From Xanthostigma xanthostigma (Eukaryota; Arthropoda; Insecta; Raphidioptera; Raphidiidae): a DNA stretch of 64,000 nt. Of this stretch, positions 1-64,000 are shown piece by piece (the first letter of the stretch is position 1; every line of letters begins with the position of its first letter). The notes beneath the pieces are model-generated. The model saw only the letters and a list, made by a program, of their open reading frames with translations, was not told where the DNA came from and did no database searches. The DNA lies in the NCBI GenBank assembly GCA_963575645.1, contig OY754473.1, positions 7,440,001 through 7,504,000 of the forward strand, written 5' to 3'. Both the position numbers and the translations under genes were made by a program.

Positions 1-3000
1 CGAACTGCTGCCGTGATTAAATCTAACAAGAAATTCGAGGTTATGAGACTACTGTCTTAATTCTACATAATACGAAAAAGCATGTGTTTTGTTTTTTTCA
101 GAGAGTATATCGAAGTGCTCTTTTGTTTTCAGATAACATTATTGTGATACATGACATGAACGCTATTAATTTTCCTGTCGTACATCAAGCCGCTAGAACA
201 AAAGGAGCTACATTGTTTACATTAGATATTAAAGTAAGTAATGTATGTTTTTCACTACGCAATCTTCTGTCTGTTATGTTTTACTTCCATGATCTGTAAA
301 GAAATGAAAAAATGGTTTTAGGAATCGGAAAATCTTGTCTTTGAAAAGTCAACGTTCGATTGTACTGCCCTCTATACGTAAAGTGGTCTTCATGGAAGTC
401 CATACTTATATTTTAACTTAGAATTGACGCGTGACAATTTATTTAAATAATAATCATGCAAGTTTTTAAAGCCTCTGTTTTAATTATTTCGATCTAATGT
501 GTTTATTACAGAAACTAACCACGTCAACAGGAAATACTTCCATGTTTGTGCGTATTTGTGTAGCCGTTAAACGTAAACTTCAACTGTACTATTGGAAAAA
601 CAACGAACTGTTAAAGCTAGTCGATGACATATCATTAAATGATGTACCTAAAGCTTTAGCTTGGTGCGAGGAAACGATTTGCGTAGGCTTTCGCGGTGAA
701 TATACACTATTCGAAGTATGTATAAGGGCTAGCAAACTTTTTTCTACCATTTAATTGCGTCACTAGCTAGTGACGTATCTGTCATTCTACTGTTTCTACT
801 GTTTACATTTTCCGCCACCTGATAGCGCCACTAGTAAGTGAGGTATCTGTCATACATCACTATTCTTGACAAACCGTTAACTATAAACGTTTTGACACAT
901 ACCTTCTTTGCTACTAGTGCCATCTGACGAATAAACAAATGTTAGTCTTAATTTTTGCTTGATTAAGTTCAGTATTATTTTCGGAACGTATTGTGCCACT
1001 TGACTAAAATTTATACGATTTGCGTGGTGCTGTAATGTAACTTCGAGGTTTTGTGTTTAGAGAATGAACTTTTATTTTAACAAATTCTACTTTTATGCCG
1101 GCACTTCACATGGCTATTTGTATTTGGCATATTTGGCAAACAATTACCATGTGTGGAGGGTCTATTTGACAAAGTGTTGGCCTTATTTGCCTATTTGACA
1201 AATAAGGCCAATACCAAATACGCGTTACCGTGCGCTTGTCGGTTTTTCGAGGCACATCAAAGGAGTCAAATAGGCAAATAAACCATCCACACAATGGCTA
1301 TATTCAGAAGCGCACGCGCCGTGAACCTGTACGGACGTGCAGTATTTTTGTGTCTGTGCTGTGAGCGAGAACTGGAACAATTACTATTGAAAATGAATTG
1401 GGACAATGAAACAGTGCTAAAATTCCTGGAATGTTGGACCTTGCGTTCTGCTGCCAAATGTTTGTGTGTTTACTACTTGACTGAAATGTGTGGATGGTCG
1501 TATTTGCCTCTATTTGCATGTTTGTCTTGAACGTCATATATTTTGCCAAATACAACAAACACCCAATAACGAACACAAATAGCCATGTGAAGTGCCACCT
1601 TTACAATTATAAGTATTACACAACATTGCTATTACATAATAACTACAGTACTTATAGTACTAACAGACGGTCGTACTTGGTTCGAAGCGGACAGCGGATC
1701 TGGTCCGCTCCGTACCAAATCTGTTCGTCTGTAGAGTAGTCTGCGTGTCCGCCCGGTTCGATGGGAACAGATTCGGTCGTCTGTTGCAAGATCCGCCGTA
1801 CCATGTCCGTTGTCGGACCGGACCAAGTTCGACCGTGTGTAAGCACTATTAGATTTATCATTACACTAGAGGTGCCGTATGCCAATGCCCACTGGTGTTG
1901 TCAATTGTTTAAAAACAAATAAAGTTTAGATTTAAAATAAACATCAGCGAAAATATTTCACTGTATTTTAGTAAAACACTTTTTATTAACGTACAATGAT
2001 CAAGGATTTTTTTAAGATGGACGGTAAAAAAAAAGAACTGTTTCCGACGAGCAGTAATCGTTCGACCGAACCTTACATCACAAAAATATCCGATTCGACG
2101 TTCGCGGTCGGACGCGAGAACCAAACGGTACTCGTAAACACGAAAGGTGAAACAGAACGCACGAAAGCTTTACGTTGGAGCGATGCCCCGACCGTTGTCG
2201 GTATGTGGTTTTCATGTTCACTAGTAGCTGATTAATATCGACAGATGGCAGTTCAAAAGCTTTCTTTGTTTCTAGTTTGGGACAATCCATACACGCTCGG
2301 ATTATTACCGGACGATACGCTCGAAGTGCATACGGTCGATCCTTGCGGTCAAGTTCAAACTTTAACGGGCTTGACCAAAGCCCGATTAATGGTGCAGTGC
2401 AAACAAGGATTGTTGTATGCGGCGTCAATTAGTCAAGTGTGGTGCATACGTGCCATAGATATCGGAAAACAACGACCTGTTTTGCTAAACAACAAGCAGT
2501 TCCAATTAGCGCTTAAGTTGACGGTACGTTCAAAAACATTTATTAAAGTGAAACTTTTATTCTATCGCCCCGAATTTTTCGGGCCGTCTGTTGCATGTCG
2601 CATTACAGGCGGCCGCGGAGTAGGGGTAAAGTGAAAGGCGTTCGGAGTAGGCGCTCGGTAGAGCAGCCAAGGCCAATATGGCGGCGCCCATGGTTAGCAT
2701 CAGCTGACCGTGTAGTATGTATAAACACATAGTTAGTCTGTCATGCGGGCAAGTGCTGTACAGTGTTAACATGTTTTTATTCGTGTATTCATGTGAATAT
2801 TGTTGTTTATAATTAATCGTGATGGATAAGTGTCTACAATCCAACGCCTACAATCCAATAAAAGTTTCACTTGCGTCGTGGTTTCTTAAAACCACACAAC
2901 TGTTTTTATTCAGTACAGTCTGAAATAATTGAAGAATCTGCTCCTTTAGTTCGTATATTTTTTGTTTCCTTTAGAATATATCCGATGAATCGGAAGAAGA

Positions 3001-5454
3001 CAAAAAGGAGAAAATATATCAGATACAAACTTTGTATGCGTACGATTTATTCGAAAGCAATCGTTTTCACGAATCGATGGCAGAATTTTTTAAATTGGGC
3101 ACCGATCCGTACGACGTCATAAAACTGTTCCCCGATTTATTGCCGGCTCAAAGTCGAGGATCTGGCGAAACGAACGAACCCGTCATTAGCGCTCCGAAAT
3201 TACAAAATAAAGACCTGGAAAACGGTCTTTTAGCACTGATCGATTATTTGACTGAAGTTCGGTTTAAAATTCAAGGCGACACAAAATCTAAAATGACTGA
3301 AAATTCGAGCGAAACTTTTTCGTCTGATTCCAAATCGAACATGCAGCTGTTACAAATTATTGATACAACGTTACTCAAATGTTATTTGCAGGTATTTAAC
3401 AAACGAAGTGATGTAATTTTATAAGTTTTTCATTTGAGTATTACGGTTTCTTTTTTGTTTCAGACAAATGACGCACTGATTGCACCATTATTGAGGTTAA
3501 ATTATTGCCATTTGAATGAATCCGAAAGGATTCTGAAGAAACACGAGAAATACAGTGAATTAATAATACTGTACCAAACGAAAGGACAGCACAAAAGGGC
3601 ACTAGAGTTATTACAAAAACAAGCGAACGAACCCGATAGCAGCTTGAACGGATACGATCGTACTATACATTACTTACAAGAATTAGGTAAAGAAGCTAAG
3701 CAATATTTTACTTTTATTTTATTGATAAAAGTGGAACCTTTATCTTACTGAATCTGATTTTTTTAGGAAACGAACATATAGGGTTAATATTTGAGTTTGC
3801 TTCTTGGGTATTGGATGCCCATCCGGAAGAAGGACTGAAAATTTTCACCGAACATTTACAAGAAGAGAATTTGTCACGGCCACGAGTTCTCGATTTCTTA
3901 CTTCGAACGCACAAATCACTAGTCATTCCATATCTGGTAGATTGTTTTGTTTTAAACGTGTTATGTTTTGCTTCATTACGCTTTCGTCGCTTGTTTGTAT
4001 TTTTAAAGACGCTCTCTTTTGTTTTTCCGTATTGCTTTGTTTTTTAGTTGCGCTCATTTTTAAAGAACTCTCGTTTGTTATTTATTGTTTTGTTTTATAT
4101 CGCTTGCATTTTTAGATACGCGTTGCAAATGTTTGCCATTTTGGCTTTTATGTGTTTTTAATACATTGAATGATTTGTATATAGTAAATGCTTGTTTCGT
4201 CTTTTTCGTCTATATCATGTTTAACATTCACGTTCGATATTTTAGGAGCACGTCGTCAAAGTATGGGAAGATACGAATCCGTTGTTTCACAACGCTTTGA
4301 TTCATCAGTATAGGGAAAAACAGCAGCAGCTCTTATCTGAATCGGCGACCAGCTTAGAACAGAAAGCGGGACAACACATCCGGACCAAACTATTGACGTT
4401 TCTCGAAGAATCGACACATTACACTCCCGAAACAGTTCTTGTACATTTTCCATATGACTGTAAGAATTATACTTTAATAATTAATAAACCAATTGTAAGG
4501 CGGCAGCACTGTACAGTGTTTTTGTTTTCAACCTTTGTGACATCTATTGAGTTGTAAAAGTATGTTATTCTGGATGTTGTTCGCCTTGTAAATAATATTT
4601 CGTGATTTTTTAGGTCTTTACGAGGAACGAGCGATAATTTTGGGCAGAATGGGTCATCATGAACAAGCGCTGGCTATATACGTACTGGTTTTAGGCGATG
4701 TACCAAAAGCGATACAGTACTGTAAAAACATAGCCGGGAAACTAGATGTCAGCGACGAAACTAATAACGTGTTTATTTCGTTGATAAAAATGCTGCTGTC
4801 GCCAAACACTGAAAGTTTAGTAGCTGCCGGAGTGGGCGCTTCGTCGCTAAAAAATTTTCAGCCCGATTTAAAAACGGCACTCTCTTTGTTAGATGAATTT
4901 GCCGATAAGATTCCGGCCATCAAAGTACGTTGACTATTTTTTCGACTGTTCGTGTCTTTATCTGTGCCGTACAGCAAACAGAAGTAAAATTCTTTAAATA
5001 AACTTGAAAAACAAGTGTTTTGACTTATTTGGCTATAAGTCTACTTTATTCGAGATGATTTTGTGGCCTGTGTGTGTTTTAAAATTTTTTAAATCGACAG
5101 GTTTTACCGGCTTTGCCGAAAGATGTGCCATTATCGATACTACATCATTTTCTGGAAACGTCTTTGCATACGAGTTTGAGCGAACGGAGGCGAACTCAAG
5201 TATTAAAAGGCCTGTTGTACGCCGAGCATTTGCAGGCTCAAGAACTGCGAATGATGTACGAAATGCAAAGCATCGTTCTTACCGAACTTAAGGTGTGTCC
5301 GATTTGCAAGAAACGCTTCGGAAACCAAAGGTGAGTCGGGCGTAACTTGCAAACGTTTGTCAGTTGTTTAAATGCGTTCGTTTGTTTCAGTGCGTTCGTT
5401 CGATATCCAAACGGAGAGATTGTCCATTATTCGTGCCAGGATAGAAGAACGTAA
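1..5454 (+). CDS. Vps39: Vps39/Vam6, HOPS tethering-complex subunit (3' part, 12 exons)
   Basis: Exons read by splice sites and phase: <1-39, 102-233, 512-715, 2017-2200, 2276-2523, 2975-3391, 3464-3686, 3767-3936, 4246-4459, 4614-4924, 5101-5330, 5391-5454 (stop TAA 5452-5454). All phases join cleanly, giving 811 residues; the roughly 65 N-terminal residues of a family protein of about 880 lie left of the window. Order seen: end of the CNH (citron homology) propeller with CVAVKRKLQLYYW and LAWCEETICVGF; helical CLH/Vps39-1 region with QIIDTTLLKCYLQ, LLRLNYCHLNESE and KYSELIILYQTKGQHKRAL; GRMGHHEQALAIYV; and the C-terminal Vps39-2 cysteine module CPICKKRFGNQ plus FVRYPNGEIVHYSC. These match human VPS39 block by block. 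Known role: HOPS subunit that binds Rab7/Ypt7 and tethers late endosomes, lysosomes and autophagosomes. No break is seen. The first exon (1-39) rests only on phase and its GAG|GTTATG donor. Confidence 0.95.
776..945. repeat. Dispersed repeat in Vps39 intron 3
   Basis: The stretch with 'ctgatagcgccactag' and 'atctgtcat' recurs, imperfectly, at about 44271-44380 upstream of beta-spectrin exon 1. It contains two internal direct sub-repeats. Class unknown. Confidence 0.45.
1100..1596. mobile_element. MITE with perfect 21-bp terminal inverted repeats
   Basis: GGCACTTCACATGGCTATTT(G) at 1100-1120 is exactly inverted at 1576-1596, making a 497-bp element inside Vps39 intron 3. An internal near-perfect hairpin (about 1177-1212, arms TTGGCCTTATTTG) adds a second palindrome. 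No target duplication is clear and there is no transposase, so it is non-autonomous and of unassigned superfamily. Confidence 0.75.
1655..1848. mobile_element. 194-bp PIF/Harbinger-like MITE, copy 1 (TTA target duplication)
   Basis: Starts TAGTACTAACAGACGGTC and ends with the inverse of TAGTGCTAACACACGGTC-type sequence. It is flanked by TTA on both sides (1652-1654 and 1849-1851). A second 194-bp copy, about 95% alike, lies at 62556-62749 and is also flanked by TTA. A 3-bp TTA duplication is the habit of PIF/Harbinger elements; the superfamily call is inference from that alone. Confidence 0.75.
2544..2910 (+). repeat. Dispersed repeat with inverted AGTGAAACTTTTAT ends, copy 1
   Basis: Lies in the Vps39 intron before the exon at 2975. 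AGTGAAACTTTTAT near 2547 is inverted at 2858-2871, and a further 39 bp with a small hairpin (GTGGTTT/AAACCAC) belongs to the same repeat, because the reverse copy at 31227-31603 shares it. The core is unusually GC-rich (GGCGGCCGCGGAG). Likely a non-autonomous DNA element; no target duplication established. Confidence 0.6.
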
Positions 5455-5660
5455 TTAAATTTTATATACAGTTTTATTATATATGATACATAAATACTTC
5501 GTCGCTGTGAATTTAAGTTTTAGAAAGACTCAAAGAATATTATAATAATTATAATATTATTATGATGGTAGTAAATAAATGCCCTTCCTTTTCATTGCAT
5601 CCTTCCAGTTGAACCCAAATTCATTGTTTTTCCCGTTATTTTTGTGGGCCAATAAAAAAT
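5455..5660 (+). terminator. Vps39 3' UTR with poly(A) signals
   Basis: AT-rich DNA directly after the stop. AATAAA hexamers lie at 5574-5579 and 5651-5656; either could direct cleavage. No other gene starts here. The choice between the two is inference. Confidence 0.5.
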
Positions 5661-6099
5661 TAGCCCTCAAGCGTGTTTATATTATGACTCATTAGAATTT
5701 AGTTGGGTGTTTTCATCAACATTTTTGATTTTTACAAAATATATATTTAGGCATGCATTTATATTTGCGGATCTATAAATAACTGAAAATGAGTTTTTAT
5801 TTGCGCAAAAATTCGTCCAACAAAAAAGAAAAAATAATTTTGTAATGTTTGTGTCAATGACTCCAGAGGACATATTGAAAAGAGACAGTTTTATTCGGGG
5901 TAACAGTAAAGAAAAAGAAAGCAATAAAAATAAATCATTTTTAGTTTTCGAACGTTGGAATGTTTCTTCCGACGTGTATTTATCGAAAAAATTGAATTTC
6001 AAACACGCGCGATGTTTTTCTAGGGAATATTTAACGGGAACAGTCCGAATTTTCGACCTGGAATGAATTGTTAATCGGGACTATGTATTGAGCGCAGTT

Positions 6100-6272
6100 A
6101 TACAACGGGACCTGCGCACACGACTGCAGCATTTAACGGACTACTTGCAGGCCGACCAGTGTAGGAATACAAGCCGCCGAGGAAAGTTGTAGTGCTAAGT
6201 TTTAGTAACTTTATGTGTAAATTGAATATTTTAGTGAGCAAGGAAATTATATTTTGGAAAAAAGGTAAGCAA
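6100..6272 (+). promoter_or_regulatory. Candidate distal 5' non-coding exon or promoter
   Basis: A GC-richer block in AT-rich DNA, 650 bp after Vps39, ends at a good donor (AAAAAG|GTAAGC at about 6266). It could be a first non-coding exon of beta-spectrin, 38 kb upstream of its ATG, or of an unseen RNA. No coding potential. Pure inference from composition and the donor. Confidence 0.25.
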
Positions 6273-8985
6273 TATTAACTATTAATCATGTTATAAGTGT
6301 GTTAATATTTCAATTTAAAACGATATTTAACTTCGGCTAACTATATTGAACATGGCTGGAGGCTTTACTGAAAATAGGCGTTTCCCTTTCGTTTTAAATG
6401 ACCCGATTTGATATTACGGTATTCTAGCGTTTTTAACACTTTTCTTTTGCATTTTCGTGTAACAGAATTTGTAATTTTTGTGTTTAAACAACGCTTTCAG
6501 TCATTATTTTTGTCTTATTTATCGTACTGTCATTTTGAATCACTCGCTAAGTTTAAAGAGTGACATCACTATTTGAAAATCGCAAATCGATTTTTTTGGC
6601 TGTCCTGTCATTTTTTTGCGAAAGTTTCTATTTTGTATTCGATTTAATCACTGAATCATATGCTATTTATATAAATATGCTTTTTATGACTTTTATAACC
6701 TTTGGTTAGTATCCAAATTGATATTTTGTTAGTTTTTCTTTGGCCATGATCTCTAACCTTTGATTATAATAAATAGGTGAAAACAAAATAATCTGAGAAT
6801 ATAACATAATAGCATGTATTCTTTTTGTTATTATATTTTTAATTCATTTTTTATGTTTGTTTTTTTTGTTTTGTATAACAAAATGACATGATTGCGAATC
6901 TGGGTCAATTTGCTTACCGACGAACTAGTATTCCGTACAATTATTACTAATTAGTCTTAATTCAGTGCAAAATTTATTGTTTAATTAGTAGACGTTTCTC
7001 ATATAAATTATTTTTGTTCAGAAACAGAAAGTGCGTTTAGATTAGTGCATTAAAGACGCTCAACAAATAAAAAAGTAAATCGAATTTGTACTGCAATTTT
7101 GTAAAGTATGGCAGTATTGATTCGTTCTTGCGGAATTAATTCCAATTGGCAGACTTCCAAGTTCCTATAACTTTATAAAAAAACCCAAAAAAATACACTG
7201 CGATGTGTAAGCTACCCAACAAATTATATGCTAACCGACTTTTGTTTTTCCATTCCATGCATTTGTTTTAATTCGTCGTGCGGTTGTTTTGATGCATTTG
7301 TTTCTAAACTGAAACCAGCTAATGAAAAGACAAACGACGGTCGATCTGGAATTTTGTGTGGAAGGGGGCGTACTGCGTACATCATAAAATGCAGATCAAA
7401 TGCGGAATCCTCGATTAAAAAAAAAACTCGCAAAATGTATTTCTTTATGCGTTTATTTTTAATAGTAGAAGTAAATTTTGTTCTTTATCGTCAAATATAT
7501 TTGAGTTGTTGTCACCCACAGATAATCTGAAGTATGACCTTGGACGTTACTTTGGAGATAAGAACTTTTATTGTAAAGAAATCAACTAGCCACAAAATTT
7601 ACGACCACGTTTTATTGTCGTTATACGTCATTTTTTTGTGAATCAATTTTAATTTCAAATGTAAAATGCCGCAACTGATGCAGTTTCGATGAAATTTGGT
7701 GCGCGCACCCGCAAAAAAACTCGTTACATTCAAATCGGAATTTATTCTACTGCAAGGCGGTGCGGTATCTAAAACGCACCATTTGCGAATGAGCAAAGAC
7801 CGGCCGGCAATTTAAACGCAAACCAAGTATTATTATAGCAAAGTTACACAGTTTGGGTGGTGATATTTGACCATTATAACAATCGGATACCACGTCTGTT
7901 AATTGATGTAAGCGACGGATTAATGGAGAGGTTAGGAGATCTGACTAAGCTCATGAACAAAATCTTTTATTTTTTTTTAGTCATCGTAGCTCGGCAGTAA
8001 ATAAAGATAGACATTTAATACACTGCGGGTACTTCAGTTCGAAAAGTTTTGATAAGATTAGAGCGATTGCTCGAATACACTGATAAATCCCTTAATTTAA
8101 TAATAAATGCATTTGTTTGTTTATAGATATTAATGCATTTGAACGTTGTTATATAATCTATAAAAGTGATTTATTGTTTAATATGACAATATTTTAGCCA
8201 ATAATCGCGTATATGATTAAAATAATTTATAAAACTAACTTCATGACTGATTATAATTCCGTAGCTTGTAGCTAACACTTATAAACCGGCGTTTCCCGTG
8301 CCCTGCGAGACGATATGTATCCTAAAACACCCCCAAAGCAACGTTCTCTATGTCTATACAACAGTGAAAATAAAATTGTAATCTGTTCAGCGGTTTTTAA
8401 CGGACATATATGCAGACATAAAAAGTGACTTTAAAATAGCTACGGACGTGGAAAATCTCGAAAATTTATCGTCGCCCGATTGACCCGTTCGTAAACTAGA
8501 CACGATAACAGCGGAGGGTCCTCGCTGCGGGTGGTGTTTCGCGAAAAAGAGGATGAAACGGACATATAGAATGTTGTTCCGACCACCACTTGCAAGTTGC
8601 AATGTACTAAATAAAAAACAGATGTACTGCAGTATTTATTTCAGGGTCAAAAAAAATGACGGCTATAAAAGAAATAGCATTTGGTTCAGAACCAAATGGA
8701 AAAAATATATGTATACGTCTTTTTATTAAGTTATATCATCATATTCTTTAAATAGATTTTGCATAAATAAACAATAATAAATTATTCATTCTAAAATTCA
8801 CTTTCAGAATTTTGTTGTATAAATAAGTATGTAGAGGTGTGTCAATACATTTAATTGCACCTCCAGGACCGGATTTATGAAAAAGGAATCACTTCAGTGT
8901 TTTTAGTATCGCAACTTTGTTTCGTATTTTGTAAGACCGCCGTCTGCCAGAACTATTCTAGACTAGCGTCAAATCTTTCAATTTT
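6273..8985. other. AT-rich stretch without a recognisable gene
   Basis: No frame resembles a protein. Near 8280-8630 the wording (CCCGTGCCC, 'ctgttcagcggtttttaacgg', 'aaaaagtgact') looks like a decayed LINE 3' tail of the kind common in insects. Otherwise nothing is seen apart from homopolymer runs. Confidence 0.5.
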
Positions 8986-9545
8986 GACGTGATAACGTCT
9001 TATAAATTGATGAATCACCAATCTTATAAATTGATAAAACACCGGCTGCATGCACGAAAAAGTGTAACGTTCCGCCTGACCCTGTGCGTGCTTTTCTCGA
9101 AAACGGCCCTAACGATTTGGATGAAATTTACTGAAAAGGGATTTTGGGGGGCAAAAAATCGTTTTAGCTAGGTCTCATCTCTCGAAAAAATCGTTTTCAT
9201 ACAAATTTTATCATTATAAAAATCAATTTTTTGACGTATGAAAATACTTAAATATTGTAAGTAGGTTTTGGAATTTTATATAAACAGTGAAACAATTGTT
9301 TTCAAAATATTATGACAATTAATCTTTGAGACTTAAAATAAATACGAAAGAAAGAAAGTTAAAAAAAACAATTATATTATAGATGGTAAGTAATTTTAAT
9401 AAATAAAATTAACCTAAATTTGAAGCAAAAGATGCAATATCATAGATTCGAATTATTATAATTATTATATAAATTTAGGTTATGTATTACGGAATACGTT
9501 ATCACGTAAAACTATCGTCCGTAAACCGACTTTACAGACAACCAA
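8986..9545 (+). mobile_element. GACGTGATAACGTC family, copy A
   Basis: Begins with GACGTGATAACGTCTTATAA and ends GACTTTACAGACAACCAA, with T-runs on both sides. A sub-terminal inverse of the 5' motif (ACGTTATCACGT) lies about 50 bp from the 3' end. 560 bp. Four more copies lie in the window (15057, 23018 reverse, 26668, 42377). The ends are conserved while the middle differs. No coding capacity. Boundaries come from the empty site for copy E. Confidence 0.8.
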
Positions 9546-9857
9546 TTTTTTTTTATTATTGCCCATTTGATACTGAAGCCAAACTGGAGTTTTGCTTGTA
9601 TAAAGAAAATGGACATTGGTCCAATCATACAGCCGACTGAGATAAGATTTTCACACAGTTGACCTAGTTTTTCGTGAAGGAATTCCCCGAGGCATAGAAG
9701 CGTACGTCGTTTTGTGCCATCGTAGGCAATTATTTTTGCACGGGTGGTCAGACCTAATTTAGAAGGCCTATACCGACGGCTATAATAAAATATATTTTTA
9801 TTTGTCAAAAGGTCAATAACAAAACTAGTAAAAGACAATTAAACTTTTTATTAACAA

Positions 9858-10040
9858 CTAGCGGCCCGGTTCGGCTTCGCCCGAGTTTGTAAATTGCCAC
9901 CGTTTTTTCGTTGACTCACGTTACAAAATTGGTCTCCATGAAAAGCGCTTCTATCTTGAAGGTCCATTCTAAATAATGGTGAAAAAAAAATTGAAATCGG
10001 GTGAGTAGTTTCGGAGATTAGATAGACACATTGTGCTATT
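9858..10040 (+). repeat. LINE-like 3' tail fragment
   Basis: Starts 'agcggcccggttcggcttcg' and includes 'gtgagtagtttcggagatta'. The same wording recurs at 18800-18980, 20825-21050, 44790-44950 (reverse) and 46455-46512 (reverse). In insects such tails usually belong to RTE-type LINEs or SINEs that borrow them; the family is inference. Confidence 0.5.
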
Positions 10041-11320
10041 GTGACTTTTTTGTTGTTGAATATAGCCGTATTAAACCCGACACTGCCCGGGAATAACATC
10101 CACTCGGACGAAACCGAACGGAGCATGTAGTCGGTAAATATAAAACCGAGAGTATTGTTGTTATCTCTGGGAGGAAAGACGCTCGGAATTTTGTCGTGTT
10201 TCGTTCACTAGCTGTAGTGCTCGTCGTCTCGTTAATTTAATAAGGTCACTATACAACGCGGCCCATTTTCCGTGTTCAGAGTTAATTAGTATAAAGACTA
10301 TAAATGGCGTATAATGTCGCCACTGTTAAATGAATGGTACGTATTCTATTAAGTTCAGGGTAGACCAAAAAACAATTTCTCGAGCAATTTAAACATTGAT
10401 CTTATAATTTACTTCCCTGTAGATGACACGGAGATGTCAGGTGCCTCTGAGAAAGTTTATCGCGATTTCCTTCTTATTGAGCTCAAGAGTACTATTCGGA
10501 ACCCAAAGGAATGGCGAGAAATGCGTCGAACTGTCCTAAGGGGGGTTTTTGATAGGTAAACATTGATTTAGAAAAGCATTTCTTTGGGTTCCGAATTATC
10601 GAGCTACTCAAATCGTCAGTTGCGCAGCTCTTGATACCGGACATCGACTATACACTTAAAAACCTAACCTAAAATAAATCAGCTGTTTACTGGCGGCCAT
10701 GTTTTATTTTCCTGGAGTTTATAGTGATTCGGGAGAAGTATAGCTGGCAAATGATTGACAGGTAAAATACGGCATATTATTGACCGATCTAAAAATAACA
10801 TCCGAGTTCAAAATTGTTAATCCGGAAACCAAGTGAACGGAATGTTTTTAAGTTTTGTCCACTTGTCGACTGCAAGCATGAATGTCGATAATAAATAAAG
10901 CACGAACTGAACGTGATTTATCACTTTATCAGTTATCACTCTGGATTCCAAGAAAGGCGCGGCCCAACAAACTCGGCCATTGTTTACTGGAAATAGCTCG
11001 CGTAAAACGACTATATTTGATGCGTCGATATCTCGTTCGCAACGATGTTATTTGTTTACTTTTTATGGCGATGTGTTTTCTGCCGGCTTACTTGTTTCTT
11101 GATGAGTTTTTAATTAAATGTTTGCTGTCTGTATATGTAAATGCTGGAAATAATTAAAAATTTACTTAAAAACAATTCCACCGTTAGATATACAGGCCGA
11201 TTCGCAAATAGTAGTAATATTTTAACTGTTATCGAAGCCTATAACATATTTTATAAATGAATTAGGTGTTTAATAATAATAATTTTATTAATCCAATAAT
11301 ATCATATATCTATTAAATAG
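10041..11320. other. Intergenic stretch, no gene seen
   Basis: Contains one imperfect inverted repeat around 10485-10605 (CGGAACCCAAAGGAA against TTTCTTTGGGTTCCG). A phrase at 10672-10700 ('atcagctgtttactggcggc') recurs at 17690-17715. No coding frame is convincing. Confidence 0.5.
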
Positions 11321-11324
11321 CGGT

Positions 11325-11645
11325 CCCGCCCGGTTTCACCCGGGTGTAAAAGAACGAATGGGGGGAGTGGTACATGAGTACGCACAGCGGCACATTCATC
11401 TTAGTTTACCGAGATAAATGTTGTGTCCAAATTTCATGATGATCGGAGTTACCGTTCAAAAGTTTTTGTCGGACGGACAAATTTTGAGTTACATTTTGCA
11501 ACATTTTTCGTTGGTGCTCCGCTCCTATTAGTCGTAGCGTGATATTATATATAGCCTATGGCCTTCCTCGATAAATGGGCTATCCAACAAAAAAAAATTC
11601 AACCAAACAAACTCTTCAGCTTTATAATATATTAGTACCTATAGA
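11325..11645 (+). repeat. LINE/SINE-like 3' tail, second type, copy 1
   Basis: Runs from GCGGTCCCGCCCGGTTTCAC to 'caaactcttcagctttataa', the typical end of an insect RTE-like or SINE tail. A second copy at 35926-36525 carries a 0.26-kb insertion containing a tRNA-like sequence. Confidence 0.55.
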
Positions 11646-11807
11646 TTAATTATATGAATCATTGTCTATCTACTTAATGTGCAGTGAGTGAACGCAACAA
11701 AGCGTATCGAAAATATATCAGCGTCTCTTTCTTCGATGTAATTCCCTGATTTCTCCGATGATAGGTTGATGTACTTGCATACTTTGTCTTTCTCTATGAC
11801 GTTAATA

Positions 11808-11902
11808 TGGGCGTACCCAGCTTTGGGCCCACGAGGGAGCAAATTAGAAATTTCTGAAGCCGCGTCCCCCGTGCTTGTTTTGTCCTCCTGGATACGCCAC
11901 TG
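11808..11902. mobile_element. Short hAT-like remnant
   Basis: GGGCGTACCCAG at the left is roughly inverted as CTGGATACGCCAC at the right. This wording is common for hAT-type MITEs. Only about 95 bp and no clear duplication, so the call is weak. Confidence 0.3.
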
Positions 11903-12049
11903 CTTGAGGCTTAAAAAAAGACAGAAATATATCTTTGCACCCTAATGGTTCGATTGCGATTTTATTCCTATGCTCGGTATAGAATAAAACTATATGAATA
12001 ATACATAAAATTACTAAGAATAGACTGGATGCGCTCTTATGGCCTCTCT

Positions 12050-12546
12050 TGTCGAGCATCTATAATCTACAATAGACAAATTGTGAGCCAGATATTATAG
12101 ATCTACACTATCCCCCAGAAATAAATTCTCGAATGATAAAAAAGAGGGTCGAGTTATACCGGTCCAACTGTACGGAATTATATTACATAACTTTGCCATA
12201 GTAAATTGTACACACTCATGACTGTACCATCTGAACACATATATATATAAGTTAAGGCCATATTATAATATACACAAGTGTGTAATTACTAAATTGGAAT
12301 ACAAAAATAATGTTGTGTGTAGACTTTTGATGATGACTGAATGATGATGTCATCATGGCCGCAGTTTTCTGTCTCAGTCTGTCCTGGTGGACCGGTCAAG
12401 AACTGTTCTTTGTCCAAAATCAATCTCAATTTGATACACGTCTCCGTATATAAACTTACAATATCAACCGTCTATAATCTACAATATCAGGCTGTCCCCT
12501 TAAGTCGAGAGAGAGATTGTGAATAAATTATAGACGCTCAACAGCT
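12050..12546. mobile_element. MITE candidate with TGAGCGTCTATAATCTACA-type ends
   Basis: 'cgagcatctataatctacaa' at about 12053 is inverted at 12532-12546 ('attatagacgctcaacag'). The same roughly 18-bp phrase recurs singly at about 12468, 14204, 19020, 19745 and 39747 (reverse). Possibly the inverted end of one family. Class unknown. Confidence 0.4.
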
Positions 12547-12967
12547 GAGGTCATCACCGTCTATCCCCTAAGTCGAACTCTTCCACGGTTCCTGAATTAC
12601 AAGCCCCCAGTTCCAGGAACTGAATTGTTAAATTTATTATCCAGAGGATGTTCCACACATGGCTCCCCAGGTCCGGACCTTATTCATTTTTTTAAGACAG
12701 CCCTATCAAAGCGTGTGTGTTCGTAATTGTAGTGAAATTATTTACAAGATGTCGGTAAATCATCAGCGAAACCAGAGATGCACAGCCAACTTGTGTTCTT
12801 AAATAGAGGATCGTATGTTTATTCTGATAGAGCCATATATTCTCAACCAGGTAATAAAATAATAATGTCACATTATGCAATTTTACATGTGCTACCTTAC
12901 TCGATAAAAAAATTAATGTAACACATTTATTTTATTACACGATTGAAAAGAATATAAAAATATAGGA

Positions 12968-13482
12968 TAGCAAAAAAAAAGCGAGTGTGCTCTAGACCAC
13001 ACGACTGAAGTAAAGCTTCTTCCTGCCATATATAATAATGATACAATAAGTAATATTCGATAATCTATCACCATGTTTTGATTAGACATACTGATTTAAC
13101 GACACAATATAACCTCACTCTGTAGCACATATCTACAAAGACGAAATGTTTAAAATATAATTTTTTATTAATTAAATAGGCAAAATATGTGTATATACAT
13201 TTATTAGCATAATTTATAATACATTTAAAATGATTTATTAACTAATCTACATTATTTCCCGTTACAAAGTGCAGCAAAAAGCGATGAAATATATTTTTGA
13301 TACAAAAAAACAATTGTTCTCATTTTAAACGTATTAATGTTCCGTCTTTGTCGCACTCACTAACTTATATCTCCCTCTCAACTTCCAATATATGATGATG
13401 CACTTCCGTAAACGATTTCGTCAGGCATTTACCAGCTTACTCCCCGAGTCAAGCGTGCCTAAAGAAGTTTTACTTCAAAAAC
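12968..13482 (+). repeat. GCGAGTGTGC repeat, copy 1 (uninterrupted)
   Basis: Begins 'gcgagtgtgctctagaccac' and ends near 'gaagttttacttcaaaaa'. GAAGTAAAACTTCTT-type motifs lie inverted near both ends. Further copies: 28563-29455 and 43993-44512. This copy holds the empty site (TTAA 13225-13228) for the foldback insertion at 28816-29235. Confidence 0.65.
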
Positions 13483-14240
13483 ACACGTATGGTCTACTGT
13501 TATCTTCTAATTCAAATGACTCTGAAGTGTAAAAAATCGATGCAATGATGTCACTAATGTGCCAATTGGTCCACTGATAATTTACCTTTATCTTGCATAA
13601 GAAAAGTTCTAATTCAAATGATACCGAAGTGTAAGATATCGACCAATGGCTATCAGTTATCGATGCAGTGATGTCATTGCTGCGCCAGCCGATTGGTCAG
13701 ACGGCATAACAAACGCGGGTGTTGATGGAAAGTTTGTTGACGCTACATAACCGATTGCATGTTGATGTAAGTACATTAATTTATTCGTCCATCACAATTC
13801 AACCAAATCAACTTCGCGTGGAATGAACTCATCCGAACAACAAATATTGCCGTTGGTTAATTTTGATTCCGGTATCGTTTAACACTATCGCGAGTGCAAA
13901 ATAGATCGCTATTGGGAACCGATATAGTCGAGTCGAGAGTGGTAAACAAACGAAACCGCGTCGACTGCTCGAAAGTATAGACTGGAGATGAAACAAAAAC
14001 TTAGACTGTTGCTAACACAAAACTACACACCTGCAAAACAAAACTTCCAATTTGAAAGAGAGTTGGGCAAAAACATGTTTAGTGTCAAGTCATCCAAAAT
14101 TTCAATCTTCACGCTCCCCTCAGGGTCCAATATTTTATACCCGAGCTCGTACCAGTCGGTTTGTGTATGTTGGCCGACAGATTCTCTAATACCTCAGCTG
14201 TCGAGCGTCTATAATCCACAAACTATCCATCTCCGTTTAC

Positions 14241-14703
14241 ATGTTGGAAGCTTGTTAACCGTGGCGTAGCGGTGAGAGCACTAGACTCACATTCGGGAGG
14301 TACCGGGCTCGAATCTCGGCGGGCGCAGATGTGGCTGGGGACTTTTTCCTGCTGCCTCTCGCCGAGAAACGGCAATTCCTGTACCGGCCATCTTGTTGAT
14401 GTTTTCCATGGTTTCCCTCAATAATTCCAGATGAATATCGAGATGGTTCCTTATTCGTGGCCATGACCGGATTACCTGTCAAACTCATATGCCCAAAATT
14501 TGCCTACCTTATCCGAACTTCCTAAAAATTCATTCATTCGCCCATTGCTATTAACTATGTTGAAGTTTAAAAATTGTAGAAAATAACAGGACATGTGCGT
14601 AGATGGAAAATAGTAATGGTGCGAATGGCGTCTGTTATGACATAAAGTCGCGAAACGGACGTTAAACGCATTATTGTTATTATTATTATGTTGGAAGCTT
14701 GTT
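14241..14703 (+). mobile_element. tRNA-derived SINE with perfect 16-bp target duplication
   Basis: ATGTTGGAAGCTTGTT stands at 14241-14256 and again at 14688-14703. Between them a 431-bp body opens with a tRNA-like head: A box TGGCGTAGCGGTGAGAG near 14262 and B box GGGCTCGAATCTC near 14305. It closes with a TTATTATT-type microsatellite tail. Pol III promoter, tRNA head and target duplication together make a SINE. A reverse, head-truncated copy is at 49797-50201. The perfect duplication suggests a young insertion; the LINE partner is unknown. Confidence 0.9.
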
Positions 14704-15056
14704 TTATATTTTCGAGTTGTTATGCGTAGTGGCTTGTTTCATTTGCCGCCCAATCTTTCGATACAGTTTGGACGCGTGCAGTTCTGAACCGGGGCCGTAG
14801 ACACGTAAATGTTGGTCATCACGTGCATATTATATGTATTATTATAGTTGATATTCACTTATTACGCCCGTAGTATAAAAAAAAGAACATAAAAAAAACG
14901 CTAACTGGTTTTAGAATTTTATTTTTAATACTCGTTTTTTAGCAACGGTGTTTCTCTATTTTTTTTGCAGTCATTTGATTTTTTCAAATTCTATATATGT
15001 TTTTTATGACGATGTTTTTAAACTCTTAAAATAAATGTATATAGCGAGTGACTTTT

Positions 15057-15623
15057 GACGTGATAACGTCTTATAAATTGATGAAACACCGCCAGCACAC
15101 ACGAAAAAGAGTAACGTTCCGCAAGCGTCGGCTTGTGCGCATTTCTCCCTCTTCTCGCGTGACGTTAGAGAGTAGTGTGCGTTCAACATTTTTTTCGGCT
15201 GTTCCAGCGAAAGCTACATCTGACAGATGGCCTTTGTTTTATAAACCGTGGAAATTAAGACTTAAAATCAAGATATCTAATAAAAATGTCATAAATTATC
15301 GAATTTTTAAAGCAATTTTTCAGATAATACATCGTTATTTGTCAATTGATAGTTTGTACACAAACGCAGCTACATTTTGTATCAAAAACAAATCTTGGGA
15401 GATATCTGCATTTCATAACAGCAGATAAACCTACATTCTTTTAAATGTCTTTTATAATTGCTTAAAAATATGTATTTTGCTTTGGTTGATCAAATTATTA
15501 GTCGGTAAAAATATAGTTTGACAGCTACTAAAATTTAGGTTATGTATTATTAAATATGATATTCGAGCGGAATACGTTATCACGTAAAACTATCGTCCGT
15601 AAACCGACTTTACAGACAACCAA
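15057..15623 (+). mobile_element. GACGTGATAACGTC family, copy B
   Basis: 567 bp with the same two ends as copy A and T-runs outside. The interior differs from copies D/E but shares with copy C a segment containing 'gtcggtaaaaatatagtttg' and 'gatattcgagcgga'. Confidence 0.8.
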
Positions 15624-15931
15624 TTTTTTTTATCAACGAAATGAAGTCCTTGGAAACAGACGCTTTGATTCAAGATATATTTTTTTTGCTCTTATTTGTC
15701 CCGTTTAAATTTTTGCGCAACATGCGTTGGCTAATTATTGGATTGCAGAAAGCGCTGTCAGAAAATCTTCTTTGACATTGACCTTGGATTGACACCACAA
15801 ATGATTCTCAATAAGAAAAGCGTCGTAGAATTTCAAAAGGATCTTGAAAAGATTGTTTTTTTACCTTACCATTAATGAATTGCACGTATGCGTTTTTTGT
15901 TCGAATTTCTTTTCGAAACGTTTTCCTAGAC

Positions 15932-16256
15932 CAGGGGACGGCAACCTTTTGAGACTGAAGACCTATAAAAGTTACAATTTACAAAATTTCCCAGTTTTTA
16001 AAGAGCCACTAAATATTTTCGTTTCAGTATTATATTTGCTTATATAGGTATAATATATATATCCGAGGAAGACACGTCGCGACGGGAGCGGTGCGGGTGA
16101 GACGCGAGTGGAAATGGCTGAGAGATAGACATGGTACTCAATCATGGATCGATTGGACGATTTTTAAGGGTTTATATAATAAAATAATTATTTTTTGCGT
16201 ATGGAACTGGAGAGCCGCAACTTTACATCAAAAGAGCCGCAAGTTGCCGACCCCTG
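15932..16256. mobile_element. hAT-type MITE with 8-bp target duplication
   Basis: Starts CAGGGGACGGCAACCTTTT and ends AAGTTGCCGACCCCTG, the classic hAT terminus. Flanked by TCCTAGAC (15924-15931) and TCTTAGAC (16257-16264), an 8-bp duplication with one change. AAAGAGCC motifs lie at both sides. 325 bp, non-autonomous. Confidence 0.85.
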
Positions 16257-16264
16257 TCTTAGAC

Positions 16265-16996
16265 GCTTTGATCGAAATTCAGCTCGTTTTCAGGTTAAGA
16301 ATTGATTGGTTCGGAAGTCGAAAGTCGTTAAATTTTCTCTTAATTTTTCTCACACGTTGAGTAGCTCACGTGACAAGTTAACCATTGCTGCGGGTACGAA
16401 AATGTCACTCGAATCTCAGCCTAAATTTTGGTTTAGAAAAAATCCATGGAAAGAATGCGCGCCCCGACCGATTGCTCTCGTCCCGTGCATCGTTCTTGCA
16501 CCTCGAGCCGCGATAATCCCACTTCTGCAGGCGACGCCGATGTTTGTAAATGCAGAGCGCCCGCGCGCTCCGCGTTTTCTAAAAATAGCCGATGGCGTTT
16601 ACATTAACGATACATACACACACATTAATAGAATTAAAAACCTTGATTTCCCTTGCCTCACTTAACAAAATCGTATATAGATATTCTGCTTTGGAGTGCA
16701 CTTGTCGTACAGGCGCCTCGAAATACGGTGAGCTCTGCCTAGAGCCGCGCGAGCTACGAACGGTTTTAATGTCCTCTGCGTGAGGAAACGAAGTGGCCCG
16801 AAGAAACGTCTGCGAAGTCACTCGTAGTGCAAGACCTAACTCGTGCGACCGCCATGTTCTTAGCAGGCAGCGTTGCCGCTTTGTATACAAAACATGATTC
16901 AATCATAAGTTTTATACATATTATATGCGAAGCTATCAAACTGGCAACTGGAAATGTTGATAATCACAAATATGAAACTAAAATAATAAAGAAAAC
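16265..16996. other. Intergenic stretch, no gene supported
   Basis: A GC-richer segment at about 16430-16870 has short open frames on both strands but no recognisable protein, splice pattern or start context. Left unassigned. Confidence 0.4.
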
Positions 16997-17492
16997 TAGT
17001 GTGACCTGTGCGAATTATTCACACTAAATAAGTATAATAATTATCACTTTACAAAATTATTTTTTAAATATGTTTGCAGGTTTTCAATTCGTATCTAATT
17101 TTGCACACTGCTTATAACGTTCTTCTTTTTGTTGTATTACAATATGAAGCTCAGATGACAGATCGAAGAAATATTTTACTAAAATTGTCATATAGAGGCG
17201 CAAGTAGCGAAAGCGTTGAGCTAAGCCGTTAGATGGCATCATGCAGCATTGCTGTGACGTTGTTCAGCGTTGCTCGCTGTTTCAAAATTAAAGCCGTTAG
17301 ATGGCAGACGTTGTTCAGCTGTATTTTAATTAATTTACAAAAACAAAAGCAATAATAAATTTTTTAGTTGTCGATGTCAATAGAGCAAGCAATTATCTGT
17401 AAAATGATATATAATTTATGTGGAGAAATTGTGAGGTTTTTTCTAAAAAGGGAGGCAAACATCTTTAACCTTAGCGTATTAATATATATGAT
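16997..17492 (-). repeat. 0.6-kb dispersed repeat, copy 1 (internally shortened)
   Basis: Bounded by 'ctagtgtgacctgtgcgaat' and 'ttagcgtattaatatatatg'. Full-length copies of about 600 bp are at 34611-35208 and 58953-59553, in the opposite orientation. The internal phrase 'gccatctgacggctttaatt' is repeated within full copies; this copy lacks part of that array. No inverted ends; class unknown. Confidence 0.65.
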
Positions 17493-18200
17493 CGTAAAAA
17501 TAAATCAATGTAAACGACGAAGTAACCATTGAACAGGTCCTTGAAAAGAAAGAAGGGTAACGCTTTTTATTTCACACTATCAATTTAAAAATATTGTGGA
17601 TTGTGGAACTATCCAAATTTCCAGTAGCAACTCTAGAATTCTTCACCGGCAAACAATTATTGCTATTAGTTTTTATATAACCTAAAATATATCAGCTGTT
17701 CACTGGCCGCCATGTTGAGTTTTCTTTTACATTGAAAAAATAGGTTATTTTGACATCAGCCAGTTAAAATTGATACCGATCAGGTCCCATTGAGTTTGTT
17801 AATAGGCACGCTGTCCTCGTTCTTGAAGGTTAAATATTTTATGAGCATCCCATTAATTCGCGTTTGCTGTACCCACGCTCATTTTGTAAATTCTTTAAAA
17901 CCAACAAAAGTATTTATTCCGGGATTATTTGTGTTTGTTTTTTTCCTTTTAAATTGTTGAACGAGGAGAGAAATGGATATTTTTACAGCAACAATGATTG
18001 ATTCATAGTTTACTATAACGCGTCGAAGCTATATTGTGTTTTTAAAGCAACTATACTTTGTTCGTGTTATACTGGAATTCTTCCAAAAAATCGGAGCGTG
18101 CTTTTGACAAAAACCTGGTTTACGTATGGCACGATTTGGAAAACCTGTTTCTTTTTTTGAGTCGTTTGTTTTGCTAAAGCTTGGATAGGATTGTTTTTTG
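17493..18200. other. Intergenic stretch, nothing recognised
   Basis: AT-rich, short frames only. Contains the second instance of the 'atcagctgttcactggccgc' phrase near 17690. Confidence 0.5.
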
Positions 18201-18204
18201 ATCT

Positions 18205-18352
18205 TGCATTTTTGCAAGACCAAGACGAAGATCATAGATACTTACTCTAGCAAGTCCAAGACCAAGACGGAGTATGCAAGACCAAAACCAAGACCATACT
18301 TACACTAGCAAGATCAAGACCAAGTCTTGGCCTTGCTTTGCTCATCACTAGT
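18205..18352. repeat. CAAGACCAAGAC degenerate tandem repeat, hAT-like end
   Basis: Several CAAGACCAAGA(C) units end at 'cttgctttgctcatcactag'. The inverse of the last phrase (CTAGTGATGAGCAAAGC) is typical of hAT termini. Only one end is seen. Confidence 0.4.
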
Positions 18353-18799
18353 TTTTTTTAACAGATAGCATCAAAATCTAAAACTCGGCCAAAAGTTCGG
18401 TTAGCCGGTTAATAAGTCAATAGACCACTGCCTACAAGCCCGGAAACGAAGACTATTTGTAATAGAACCTTTTGCCCCCCGCCATTTTGTGAAATTTCAC
18501 CCGGTATGCTGTTTGTCCTAGTGACCAACTTTTTTAATTATTTTGATTCGAGTTTCATTTACGACATCCAATATATCAATCCCCGAGTACTTGCTCAGTC
18601 GTAAAGTGTTCGTAGTGTTTTTAATAAATTATCCTGTAAACGAGCTACACTTATTAATGCGTTGTCTTGTCATACGAATTACGATCATCTGAAACGTAGC
18701 CAATTTCATTTAATATACAGGCTAAGCCTCCTTAAGAGCCACATTTTAAAGAACCGAATCCACTTTTTTACATGCCCAGCAAGTTTTTCATTCATTTAC

Positions 18800-18980
18800 A
18801 AACTGGCGGCCCGGCTTCGCCCGAATTTGTAGATTGTCGCCGTTTTTTCGTCGACTTGCGTTGCAAAATTGGTCTCCGCGAAAAGCGCTTTTTATTTATT
18901 TTAATATATGGCCTATGTTCGTCCCGAAGGTCCATTCTAAATATTGGTGAAAAAAAAATTTTGAAATCGGGTGAATATTA
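18800..18980 (+). repeat. LINE-like 3' tail fragment
   Basis: Same wording as 9858-10040 ('ggcggcccggcttcgcccga', 'gaaaagcgctttttattta'), ending in 'gaaatcgggtgaat'. Confidence 0.5.
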
Positions 18981-19815
18981 AAATATTAGCAAAGACTACA
19001 ATAATATACTTAGTTGTTGAGCGTATATAATCTACAATGTCTGTCTGCAAGGCATTTACTTGGTAATGGAGCAATAATTGTTTGTCTTGCTAGCGTTGAT
19101 AAAGTTAATTTTCTGTAATAGTGTTCTGTACCTATGTACAATAGTATCATTAGGCACGAGATATAAGGTATTTTGTGCACGTACCCCTATAATATAGCTG
19201 ATTTTCACTTCGTATTCAGTATATTTTTAACAGTTCGATTGTGAAACTGTTCGGTTGTCTATGAAAATTACCTAATATCGTTTTAGATAGACTTCTAAAG
19301 GTAGCTGACAATTAGTTTATGAAAATTATACTGTTGATTTGATCAGGCCGCGGTACTCTTTTGTTTTTCAATACGGCACTAGTGCGTAATGGGTCACTTG
19401 CTCATATTTTATAGAGCGTAGTGCAAAATGTCTCACCTGTATACAAAGTTGTGAGGAGACTTCTCAAGGAAAAGCAGTCAAATATTGATCTTAGACAAAT
19501 GACAGATTTGAAAACTGTCTAAAACAATTGACATTCGTTACATCACTAGTACGTGTAGCGGGATTCTTTTTCTCGTCACAATTTTGGGACTTTTGCCATC
19601 ATTTGCTGACGTCGCCACACGTCAACTTTCGGTTCTATTTTAATGTTGTTGATATTGCAGTCCTTGGCCGTATTAATTTCGTTTCCGTAAAACAGTGAAC
19701 CGGGTCATTATTTTTTAGCAATTAGACGATGACGATCTCGCCTGTTGAGCGCCTATAATCTACCGTCTCTCTCTCTCTCTAGCTTTTTCGCATGAATATT
19801 GACCGATTTCCAACT
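18981..19815. other. Intergenic stretch, no gene seen
   Basis: Holds two instances of the TGTTGAGCG(T/C)(A/C)TATAATCTAC phrase (about 19015 and 19743) and a (CT)n run at 19764-19780. Nothing coding. Confidence 0.5.
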
Positions 19816-19816
19816 T

Positions 19817-20143
19817 TATAGTACGCGCCACGAATCTAAAAGCCTCGGAAGTTAGATGCGAATGCAGGCTTGCGCTTGTACAGTCTGTTGAAAAACTACA
19901 AACTCGCAACTCAACAAAACTAACATAGCAATAACAACTTGACAATAGCGTATTCGACTGTACTTTAAAGCAGGAAAGCGACAAGTGACAAGGCAACGAG
20001 CGGTTACGGCCAATCACCGACGAGCGAACGTTCCGTGCAGGTAGCTGGGAGGTGGTGGGAGTCTCAACGGCTCTAAAATGTGCCTTTGCGACGCTGTTTG
20101 TGACTAACTGCCGAACCTTTTAGATCCGTGGTGCGCACCATAC
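19817..20143. mobile_element. CGCGCCACG MITE, copy 1
   Basis: Family of about 320 bp with inverted ends of the form GTATAATACGCGCCACG. Copies: here, 24030-24349 (reverse) and 30116-30430. The interior ('cggccaatcaccgacgagcg', 'tccgtgcaggtagctgggag') is well conserved. Here both ends have diverged. No coding capacity. Confidence 0.75.
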
Positions 20144-20820
20144 CTTTTTTTAGTTTTATGCTAGCGGCTTTGTTGCTCTTGATTATTTCGTTGCGTTACC
20201 TACCAAAGTCAAGCCGGACCACGGAAACGTCCTCAATTTTCATGAGGTGTTAAATAATCCTCTGAAGGGAAAATGTCACTCATTTATTTGTTTGTAATTC
20301 ACGGCATGCATTTGTTTCTAACGGTGATTATTATGGCGGCGTGACGTCATCGAACGACACAGTCCATTGTTTCGCTATGTTATGATAATGCGATGACATA
20401 ACTGTTGGATATAAAGCGTGATTCCCTCTCTGTTTTTTTTTTTTTTAATTAAACAAGTGCATCAGATTGACTGACCACGTACCTATGTACAGTGGGTGCG
20501 CTTGAAAATGGCGTGCGGAAGTTTTAAATGCGATGGTGGTCAATATGCTAGATGAAAACACTCGACTTGGGTAATAGGATAACTGATAATAATAATAATA
20601 ATTTTTTATTGTACATAAAAACAATCGTTTATACATGGTCAGGGTAGTTACTAGTGAAGACATAGCAAACTCATAAACTTTCAAGTTTTTTTTTTTTTTT
20701 GGCAAATAGGTAATGTTTATTAATTAGTCTTTAACCGACTTAAAAAAGGAGGCATAAATATATATTTTATTTTGCTAGCTGGTTAACCGATTTAAAACAA
20801 CTAGATGAAACGTTTTTATA
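20144..20820. other. Intergenic stretch, nothing recognised
   Basis: Short frames, AT-rich with homopolymer T and a TAA microsatellite near 20587. Confidence 0.5.
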
Positions 20821-20824
20821 ATTA

Positions 20825-21050
20825 AATAGTGGCCCAGTCCGGTTCACCCGAATTTGTAAATTGCCACCGTTTTTTCGTCTACTTGGTCTCCACGAAAAGC
20901 GCTTTTTATTTTATCGCGATAATATATAGCCCATGTCGATCTTGAAGGTCAATTCTAAATATTGGTGAAAAAGTTTTTGAAATCGGATGAGTAGTTTCGG
21001 AGATTACCTCCTACATCCAAACTTACAAACTTTGCCTCTATAAAATAGAA
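20825..21050 (+). repeat. LINE-like 3' tail fragment
   Basis: Third + strand copy of the 'ggtctccacgaaaagcgctt' / 'gtagtttcggagattacctc' tail, ending in 'gcctctataaaatagaatag'. Confidence 0.5.
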
Positions 21051-21063
21051 TAGCTATATAATA

Positions 21064-21444
21064 TATGTTACGGTTAATGTCCGAAATCTGGGCAATGTCC
21101 GAAATCGGACAAGGTTCAAAAAATAGATTTTTTTATAAACATGAAACGCTGACATTTGATTGTATCTTTATCATGATAAGTTATCATTAACCCTTTGTGG
21201 AATTTTTATCACTGATATCAACTATTGAGGAATATATTTTTCAGCTTTCTATTACAATTATTGATGATTTAAACCACGTATAATTTATTTCCACACATTT
21301 TTTTTAATGAATAAAAAAATACAAAAAGGCATTACCTACTAATATAAATAAGTATATTTTTTATATGATATGAGCAATAAACAATATATCTCAATGCATT
21401 AAATTTCAGGACCTTTTTGGATTTCGGACATTGACCGTAACATA
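21064..21444. mobile_element. 381-bp MITE with about 25-bp inverted ends
   Basis: TATGTTACGGTTAATGTCCG at the left is inverted at the right (CGGACATTGACCGTAACATA), one mismatch. Lies in TA-rich DNA, so the target duplication cannot be fixed; TA is possible. Confidence 0.75.
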
Positions 21445-21905
21445 TAAATTAGCACCGACCTTAAAATTTAATTATTTTTCAACTTCCAGTATGGCTTCAT
21501 TTGTAGGAGTGAAAAGTTTTTTTTTTTCTTATTAGAAATCTTTTGAAATACTTAACTCGCAAGACTTACAACTTGTCGAAATGTATTAAAAATAAAACAT
21601 CAGCACTTCCTCTCATAATTCAGTGATTTAGTGCGTCAATTTACTAAAAAAATCGTGGACATTCAAATGAACATTTCTGACGTTAATAAGACGTGAAAGG
21701 AACAGTCGCTTAATTAAAACCGTCTGGTGAGTCATAATTTATGAAGAGTCAATTGGGTGCCTTAAATTGACAGAAACAAAGAAAAACTATATGCAGTGCG
21801 TTTGATCTCAACCAGGAATGCTACAGATGTTGTTTTCGCTTTGCGGATGCAGATTTTTTTGACGTCCACATCTGCGGATGCGGATGCGGATGCGAACTAC
21901 ACAGT

Positions 21906-22945
21906 AAAGCGGCCCATAGACGCTCAATATTTTGACGACGGCTCCTAGACGGTCAATAATATTGTACAATATTTTGGTTTGTGCAAAAAATTGTACTAAA
22001 ATAAAATAAGACACCTTGGTATTATGGTATGATGAAGTTAACGGGATACAAGGCAAAATTTTACAACAATATTTATTTAACAGCACTTCATTTAATAGTC
22101 AACGTTTCGGCAAACAATTATTGCCTTCTTCAGGACTTTAAAATGTCTATTAAAAGTCACAAGTTAAAAACATAAATTATTTTAACTTGTGACTTTTAAT
22201 AGACATTTTAAAGTCCTGAAGAAGGCAATAATTGTTTGCCGAAACGTTGACTATTAAATGAAGTGCTGTTAAATAAATATTGTCTTAAAATGTCTATTAA
22301 AAGTCACAAGTTAAAAACATAAATTAATTTATGTTTTTAACTTGTGACTTTTAATAGACATTTTTAAAGTCCTGAAGAAGGCAATAATTGTTTGCCGAAA
22401 CGTTGACTATTAAATGAAGTGCTGTTAAATAAATACTTATTGTTTTAAAATTTTGCCTTGTATCCCGTTAGCTTCATCAAAAAATTGTACTGTATGCGGA
22501 GGCGATATTGAAGGTTGTGCAATATATTGCTCAATTGCGAGCACAGACGGTACAGCCACATTGTGCAAACAGTCCCCACCAGAACTTCAGTCATCATGTT
22601 GTCACGTTTACTATAGTCTTTGGACTTCACATCCCACAACCGGAAGACCACGATACACCTCGATAAATTCAACAATAATTTGTCTTTCGGCTTTCTTATG
22701 TCACCCATGATGAGGCGTAGTTGAGACGACTTGTTGAAACGGCCGCTACTTGAGATCAACTGACGGGATATTGCGCAATATTGACAACAGACGGCACAAT
22801 ATTTCCCCGTCTGTGCAATATATTTTCAAGATTTTGAAAATCACACAATATATTGCGCAACTTTTCAATCTCGTCTACACACGGTCAATTATATTGCACA
22901 AACCCAAATATTGCGCAGTAATATCGAGCGTCTATGGGCTGCTTT
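21906..22945. mobile_element. 1-kb element with 25-bp inverted ends, carrying a nested palindromic insert
   Basis: Left end AAAGCGGCCCATAGACGCTC, right end inverse AAAGCAGCCCATAGACGCTC. Sub-terminal parts are rich in CAATATTG-type palindromes. A 450-bp inverted-repeat array (22030-22479) sits inside. No transposase seen. Confidence 0.65.
22030..22479. repeat. Palindromic array with three CTGAAGAAG...CGAAACG hairpins (Penelope-like?)
   Basis: The outer arms (TGATGAAGTTAACGGGATAC and its inverse) extend about 110 bp inward, followed by further inverted and direct copies of a unit ending in 'tgaagtgctgttaaataaat'. Hairpin motifs: 22103-22133 (minus), 22216-22246 (+), 22372-22402 (+), each with stem GGCAA/TTGCC. 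A related motif with a different stem lies at 31814-31843. Such ends resemble Penelope-like retroelements, whose termini are known to carry hammerhead ribozymes. The assignment is inference. Confidence 0.5.
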
Positions 22946-23017
22946 AATCAGCCCGGAACACAGCAAGCATTTCCAAATCGCTTAGGTTTCCCAAGTTTTC
23001 TTTGTAGTTAAAAAAAA

Positions 23018-23289
23018 TTGGTTGTCTGTAAAGTCGGTTTACGGACGATAGTTTTACGTGATAACGTATATTCCGCTCGAATATCATATTTATAATAATA
23101 CATAACCTAAATTTTAGTAGCTGTCAAACTATATTTTTACCGACTCTCTATCGCTTATACTGCGCTCTCGCTTGCACGCACAGGGTCAGGCGGAACGCTA
23201 CACTTTTCGGAACGTTACACTTGGCGGAACGCTACACTTTTTCGTGCATGCAGCCGGTGTTTCATCAATTTATAAGACGTTATCACGTC
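23018..23289 (-). mobile_element. GACGTGATAACGTC family, copy C (short, reverse)
   Basis: 272 bp, both family ends intact, T-runs (as A-runs here) outside. Contains two or three variants of a GTGTAACGTTCCG-type unit, so the interior repeat count varies between copies. Confidence 0.8.
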
Positions 23290-24029
23290 AAAAACTTCCT
23301 AAATTATAACTATTTTCACTTTTAATAAACATTGCTCACTGACGTACGGAAAATTTGAGCTTGAAGTTTCTTCTATAGTGCTCACCACAAACGCTCGCAT
23401 CGAAACATTTGTAACTTCGCCTCCTTGCACATAGCCCATACGGAACCTTTAAAAATATATTCAGTCGAGTGGCTATTGTTGATATTGACAGACGAGACGT
23501 CTACGTGCTATAATTGCAAACACAGCGAAGCTTGGCTTTCATTAAATTAAGATCCAATATTAGATTAGCACGGGATCAATACTTCAGTGCACTTGTTGGC
23601 TTTTGGAACGATTGAGCTATTTACGGACGATAGCCGTGTGGAAACTATAGCCGTCGCGACGCTCGGATTCCTGAGTTTACTCGGTAGCTTGAACAAAAAA
23701 AAATTTTGTGGCAAAAGATGTTTTTTTTTGCCCGAAGAACTCGACCCAATAATAAAAAATTGCGGTTGCCATTTAAAATTTTGGAGTCGCCCCCTGCCCC
23801 TCTAACGGGGGCACCCCCTTGAGACCAATTTTTGTGACCGAAAAAACATTACGAGCTGAGTAACTTTCATTCGCAACATTTTTCAAAAAAAACTTAATCT
23901 GAGATATTCAGGCGTTGCGGGACTTTTTGAACATCCTGTATAAAAAAATTAATTGACTTCTGGAATCATAAGAAATAATATTTCAAAAAACCGTTTCATC
24001 AAATAGTTTTTAAATTGTATCTCTCAGAT
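23290..24029. other. Intergenic stretch, no gene supported
   Basis: A short open frame at 23587-23805 has no recognisable domain. Nothing else stands out. Confidence 0.5.
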
Positions 24030-24349
24030 GTATAATACGCGCCACGGATCTATAAAAGGTTCGGAAGTTAGTCACAAACAGCGTCGCAAAGGCACATTTT
24101 AGAGCCGTTGATACTCCCACCAGCTACCTGCACGGAACGTGCGCTCGTCGGTGATTGGCCGTGATCGCTCGTTGCCTTTGTCACTTGTCGCTTCCCTGCT
24201 TTAAAGTACAGTCGAGTACGCTATTGTCAAGTTGTTATTGTTATTTTAGTTTTGTTGAGAGTTGCGAGTTTGTAGTTTTTCAACAGACTGTACAAGCGCA
24301 AGCCTGCATCTAACTTCCGAGCCTTTTACATTCGTGGCGCGTATTATAC
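24030..24349. mobile_element. CGCGCCACG MITE, copy 2 (best-preserved ends)
   Basis: GTATAATACGCGCCACG at 24030 and GTGGCGCGTATTATAC ending at 24349. About 320 bp, reverse relative to copies at 19817 and 30116. Confidence 0.8.
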
Positions 24350-24744
24350 TTACAAATTTAACTAAATGTTACGTTGACCGTTAAAAATGACCAAGAAAAT
24401 AAAAGCGGGGTCTTTTGTAATTTGTTGACTGTACCGGGAGCTTTTCCGATTAACATGTATATTGGACCCGAACTATAGAGTATAGAGAGGATTCTGTCAA
24501 ACATCAGACACTCTGGCCTACATAATATATAATGACGGTGGAACTACGCCACCCACCTGACTTATTAAACTCCGCAACGCGATGATCCGCTCTCCTCGTC
24601 CTTCCTCCACTTGCCTCCTTCTCTCCCGCCGCGTCGTCGACGTCGAACTTTTCTCTCCCTCATCCGAAACTCTGACAATGATGGATTTATGTATAGTCGA
24701 TTAGCCGTCTTTTTAGAGAGAAATCGAGAACACTTTTTTTGAAG

Positions 24745-24957
24745 TGAAAACTTCTTTAGCGGCGTTGTACACTTTTTTTGTAGTGGGTAAAAAATGAACT
24801 CGCGTCAGTACATGGACCCTGATCAAAAATTCGTAAGACGAAAACTTTTATTTATACAACGTTAGACATCTAGCGTTGAAATATCGTACATAAAAATGCA
24901 CTCTATGATACAAACCATTTTATTTTTCACTTCTTCCGGCACTCCCGGAGTGCAACC
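24745..24957 (-). repeat. Partial copy of the TTAA element found at 53025-54000
   Basis: The segment from 'tttgaagtgaaaacttcttt' to 'cttccggcactcccggagtg' is the reverse of about 53695-53960. The TTAA ends are absent. Includes the palindrome CACTCCCGGAGTG. Confidence 0.6.
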
Positions 24958-25072
24958 CGTCTTTCTTTTTGAGATAAATGATGGGTAACAAAACAATTGA
25001 GATTTGACATACGGGCCGAGTTTTTAGACCGAATGCAATGTCGAATCCGCCATTTTTTTTTCCATATATATA

Positions 25073-25438
25073 CAGTCAAACCAGAGCGAGTGAGAACTGG
25101 GTAAGCGAGAAAACTCTCTAAGTGAGAGTAATTGCCGGGTACCGTCTTTGTAACCCTCTAAAACAGAAACCTCTATCGGAAAGACGTTTTTCACTCATGG
25201 ACCTCTATAACTGAGACTACTACTTGCCTGTACCTCGATAAGCGACAGTCGAACGTATTAATAGTTCCACTAAATTTAAGAATGAGTCTTAAATAGCTTA
25301 ACATTGTTTTTGTATAGTTTTTATGAACCTCTGTAAGTGGAAAAGCCACTCCTGCACCTCAATAAGCTGGAAACTCGGGTTAGTGAACAAACCTCCATCG
25401 CTGTCCCTTGAACTCCTTTTTATCCAGGTTCGACTGTA
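25073..25438. mobile_element. pogo/Tigger-like MITE with TA target site
   Basis: TA|CAGTCAAACC at the left and GGTTCGACTG|TA at the right. The interior is a run of 'ctctataagtgaga'-like phrases. CAGT...ACTG ends flanked by TA are typical of Tc1/mariner-pogo elements. A left-half copy lies at 41947-42199. Confidence 0.7.
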
Positions 25439-26290
25439 TAATATAGTTATGCTAACAGCGTGTAGAATGTAATGTGCTTATGGTTTAAATTTCTGTCAAC
25501 AGATGTCGTATCGTTTAATGCCAAATCCCATTGGAACTTGAGAGTGTAGGAGAACGTGAAGCAATAGGCGTTATAATCGCGTTGTCGCCATGGTTATAAT
25601 CGCGGTATTCAAATATTCCGGGCACTTTTTGACCCATCGGTAACGCTTTTTCAGTGTTACACAGTAGAAAACCCGATGAAAATAATAAGCAGCCGGACAG
25701 ACAATATTTCTGAAAATGTCTATGGAAATCTTCCCCGTCTTGCTTCTCCGGTTTTTTTATAGTACGCGTGCGACCTTTGTGCTCGCGTCGCGTTGTGAAT
25801 AAATATTTATGTCGTTGCATATAAATGTGCGTGGAAGCGTCTCACACGCCCCCGGATCCAGGTTCGACTGTATAATATTAGTTATGCTAACAGCTTGTAG
25901 AATGTAATGTGCTTATGGTTTAAATTCTTGCCGCCAGATATCGTATCGTTTAATGCCAAATCCCATTGGGACTTGAGCCTGTAGGAGAACGTGTAGCAAT
26001 AGGCGTTATTATAATCGCGTTGTTGCCATGGTTATAATCGCGGTATTCAAATGTTTCAGGCACTTTTTGACCATCGGTAACGCTTTTTCAGTGTTACATA
26101 GTAGAAAACCCGGTGAAAATAATAAGCAGCCGTACAGACAATATTTCTGAAAATGTCTATGGAAATCTTCCCCATCTTGCTTCTTCGTTTTTTTATAGCA
26201 CGCGTGCGACCTTTGTGTTCGCGTCGCGTTGTGAATAAATATTTATGCCGTTGCATAAATGTGCGTGGAAGCGTCGCACACGCCCCCGGG
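25424..26290. repeat. Two-unit tandem duplication, about 433 bp per unit
   Basis: 'ccaggttcgactgtataata' opens both units (25424 and 25857), and both run through 'atgtaatgtgcttatggttt', 'cagacaatatttctgaaaat' and 'gcgtcgcgttgtgaataaat' to CGCCCCCGG. Units differ by a few percent. The first unit begins in the right end of the pogo-like MITE, so that terminus was duplicated with it. Confidence 0.75.
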
Positions 26291-26667
26291 GGAAGGGGGG
26301 AAGCCTGTCCGTCAATGGGACGAACGGACACTTGACAGTCGAGTGCATATTGACGTGAAGACGCGGTCACAATCGCACGCGATGCTAACTTTGAAGTGAC
26401 TTTCGACTTGAAATTTTTGGTTTTGGGTGCAGAGATTTCAATCGGATATAATAGATAAGAGTAAAATGTAATGGAAGCGACCGTTTCTAATGAAATAATT
26501 TCGTTAGATGACAGGGAGAAATTTAGTTCAATTCGATTTATGTTTGACATACTTCCCGTTGACCTAGAATCATGAAATTTAGCAATAAGCCATGTCTTAT
26601 AGCACAAGTAAAGGAAAAAATCCGAAAACCGTAAATTTGCAGAGTGACATCACAAACATTTTTTTTT

Positions 26668-27296
26668 GACGTGATAACGTCTTATAAATTGATGAATCAT
26701 CAATCTTATAAATTGATAAAACACCGGCTGCATGCACGAAAAAGTGTAACGTTCGTAACGCGTAACGTTCCGCCTGACCCTGTGCGTGCTTTTTGCTAAT
26801 TTCTCGCTCAATTTAAATCAGATCGGTTTGAAACCAGTCTTAAACGAAAGAGGAGAACATTTTACATAGATTTCGTATAACAGAATTTGCCTAAACAGTT
26901 TTTTTATACAAATTTAGATAGAAAAATAGCTGTATAAATGCAATGTTGTCTAATGCATGGCGCGACGCGGTCGGTCGTCTTTGTTTGCCGTACATGGAAA
27001 TTAGAATATAACGTATGTCTTGTCTTAACATGAAAACGGCTGCATTTCTAATGTTTAATTCAATTTTTTGACATTAGTATTTTGTGAAATGCAACGCCTT
27101 CTAAGTTAAGTATTGGAATAACTAATTATTATTAGAACATAATACTTTGACAGTTGCAAACGTCACTTTTGACATTTCTTATCATTCCGACACCAAGGAT
27201 AAGCGGATTGAAACCAAATTTTGGGAGGTTTAGGTTATGTATTACGGAATACGTATTATGGAATATCGTCCGTAAACCGACTTTACAGACAACCAA
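26668..27296 (+). mobile_element. GACGTGATAACGTC family, copy D
   Basis: 629 bp, interior nearly identical to copy E (42377-43041), differing mainly in the number of TAACGTTCC-type units. T-runs flank both ends. Confidence 0.85.
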
Positions 27297-27513
27297 TTTT
27301 TTGCGATTATAAACTTATTGGCTTTTGGTAAACTGAACGCGATCTATGTCGATGTTTTGGGACAACAGTTTTCCAACGGCAAAACGGTAAAAATCTCCGA
27401 GACTCGATTCCCGTGATGGACGAACTATTTACGTATCTACAAGTTTGTACGGCACCCTCGGTGCGCGAGTACGACTCGCATTCTTTTTTTTTTAGATACT
27501 GTAACAAAACTGC

Positions 27514-28132
27514 TGTAGTCCGTGGCGGAAATTATTTATTTACAAGAATAAATGTTTAACAAAACAGTAAAACACACAAACGAAAATGTACTTCTTTAAC
27601 TTAACGAAATAATAACGTTAATAGAAACAAAACTAATAGTTCTAAATTATAAAATAAAAGACTAAGTAACAGAGAATATAGAGTCACTACACACAGGAAT
27701 ACAACACAAAGTTTATCAGCACACTTGTCTATTAACTATAAGTCATTTATTTAAAACCGGATTTATAATTATTGCACTCACTAGAGTTAATTTATTTCCA
27801 CTATATTAATTTATGTCGTAATGCCAGAGCACTGTCACAACACAACTAACAGCTCCAATAACTGACTGACTCTGCTTCCTTATATAGTTTCGTCCCGCGC
27901 TTATATCGAATGTTCTGGACGAATCGAGATTTCTTCTATTGTTCTCTCCAAGCGATTCTAAGAAATCGGGTCTAACATCGCTACCTGCTTTACGCACCGA
28001 GTTCCTTTCCTTTACATGTATGTGTGTCTCCAAGGTCGGGTGTTCTGACCTGTTTCCATTGTTGTTGTTTCTAGTAGTTTCTACTGAATTCCATAGGCGT
28101 CCCATCAGAGCACGCAACAATACATTACGACA
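27514..28132 (-). mobile_element. Candidate solo LTR of an LTR retroelement (fossil)
   Basis: Read on the minus strand, the segment runs from TGTCGTAATG to GGACTACA. It has a TATA-like box (CTATATAAGG, near 27885) followed by CAGTCAGTT, and AATAAA-type signals further on. No internal coding region or second LTR is adjacent. Family (Ty3 or BEL type) and boundaries are uncertain, and no clear target duplication was found. It looks like an old, isolated LTR. Confidence 0.4.
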
Positions 28133-28562
28133 AATATCTAGAAATATCACCCTCTGCTAGATGGAAAGGTTGCCGTGTACCTATCGCATGTACATTATTT
28201 TACCAAATAGAGACGCGTCAATTTGTCCCCTATTCTGCAGGAAGTGTTTCTTGTCCGCGCTGTATAATTTCTCTTTGAACGTGGCTCGTTGCATTGTAAC
28301 TGGAGCAGACAAAATACGCTATTAATGTGGGTCGTATAGGTGATTTTCACTCTCAAATGTCAATTTCGATGTAAGGGGGCTCGCCATTCTACCGGGAGTT
28401 CCCGGAAATACATGATCGGCGAACTGGGCACGGTTTTTATTGCCGGAGTCATCAATTTTTAACACAGGACGAGGACGTTATGGAAGTCGTTTTTCACGGC
28501 TCGTTTTTACAAATCTTTGACCGACAGGGCTCTTGCTGGGCTACAGAAAGCATAGCCAAAAA

Positions 28563-29455
28563 AAAGCGAGTGTGCTTTAGACCACACGTGACACGACTGA
28601 AGTAAAACTTTTTCCTGCCATATATAATATATGATGCAATAAGTAATATTCGATAATCTATCACCATATTTTGATTAGACATCCTGATTTAACGACACAA
28701 TATAACATCACTCTGTAGCACATATCTACAAAGACGAAATGTTTAAAATATATATTTTGATTAAAAATGCAAAATATGTATATATATTTATCGGCATAAT
28801 TTATAATACATTTAAGAGTATTCGTCCCTGCAAATACCCCCTGCACCCTTCATCTCAAATCTTTTCCCCTCGCCTAAAAACGGTTCGCGCTCTCCCGACG
28901 CTATTTTTAAAGCTAGAGGGTTCTGGTAAACCGCCAAATGAAAGACAAAGAATCAGACTACAGATCCTTCAGGCGAATTTTTTGAAAAAAAATTCCTGAA
29001 AAAACTTACAACATTTTGAAAAAATAATAAGTTACGTAATATTTCACACGTAGACGAAACTTTTTTTCAAAAAATTCGCCTGAAGGATCTGTAGTTTGAT
29101 TCTTTGTCTTTCATTTGGCGTTTACCAGAACCCTCTAGCTTTAAAAATAGCGTCGGGAGAGCGCGAACCGTTTTTAGGCGAGGGGAAAAGATTTGAGATG
29201 AAGGGTGCAGGGGGTGTTTGCAGGGACGAATACTCTTAAAAGGATTTATTAACTAATCTACATTATTTCCCGTTACAAAATGCAGCAAAATTCGATGAAA
29301 TGTATTTTATATCTCCCTCTTCGTCGTTGTCGCACTCACTAACTTATATCTCCCTCTCAACTTCCAATATATGATGATGCACTTCCGTAAACGATTTCGT
29401 CAGGTATTTACCAGCTTACTCCCCAATTCAAGCGTGTCTTGTTTTACTTCAAAAA
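28563..29455 (+). repeat. GCGAGTGTGC repeat, copy 2, split by a TTAA foldback insertion
   Basis: Left part 28563-28815 and right part 29236-29455 align with the uninterrupted copy at 12968-13482. The interruption is exactly the 28816-29235 element plus one TTAA. Confidence 0.8.
28816..29235. mobile_element. TTAA-flanked foldback MITE, copy 1 (piggyBac-like)
   Basis: 420 bp between TTAA 28812-28815 and TTAA 29236-29239. Arms of about 175 bp, nearly perfect, start GAGTATTCGTCCCTGCAAA and meet around a short loop. The uninterrupted site at 13225-13228 has a single TTAA, proving the duplication. TTAA duplication is the mark of piggyBac transposition; the superfamily is inferred from it. Confidence 0.9.
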
Positions 29456-30115
29456 CTGATACGAAAATGATCTTAAATTATAGTAGGTATAGATCGACAT
29501 AGAAGATCGCTTTTTTAGGCTAAATTTTGATCAGAATGTTGTTTCGAAGTGGACATAGTACATCAATGTCCAATACGCAGGTTAAAAATCGTTTCAATAG
29601 ATCAATTATTTTTCGAGCAGGAAGTATTTTCTTATACGGATATAATATATCTGAAGTCATCATCAAATTTTCTGACAATACTTTCTGCAATCGAGCATAA
29701 GACAAGTGATAATTACGGAGTTTGTTTATAATTTCGTTACGCAAAAGTCAACGAACAATAACGCCATTGTGGCCGAACAATTTCGACCAGAAGTCAAGAT
29801 TATAGTATAAACGCCCGTTTCAGTTTTATACAAACACACTTATTATCACGTTTACATTATCGTTGTTTGTTTACCAGATGGATGAATCATCATCAGCGTA
29901 CAGCCCGCGGAGGGTTGCATGTAAACATGCTCTTTACATGTTATAGTTGGGTATTTTGCTTGTCTTTTACGATTTTATGTATATACTTCGTCCAGTTTAT
30001 GTGGATGGCGTTTGGTTGCGTATAAAAATAAAATTGCACAAGCAGACGTCTTTATCTCTTTTAGTTGATGCGGCCATTCAAATGTTTTTATTATGATTTC
30101 TTGAGAACTTCAAAC

Positions 30116-30430
30116 GTATAATACGCGCCACGAATTAAAAGGCTCGGAAGTTAGATGCAAATGCGGGCTTGCGCTTGTATACAGTCTGTTGAAAAACTAT
30201 ACAAACTCGCATCTCAACAAAACCAGTATAACAATAACAACTTGACAATAGGGTACTCGACTATACTTTAAAGCAGGAAAGCGACAAGTGAAAAGGGCAA
30301 CGAGCGATCACGGCCAATCACCGACGAGCGCACGTTCCGTGCAGGTAGCTGGGAGGTGGTGGGAGCCTCAACGGCTCTATGCCTTTGCAACGCTGTTACG
30401 AACCTTTTAGATCCGTGGCGCGTATTATAC
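30116..30430. mobile_element. CGCGCCACG MITE, copy 3
   Basis: GTATAATACGCGCCACGAA at the left and TGGCGCGTATTATAC at the right; same orientation as the 19817 copy. Confidence 0.8.
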
Positions 30431-31039
30431 ACAACTTTTAAACCGGAAAAGATATAGAGGCGTTTGCTTGTGCTCCTTGGGGTCAGCATGTCATTTTCTA
30501 CAAGCGTGGTAAGTTTGAAAAAGTAACAAGAAATATCAACTTCTGCGTTTTTAAAAAGCCTTTAAAGAAATCGAAATCTTACATTTTTGAAATCGAAGAA
30601 ATTTCAAATCGCGCTGATTCCAATAAGTACAGACGTCCGCGCCGCTTTTTAAGTTTGGGGAGCTGCGACCAACATAGCTCCCAGGTGAGCTATGAACAAT
30701 GAAATTGTTTGTATAACTCCGACACTTCTACATTCGGCATGAAATTTATCATTGTTTGGAGTGAGTGTATATACACATTACCCGCACGACATGTGCTAAA
30801 AGGGGGTTCCTAGTGGGATAGGTAATGGTGGGGAGGCGTCGCGGCGCATGGCAGACTGTGTCGTAGACGCACATACATACGTCGGCGTCGCCTACCGAGG
30901 GGTGTCTTTTATAGACAGCAGCATAAAACATACCTATATATAGAGTCGGCACTTAAATTCTTGCGTTAGTTCTTGCCCTGCGTAGAAATTCGTAAATGTA
31001 GCGAGAGAATGCGGAAAAACAATGTCGTGCTCGATTTTT
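30431..31039. other. Intergenic stretch, no gene supported
   Basis: Mixed composition; GC-richer near 30780-30900. No coding frame or repeat partner recognised. Confidence 0.4.
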
Positions 31040-31686
31040 TTATAACAATACGTCATCGTTAAGCGATTAACAGTACGTGTTTGTTATTTTGTTGCTTTGT
31101 TGTCGGCGCCATGCGTACCGAAGATTCTAAGAAATTCGTTCTTTTGTTTGTTGGGATTATCTTTCATATCAACCGCTTATTGATATGTTAAGTATCATAT
31201 TCTTCGTTGCCCACAAACTTGCAAACAATAAAAAAACAGTTGTGTGGTTTTAAGAAACCACGACGCAAGTGAAACTTTTATTGGATAGGCGTTGGATTGT
31301 AGACACTTATCCATCACGATTAATTATAAACAACAATATTCACATGAATACACGAATAAAAACATGTAAACACTGTAGGTATAGCACTTACCCGCATGAC
31401 AGACTGACTAGGTATGTGTTATACATAGTATATACACGGTCAGCTGATGCTAACCATGGGCGCCGCCATATTGGCCTTGGCTGCTCTACCGAGCGCCTAC
31501 TCCAAACGCCTTTCACTTTACCCCTACTCCGCGGCCGCCTGTAATGCGACATGCAACAGACGACCAGAAAAATTCGCGGCGATAGAATGAAAGTTTCACT
31601 TTAAAAAAATATTAATGGATTATTTCTTCTCTCCGTTTAACGACAACTCTCTATAACGCCACGTCGCTATATAGAGTTCACACTGT
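31040..31686 (-). mobile_element. pogo/Tigger-like element (reverse), interrupted by the AGTGAAAC repeat
   Basis: The right end 'tatatagagttcacactgta' and the segment 31050-31200 ('gtcggcgccatgcgtaccga') are the reverse of 54655-54745 and 55385-55540. CAGTGTAAACTC with TA outside is a pogo-type end. The left limit is approximate. Confidence 0.5.
31227..31603 (-). repeat. AGTGAAACTTTTAT repeat, copy 2 (reverse)
   Basis: Reverse of 2544-2910 over its whole length, including the small GTGGTTT hairpin. Inserted within the pogo-like element. Confidence 0.65.
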
Positions 31687-32526
31687 ACTTCTTACTTGCA
31701 AGCAGTAATTAAAGAATATAATATTATTTTGAAATAATTTGTTTTTAATAATTTTTCTTTCTTTATAGGTGCTCAAATTATTTCCGTGACTACGTAATAA
31801 AACATTATCTGTTCTGAAGAAGATCCAAATCCGGATCGAAACGTTAATGTATTATTAATATTTTTTGTTAATATATTGTCTGAAAAATTGGTCGATAATT
31901 TTATTTATTGAATAATTAAAGAAATACGTTTTTAAACGCTGAGCATAAACCGCTATAAATGATGACGTAAAAGACTATCTCGTGGTTCGGTTTCAATTTG
32001 ACAGATCAATTGCTGTGAGCCAATCGCCGATTCGATCCGTTTTTGAAGGAACAGTAATTCTTGACTGTAATTGAACCATTTTCTTTGTTCAGTCGTTTCT
32101 TTTGCGGTTCCGAAACCCTGGAATACATGAATGGCATACGGCCAGGCTAACCCATCGGCATGAAATAGTATGTATACTATTCTAGAGAGGTCTGAGCCTG
32201 TAGTTCTATTGCGACTATTGATCCCGTTGTACTGGCGCCCCCGTGGCGCTCCGTATAGCGCCGTATAGCTCCCGTACGCGGTACGTACCTACAGGCCAAA
32301 GGGTGGCGAATTCGATTCGTTCTCTTCCGTTCTTCGACGGCAGCTCAGCTCGTTGTTCGATTGTAGTGTTACAAAATCGAGGAAATATTCAGTATCGAAA
32401 CGGTTTGCGTATAGGACATTTAGCGTTGGGAATTGGGATAAAAGAAAATCGGGAGTCGTCCCGGGTCACGTGACAAATGTGGCACATTTTAAACTTCAAG
32501 TTACAAAGCCTGTTAACACTTTGTAC
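31687..32526. other. Intergenic stretch, no gene supported
   Basis: Includes the hairpin at 31814 and a GC-rich block at 32225-32300 (repeated GTATAGC words). Short frames at 32243-32583 have no recognisable domain. Confidence 0.4.
31814..31843 (+). repeat. CTGAAGAAG-stem-CGAAACG hairpin, fourth instance
   Basis: CTGAAGAAGATCC...GGATCGAAACG: the same loop-flanking words as at 22103, 22216 and 22372, but with stem GATCC/GGATC instead of GGCAA/TTGCC. The pairing is kept although the bases differ. Confidence 0.5.
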
Positions 32527-33038
32527 CAGTGGAGCCAAAATGTGGTCCGCGAACGATTTCAAATTTCGGGAAAGGGAAAGTGATCGACAACGTCTACAAT
32601 CTATATAATTGTCGCTTGCACGAGCCGGTCAGTCGTACAAGGAAAAACAATTTCTTATAACAAAATTCTAGAAATCGCCTTGCGTTATCTTATGGTTTTC
32701 TTATTTATGCGAACAAGGGTGTTCTGCTTTGTTGGTATAATTAAAAACAAGGCCAGGAATCCATTGAAAGAAAGTAATGATTTGCGTGTAGTTTTAAGGA
32801 ACCAACTTGTGCAGAAGATGCAAGCTCAAAAATCACATTAATTCAAGACTTATTTAACTTTCTACTAAAAATGTTATGTTTTTTATTAAAATGATACTGT
32901 AAACGCATGTTGCTATTGAGTTTTTGATTAAAGTTTATTTTCGGATTGATTCATTTTATTTTTCTTGTACAACGTGGTCCCTGCTAACAACAAAAAAATC
33001 AAAGTGGTCCCTGGTCAAGAAAAGGTTGGAAACCACTG
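32527..33038. mobile_element. hAT-like element remnant
   Basis: CAGTGGAGCC at the left with GTGGTCCGCGAACG following; right end GGTTGGAAACCACTG. Both are typical hAT wordings. Flanks CTTTGTAC and CTCTATAC agree at 6 of 8 positions, compatible with an aged 8-bp duplication. 512 bp, no coding. Confidence 0.55.
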
Positions 33039-33450
33039 CTCTATACGGACAGTAACTTTAAGTTGCTAGCAGCGCCACTTTAGTAACTAATAAATTACAG
33101 TCAACAAAAACCATGCTACAATCCAACGCATACACACAGCAAGCGTTACGCGCTGTCATCTATAACGGTATAGGTATTCTAGTAACTAAATGTCGCCCTG
33201 TTATATCTCTAGACGTCGCTTCCGACCAGAGCCAAACGTAACGTCCTCTCATGAAACGTCGTCCCATAAGAGTGTCGCGCCAATCGCACGGCTGCACTCA
33301 ACAACCGAACGCGCACATTGGATATTTTTGCTGTGAAATAATATCCAATGTGTGTGATTGAAACTTCCTGCGTCATTGAAATTTCCGTAAGAATCACGTC
33401 GCTTCCACCAGACATGTTTCGTTTCTCCCACCACGTGAAAGTTTTGTTAA

Positions 33451-33871
33451 GAGTATTCGTCCCTGCAAACACTCCCTGCACCCTTCATCTCAAATCTTTT
33501 CCCCTCGCCTAAAAACGGTTCGCGCTCACCCGACGCTATTTTTGAAGCTAAAGGGTTCTGGTAAACTCCAAATGAAAGACAAAGAATCAGACTACAGATC
33601 CTTCAGGCGAATTTTTTGAAAAACAGTTTCGCTTACGTGTGAAATATTACGTAACTTATTATTTTTTTCAAAAGGTTGTAAGTTTTTTCAGGAATTTTTT
33701 TTCAAAAAATTCGCCTGAAGGATCTGTAGTCTGATTTCATTGTCTTTCATTTGGCGTTTACCAGAACCCTCTAGCTTTAAAAATAGCGTCGGGAGAGCGC
33801 GAACCGTTTTTAGGCGAGGGGAAAAGATTTGAGATGAAGTGTGCAGGGGGTATTTGCAGGGACGAATACTC
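33451..33871. mobile_element. TTAA-flanked foldback MITE, copy 2
   Basis: 421 bp between TTAA 33447-33450 and 33872-33875. Same long arms as copy 1 (28816-29235), opposite loop orientation possible because arms are symmetric. A few percent divergence. Confidence 0.9.
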
Positions 33872-33875
33872 TTAA

Positions 33876-34610
33876 CCGGTTATTCGCAGTGTAACGATTG
33901 AGCTTGTCGCAAACGGAAAAAAAAACTTCCGGTTGCATTGAAAGCTTTTTTTTTTTTGTTAACCTCGTTTATTTGTTTTTTTGTTATTCTTTTAAGTTCA
34001 TTTGTTATTAATAAAATTAACGCTAGAAACATTTAACCTAGGCCTGTAGTGTAAAGATGTTAAAAAGTTGATTCTTCTTATTTTCGTAACAAACATTCAT
34101 TAAATATATCTATTAATATAATTGTTACAATTATTTATGTCTGTGTCCAACTTGATATGGTTTAACAAAATGCCGCAGAAAACAGTTTCTTTGAAATATC
34201 TCGGTCCGGTTGCCTCGTAGACAAAAAATGTTTGAATGAAAATAAAATGAAATTAAATTCTCTACAAAATATGTTTGGTACATTTTTTCTCTAAATAGTT
34301 TCGGCGCTGCAGCCGCGCGAGAAGTCGAGGATTATTGACAAAACTGTGATTTTTTGCAATTTGCCAGTTATTCAACCTTGACGAAATTTTGAATACTTAC
34401 TTGTGACTTATTCTAAAATGAACATTCCAGGTTTAGTAAAAAAATTAAAATCCACTAATTTTGTATAACCTCTTTAAAACAAGTCCCAAGGGACCGAGCA
34501 TTATTTTCGTTATATGGAGGGAAGAAAGAAAAATAACCAAACACCTAATTAATTTATTCCAAACACTATACAGTCTGTTAACTTTGCCTGACGTTTTTTG
34601 CTAATCCAAT
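33876..34610. other. Intergenic stretch, nothing recognised
   Basis: AT-rich with T runs; no frame, repeat partner or RNA gene identified. Confidence 0.5.
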
Positions 34611-35208
34611 ATCATATATATTAATACGCTATAAGGTTTAAGATGTTTGCCACCCTTTTTAGAAAAAACCTCACAATTTCTCCACATAAATTATATATCA
34701 TTTTACAGATAATTGCTTGCTCTACTGACATCGACAACTAAAAAATTTATTATTGCTTTTGTTTTTGTAAATTAATTAAAATACAGCAACGCTGAACAAC
34801 ATCTGCCATCTGACGGCTTTAATTTTGAAACAATGTCAACACTTCGATCTGTCATCTGACCTTCATATTGTAATACAACAGAGACAATACTGCATACTGC
34901 CATCTGACGGCTTTAATTTTGAAACAGCGAGCAACGCTGAACAACGTCACAGCAATGCTGCATTATGTCATCTGACGGCTTAGCTCAACGCTTTTGCTAC
35001 TTGCGCCTCTATATGACAATTTTAGTAAAATTTTTCTTCGATCTGTCATCTGAGCTTCATATTGTAATACAACAAAAAGAAGAACGTTATAAGCAGTGTG
35101 CAAAATTAGAAACGAATTGAATACCTGCAATCATATTTAAAAAATAATTTCGTAAAGTGATAATTATTATACTTATTTAGCGCGAATAATTCGCACAGGT
35201 CACTCTAG
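34611..35208 (+). repeat. 0.6-kb dispersed repeat, copy 2
   Basis: Full-length relative of 58953-59553, same orientation. Internal phrase 'catctgacggctttaatttt' occurs twice. No inverted ends. Confidence 0.7.
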
Positions 35209-35925
35209 TTTGTTTTGTATTTTATTAAGTATCTTATGCATGTCTTGGGATGTGGTGGAATCATCTTCATTAAACAATAGGAATTTTTCGATAAGTTTGA
35301 CGGCATCAAGTGCTTGTTGAATAGTTGGTGATGGTTCAGAATCGTCCTCTTTACGTCTGTAAACATTTGCTGACGCCTAAATATGAACATATTTCTTCGT
35401 AATAGAGAATGGCTGTTGCGCTATAAAGAGGGGTTTTAAGGTAAACCAATCAATTTGTAAAAAAATCTACTCTAAGCGCTTTTGTCTTGTAGACGCAAAT
35501 CGTAAGTTCTTTGACGGCATAAACAGTTCCTGCAGCGCCGAAGTTCAAACAATTTTCTGCGACGGTTCACACCGCCGGGTTTAGGACATGTGTTGCTTAG
35601 ACGCGTTGTTGTTATTATTATAACGCAATAAGTTGGATTAATTGTTGTACAGTTGCGTGGACCCCGCGAGTCCATCGTTCCGCGTCGCTAACTTTCCCGG
35701 CGTGCGACAACCCGTGTCGGTTGTTTGTTGTTGTCGAACGGCTCTTTAACCTCAAATTATGTAACCCTATTCTGTATGGACAGAAAATTAACGACGCTGT
35801 TATAAATTTCTGACCAGAATTTTTGAACAGATTTTTGATGCCGTTTTTTTCACTAGTTGCTTGGCTCGGCTCTCGTCCAAATGCAAATTGATTGAAATCG
35901 AGTTTATGTCATACTAGCGGTCTCG

Positions 35926-36525
35926 TCCGGTTTCACCCGGGTGTAAAAGAACGAATGGGGAAGGGAGGAACATGAGTACGCACATTCATCTTAGTTTACC
36001 GAGATGAATGTTGTGTCCAAATTTCATGATGATCGGAGTTACCGTTCAAAAGCTTTTGTCGATAAAAAGCAGTATTTATACTTTTTTAAACTAATATTTT
36101 TTTAAATTAATTAAATAAAATTTAAATAAATTTAAATGTAAGCCTTAGAAGAAAGCAATGTAGAAAATAAAAAAAATAATAAAAATGTTTTCGCCCAACG
36201 TGGGGCTCGAACCCACGACTCTGATATTGACAGTTGCATGCTCTACCGATTGAGCTATACGACGTTGTCTACCCACAACGCTGATATGAGTATATTTAGT
36301 TAGTGCATTTCACCTGAATAGAAGCTTATTTTTGAGTTTGCAACATTTTTCATTAATGCTCCGCTCCTAATGGTCGTAGCGTGATATTATATAGCCTATA
36401 GTCTTCCTCGATAAATGGGCTACCCAACAATTTTTTTTTCAATTTGAACCAGTAGTTCCTGAGATTAGCGCGTTCAAACAAACAAACAAACTCTTCAGCT
36501 TTATATATTAGTATAGATACCTCTC
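35926..36525 (+). repeat. LINE/SINE-like 3' tail, second type, copy 2 with insertion
   Basis: Matches 11325-11645 on both sides of an insertion at about 36062-36330. Ends in 'aaacaaactcttcagcttta' and 'tatattagtatagat'. Confidence 0.6.
36192..36264 (-). pseudogene. tRNA-Lys-like pseudogene (or SINE head)
   Basis: On the minus strand the 73-nt segment has a good D arm (TAGCTCAATCGGTAGAGC), T arm (GTGGGTTCGAGCCCCAC) and 3' acceptor GTTGGGCG as in insect tRNA-Lys(CTT). The 5' acceptor strand does not pair with it, the anticodon stem has two mismatches and the loop reads CTGTCAA. So it is not a working tRNA. It lies in an insertion inside a retroelement tail, suggesting a SINE-type insertion. 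Confidence 0.6.
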
Positions 36526-36529
36526 CAAA

Positions 36530-37898
36530 ATTACCATCCTGTGTTTAAAATATCACTGTGTCAAAAGCAAGTGTCTATACGGTTTGTTAACCTCGGCCCC
36601 CTACACATAATATGTCACAGTACTGCACTGCGTTTATTCAGTGTTGGCACAAGATACGGGGTCGTTCAGGTCAGGGTCGGACTTACGAAACGACATTTCA
36701 TAATGTCATAATGACAGGGCCGTATCCCAGTCGAGACGAAATTAAATATATCCGAAATGTATTTTCATTAAACAATCTAATCTTTTTCGTTGACTGGATT
36801 TATTTTCTCGTTAAATTATTTCAATCGCGATAATGTTGTTTTTTACCACCGCTAATAGCCCACTCTATATATACTGCGGTTCAGAAATAATAGAGTTCCC
36901 TTAAAAAATAAAATAAAAGCATTAAGAACACTGAAACAAAAATAAAAAATAAAGAATTGTTACTACTTACCACAACAGTTTTATTAGCGGATGTACTTTT
37001 CGGGAACTATGCTCTCATCTTTCCTTAATTGGACGACAAGACAATAATAATAAAATCATTTTTTTTTTCTTTTGTTATACAGTAAGTACAGTACAATAAA
37101 TATCTTGGAATATTTTCCCCCTCACTAGGTAATGATATAACCTGTATCAATGTAGGTCATACAAAATTTCAGCTCAATCGGATAACGGGAAATGTGTCAA
37201 ATTTAACTTGCAAGATTTCAGACAGACATCGGGACAGATGAAACTAAATGAAAACTTATAAAAACTGTGCCGTTTATTGCTTGCCGCTCCGTTAAGCGAG
37301 TCCTACTAAAATGATGACTCACTCTGTATTATTTCGGAGCTTATTATGTATAGCGCGACTGTCATAATATAATTATTTGAACTCTAAATTAGATATAAAC
37401 ATAGGTCGGAATAAAAGGAGCAATCGGTCTTTTCCGTATATGTGCGCGTACCCGAACGCGTTCGGAAAGAGATGGGTCATCGCACTGTGCGTCGTTTTCC
37501 GTATTTTGCTTTGCTATATAGCTCCTTCTTCCTAATAGCTCTTCCTGTCGCCGCTGAACTTCACTGCGTCCGAACGGAATCGCTTGCCAGAGTGGATCCG
37601 TGTTTCGCGTGCTTTAATCAGGTGATCCAACTCGAACGTGGCGGTGGACCGATATCTGTCGCATGTACCAATATGGCGTCAGCACATACGTTCATGGCTT
37701 ACATGTTTGAAACTAAACGACTTTGGTAACTATGGCGAAAACAGGCGGAAAGAACCGAAGTGTTCCCAGATGGTGATAACAGCGCCATTTTGCGTACGCC
37801 AGAAAACGGTCCGTCTCGACGGCAAGCATAGGGAGCCAGGTCTCCTGGTTACAGACTTCTCGGTTTGCGGTTAAAATTAACAGCGCTGTCTCTCTTTA
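36530..37898. other. Intergenic stretch, no gene supported
   Basis: A GC-richer part at 37440-37870 has short open frames (95 and 78 codons) without recognisable domains, splice context or a partner repeat. One of them has a hydrophobic stretch near its start, but nothing else speaks for a gene. Confidence 0.4.
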
Positions 37899-38563
37899 AG
37901 TTTTTTTAATTGACTTTTTTATGGCAAAAATTTCTGTAAAAAATCCAAAATCATTAAGAGATTTATAAATTTAAAAATTAAAAAAAACTTTTACATGTAG
38001 TCTTATGGAAAATATGTCAACCTAGCATGCAAACGGTACATTTAAATTTTTTGCAAATAACCAAATAATGTCAGCAGTTCCGAAAACTAACTATGTAAAG
38101 CATCGATGTCTTACGCATATTTTAATATTTATTCCAATTTAATTAGGAGACTTTTAATCAATAAAAAAAAATTATTAAACCTTAGCACTTTTCGATTACC
38201 TATGGACTTTTATTCTTGACGATTTTAGCAATTTTAACTGAATTTTCAACTTTTTAATTGTTTAATTTTAATTTTTATTACTTCTACTTTTTTTTTAATT
38301 ATTTACTGCAAAAAATATGTAAAGTACAGATATTTACATACATTTATTTTTTCTAACCTAACTTTGTACAAAAAATTCAAAGCTAGTCCATTAAGTAAAA
38401 TACTGAAATAATAATTAATATTAAAAAAAATATTTATTTATGCCTTTATGATAATAATTTATTAGTATCATCGACTTATAACCTTTTGTAAAAATTTATT
38501 ATGGAAAAGTTCCCATTTAGAATTCGACTTACTTTTGATTGGGACTGTAACGCATCAACCTCC
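37899..38563 (-). mobile_element. TTAA element of the GGAGGTTGA family, reverse copy, left end lost
   Basis: Right end 'cgcatcaacctcc' followed by TTAA 38564-38567. The body is the reverse of 51295-51981 (for instance 'atgtagtcttatggaaaata', 'caacctagcatgcaaacggt'). The left terminus is not recognisable. Confidence 0.7.
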
Positions 38564-38689
38564 TTAAGTATCGTTGTAGCTATTTAGATGTATAGATGCT
38601 TTTAAAAACAGGGGGAAATATCTTTTCAAATCGCCTCAGCAGTTCCTGTGAATACCCCGTCGCAAACGAGCGCGTGCTATAATAATAGA

Positions 38690-39113
38690 TCGTGTTTTGT
38701 CGCCGCATATAGTTCGGCACCGTCGCCGCGCGTTCGATAGTGGCGCGACGAGCCGTTCGGCCGACCGCTATCCTCGCGTTACGCCGATTCTCTCTCTCTC
38801 TCGGCCGCTCTCTGCAGTATTCTCTCTCTCTCGCGCGCACCAACACACTGCGTTATACTGACACAGTGGAGCCTCTCGACCCGTCCTTTTCCTGCCGTTC
38901 CTGCTGGCGCTCCGTCTTGTCCTGCTGCATAATATGTATAGCGCAGACACACTGGCTAGCTGTGTGCGTGCGTAGTGTTTTGTTTTACAATTGTTGACTT
39001 TTAAAAATTGTTATTGTTGACACGGATCGTCTTTTTTTTTAAATCCCGAAATGGATATTGTTTTTGTGTTGTACGCAATGTTGGATGTTTTAGGTTAAGA
39101 TATCGATTTTGCG
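38690..39113 (+). promoter_or_regulatory. Candidate beta-spectrin promoter and 5' non-coding exon
   Basis: GC- and CpG-rich block (GTCGCCGCGCGTTCG, CGGCCGACCGC) with CT/GA runs at 38790-38840 (GAGA-factor-like sites), then a transition to T-rich DNA and a strong donor GCG|GTGAGT at 39113/39114. The coding exon 1 of beta-spectrin has an acceptor right before its 5' UTR (44577-44578), so a non-coding exon upstream is required. This is the best candidate within 6 kb. Inference only. Confidence 0.4.
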
Positions 39114-40652
39114 GTGAGTCGTGTTTGTTTCGTCTGCTGTTGTTGCTAATTTGTTTTTGCGGAAGTTTTAACCGTTTTTTTTTGTCGAATGTTTTTGGAT
39201 CTTGTTTCGAGACGAATTTGTTACTATTTTGTTTGTTTTCAAACTAATGGGAATCTCCATTTAGTTGAAAACAAACGACATTCTTAAATTTTGAGTCGTG
39301 CCAGAAGTTCAGTCAAGTTTTTGTGACAAATAAAAAATCGATAATGTAACGATTGCCTGCTATTTCGACAAGTTGTATTTTCTTTTTTTTTTAATCGAGA
39401 GTCACTCTGATCTTTATCAAGACTGTCTTAAAGAATTTGTTATTCTGATGTGTTTATTTAAAGAACAAATATAATGTTAATTTCTGACGCCTGTAATTTG
39501 TTGCAGGAATGTAAATTGTCCAATTACCTGCCATTTCTAACAAAAAAAAAAAAACACACATTTTCGAAGAACTAAAAATTATATTCTTGTGGAACGGAAA
39601 AATTCGCACGTTTGTGTCAGTTTGCTATTTCTGTTATATATATATTTTTTTAAATATAGTTTTGACAGTTGAGAATATCTGTATTGATTTTGTCAGTTTC
39701 TAGCAAAATTTGCTAGAGAGAGAGAAAGAGATAGACTGTGTATTATAGACGCTCGGCAACGAAGCTAGTTTTTTCAATAAAATAGAAGCTAATGTGATTT
39801 TACGATTGCTTTTTAAAGAAATTGTGATTTCGAATGTTTTATCTTTTTTGTTTATAGATTTCGTATTTTAGAAAAATAAAATTCGAAAAATATTGAAGCA
39901 TTTTGATAACTCTCGTAGTGTTTAGATTTTAAAAATGAAATTATGGTGTGTTTTTTTTGTTTTTTTGTTGATAAACGACGCGTTTTTTCAAGTGTTCGTC
40001 CTTGCCTCAAGGTCATGAATACATGCCATATTCGTAATTTTTTGACTGCCGGTATTATTTTCGTTTCTGAACTGACTATAGTCAATTTTTGTTTCTAAAC
40101 GAAATTCGCTTTAAAAAAATTCGAAATTGCAGGATCGTCGTTGTTTATTTGACGTGTCGTCTAGACTCTAGATTACGGACTCATATTCCTATTTGGGAAC
40201 TGGTGCAAATATTAATGTCCAGTTTATCAATTATAGAAAACAATAGTTAATTGAAAAAAAATATAGAGCTCATACTTAGCCCAGATAACATTTAAAGTCG
40301 GTGGCTTTTTTTTTTAATCGTTCAACGAACACCTCGGTTTTTTCATACTTAAAATTTATGTAGCGTTTAGTGTTTTGTTTCAGTACTTGTCGTAGTTCAT
40401 GGTTGAGGAAATCGATAAAATTTCTGCGCCAACATAAAATCAGTGAATGCGAGTTTTTCGAACGTGTTTTTCTTTTTTATCGTTTCATATAGTATTTACT
40501 TTGTATTTTATGGTTGTGCAGGCGCTAACGATTTTTTGTGTCCGTTTGAAAACGTTTCATAGACTAATTGTTAGATGAGGAAATTTCAACCGACTTGTAT
40601 GAGTTATAGATATTCAAATTGGTCACACGAATCGAAAAACGCCTTGTGTCTA
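39114..40652. other. AT-rich stretch, probable beta-spectrin 5' intron
   Basis: T-rich, no coding frame. Has one reverse GAGCGTCTATAATACA-type phrase near 39747. Would be intronic if the donor at 39114 is used. Confidence 0.4.
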
Positions 40653-40656
40653 TTAA

Positions 40657-41560
40657 GGGGGGGTAAGGTCAAATCATACGAAAAAAGCCATGTTTTCGTG
40701 ATTTTTTTTCTGACGACGCAGTTAAAATTTCTTTACTCAACCAATGGTACATTGAAGTATGACATTCGAAGAATGTTTCATCAAATTTGTACAAAGAAAT
40801 ATTAAAAAATACGGCAATGGCAGCAATTGTTCGGACGTGTCTCGAAAAAAAGTTGAATTGCGGTGCCCCTCATAACTTGGTGCTGGATCATCTGAAATCA
40901 AAAAATCAAAGTTCATTCGTTAGATAATAGTTTTCCCCAGGTAACGCTGTTGAGTTTTTTTTTCCAATTTTTTTCATTTTTTCGAACACTTTGAAGTGAA
41001 AAACACAATTTTGTGGGAAAAAATCGGCTAATTTGTTATTGCGAAATCAAAATTATGAACAAAAAAAAAAAAAACTCGACAGCGTTACCTGGGGAAAACT
41101 ATTATCTAACGAATGAACTTTGATTTTTTGATTTCAGATGATCCAGCACCAAGTTATGAGGGGCACCGCAATTCAACTTTTTTTCGAGACACGTCCGAAC
41201 AATTTGCTGCCATTGCCGTATTTTTTAATATTTCTTTGTACAAATTTGATGAAACAGACCAGGTATAAACCCGTTTGTCCTTGCCTTGAAATTTCGATAA
41301 ATGGAACTGGGAGGTAAGGTACTACATTAATAGAGAGCGAAACATCTGTCGGGTAACAATAGTGCGCTCGGGTCGGGGCGCTCGGGTCGGTTCGGGTATA
41401 GGTACAAAAATCCGGCAGGTATAAAAATACTCATAACTTCGTCAATTTTGCTCCAACTGACTTGAAATTTTGACACAATATTCTTCAGATATTACGGATT
41501 CAATTTCGAAAATAAAAAAAAAATGCAAAAAAAAATTAAATACCTTACCCCCCCCCCCCC
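40657..41560. mobile_element. TTAA-flanked element with 195-bp internal foldback arms
   Basis: TTAA 40653-40656, then GGGGGGGTAAGGT; right end ACCTTACCCCCCC and TTAA 41561-41564; 904 bp. Inside, 40765-40960 is the near-perfect inverse of about 41060-41255 (for instance 'caaatttgtacaaagaaata', 'ccccaggtaacgctgt'), separated by about 100 bp. A transcript would fold into a long dsRNA hairpin. piggyBac-like by its TTAA flanks. Confidence 0.8.
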
Positions 41561-41946
41561 TTAAAAAACAAGTAGTTTTTTTTTTGTCTGAGAACTTTTG
41601 ATATTTTTATGGTTTCGTACTCTTCTGTCTGTCCGTCTGTCAAACCCCTTTTTTTCTCAGGAAAGACCGGTGATATCAAGTTGAAATTAATATCAAATAC
41701 TGAGTTCTACGACCCCATAATCCTAAATACCAACACCAAAAATATAGAAAAAATATATATTTTTTTTTTTAATAGTGACTCATCACTCATCAAGACGTGT
41801 AGGGTATTTCCCGTTGACCTATAATTTTGAAAATAAAGGAACCAACACAAAATGTGAAATTGTCACGTGACAAACTTAATTTTTATAGGTTTCCGTCAAA
41901 ACTCGTTTTCTCAGAGATATTGGAAGCTAGGAGTTTTTATTTTTAA

Positions 41947-42199
41947 ATACAGTCAAACCTGAGTGAATGAGAACTGGGTAGAAGCGAGAAAACTCCCTAA
42001 GTGAGAGTAATTACCGTCTTTGTAACCCTCTAAGACCTCTATAAGTGAGAAACAGAAACCTCTATATAAGAGAAAGACGTTTTTCACTCATGGACCTTCT
42101 ATAACTGAGACTACTACTTGCCTGTACCTCTGTAAGCGGTAGTCGAACGTATTAATAGTTCCACGAAATAAATAGCTGAACTAACATTGTTTTTGTATA
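41947..42199. mobile_element. pogo/Tigger-like MITE, left-half copy
   Basis: CAGTCAAACCTGAGTG and following text match 25073 onward. The match stops at 'tttttgta', exactly where the Tc1-like element at 42200 begins at a TA. Confidence 0.6.
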
Positions 42200-43449
42200 C
42201 AGTTATGTGAACACGTAAGGTGCACATAGGGAAATTAACATTGGGAAAAAATGACTGGATCAGAGTGAGCCTTGAAATCTTGTTTTTCAATTTGACAGAT
42301 AATATTCTTTTGCAAAATGAATGTGAGGTACTACCGAAGAAAATATTCAAATGATTACAACATAATCGGACTTTTTGACGTGATAACGTCTTATAAATTG
42401 ATGAATCACCAATCTTATAAATTGATAAAACACCGGCTGCATGTACGAAAAAGTGTAACGTTCCTAACGGTCGTAACGTTCCTAACGTAACGTTCCTAAC
42501 GCGTAACGTTCCGCCTGACCCTGTGCGTGCTTTTTGCTAATTTCTCGCTCAATTTAAATCAGATCGGTTTGAAACCAGTCTTAAACGAAAGAGGAGAACA
42601 TTTTACATAGATTTCGTATAACAGAATTTGCCTAAACAGTTTTTTTATACAAATTTATATAGAAAAATAGCTGTATAAATGCAATGTTGTCTAATGCATG
42701 ACGCGACGCGGTCGGTCGTCTTTGTTTGCCGTACATGGAAATTAGAAAATAACGTATGTCTTGTCTTAACATGAAAACGGCTGCATTTCTAATGTTTAAT
42801 TCAATTTTTTGACATTAGTATTTTGTGAAATGCAACGCCTTCTAAGTTAAGTATTGGAATAACTAATTATTATTAGAACATAATACTTTGACAGTTGCAA
42901 ACGTCACTTTTGACATTTCTTATCATTCCGACACCAAGGATAAGCGGATTGAAACCAAATTTTGGGAGGTTTAGGTTATGTATTACGGAATACGTTATCA
43001 CGTAAAACTATCGTCCGTAAACCGACTTTACAGACAACCAATTTTTTTTTTATTAATGGGACATTAAATTCCCAAAAATACTTAAATATGGTGCGAGATC
43101 AAATATCTCCGCCTATTCGTGTTGAACCTAAAGACATTGGGTCACCGGTTTACCAACGCGCATACGTCGTACCAGGCAGACAATTTTTGAATGAAATGTG
43201 TTTCCAAACAGATGGAGTTGTTTTTTTGTTTTATTTCTGTACAAAAAAATTAAAATAATGATTTATAAGAGCTTTTTATTATTAAAAAAGCCAAGTAAAA
43301 TAAAAATAAATCAAAATAAAATAGAAATCCTCAAGACTACCACGATAATTCAATAGAAATAACAATTAATGCAGTCATGGCTAACTCTGGTCCAAGTATT
43401 TTTTCCCAATGCTAATTTCCCTATGTGCACCTTACGCGTTTACATACTG
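42200..43449 (+). mobile_element. Tc1/mariner-like element with transposase relic, carrying copy E
   Basis: TA|CAGTTATGTGAAC at the left, GTTTACATACTG|TA at the right. Sub-terminal AAGGTGCACATAGGGAAATT is inverted at the far side. The right half encodes a relic ([20 protein letters not shown]) similar to the middle of Tc1/mariner transposases. 42377-43041 is an insertion of the GACGTGATAACGTC family; the uninterrupted relative is 54787-55348 (reverse). Confidence 0.75.
42377..43041 (+). mobile_element. GACGTGATAACGTC family, copy E (boundaries given by an empty site)
   Basis: 665 bp. In the relative at 54787-55348 the site reads as one run of six T; here GACGTG... to ...GACAACCAA is placed between T5 and a longer T run. 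So the element starts at GACGTG and ends at CCAA, in a T-tract. Interior holds about four TAACGTTCC-type units. Confidence 0.9.
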
Positions 43450-43992
43450 TATGTGCACACCATTTGTTTACTTTTACAGTTTTGAAATAAAGCTTTTATT
43501 ATTTATAATCGTGCATAGAAGCGGTGTTGATCGGTGATAATGTATTCACAAATAGTGTCGTGTTTATTCGCCGTGTCTATATCGTAATATTAGGTAGAAA
43601 TAGAGACGACTTATTTGTTTAATGTAATAGTGTTGATTGATTTAACCCAGTGCCATTTTGACAGATTTAATTCTCGTTCGGTCAAAGCAAATAAAGGTTC
43701 GGTCGATCGCTAATTAATTACAGTGAAACCTCTCGCAAATGGAAATCGACCGCTCGTGTTGCGGCGAAACCGTTGCTGGACTTCCGATACCTCTGTATTA
43801 CGGACAATTTTTTAGAATTTTCGAATTTCTCTAAATAATTTAAGGACACTGCGTATACCATTTCAACGTCCGGTTTTACGTCTGTTTTGCGAACGAATTG
43901 TATTTTTTTATTTTTTTGTTACTAGAACAGATCCCAGGAAGGAAAGAAAAAGAATTAGCTTTGCAGAAAGCGTGATGCAGAAAATCTAGTTT

Positions 43993-44512
43993 GGCAATCG
44001 AAAAACGAGTGTGCTTTAGACCACACGACTGAAGTAAAACTTCTTCCTGCCATAATTTGTTTTATTATAGGTAGAATATTTAATGTATTGAACAAAATAT
44101 TAATTTATAAAATTTTTAAAGAACGAAATGAACAGTCTAATGTAAGAAGAACGAAATATAATCATAATGATAATGAAAACAAAAGTAATACATTGCAATT
44201 ACTTAGCTCTCGTTGGATTTTAAGCGTAAATTTTAATGAAATATTAAGTAGGTTTACAAAACTGTTTTCTGTCACCCGATAGCGCCACTCGCAAGTAAAA
44301 TATGTGTCATTCTATTGTTAGTACTGCTTATATTTTCGGCTACCTGATGGCGCCACTAGCCAGTGAAGTATTTGTCATCTTCACTAACTTATATCTCCCT
44401 CTCAACTTCCGTTCGCCTCGCCCGATCACACTTCCGTAAATCTCTCGTCAGGCATTCACCGGCTTACTCCCCGAGTCAAGCGTGCGCGTAAAGAAGTTTT
44501 ACTTCAAAAAGT
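43993..44512 (+). repeat. GCGAGTGTGC repeat, copy 3, directly upstream of beta-spectrin exon 1
   Basis: Opens 'cgagtgtgctttagaccaca' and ends 'gaagttttacttcaaaaa' at about 44512, 66 bp before the exon. Its interior differs from copies 1 and 2 and includes a segment shared with Vps39 intron 3 (about 776-945). Confidence 0.65.
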
Positions 44513-44578
44513 TTTTCTTTTTGCATCGCCTTTTTTTTAAATCACATACTGAGTTTTTTTTTTCTCCGTTTGTTGCAG

Positions 44579-44613
44579 AGAGCAATACCCAGCGTTAAGC
44601 TGGCAATTGCATT
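44579..44613 (+). promoter_or_regulatory. beta-spectrin 5' UTR in coding exon 1
   Basis: A T-rich tract followed by TTGTTGCAG|AGAGCAA marks an acceptor at 44577-44578, 35 bp before the ATG. So transcription starts further upstream and a non-coding exon is spliced on. Confidence 0.75.
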
Positions 44614-47600
44614 ATGACGACGGACATATCCGTGGTCCGTTGGGACCCGACGCAGCAGCAGGAGATTGTCGACGACTACGAGTACGACGGCGGCAATTCG
44701 TCGTCGCGACTTTTCGAAAGATCAAGAATCAAAGCACTAGCTGGTCAGTACATTATAAATATGCTACTATTATTCTGTTTATACTAATATTATAAAGAGG
44801 TAAAGTGTGTAAGTTTGGATGTAGGAGGTTATCTCCGAAACTACTCATTCGATTTCAAATTTTTTTTCACCAATATTTAGAATGGACCTTCAGGATGGAC
44901 ATAGGCTATATATTATCGCGTTAAAATAAGAGCTCTTCGAGGAGACCAATCTATACTAATATTATAAAGAACTAAAGTTTGTAAGTTTGGATTAGTGATG
45001 TTCCGGATATCCGTATCCGCGGATATCCGAGGGAGAAGAAAGATCCGTATCCGTTAGTTTTTGGCGGATCTTTTACCTTATTAATTTTCAATTCATAGAT
45101 GAAATTTTATATATAACGAGTGATTTTTTTGCTGGTATCTTTTTGGCAACACTGTTTTTGACAGATCACGCGTGAATCGTGTCTTGTGTCATTGTCAAAC
45201 TTGTTCAGTTTGGTCTATAATTTAATCATGAATCGACTTACGAACGAACAACGCTTGCAAATTATTGAATTTTACTATCAAAATTCATGCTCGGTTAAGA
45301 GAGTGCATCGCGCACTTCTTCCAATTTATGGACAGTTTGATCGGCCTACTGAGGGAGAGCTATTCGGAAGCTTGTGACTAAATTTCGAACCCAGTTTACA
45401 CTATTGGATATTAAACCACTAACACGCATACGTAGAGTGAGGATTATGGGCCGGTGGCATCATCGGGCCGTACTTCTTCAGAGGCGACGATGGCCGGAAC
45501 GTTACTGTGAATGGCGAGCGCTACCGTGTGATGATTGACGATTTTTTTTGCCCAAAATGGAAGAATTGGACATGCCTGACATGTGGTTTCAACAAGACGG
45601 TGCCACATGCCACACGGCGCGCGAAACAATGGCCAAATTGAGAGCCGCCTTCGGTGAACAGTTTATCTCACGTTTGGGGCCCGTCAATTGGCCGCCTAGA
45701 TCGTGTGATTTAACGCCTTTGGACTATTTTTTGTGGGGCCATGTTAAGGCTCATGTCTTCAGGAATAAACCAGCAACGATTGACGCACTGGAAGCCAATA
45801 TTGAAGCGTTTATTCGTGAAATATCGGCCGATATGTTGGAGAGAGTATGCCAAAATTGGACCTTGCGCATGGGCCATCTACAGCGAAGCCGCGGCCAATA
45901 TTTGCATGAAATCATCTTTAAACATTAAATTATATTGATCGTTCTATCCATTCCAATAAAGATTTCATCAATTTTTTCAAATTTTTTGTGTTTTTTTTGA
46001 AAATCAAATCCTATACCTCTTAAAAAATCACCCGTTATATATATATAGGTGATTAGGTAATAATGAAAACCTGTTAAATTCCATTCAGATTATTTTTTAT
46101 TTTTTAAAATCGTATTTGGCACCTTTATATTGCAAACATTTATCGTAGTGAGTACCATACTAATAGTACATAACTCAAAGGTACTAAATCAACTATCTTT
46201 ATAATGAGATATTGCACATCGATCTTTGGAAAGAGACAATCTGTTATGAGAGTCAACTCTTAAAGAGGTCAATAACTTTTTCCCATAATAGATAGTCTCT
46301 TTCCAAAGGTCGATGTGCAATATTTACCGCCGCGTACTCTAAAAAAGTTAAGATCCGTATTCGTATCCGTATCCGCGGATCTTGAAACCAAAAAGCCGTA
46401 TTCAGATCCGTATCCGCGGATATACATTTTTAACGATCCGACACATCACGTAAGTCGACGAAAAAACTGTGGCAATTTACAAATTCGGGCGAAGCCGGAC
46501 CTGGCCGCTAGTATATTATAAGCATTGTCGTAGTTTAGTCATGTCGACGCAAATTTCCAGAACGAGATTCTGCTTTCACATCCTCAAAATAAATAGAAAT
46601 CTTTCCTCAACACAGTCGGGATCGTGCTAATCTAGTTGGGCACTTCTGATAATCGAACATAACCGAACGCTGACGAAGATATCGGCCCAAGGAATTCGTT
46701 TTTTTGTTTTGGAGATATTCAGCAGAGATGTTAAAACAAATAGTTATGGTTCGGCTTATTATTCTCGCAGTGTTGTTTTGATCAGTTCCATATAAACGAA
46801 GTCGAACCTTTTTTGCAACAAGCAGTTCGACCACAGCACGCTATAATCGGACCGCTTGCGGAAAGTATCCTATAAAAGAACCGGTCGATTTTTTTCAGTG
46901 CTTTTTATAGGGTAGTATTTAAACGAGTGACTGTAAATTACAATTTTGGGTGACAAAAATAATCAATTTGGGTTACTGTATTACTTAGTGAGCGACTGAC
47001 TGCGCGTGACGAGAAAATAATAATTGGGTGACTAAATTACTAAGTGAGCGACTAAATTACTAAGTTGTTAATATAGTTAATTGTTTGAATAGAACTGCGT
47101 TTTCTAAAAAATATATATTTAATTGACTGTCAATTAAATATACATTTTTTATAAAACGCAGTTCTATTCAAACAATTAACTATTTAATTCGCATACCCCG
47201 TTATCGTTCACCCCGGAATTGTTTTTTTAAAAACTCCACATTTGCCCCTTCCCGTTTCGCTGCGAGACAATTCGCATACCCCTTTATCGTTCACCCCGGA
47301 ATTACAATTCGCATACCCGTTTACCGTTCATCCCGGAATTATTTTTTTAAAAACTCCACCTTTGCCCCATCGCGTTTCACTGCGAGACAATTCGCATACC
47401 CCTTTATCAAAAAAAGCGGTGGTTTTCAATCTTCATGAAAATGTGAGTTTTAAGTTGTAGTCTCAAAAAAAAAAATAAAAAGTATAAACAAAAGAAGATA
47501 TCTGCTTCAAAATTACCGAAGGCATTCTAGTAGCTCACTTAGTAATTTAGTCACGCAACTATTATTTTAATATCTCAAGTTATTAAAGCAGTATCTCATC

Positions 47601-50600
47601 ATCAGTCACCAAATTTGTTTTTTTATTCGACCGTTTTATAATTCCCCCTTTTTATATAGATTTCAGATCGCCTTGTATTTTTTGCTAGACGAGAAATGCG
47701 TGCAAATGCGATGCAGTACGCTTTTGTTTTTTTGTCGTTCGATTAATTAACGCAAGAGTACTCACCATTCATTCACATATTTATGTCCTTGACTCATATT
47801 TTTAAATTGGTTAATTTAGGGGAAATGGCATGCATTAAAGCGACGCCTACTGGATTGCCGTACTGTTTTTAGACCAGTGGCACCTAACCGTCGGCTCTGC
47901 GGGACTTTATTTTGACGCGAATGGGACCAATCTAATAACCAAACCAAAGAACAGTCGATATTTTGAAACCCTGATAGAATATTCCATGAAAAATAAACCG
48001 AATTTATTGTGAATGAGTGAAAAAATTCTCGTCTAGCCATCGGCAGGGGCCGGATTAACCCTGTCCGGGCCACTAGGCAATGTAATCAGGTCTTTTCAAG
48101 TTGATGAAGGGATGTGAGTAACTTCCAGATGATCGGCTCAAGGCATCCTGTTATTCAATGTCTTATGCGATAATATTGTAACAACATGATTACTTTGGCT
48201 AGATGCTGCAGCATCGCCTTGCCTGACTCGTTAGCTTTATTGAACTGGTCTTAGGGTGCGTTCCGATATACACTGGGAGCACTGCCCAGTGCTCTTACTG
48301 TAGAAAAATTCGTTCCGTTATGAACGCCAGTATACTGCCGCAGTACCCAAGGGAAATATATGACGTCATAAATCTCCGGCATATTCTACTGTGAGCACTG
48401 GCGTTTTTGAGGTAAGGTACTCGCCAGTACTTTGATCACGTGATCTGTCTAAACCACTCGAGTGCCTAGCGTCTTATAAACAATCTACAGTTTAATGACA
48501 AAAATTTAAAAGTTCTGTAATTAGTTTGAATTAATAACTAAAACAATGGAAGAATTGCAAAAAATAACCTTATTAGACATTAAAACATATTCTTTTTAAT
48601 GAAAAACTATTTACTTTTATTATATTATAAATTCAATTTACAATTAATATTAATTAAGATATTTTTAATTTGACAGTACTCCAACAACAGTTTTTTTAAG
48701 TGAACTAGAAAACTTTATTACACTCATTTGAACGCTGCGTCAAAATTTCAAAAATTGCGGCTGACAGTGTACTGGAGTGCGTTCCGTTTTAAATAGTAAC
48801 CAGTATTACTGGCTATAAAGGAACGGCTTCACAGTATACTGAATTGACGTCACACTGTACAGTGCTCCCAGTGTATATCGGAACGCACCCTTAATGAATA
48901 GGTTATAGATAATTGATGATCCAGGTTTTTTGATGGGTCAGCAAAGAGAAATGAGACGTGACGTGGTTATTTTAAATTTTATCTTGTTAAATGCAATAAA
49001 TTACAATAAGCAACGAAAGAAAATCATATTGTTGGGAAATTTCATAAAAATTTTCGTTCAATGCGTGCACGGGCTCCTAATCGATGCGGGGGCCCGTGAT
49101 TAATCCGGCACTGGCCATCGGTTGTTCAGGCATCAAAGGATAATCTCAAACTCGAAAAATAGTGTTCACCTCTTCAAGCTTTTATTTGGCATGAAAAGCA
49201 TTGAGCGCTCGTAAAAACTGCAACAGTGGTGTTTTATGAGCGGCCCGTGGTTTTTTACGAGTGTTGAAAATTATTCTGATCAAAATTATTTTCTATCCTT
49301 TAAGTTCAAAAAAGGAAGCCATTGTTTTTGAACAGTTTTTTTAAATGTATTTTATTTCTCTCTGTTATTTGCACAATAGGTGATAGCTTAATAATTGTTT
49401 TGATAACATTGTTAATTAATTTTATCAAAATTGTGTATTTAGGTACAGTCATTACAAAAAACGGTAATGGTCAGACAGTAAAGCAATATTTTTATAAGGA
49501 CGAAAGCCTATTTTTATTTGAGCTCTAAGTACATCGAAAAGGGACTACTGGTAGATTGTGTATCTAGTTGCGTAATGCGTTATATTACAACGAGTTGTGA
49601 CATTGTTAAAAACGAGCAGTCACACGAGTCGTAATATAGGGAATTTTTTGCACGGACCCCTGTAAAATAACTGGGTTTCATTTCCTCTGTACTGATATAT
49701 AAAGAGATAAAAGTTTCTGTGTTTGTTTGCAAGGGATACCTAATCTCTGGAACTGCTGAACCGATTTTAATAAATCTTTTCCTGCAATATAAGCTATAAT
49801 AATAATAATGCGTTTAACGTCCGTTTCTCGGCATTTTTATCATAACAGACGCCATTCGCACCATTACTATTTTCCATCTATCACACTTCCCGTCAATTTC
49901 TACATTTTTTCAACTTCCACTTAATTAATAGCAATGGGCGAATGAACGAATTTTTAGGAAATTAGGATAAGGTAGGCAAATTTTGAGCATAGGAGTTTGA
50001 CAGGTAATCGGCCATGGCCTTGAATAAGGAACCCCATCTCGATATTTATCTGGAATTATTAAGGGAAACCGTGGAAAACCTCAACAAGATGGCCGGTACA
50101 GGAATTACAGTTTCTCGGCAGCAGGAAAAAGTCCCAGCCACATCTGCCCTCGCCGGGATTCGAATCCGGTACCTCCCGAATGCAAGTCTAGTGCTCTCAA
50201 TTATTTTATTTTGAAAATCAAGCCGAACCTAAATACTAGTAAAAAATCTGTTTATTTATTTATACGAAAAAAAAATAATAAATGGGGGATTAGGGTCGGT
50301 CAGAAAAATCTGTACCATAATTATTGCCGTTTTTAACCCGACCAGTGCTGTTTCTTGTAATTGAAACGGAAAATAGGCATTCTAAAAATGATTTCGCTAT
50401 TTTATTAAAATATTACATAAGTAAATATATTCTTTATTTTCGGATAGCAAATATTTGTTGTATGACGTAATACTAGATTATTATAATTTTCTTTATCAAT
50501 ATTTATAAAGATTTGCCTTTATTTACGATATAGGTGTTGTATATAGATGGATTGATTTGCTATGAAAATGGCCATTTAATTAACCCTTTATAGCACGGCG

Positions 50601-53600
50601 AACAAATTCGTTTGAATAATTTACGGACTACAAGACGAGGCGCTATTTTTTTTTTGTGAAAATAAAATTTAATAAAAACCTGCTTTTTTCGACTTGGAGG
50701 ACCTACTAGTGCCTAGAAATTGATTACAAACATATTTCTTTCTAGTACATCCTGTATATATCAATTTAATGGTAATTAAAGACATCAATAAATTTATTTA
50801 ACGGTAATTGAATTAAATAATAAAATATTTCTGATGTCATAGTTCAACGCTGTGATTCATACAAACTGTGAGAAAAAGATTTTTTTTATTAGATTGACTA
50901 ATTGAGTTTATTTACATGATATTTTATTAGGACCCGAAAAATTTTATTTACGCGAAAATTCTAAATATGTTTATGTCTCAAAGCTCTGACGTATAACGAA
51001 GTGGTACGGAACCCTCTGCGCGCGAGTTCGGCTCGCACTTGACCGATTGTTTTAACGGCGCGTTTCGATTGTTTCAGACGAGCGAGAGAGTGTGCAGAAA
51101 AAGACCTTCCAAAAATGGGTCAACTCGCACTTAGTTCGCGTAGGAAATCGCATCACAGACCTGTACATAGATCTCCGCGATGGAAAAAATCTTATCAAAT
51201 TACTCGAAGTTTTATCAGGCGAAAGATTGGTAAGTGCTCGAAAACCAACTATTATACAACTTGCCCCGCCGCGCAACTTGCCCCGCTATTTTAAGGAGGT
51301 TGATGCGTTACAGTCCCAATCAAAAGTCAGTCGAATTCGAAATGTGAACTCTTCCATAATAAATTTTTACAAAAGGGTATAAAGTCGATGATACCAATAA
51401 ATTATTGTCATAAAGGCATAAATAAATAATTTTTAAAATATTATTAATTATTTCAGTATTTTACTTAATGGACTAACTTTTGAATTTTTTGTACAAAGTT
51501 AGGTTAGAAAAAATAAGTTTATGTAAATATCTGTATTTTACATATTTTTTGCAGTAAATAATTAAAAAAGGAAATTAGAAGTGATAAGAATTAAAATTAA
51601 ATCATTAAAAAGTTGAAAATTCAGTTGAAATTGTCAAGAATAAAAGTTCATAATCGAAAAGTGCTAAGGTTTAATAATTTTTTTTTATTGATTAAAAGTC
51701 TCCTAATTAAATTGGAAAAAATATTTAAATATGCGTAAGACATTGATGCTTTACATAGTTAGTTTTCGGAACTGCTGACATTATTTGGTTATTTGCAAAA
51801 AATTAAAATGTACCATTTGCATGCTAGGTTGACATATTTTCCATAAGACTACATGTAAAAGTTTTTTTTAATTTTTAACTTTATAAATCTCCTAATTATT
51901 TTGGATTTTTAACAGAAAAATCTATTAAAAAAACTTTATTTCAGATTTTTTTCATTATCTTCGTAAAACGGCTCAACCTCCTTAAGGTGACTGTACACCA
52001 GCTCTAACCACTAACTCGTTATTCAATCTTTGATGATAGCGCTTTCAAAATATACTAGAAGTATATATTATTGTTGAGCCAAATTATTATTCGGTCTAAA
52101 TAAATTATGTAAAATCACGAAGGCGACATGAAAATTATAACTTATTAATTTTATTTGTTCGGTTATAGCCACGGCCGACGAAAGGCAAAATGCGTATACA
52201 CTGTCTGGAAAACGTTGACAAGGCGTTGCAGTTCTTGCGAGAACAGCGCGTCCATCTCGAGAACATGGGTTCTCACGATATCGTCGACGGGAATCCCCGA
52301 CTTTCGCTCGGTCTCATCTGGACAATCATCCTACGGTTTCAGGTTTGTTTCTTTTTTTTTATTATTATCATTTTAAAAAATTGCGAGTTAAATAAATAAA
52401 AAAAATATATCGTTTTTGATACAATTTTCGATATTGGATATTTTGTATCGATATATCGGATCAAAATATATCGGCTAAAAATATCGATGTTTTAAATTAA
52501 AAATATCGTTGCATTGCTATATCAATACATCGATATATCGATACATCGGTATATCGATACATCTGTATATCGATACTTTTTCAACATCCCTAGGCCATAT
52601 ACTGTAGGGTAGTGAGTAGTCTTTGGTCTAGATAGGGCGTCGTAACGAAACGGCCGTTTTAAAAACGCCCGACGTTCGCGTTTCAGATTCAAGACATCAC
52701 GATCGAAGAGACCGACAACCAGGAAACGAAATCGGCCAAGGACGCCTTACTTCTCTGGTGTCAGATGAAGACGGCCGGCTATCACAACGTGAACGTTCGC
52801 AACTTCACGACGTCGTGGCGAGACGGCCTGGCGTTCAACGCGATCATCCACAAGCATCGTCCGGACTTGATCCAGTTCGAGAAGCTGTCGAAGTCGAACG
52901 CCATTTACAATTTGAACAATGCTTTCAACGTAGCCGAAGACAAACTAGGATTGACGAAATTGTTGGACGCAGAAGGTACGAACATTTTTTTTTTACTATA
53001 ACTTCTTCGGGCGCGTTTTGTTAAGGGGTTACACTACCCAGGCGCGTCAAAAAAATAAGCTTTTTTTGTGAATTTTTTTTACGAGTTCTAGGTGGCAGAT
53101 CAAACAAAAATTTTAGGGCTTTTTTACGCATATATTAAAGTTCTCAAAAATATTTGTTATTTATATTGTATATAACAAAATGGCGTCGTGGTAGTATAAA
53201 AAACAGACAAAAATTTTTTTTGGGTGAAAAACGGTGTACATTGTAGCAGTCCCGGTGTACCATCAGGAACAAAAAAGATTTTTTTTCTTCTTTTTTTACA
53301 ATCGTTTTTCCATAGAAGTACCGAGGATTTTAAATTTTGTTCGAAAATTCACAAACTTGTATGAGTTAAATTTTTTTTTTTCATTTTTTAGCAAAAAATC
53401 GAGCTTAAATTGTTAACTGCAAACGTCATAATTTTTCAATCATAGAAATCGTGTGTACTTCGACGGAAAATCTATCTAAGAAGTTGTCGTTTAAATTTCA
53501 AGTCAATCAGACAAAAATTGAGCGAGATACGGTGTACACCAGTTTGAAAAACATAGTTTCGAGAAAAACGCGTTTAAAGTTTGAAAACGTATTTCTTATA

Positions 53601-56600
53601 TGAAATTTTCGAGAACTTTAATATATGCGTAAAAAAGCCATAAATTTTTTTTTTGATCCACCACCTAGAACTCGTGAAAAAAAAAACCCCTTTGCACTCC
53701 GGGAGTGCCGGCGGAAGTGAAAACTTGAATATTAACGTCTTACGAATTTTCGTTCAAAATGGTTTGTATCATAGATTGCATTTTTATGTACGATATTTCA
53801 ACGCTAGATGTATAACGTTGTATAAATAAAAGAGTTCGTCTTACGCATTTTCGATCAGGACACGTGACCCTGACGATCTGACGCGAGTTTAACATTTTTT
53901 ACCCATTACAAAAAAAGTGTACAACGCCGCTAAAGAAGTTTTCACTTCAAAAATTACAAAAAAAGCTTATTTTTTTGACGCGGCTGGGTAGTGTAACCCC
54001 TTAATTCGTGTGCCTCAAAGGAGTTTTGTAAACGCGCCCGTTTTTTCTCACTTTTAGATATATTCGTCGAACATCCCGACGAGAAATCGATAATCACGTA
54101 CGTCGTGACGTACTATCACTACTTCTCGAAAATGAAGCAGGAGACTGTCCAGGGCAAACGTATCGGCAAGGTGGTCGGTATCGCGATGGAGAACGACAGG
54201 ATGATCAACGAGTACGAGAGCCTCACCAGCGAACTGCTGCAGTGGATCGAGATGACGATCAAGGCGCTCGGCGACAGGCACTTCGCCAACTCGCTCAACG
54301 GCGTGCAGCAACAGCTGTCGCAGTTCAGCAATTACAGGACGGTCGAAAAGCCGCCCAAGTAAGTTTTCCGTTTTTGTTTCTTTTTTCTTTTAGACCGACA
54401 ATAACTCCGCACTAATTTTGGAAGCTCTCGACGGACTCGATCGATTCGATCGAAATTTGGTTCAAATCGCCACACTTTAATACAGTAGGTTCGTTCCAAG
54501 CAGCCGCGAACGGTAATAGAACCATACACAGTCTTCTCACTGCGCAAGACTAATTTGCGCACTAGCTCAATAATCGATACTGCGCAAGACAGACTTGCGC
54601 AGTAACAAGACTGTGTATGGTTCTATTACCGTTCGTGGCTGCTTGGAACGAACTTAGTGTAAACTCTATATAGCGACACTCAAGGGACTGTGCACTTTGT
54701 GGCGTTATTGAGAGTTGTCGTTAAACGCAGAGAAGAAATAATCCATTAATATTTTTTTACTATAATATGTATTTACTCATAACATACAGTATGTAAACGC
54801 GTAAGGTGCACATAGGGAAATTAGCATTGGGAAATCAGAGTTAGTCATGACTGCGTTAATTGTTATTTCTATTGAATTATCGTGGTAATCTTGAGGATTT
54901 CTATTTTATTTTGATTTATTTTTATTTTACTTGGCTTTTTTAATAATAAAAAGCTCTTATAAATCATTATTTTAATTTTTTTGTACAAAAAAAAAGCAAA
55001 AAAACAACTCCGTCTGTTTGGAAACATTTCATTCAAAAATTGTCTGACTGATATGACGTATGCGCGTAGGTAAATCAGTGACCCAATGTCTTTAGGCTCA
55101 ACACGAATAGGCGGAGATATTTGATCTCGCACCATATTTATGTATTTTTGGGAATTTATTGTCCCATTAATAAAAAAGGTCCGATTATATTGTAATCATT
55201 TGAATATTTTCTTCGGTAGTATACACATTCATTTTGCGAAAGAATATTATCTGTCAAATTGAAAAACAAGATTTCAAGGCTCACTCTGATCCAGTCATTT
55301 TTTCCCAATGTTAATTTCCCTATGTGCACCTTACTTGTTTACATACTGTATAAAATTTACGACTGACCAACAAACATTCATACTATCACAAATTACTGAG
55401 CTAAATATACGAAAGATAATCCCAACAAACAAAAGAACGAATTTCTTAGAATCTTCGGTACACATGATGCCGACAACAAAGCAACAAAACAACAAACAAG
55501 CACTGTTTATAGATTAATGATGACGTATTGTTATCTAGAGTGGTTGTATCGTTATTTAGAGTGTATCATTGTATGAGCAACGAGGTAAACCAACTAGAGT
55601 TGAGTAGTTTCAACGTTTTAAGGAGTTTGTCGTTATATCGAATGACGTTAAATGCAGTTTACACTGTATTTCCGAGATTATGCCATTTCGCGTATCATAT
55701 TTTCGTGTTTATTTTTCTAGATTCGTCGAGAAAGGCAACCTGGAGGTGTTGCTTTTCACGCTCCAGTCGAAAATGCGCGCCAACAACCAGAAACCGTACA
55801 CGCCGAAGGAAGGCAAAATGATCAGCGACATAAACAAGGCGTGGGACCGGCTCGAGAAAGCGGAACATGAACGCGAATTGGCGCTGCGCGAGGAGCTCAT
55901 CAGACAGGAGAAGCTCGAACAGTTGGCCGCGCGATTCAATCGCAAGGCGAGCATGCGCGAAACTTGGCTGTCCGAGAACCAGCGTCTCGTCTCGCAAGAC
56001 AATTTCGGTTTCGATTTGGCGGCCGTCGAGGCGGCCGCGAAGAAACACGAAGCGATCGAAACGGACATATTCGCTTACGAAGAGCGCGTGCAAGCCGTCG
56101 TCGCGGTGTCGCAAGAACTCGAAGCCGAAAACTATCACGACATCGACAGGATCAACGCGCGCAAGGATAACGTCTTGCGCCTGTGGCAGTACCTGTTGGA
56201 ATTGTTGCGCGCTCGGCGCACCCGTCTCGAATTGTCGCACCAGTTGCAGCAGAACTTCCAGGAAATGTTGTACATTCTCGACTCGATGGAAGAGATCAAA
56301 CAGCGACTGCTGACCGACGATTACGGCAAACATTTGATGGGCGTCGAAGATTTGTTGCAGAAACATTCCCTCGTCGAGGCCGACATCAACGTGCTCGGCG
56401 AACGCGTCAAAGCGGTCGTTCAGCAGTCGCAGCGGTTCCTTGACGAAGAGACCGGCGAGGGGTACAGACCTTGCGATCCGACGATCATCGTCGAACGCGT
56501 CCAACAGTTGGAAGACGCGTACGCCGAACTCGTGAGGCTGGCGGTCGAACGACGAGCCCGGCTCGAAGAGAGCCGCAAACTGTGGCAGTTCTACTGGGAC

Positions 56601-59600
56601 ATGGCCGACGAGGAGAACTGGATCAAGGAGAAGGAGCAGATCATGAAGACAGACGATATCGGTCACGACTTGACGACGATAAATCTTCTGTTGTCGAAAC
56701 ACAAGGCTCTCGAAAACGAAATACAGAGCCACGAGCCTCAGCTGATGGCCGTGGCCGCCGTCGGAGACGAGCTCGTCAAGCAGCAACACTTCGGCGCCGA
56801 TAAAATACAGGAGCGGCTCGACGAAATACTGGGCATGTGGAATCATTTGATCGAACAGACCGCGTTGCGACGCAAACGTCTCGAAGGCGCCGTCGACTAC
56901 CATCAGCTGTTGGCCGACGCGGACGATATCGACATTTGGATGCTCGACACGCTCCGATTGGTGTCGAGCGAAGACGTCGGCCGCGACGAGGCCAACGTGC
57001 AGTCGCTGCTCAAAAAGCACAAGGACGTCACCGACGAACTCAAAAATTACGGCGCCACGATCGAAGCGCTGCACCAACAGGTCAACGCTTTGGACACCGA
57101 ACATACTGAATCGCCGCTCGTGGTCGAACGGTTGGAATCGATCGATAAGCGATACAAGGAGTTGTTGGAACTCGCCAAGCTTCGCAAACAGCGGCTGCTG
57201 GACGCTCTGTCGCTGTACAAACTGTTCTCGGAAGCGGACGGAGTCGAACAGTGGATCGGCGAGAAGGATAGAATGCTGCAGACGATGGTGCCGGCCAAAG
57301 ACATCGAAGACGTCGAGATCATGAAACATCGATACGACGGATTCGAAAAAGAAATGAACGCGAACGCGTCGAGAGTGGCGGTCGTCAACCAGTTGGCGAG
57401 GCAGCTGTTACACGTCGAGCATCCGAACTCGGAAGAGATCGTCCAACGACAGAACAAACTCAACCAGGATTGGGCCGAGCTACGCGAGAAGGCCGAAGCG
57501 AAACGCGACGCCCTCAATTCGGCTCACGGCGTCCAGACGTTCCACATCGAGTGCCGCGAGACCGTTTCGTGGATCGAGGATAAGAAACGCATTCTCCAGT
57601 CGACCGATAGCCTTGAAATGGATTTGACCGGAATCATGACGCTTCAAAGACGGTTGTCTGGAATGGAGCGCGATTTGGCGGCCATTCAAGCGAAATTGGA
57701 CGCGCTCGAAAAAGAAGCCAACGCGATCGAGGACGAACATCCCGAAGATGCCGCCGCTATCCGCGAAAGAATCACTCAGATTCAGATCATCTGGGAACAA
57801 CTGACACAGATGGTAAGATTTCAATTGGGCTTTTGAATGAAATTTTTTTTTGTCATAAATGGAAAGATCGTATATAAGTTTTATAACAAAACTATTTTTC
57901 TTTTTTTTTATTTTCGTTATAATTCAAAAGTTATATCAAATTAAAAATAAATTTTTGTACCCAGCTCCGAGAACGCGCCGACATTTCCCGAACATAATGT
58001 GACGTCATAATGTTTTAGTCAATACACATGTAGAAGCCATTGATAGTATACTGCGTATATACATTTTACCATTATGACGTCACAACTGTCAAAAACAATT
58101 TTAGTGCGTTTGCAGTCACGTGATTTTTTTAAATATTTTATCAATTTTAAATTGCTTATAATTAATTTAAAAAAAGTTTTTTGAAAGTTTTTCGCATCGA
58201 TTATCAATATTATTTATAATAAAGTTTTAAAATACAATAAAAAAATCGATAATTATTTTTTTTCAAAAGCCTAATTGTAGAATTATTTTCACGAAATTTG
58301 AATTTCTCTTAACGTAAACTTTTTTTTACAGTTGAAAGAACGCGACTCGAAATTGGAAGAGGCCGGCGACTTGCATCGTTTCTTGCGCGACTTGGATCAC
58401 TTCCAAGCGTGGCTCACGAAAACTCAGACCGACGTCGCTTCCGAGGATACGCCGGCTTCGTTGACCGAAGCTGAAAAACTGCTCGCGCAGCACCAGACGA
58501 TCCGGGAAGAAATCGACAACTACACAGACGATTACAGCAAGATGATGGAATACGGAGAACGCCTCACGGCGGTAAGTCGATCGGTCGCGAATCGATTTCG
58601 TTGTCGAGAAAAGCGGTCTTGTCAATTGGAATTTTCTTTTCCAGGATCCGTCTACTCAGGACGACCCGCAGTACATGTTCTTGCGCGAACGGCTGAAGGC
58701 GCTCAAAGACGGCTGGGCCGAACTCCACCAGATGTGGGAGAATCGACAGCAATTGCTGTCGCAGTCGCTGAGCTTGCAGCTGCTCGGCCGCGACGCCCGC
58801 CAGGCCGAAGTGCTGCTGTCGCAGCAGGAGCACGTGCTCAGCAAGGATGAAACTCCGGTGAGTGAAGCCGAATTACGCGTCGAACCTTATTTGATTACAG
58901 ACGCCGATGATCGCGGTTGTTTTGTTTGTGTTGTGTGCATGAAGGAGAAATTATCATATATATTAATACGCTAAGGTTAAAGATGTTTGCCTCCCTTTTT
59001 AGAAAAAACCTCACAATTTCTCCACATAAATTATATATCATTTTACAGATAATTGCTTGCTCTACTGACATCGACAACTAAAAAATTTATTATTGCTTTT
59101 GTTTTTGTAAATTAATTAAAATACAGCAACGCTGAACAACTTCTGCCATTTGACGGCTTTAATTTTGAAACAACCTCAACACTTCGATCTGTCATCTGAC
59201 CTTCGTATTTTAATACAACAGACACAATACTGCATACTGCCATCTAACGGCTTTAATTTTGAAACAGCAAGCAACGCTGAACAACGTCACAGCAATGCTG
59301 CATGATGCCATCTGACGGCTTAGCTCAACACTTTTGCTACTTGCGCCTCTATATGACAATTTTAGTAAAATATTTCTTCGATCTGTCATCTGAGCTTCAT
59401 ATTGTAATACAACAAAAAGAAGAACGTTATAAGCAGTGTGCAAAATTAGAAACAAATTGAATACCTGCAATCATATTTAAAAAATAATTTTGTAAAGTGA
59501 TAATTAATTATTATACTTATTTAGTGCGAATAATTCGCACAGGTCACACTAGTGAGTAATTAATTCATTAAATTATGAGACATATCGGTTTTCTAACCAC

Positions 59601-62600
59601 ATTGATTTTGTAGGCAAATCTCGAACAGGCCGAGAACCTGTTGAAACGTCACGAAGCATTCCTCACGACTATGGAAGCGAACGACGAGAAGATAAACGCG
59701 GTAGTTCAGTTTGCGAGCCGTCTCGTCGACGAGGAACATTTCGACAGTGACAAAGTCGCCAAACGGGCCGATAGCATTAATGACAGAAGGAACGTAAACA
59801 GAGAGAAGGCTCTGAAGCAAATGGAAAAACTCAAAGACTTGGTCGAACTTCACCAGTTCTTAAGAGTGAGTTAATTATTCGTCTGTTTTTTATCTAAAGT
59901 ACTTATTATACATCGAAGCCTTCGATGTATATTGTATTCGCAATAATCCTGTATGAATTCCTATGTCATACGTTTTCTCGAGTAACTGAAATCTGTTTTC
60001 GACGAAATTTTGGACACAGATGCGTTCCCATCATGTCAAGAGCCTTGCTAAGTTTATTTTATGTAACTAAAAAATTAGTGCCCTTTTGGCCATAATTTGT
60101 CAAACAAACCTCCGTATCTTCGATACCATGCAAGCTACAAAAAAAAACTATTGAAGGAGATTTGTGCATCGGTTCATTATCTTTCCGACTGGCATAAAAA
60201 ATGTATTGCTATCTATCTGCGTCTGACTGTAATAAATCTGTTGGCTTGCCAGAAAATAAATTTTTCGATTATTGCTATATCTTTTTTAATAACTTTCCAA
60301 TTATCACGAAATTTGTTCTAAACTTTAAGAAATCGCTTTTTGTTTGTAAATAACATAATTTTCAATGTTGTAAATACGTTATTTTGGATTCGGGGGACCT
60401 CAAAACGGAAAGATATTGTATAAATTTTGAAAAGTTATTTTTGACCTAAACTGGTACCATTCCCCACTTGTGAGTTGGAATAATAATGTTTGTAAACTGT
60501 TATTAAAAAAAGCTAACAATGATAGACAGACCGTTTTGTAAATGTATCAATGGTATACAATGCAATATATCTTTTCTAATTTCTGTACACACAGTTACTC
60601 AGGAAAACCCGAAGGGTTTTCTGTGAAAAGCGTTAGCTTTTCTTGTTTGTATTTTACTTTTAATGTTTCTGGATACTTTTTTAAAATATGTTTTGCAATC
60701 TTTTTTTTTTTGCCTTCAGGACTGTGAAGAATTAGCCGAATGGGTGCAAGAAAAGAGCGTCACGGCTCAAGACGAAACATATCGTTCGGCCAAAACGGTG
60801 CATTCGAAATGGACCCGGCATCAAGCTTTCGAAGCGGAGATCGCTTCGAACAAGGATCGCCTCGTCAATTTGCAGAAGTCGGCCGAAGATCTCATCAAAG
60901 AGAAGCCGGAATTCGCCGAAGTCGTCTCGCCGAAAGTCGCCGAACTTTCGGAACAATTCGACGATCTCGAAACGACGACCAAAAACAAAGGCGAACGATT
61001 GTTCGACACCAATCGGGAGGTGCTTATTCACCAGACTTGCGACGACATCGATTCCTGGATGAACGAACTCGAAAAACAAATCGAAAGCGAAGATACAGGC
61101 ACGGACTTGACGTCTGTTAATATTCTTATGCAGAAACAACAGGTGCGTAAAATCGAAGTTTCCAAAAAAAATTATCCTTTCAATTTTTTATATGCGTATG
61201 CGTTTTAGGTTCTCTATTTTACAAAAATAATCCCTTTTCTATCTTTTTATCTCAGTAATATTACTTGAAAACTAAATTTAACGTTTGTTCTTTTTGCGGG
61301 TTCATTATTCACCGTTACAATCGAGTTGTCTTTTGTTTCATACCGTCAATTGTTTAAACAGATGATAGAAACTCAAATGGCAGTTAAGGCCCGCCAAGTA
61401 TCGGAACTGGACAAGCAGGCCGACCACCTGCAAAAAACAGTTCCCGAACAAAAGATGGAAGAGATACAACAAAAGAAAGTGCTGGTCGAACAGAGGTTCG
61501 AACAATTGAAGGCGCCGCTATTGAGTCGTCAGCGCCAACTGGAGAAGAAGAAGGAAGCGTTCCAGTTCAGAAGGGACGTCGAAGACGAGAAATTGTGGAT
61601 TTCGGAGAAAATACCTCAGGCCACGTCGACCGAATACGGCAACAGCTTGTTCAACGTGCTCATGTTGAAGAAGAAGAATCAGTCGCTTAGAACAGAGATC
61701 GATAATCACGAACCTAGGATAATGTTGGTGTGCAACAACGGTCAGAAATTGATCGATGAAGGACACGAAGACTCGGCGCAGTTCACGCATCGCATGGAGG
61801 ACCTGCTAGACAAGTGGCAGAAACTCAAGGACGCCGTCGAAAACAGAAGAAATCATCTCGATCAGTCCGAGAGAGCACAGCAGGTTAGTGTTAACGATCA
61901 ATCAATCGTTTATTAAGTCTTTAAAGTCTCGATTACAAAAAATATATGAGACTCGTATCATATATATTAGTACAGTCAAGATTGTTGGAGCAAAAGATTC
62001 TATTTAGATCTCGCGAGATTGGGGCTCAGCCGAGATCTCGCGAGTTTATGAATAACAATACCGCGAGATCCCGCCAATTTCGAGATCTCGCGAGATTGGC
62101 AGTTTTGTGTGTTTATTCTTGCAAAGATTCACAATATTTGAATAAATTAGGAAGAAAACAATAAGAAGTGTAGGTATTATGAAATAATCGTTTATTTTTA
62201 CGAATTTTTTCAATAAACTTTTATGTATTTAACATTGTTTGACGTATCTATCTATCATAAGGTTCGTTCCAAGCAGCCGTGAACGGTAATAAAACCGTAC
62301 ACAGTCTTGTCACTGCGCAAGACTAATTTGCGCACTAGCTCAAAAATCTATACTGCGCAAGAAGTCTTGCGCAGTAACAAGACTGTGTACGGTTTTATTA
62401 CCGTTCGCGGTCTAATCAAATAAGAAATGAATTAAACAACCAGTCTTCTCTTCTAATATCAAACAAAATTCTTTTAATAATAAAACAGTTCTTTTATAAC
62501 AAAACATCAAGAAGTCAAAAACTAAAATGAAACTTATTAACTAAGTTTACTATTATAGTACTAACAGACGGTCGAACTTGGTTCGAAGTGGACAGCGGAT

Positions 62601-63529
62601 CTGGTCCGCTCCGTACCAAATCTGTTCGTCTGTACAGTAGTCTGCGTGTCCGCCCGGTTCGATGAGAACAGATTCGGTCGTCTGTTGCAAGATCCGCCGT
62701 ACCATGTTCGTTGTCGGACCGGACCAAGTTCGACCGTGTGTTAGCACTATTAAACTGAGATATTATCAATTAAAGAAAACTATACCTACTCGGAGATCTA
62801 TTAGAAATTAGAAATTAATTAACATAATATACCAATCAAATGAAAGGCTTGGCTTGTTCAGTTCACATCACACGCCATTATTACAAATTATTTTGAAAAT
62901 AGCTTCGAATAAGACGTTTTTATGCTCGAGTGCAATCTCGTTAAACTCGCGAGATCTCGCTCCCATTTTTCGGCCGAGATCAATCTCGCTAAAAAAGGCC
63001 GAGATCTCGCGAGAACGAGATTGCATTCCCTAATTTAGATCCATTAAAAGTCCCCAAAGAAATTGTGAGAAGCACACGTCGGTGTTGTCAACTGTTTAAA
63101 ATAAAAAAATGGCCTGTAAACCTCCAAAAAAAGAGAAAATAAATTTTACTAATTTTCTAGCCCCGACTTCGCCTGGGTAGATTTTGGTTTGTCAGCGAAA
63201 CAAAGAAGCAAGGAAATCTCTCGTACATTGCTTATTTTTCAATTTAACGACATCAGTGCCAGTTTAAACAAACGACATCTTTTGTTATTGTTTATTTTGA
63301 GTTTTCGATGTTCGTTTCAGTACTTCTTCGACGCAAACGAAGCGGAAGCTTGGATGAGTGAGCAAGAACTGTACATGATGGTCGAAGACAGAGGCAAAGA
63401 CGAAATATCCGCCCAGAATCTAATGAAGAAACACAAGAGTCTCGAATTGGCCGTCGAAGACTACGCCGACACGATCAGACAGCTCGGAGAAACTGCCCGG
63501 CAACTCACTGCCGAACAGCATCCTCTCAG
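44614..63529 (+). CDS. beta-Spec: beta-spectrin (first 12 coding exons; 3' part outside window)
   Basis: Exons: 44614-44743 (ATG; 5' UTR from acceptor 44579), 51078-51229, 52169-52342, 52687-52975, 54058-54358, 55721-57812, 58332-58571, 58645-58857, 59614-59865, 60720-61142, 61362-61883, 63321-63529. All phases agree and give about 1,665 of roughly 2,300 residues. Starts [17 protein letters not shown] as in Drosophila. CH1 ([20 protein letters not shown]... GERL) and CH2 ([19 protein letters not shown]) form the actin-binding domain. From about residue 290 spectrin repeats follow, with [20 protein letters not shown] leading into repeat 1 and [16 protein letters not shown] later. The window ends in the repeat containing [20 protein letters not shown]; the remaining repeats and the PH domain are missing only because the window ends. 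Known role: with alpha-spectrin it forms the submembrane lattice, binding F-actin and ankyrin. No break seen. Confidence 0.97.
44993..46450. mobile_element. hAT-like element rich in GGATATCCG words, split by a mariner-type insertion
   Basis: Left end AGTGATGTTCCGGATATCCG, right end inverse GTGATGTGTCGGATCG. Repeated CCGTATCCGCGGAT words on both flanks. The central roughly 0.93 kb belongs to the element at 45110-46043. Confidence 0.55.
45110..46043 (+). mobile_element. Internally deleted Tc1/mariner-type transposon
   Basis: Inverted ends ATATAACGAGTGATTTTTT (left) and AAAAAATCACCCGTTATAT (right). Codes first for [20 protein letters not shown], the N-terminal helix-turn-helix of this transposase group (from 45228), then from about 45450 for GGIIGPYFF and from 45548 for the catalytic C-terminal half ([34 protein letters not shown]). 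Relative to full-length relatives roughly 150 residues in the middle are missing and there are at least two frame changes (near 45355 and in the T-run at 45540), so it is dead. hits of this kind are frequent in insects. Confidence 0.85.
46910..47620. repeat. Foldback and minisatellite region in beta-spectrin intron 1
   Basis: Phrases 'gtgactaaattactaagtga' at 46970-47065 are inverted at about 47530-47560. Between them lie a 111-bp hairpin (47073-47183) and a minisatellite (47185-47410) with units of 'acaattcgcatacccctt' and 'atcgttcaccccggaatt'. Confidence 0.6.
47073..47183. repeat. Near-perfect 111-bp palindrome
   Basis: ATAGTTAATTGTTTGAATAG at the left is exactly inverted at the right end; arms of about 54 bp with two or three differences and almost no loop. 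Confidence 0.85.
48044..49113. mobile_element. hAT-type element with perfect 8-bp duplication, hosting a Harbinger-like insert
   Basis: Starts CAGGGGCCGGATTAACC and ends GGATTAATCCGGCACTG-type inverse (TTAATCCGGCACTG). GCCATCGG stands at 48036-48043 and 49114-49121. Without the insert at 48254-48890 the element is about 430 bp. No coding. Confidence 0.85.
48254..48890. mobile_element. 637-bp PIF/Harbinger-like MITE nested in the hAT element
   Basis: GGGTGCGTTCCGATATACAC at the left, exact inverse at the right, at least 30 bp of inverted repeat. TTA on both sides (48251-48253, 48891-48893). Many internal CAGTGCTC/CAGTATACTG palindromes. Confidence 0.85.
49797..50201 (-). mobile_element. tRNA-derived SINE, reverse copy lacking the A box
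   Basis: Reverse of 14257-14687: begins with the ATT-type tail and 'tgcgtttaacgtccgtttct' and ends with the B box (GGGATTCGAATCCGG) and 'tctagtgctctca'. The A-box part is missing, so it is head-truncated. In beta-spectrin intron 1. Confidence 0.8.
50220..51060. other. AT-rich intron stretch, nothing recognised
   Basis: Last part of beta-spectrin intron 1 before the acceptor at 51077. No frame, repeat partner or RNA gene identified. Confidence 0.5.
51295..51981 (+). mobile_element. 687-bp TTAA-flanked element, GGAGGTTGA ends
   Basis: TTAA 51291-51294 then GGAGGTTGA; right end TCAACCTCC then TTAA 51982-51985. The left-truncated reverse relative at 37899-38563 shows it is dispersed. Lies in beta-spectrin intron 2, 65 bp after exon 2. 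piggyBac-like by TTAA only; no transposase. Confidence 0.8.
52425..52592. repeat. ATCGATATATCGATAC-rich hAT-like remnant
   Basis: Dense TATCGATA words ending in TTTTTCAACATCCCTAG. The inverse (CTAGGGATGTTGAAAAAGTA) is a common hAT start. In beta-spectrin intron 3; left end not fixed. Confidence 0.5.
53025..54000. mobile_element. 976-bp TTAA-flanked element with two tiers of inverted repeats
   Basis: TTAA 53021-53024 and 54001-54004. Outer ends GGGGTTACACTACCCAG continue as inverted repeat for about 50 bp. Inner arms (53077-53150 against 53611-53685; 'ttacgcatatattaaagttc') form a second tier. It fills most of beta-spectrin intron 4. A partial relative is at 24745-24957. piggyBac-like by TTAA; no coding. 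Confidence 0.88.
54487..54655. mobile_element. 169-bp foldback MITE, AGT duplication, copy 1
   Basis: AGGTTCGTTCCAAGCAGCC... at the left is inverted nearly perfectly at the right (arms about 50 bp and more; 'ctgcgcaagac' words inside). AGT appears on both sides, as expected for a 3-bp duplication within TACAGTGTAAAC. Copy 2 at 62259-62410. Confidence 0.75.
54787..55348 (-). mobile_element. 562-bp Tc1/mariner-like MITE, uninterrupted copy
   Basis: TA|CAGTATGTAAAC at the left and GTTTACATACTG|TA at the right. On the minus strand it carries the same transposase relic as 42200-43449 ([16 protein letters not shown]). It provides the empty site for copy E of the GACGTGATAACGTC family. Confidence 0.85.
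57813..58331. other. beta-spectrin intron 6
   Basis: AT-rich, no repeat partner recognised apart from simple T runs. Nothing else seen. Confidence 0.5.
58953..59553 (+). repeat. 0.6-kb dispersed repeat, copy 3, in beta-spectrin intron 8
   Basis: About 601 bp, 95% like 34611-35208. Flanks GAGAAATT and GAGTAATT are similar at 7 of 8 positions, which may be a target duplication or chance. No inverted ends. Confidence 0.7.
59866..60719. other. beta-spectrin intron 9
   Basis: No transposon ends or coding frame recognised; one short palindrome near 59913 (ATCGAAGCCTTCGAT). Confidence 0.5.
62259..62410. mobile_element. Foldback MITE, copy 2 (right end lost)
   Basis: Matches 54487-54655 from AAGGTTCGTTCCAAGCAGCC to 'ttaccgttcgcgg', then stops before the terminal CTGCTTGGAACGAAC. 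Confidence 0.7.
62556..62749. mobile_element. 194-bp PIF/Harbinger-like MITE, copy 2
   Basis: Same length and ends as 1655-1848, TTA at 62553-62555 and 62750-62752. Confidence 0.8.
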
Positions 63530-64000
63530 GTTATTCTCTATTTCTCTTTTGTTTTTCGTACTTAAGGAAGTATCCTCGATAAATGAATTAACAAACAGAA
63601 AATTACGAAAATTTACAAATATGTCAAAACCTTTTCAAAAATGACTCAGTTAAATTTTTGTGATTTTTGGTTGACTTTGAAAAAAGATATTGATAATTTT
63701 ATTTCGCTGCACTTAACATGGAGTCTTATGGGAATATGTGATTTTGACGCACTCCATCATTTATTACGTTGGAATTGACAAACAGATTTTGATAAAATTT
63801 TCAGGAAATATAAACGAATATTCTATGAACATTTTTCTTTTTCCAAAACGTATAAAGCTTGCTTATGTTAATAGAAATAACTAAAACAAAGTCGAGCTTT
63901 TTAGCAATTCATAAACATGGCTACACCGCAATATTATAGTTTGTGGCGCGTCATTCAAAGGTAAGTTACGAAACTGCAGCAGTTTTGATATCGTAAAAAC

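What the first reader, a model, noticed from the sequence alone, without database searches (positions are those of the whole stretch)
8986..43041. Unclassified five-copy family, GACGTGATAACGTC ... GACAACCAA, inserted in T-tracts
Copies at 8986, 15057, 23018 (reverse), 26668 and 42377 share both ends but exchange interiors (272-665 bp). The 5' end is a palindrome, GACGT-GATA-ACGTC, and its inverse sits about 50 bp inside the 3' end, so the ends are related but not simple terminal inverted repeats. Every copy lies between T-runs. This matches neither a standard TIR element, a Helitron (TC...CTRR, A/T site) nor a SINE. It could be a new non-autonomous group.
Basis: partly seen in the sequence, partly recalled or inferred. 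Interest (0 to 1): 0.7.

Follow-up and report, generated by a model that had tools for sequence, protein, structure and literature searches.

The report
Abundant non-autonomous rolling-circle transposon (HINE)
The five repeats are short, gene-less jumping elements of the Helentron (rolling-circle) kind, present in tens of thousands of copies in this animal genome and apparently moved by a larger element of which one damaged copy was found; this is a new family of a known kind.

Summary
All five copies exist at the stated places. Their ends occur about 24,500 times (5' 14-mer) and 20,300 times (3' 28-mer) in the 623 Mb genome, against 1 and 0 reversed-pattern matches. The anatomy matches HINEs, the non-autonomous partners of Helentrons in PMC4067079: a palindromic subterminal repeat at the 5' end, its inverse about 40 bp inside the 3' end, a (weakly folding) 3' stem-loop, insertion into T-tracts, no non-T target-site duplication. 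Empty sites confirm the boundaries of two window copies. One 7.1 kb element on C5 has exactly the same ends around a Helitron-type Rep with the Helentron signature FLRIEFQHRGSPHAH, a PIF1 helicase piece and an endonuclease-like piece. A 243-bp copy is such an element with its middle deleted. No intact partner was found: the next-best long Rep matches are 30-33% identical. Verdict: a new HINE family of a known kind. Open: what moves it now, and whether head-to-tail copies (252 adjacencies) reflect rolling-circle multimers.

The parts
8986..9545 (+). HINE copy 1, 560 bp (T4 | element | T9)
15057..15623 (+). HINE copy 2, 567 bp (T4 | element | T8)
23018..23289 (-). HINE copy 3, 272 bp (T5 | element | T8)
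26668..27296 (+). HINE copy 4, 629 bp (T9 | element | T6), inserted in another repeat; 3' subterminal repeat altered; empty sites found
42377..43041 (+). HINE copy 5, 665 bp (T5 | element | T10), inserted in another repeat; empty sites found
8986..8999 (+). 5' palindromic subterminal repeat GACGT-GATA-ACGTC (copy 1; the same at 15057, 26668, 42377 and, reversed, 23276-23289)
   Evidence: hairpin of copy 1, z -2.95
9495..9508 (+). 3' subterminal inverted repeat TACGT-TATC-ACGTA (copy 1); also 15573-15586, 42991-43004 and, on minus, 23055-23068
9517..9539 (+). 3' terminal stem-loop: stem of 3+5 pairs with one mismatch around a 5-nt loop, 6 nt (AACCAA) from the end (copy 1); same sequence at 15595-15617, 27268-27290, 43013-43035 and, on minus, 23024-23046
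   Evidence: weak: z -0.85
42455..42512 (+). internal short tandem repeat (GTAACGTTCC-type units) of copy 5
55034..55322 (-). paralogous empty site for copy 5: same host repeat, about 92% identical across the junction, no HINE, 6-T tract

Best explanation
The five repeats are HINEs: short non-autonomous derivatives of a Helentron. Inferred mechanism: the Helentron Rep (HUH nuclease)/PIF1-helicase/endonuclease protein, supplied in trans, recognises the palindromic subterminal repeats and the 3' stem-loop, copies one strand by rolling-circle replication and joins it into a T-tract, with terminal Ts of the element probably adding to the tract. Shown here: anatomy, copy number, boundaries by empty sites, absence of a non-T target-site duplication at two window copies, one same-ended Rep-coding element, and at least one HINE that is a plain internal deletion of such an element. 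Inferred: rolling-circle chemistry, recognition roles of the ends, and mobilisation in trans.
For: Anatomy agrees with the published HINE description. E, the reversed C5:10924000-10945500 stretch, carries exact 5' and 3' ends (7,125 bp from end to end) around a Rep ORF of 1162 aa in the same orientation. PF14214 5.6e-26 on the 1085-aa part scanned and PIF1 2.5e-16 on the following ORF. The Rep motif EFQHRGSPHAH, preceded by FLR, carries the Helentron S; all 30 canonical Helitron loci looked at have L (diagnostic). A further ORF piece aligns to the endonuclease part of another Helentron of this genome, 30% over 87 aa, E 1e-05 for that single comparison. HINE C1:60113752 = E's first 171 bp (96.5%) plus its last 66 bp (98.5%). 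Empty sites: 40 of 40 scored places (of 179 candidates) for copy 5 and 38 of 40 (the other 2 are the copy's own halves; 2819 candidates) for copy 4 run across the junction without an element. Junction: T7 empty against T5+T10 filled for copy 5, T7-8 against T9+T6 for copy 4. Adjacent copies are head-to-tail 252 times and tail-to-tail at 6 places, as expected if orientation is tied to the T strand (head-to-head was not searched).
Against: The only Rep copy found for this family is damaged (the helicase frame breaks off, the endonuclease is a fragment) and has no close second in the genome (42 of 57 candidates scored). So a competent partner is inferred, not shown. The 126-aa endonuclease-like piece has no Pfam match and only two PDB matches near E = 1, to an unrelated flocculation protein. 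The 3' fold is weak: 36 of 200 shuffles fold as well. Copy 26668 has an altered 3' subterminal repeat. Copy 8986 has no empty site. E's ends and Rep could in principle be two HINE fragments around an unrelated Helentron, though the deletion derivative argues against that.
Confidence: 0.93

Rival explanations
1. A MITE or other TIR DNA transposon with unusual subterminal repeats, moved by a DDE transposase.
For: Short, non-coding, high copy, with an inverted repeat pair of 19 nt, 89% complementary.
Against: The inverted pair is at the 5' end on one side and about 37 bp inside the 3' end on the other; no non-T target-site duplication at empty sites; a same-ended element encodes Rep and helicase pieces.
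Confidence: 0.03
2. A canonical Helitron (Helitron1) non-autonomous family.
For: The genome holds many canonical Helitron Reps with long frames (27 of the first 30 places have frames of 1498-1620 aa).
Against: No TC start, no CTRR end, T-tract instead of A|T target; the partner Rep has the Helentron S signature, and none of those 30 canonical places is among the 43 matches of its Rep.
Confidence: 0.02
3. The family is now moved by a different, about 30-33%-identical Helentron of the genome rather than by its own partner.
For: Five long open frames (2103-2487 aa) match E's Rep at 30-33%; HINE copies of the 26668/42377 subfamily differ by only about 1-4% substitutions, although the only same-ended Rep found is broken.
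Against: The stretches read around six such or similar loci (C10, C3, two on C2, C9, C1) do not show these ends joined to the Rep, and one has other subterminal repeats; the real partner may be missing from the assembly.
Confidence: 0.2
4. A SINE or other retroposon inserting by target-primed reverse transcription (T-tract target, terminal T-run).
For: T-run at the 3' side and T-rich targets.
Against: Ts on the element's own strand flank both ends and no longer duplication is seen; ARAGORN finds no tRNA in the window, and the only Rfam match (36200-36257) lies outside the copies; a DNA-transposon relative with both ends exists.
Confidence: 0.01

Closest known systems
HINE-Mo and HINE-Cq (Helentron-associated interspersed elements of mite and Culex), PMC4067079
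   Same: Palindromic subterminal repeats near the 5' end and about 38-60 bp from the 3' end, a 3' palindrome, internal tandem repeats, T-rich target with variable terminal Ts, no target-site modification; deletion derivatives of a Helentron.
   Different: Own terminal sequences (GACGTGATAACGTC ... GACAACCAA); longer T-runs (the two filled sites compared gain about 7-8 T, against strings of 2-5 T in Culex). The mite Helentron also has an RPA ORF; RPA was not searched for here.
DINE-1/INE-1 of Drosophila, PMC4067079
   Same: Same superfamily, very high copy number, subterminal inverted repeats, 3' stem-loop, T-rich/TT target.
   Different: DINE-1 subterminal repeats are not palindromic according to the paper; here they are.
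Helitron2 (FoHeli of Fusarium and others), PMC5148889
   Same: Asymmetric terminal inverted repeats and hairpins at both termini; target written there as between TTTT and T or C (passages).
   Different: The endonuclease is named there as what sets Helentrons apart; an endonuclease-like piece is present in E.
Canonical Helitron (Helitron1)
   Same: Rep/PIF1 helicase enzyme class, 3' hairpin.
   Different: TC...CTRR ends and A|T target absent here; Rep signature S instead of L.

Membership tests
HINE/Helentron | 12-15 bp palindromic subterminal inverted repeats, 5' copy near the 5' terminus | tested here: met
   GACGTGATAACGTC in 5 of 5 window copies; 4-9 T in front
HINE/Helentron | Inverse subterminal repeat about 38-60 bp from the 3' terminus, at least 11 bp identical | tested here: met
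   12 identical bp, 37 bp before the end of the final CAA, plus terminal Ts, in 4 of 5 window copies; altered in copy 26668
HINE/Helentron | 3' palindrome or stem-loop near the terminus | tested here: inconclusive
   8 pairs with one mismatch and a 5-nt loop are predicted in the two (identical) 3' ends folded, but 36 of 200 shuffles fold as well; the stem sequence is exact in 5 of 5 copies
HINE/Helentron | Insertion in T-rich target, no non-T target-site duplication | tested here: met
   Empty sites for copies 42377 and 26668; a duplication made of Ts alone cannot be told from terminal Ts
HINE/Helentron | Longer partner with the same ends encoding Rep and helicase | tested here: met
   E on C5: PF14214 and a PIF1 piece between exact ends, damaged
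HINE/Helentron | Helentron Rep signature (S between G and P, F/Y-x-R before motif 2) | tested here: met
   FLRIEFQHRGSPHAH against EFQKRGLPHCH in 30 of 30 canonical Helitron loci looked at
HINE/Helentron | C-terminal AP-type endonuclease domain | tested here: inconclusive
   A 126-aa piece aligns to the endonuclease region of another Helentron here, where PF14529 itself scores 20.2 bits, below its cut-off of 27.4; the piece has no Pfam match of its own
Canonical Helitron | 5'-TC and 3'-CTRR, A|T target | tested here: not met
TIR DNA transposon / MITE | True terminal inverted repeats and fixed target-site duplication | tested here: not met
SINE | Pol III (tRNA-type) head | tested here: not met
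   No tRNA by ARAGORN; the only Rfam match at gathering score lies outside the copies; A/B boxes not searched separately
Named Repbase/Dfam family | Sequence match over the ends to a named consensus | not testable with these tools
   No such library held; literal 14-mer in 0 papers

The most novel reading that the evidence does not exclude
A HINE family of tens of thousands of copies, with low divergence in at least one subfamily, that has outlived every intact copy of its own enzyme in the assembly. It would be kept moving by a distantly related Helentron acting on palindromic ends, sometimes as head-to-tail rolling-circle multimers (187-190 bp units joined by T spacers of constant length within an array).
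Probability: 0.15. Interest if true: 0.5.

Novelty: new member of a known kind. Interest (0 to 1): 0.22.

Why it matters
It settles the classification of a repeat that makes up, by a rough estimate of 24,500 copies times about 490 bp (mean of 66 paired copies), some 12 Mb or 2% of this genome, and that could otherwise be annotated as unknown or as a MITE. The pairing of a huge HINE family with one broken Rep copy is a usable test case for cross-mobilisation, and the tandem copies for rolling-circle multimers, in Helentrons.

Tried and rejected
TIR element/MITE, SINE and canonical Helitron were considered and rejected (see rivals). Several Rep loci were read for the same ends without success: C10:6811000-6827000 and C3:36858000-36876700, C2:56139501 stretches, C2:39306000 stretches, C9 and C1:60 Mb stretches (the only full ends seen there belong to short complete HINEs). 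For four of these six loci only flanking stretches were read, so an end elsewhere could have been missed; other Rep loci were not read for distant ends. The first Rep-motif script printed nothing because its pattern was too strict. For copy 8986 no paralogous empty site was found: only its own two halves matched. Copies 15057 and 23018 were not searched genome-wide.

Head-to-tail copies as proof of rolling-circle replication was considered and not claimed. The window has 162 T-runs of 7 or more (both strands), about 1.6 million genome-wide if typical (my arithmetic), and some 25,000 HINE 3' T-runs are themselves targets. Random T-tract insertion would therefore give a few hundred head-to-tail pairs, as observed (252). 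The two arrays read were chosen because two junctions lay close together; four such spots (junctions under 700 bp apart) are among the 100 listed places. One is 3.0 units of 187 bp at 98% matches; the other shows three copies with two T8 spacers, the first copy with a changed 5' end. A paper search on tandem Helitrons was seen as a listing only.

The length list pairs only exact forward-strand ends on the first 3 Mb of C1, copied by hand from the capped lists: 66 of 92 5' ends paired (180-1025 bp, median 563, mean 490); 26 unpaired ends were set aside. In one search, 18 rows were written as full; two of them (C5:10936383 and C5:10937268) are 3' subterminal repeats read as 5' ends. They were still among the queries and were dropped before the comparisons, leaving 16.
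Full report
What was checked. The window is G000:C10:7440001-7504000 of a 623 Mb genome in 28 contigs. The five copies are present as described: 560, 567, 272, 629 and 665 bp, each from GACGTGATAACGTC to GACAACCAA. A fuzzy scan of the window (up to 9 mismatches in 29- and 28-base ends) finds no others. Genome-wide the 14-base palindrome occurs 12,396 + 12,150 times (reversed control 1) and the 28-base 3' end 10,236 + 10,108 times (control 0). On the first 3 Mb of C1, 66 of 92 listed forward 5' ends pair with an exact 3' end within 3 kb; lengths run from 180 to 1025 bp with a median of 563, in a few length classes. Mean length times copy number gives about 12 Mb, an estimate of mine.

Anatomy. 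The 5' end is T4-9 (window copies) followed by GACGT-GATA-ACGTC, a hairpin that 1 of 200 shuffles equals. The inverse, TACGT-TATC-ACGTA, stands 37 bp before the 3' end in 4 of 5 window copies. Its outer base pair differs from the 5' one on both sides (G-C to T-A), so it stays palindromic; in E and some other copies it reads GACGTTATCACGTA, where the outer pair is lost. After it comes a stem of 8 pairs with one mismatch around a 5-base loop, then AACCAA and a T-run of 6-10 in the window copies. The 3' fold is not significant by energy alone (36 of 200 shuffles). Interiors contain short tandem repeats, TCTTATAAATTGATGAA-type and GTAACGTTCC-type. Copies 26668, 42377, C1:37782 and C1:80900 form one subfamily, differing by 0.012-0.040 substitutions per aligned base outside indels. 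The other pairs printed (mostly short copies, some partial alignments) range from 0.000 to 0.175, so not all copies are equally young.

Boundaries and target. Copies 26668 and 42377 sit in other repeats. Joined 100+100 bp flanks of 42377 match 40 of 40 scored places (179 candidates) across the junction with no element. Those of 26668 match 38 places, the other two of the 40 rows being its own halves (2819 candidates). Copy 8986 has only its own halves. Read junctions for 42377: CGGAC-T7-ATTAATGGG when empty (7 places in 6 loci: L062, L063, L064, L065 twice, L067, L068), with variants in L066 and at window:55034-55322 (T6), against CGGAC-T5-element-T10-ATTAATGGG when filled. For 26668, T7-8 when empty (L069-L071) against T9-element-T6. 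So insertion is into a T-tract, nothing but T is duplicated, and the site gains about 7-8 T. Whether these are terminal Ts of the element or a T duplication cannot be decided. [quoted passage not shown] A third copy, C1:60113752, has an 82%-identical empty place in L050, T-rich but less clean.

The partner. A Helitron_like_N search finds 89 matches. The 30 places cut out with 1.5 kb flanks all show the canonical Helitron motif EFQKRGLPHCH. Other places have longer frames (2103-2509 aa); one of them, on C3, reads RIEFQHRGSPHVH, the Helentron form, with PIF1, a sub-threshold endonuclease match and a UCH domain. One locus, E (C5:10924000-10945500 reversed), has the 5' end exact at 2029 and the 3' end exact up to 9153. 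In between, in the same direction, lie a 1162-aa frame with Rep (PF14214 5.6e-26 on the 1085 aa scanned) and FLRIEFQHRGSPHAH, then a 152-aa frame with PIF1 (2.5e-16). A 126-aa frame overlapping that one aligns in two blocks to the endonuclease part of the C3 Helentron (30% over 87 aa; 39% over 28 aa with the ETW block). A 243-bp HINE of the same family is nested in E on the other strand. E is therefore damaged. Its Rep finds itself at 100%, then five places at 32-33% over about 900 aa and further long ones at 28-31%. Shorter pieces, several with stop codons, reach 42-53% over 59-374 aa. There is no second same-family Rep over its length among the 43 matches (42 of 57 candidates scored). None of the 30 canonical places is among those matches; one weak match (34 bits, C9:20383704) is to a frame whose class I did not determine. 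HINE C1:60113752 is E's first 171 bp plus its last 66 bp at 96.5 and 98.5%, which is how PMC4067079 describes HINEs: simple deletion derivatives.

How it works. Shown: ends, copy number, target, lack of a non-T duplication at two copies, same-ended Rep element, deletion derivative. Inferred from the Helentron literature and general knowledge: Rep nicks and joins single strands at the ends, the helicase unwinds, the endonuclease may help at the target, and HINEs borrow the enzyme. Adjacent copies are joined head-to-tail 252 times; 91 of the 100 listed have nothing but 4-14 T between (counted by eye). Tail-to-tail occurs at 6 places (12 rows, each seen on both strands). Head-to-head was not searched. 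That fits an orientation fixed by the T strand. Two of the head-to-tail places were read and are arrays of three units. Random insertion into the T-run of an earlier copy predicts a similar number of pairs, so I do not read them as proof of rolling-circle multimers.

Comparison. HINE/Helentron hallmarks from PMC4067079 (abstract and Results parts 1 and 2 of 3 read) are met except the stem-loop energy and the endonuclease, which are inconclusive. PMC5148889 (12 passages) gives the Helitron2 target as between TTTT and T or C, close to what is seen. [quoted passage not shown] Searches on Helentron/HINE, Helitron2/HLE2/HELIANO, Helitron/Lepidoptera and Helentron/Hemiptera terms (listings) showed no paper that I could tie to this family. 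The palindrome itself is in 0 papers of the library. Repbase and Dfam were not available, so whether the family is named there is unknown.

Verdict. Interest is low to moderate. The unsolved parts are the missing intact enzyme and the tandem copies.

Noticed in passing
G000 C3:36862838-36870298 (L049, L050): A Helentron-type open frame of 2487 aa carries, besides Rep, PIF1 and a sub-threshold endonuclease match, a ubiquitin carboxyl-terminal hydrolase domain (PF00443, 1.7e-11) near its end.
   Followed up: no
G000, L009-L038: Canonical Helitrons: 27 of the first 30 places have frames of 1498-1620 aa; 14 of these 30 places share one Rep score (205.7 bits) and 6 another (208.4), suggesting recent spread.
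   Followed up: partly
L051:2932 and L052:2845 (C2:56.14-56.15 Mb): Another Helentron-like element (2241-aa open frame) with a 13-bp subterminal repeat TGTCATGGTTATC and its inverse on the other side, i.e. other ends.
   Followed up: partly
window 42317-42376 / 43040-43099 and 55034-55322 (minus): The host repeat of copy 5: at least 40 places at 95-98% identity (best 40 of 179 candidates scored).
   Followed up: partly
window 26568-26667 / 27297-27402: The host repeat of copy 4: a more diverged family (2819 candidates, best 40 scored, 80-88% identity apart from self).
   Followed up: no
window 52663-58847: Open stretches with a CH domain and spectrin repeats (PF00307, PF00435), by their look exons of a beta-spectrin gene.
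   Followed up: no
window 45539-45925: 129-aa frame that by eye resembles a mariner-type transposase; Pfam gives no match.
   Followed up: no
window 22138-22435: A 156-bp unit repeated twice, 94% matches, with internal inverted symmetry by eye, near copy 3.
   Followed up: no
window 36200-36257 (minus): Rfam tRNA match of 32.7 bits, model positions 8-63 of 71, that ARAGORN does not call; perhaps a tRNA relic or SINE head.
   Followed up: no
G000 C10:12631094-12631139 and C9:5532182-5532210: Two of the six tail-to-tail places are odd: on C10 two HINE 3' ends face each other around a palindrome without T-runs (GTTGCCATGTTAACATGGCAAC), on C9 around five bases of A only.
   Followed up: no
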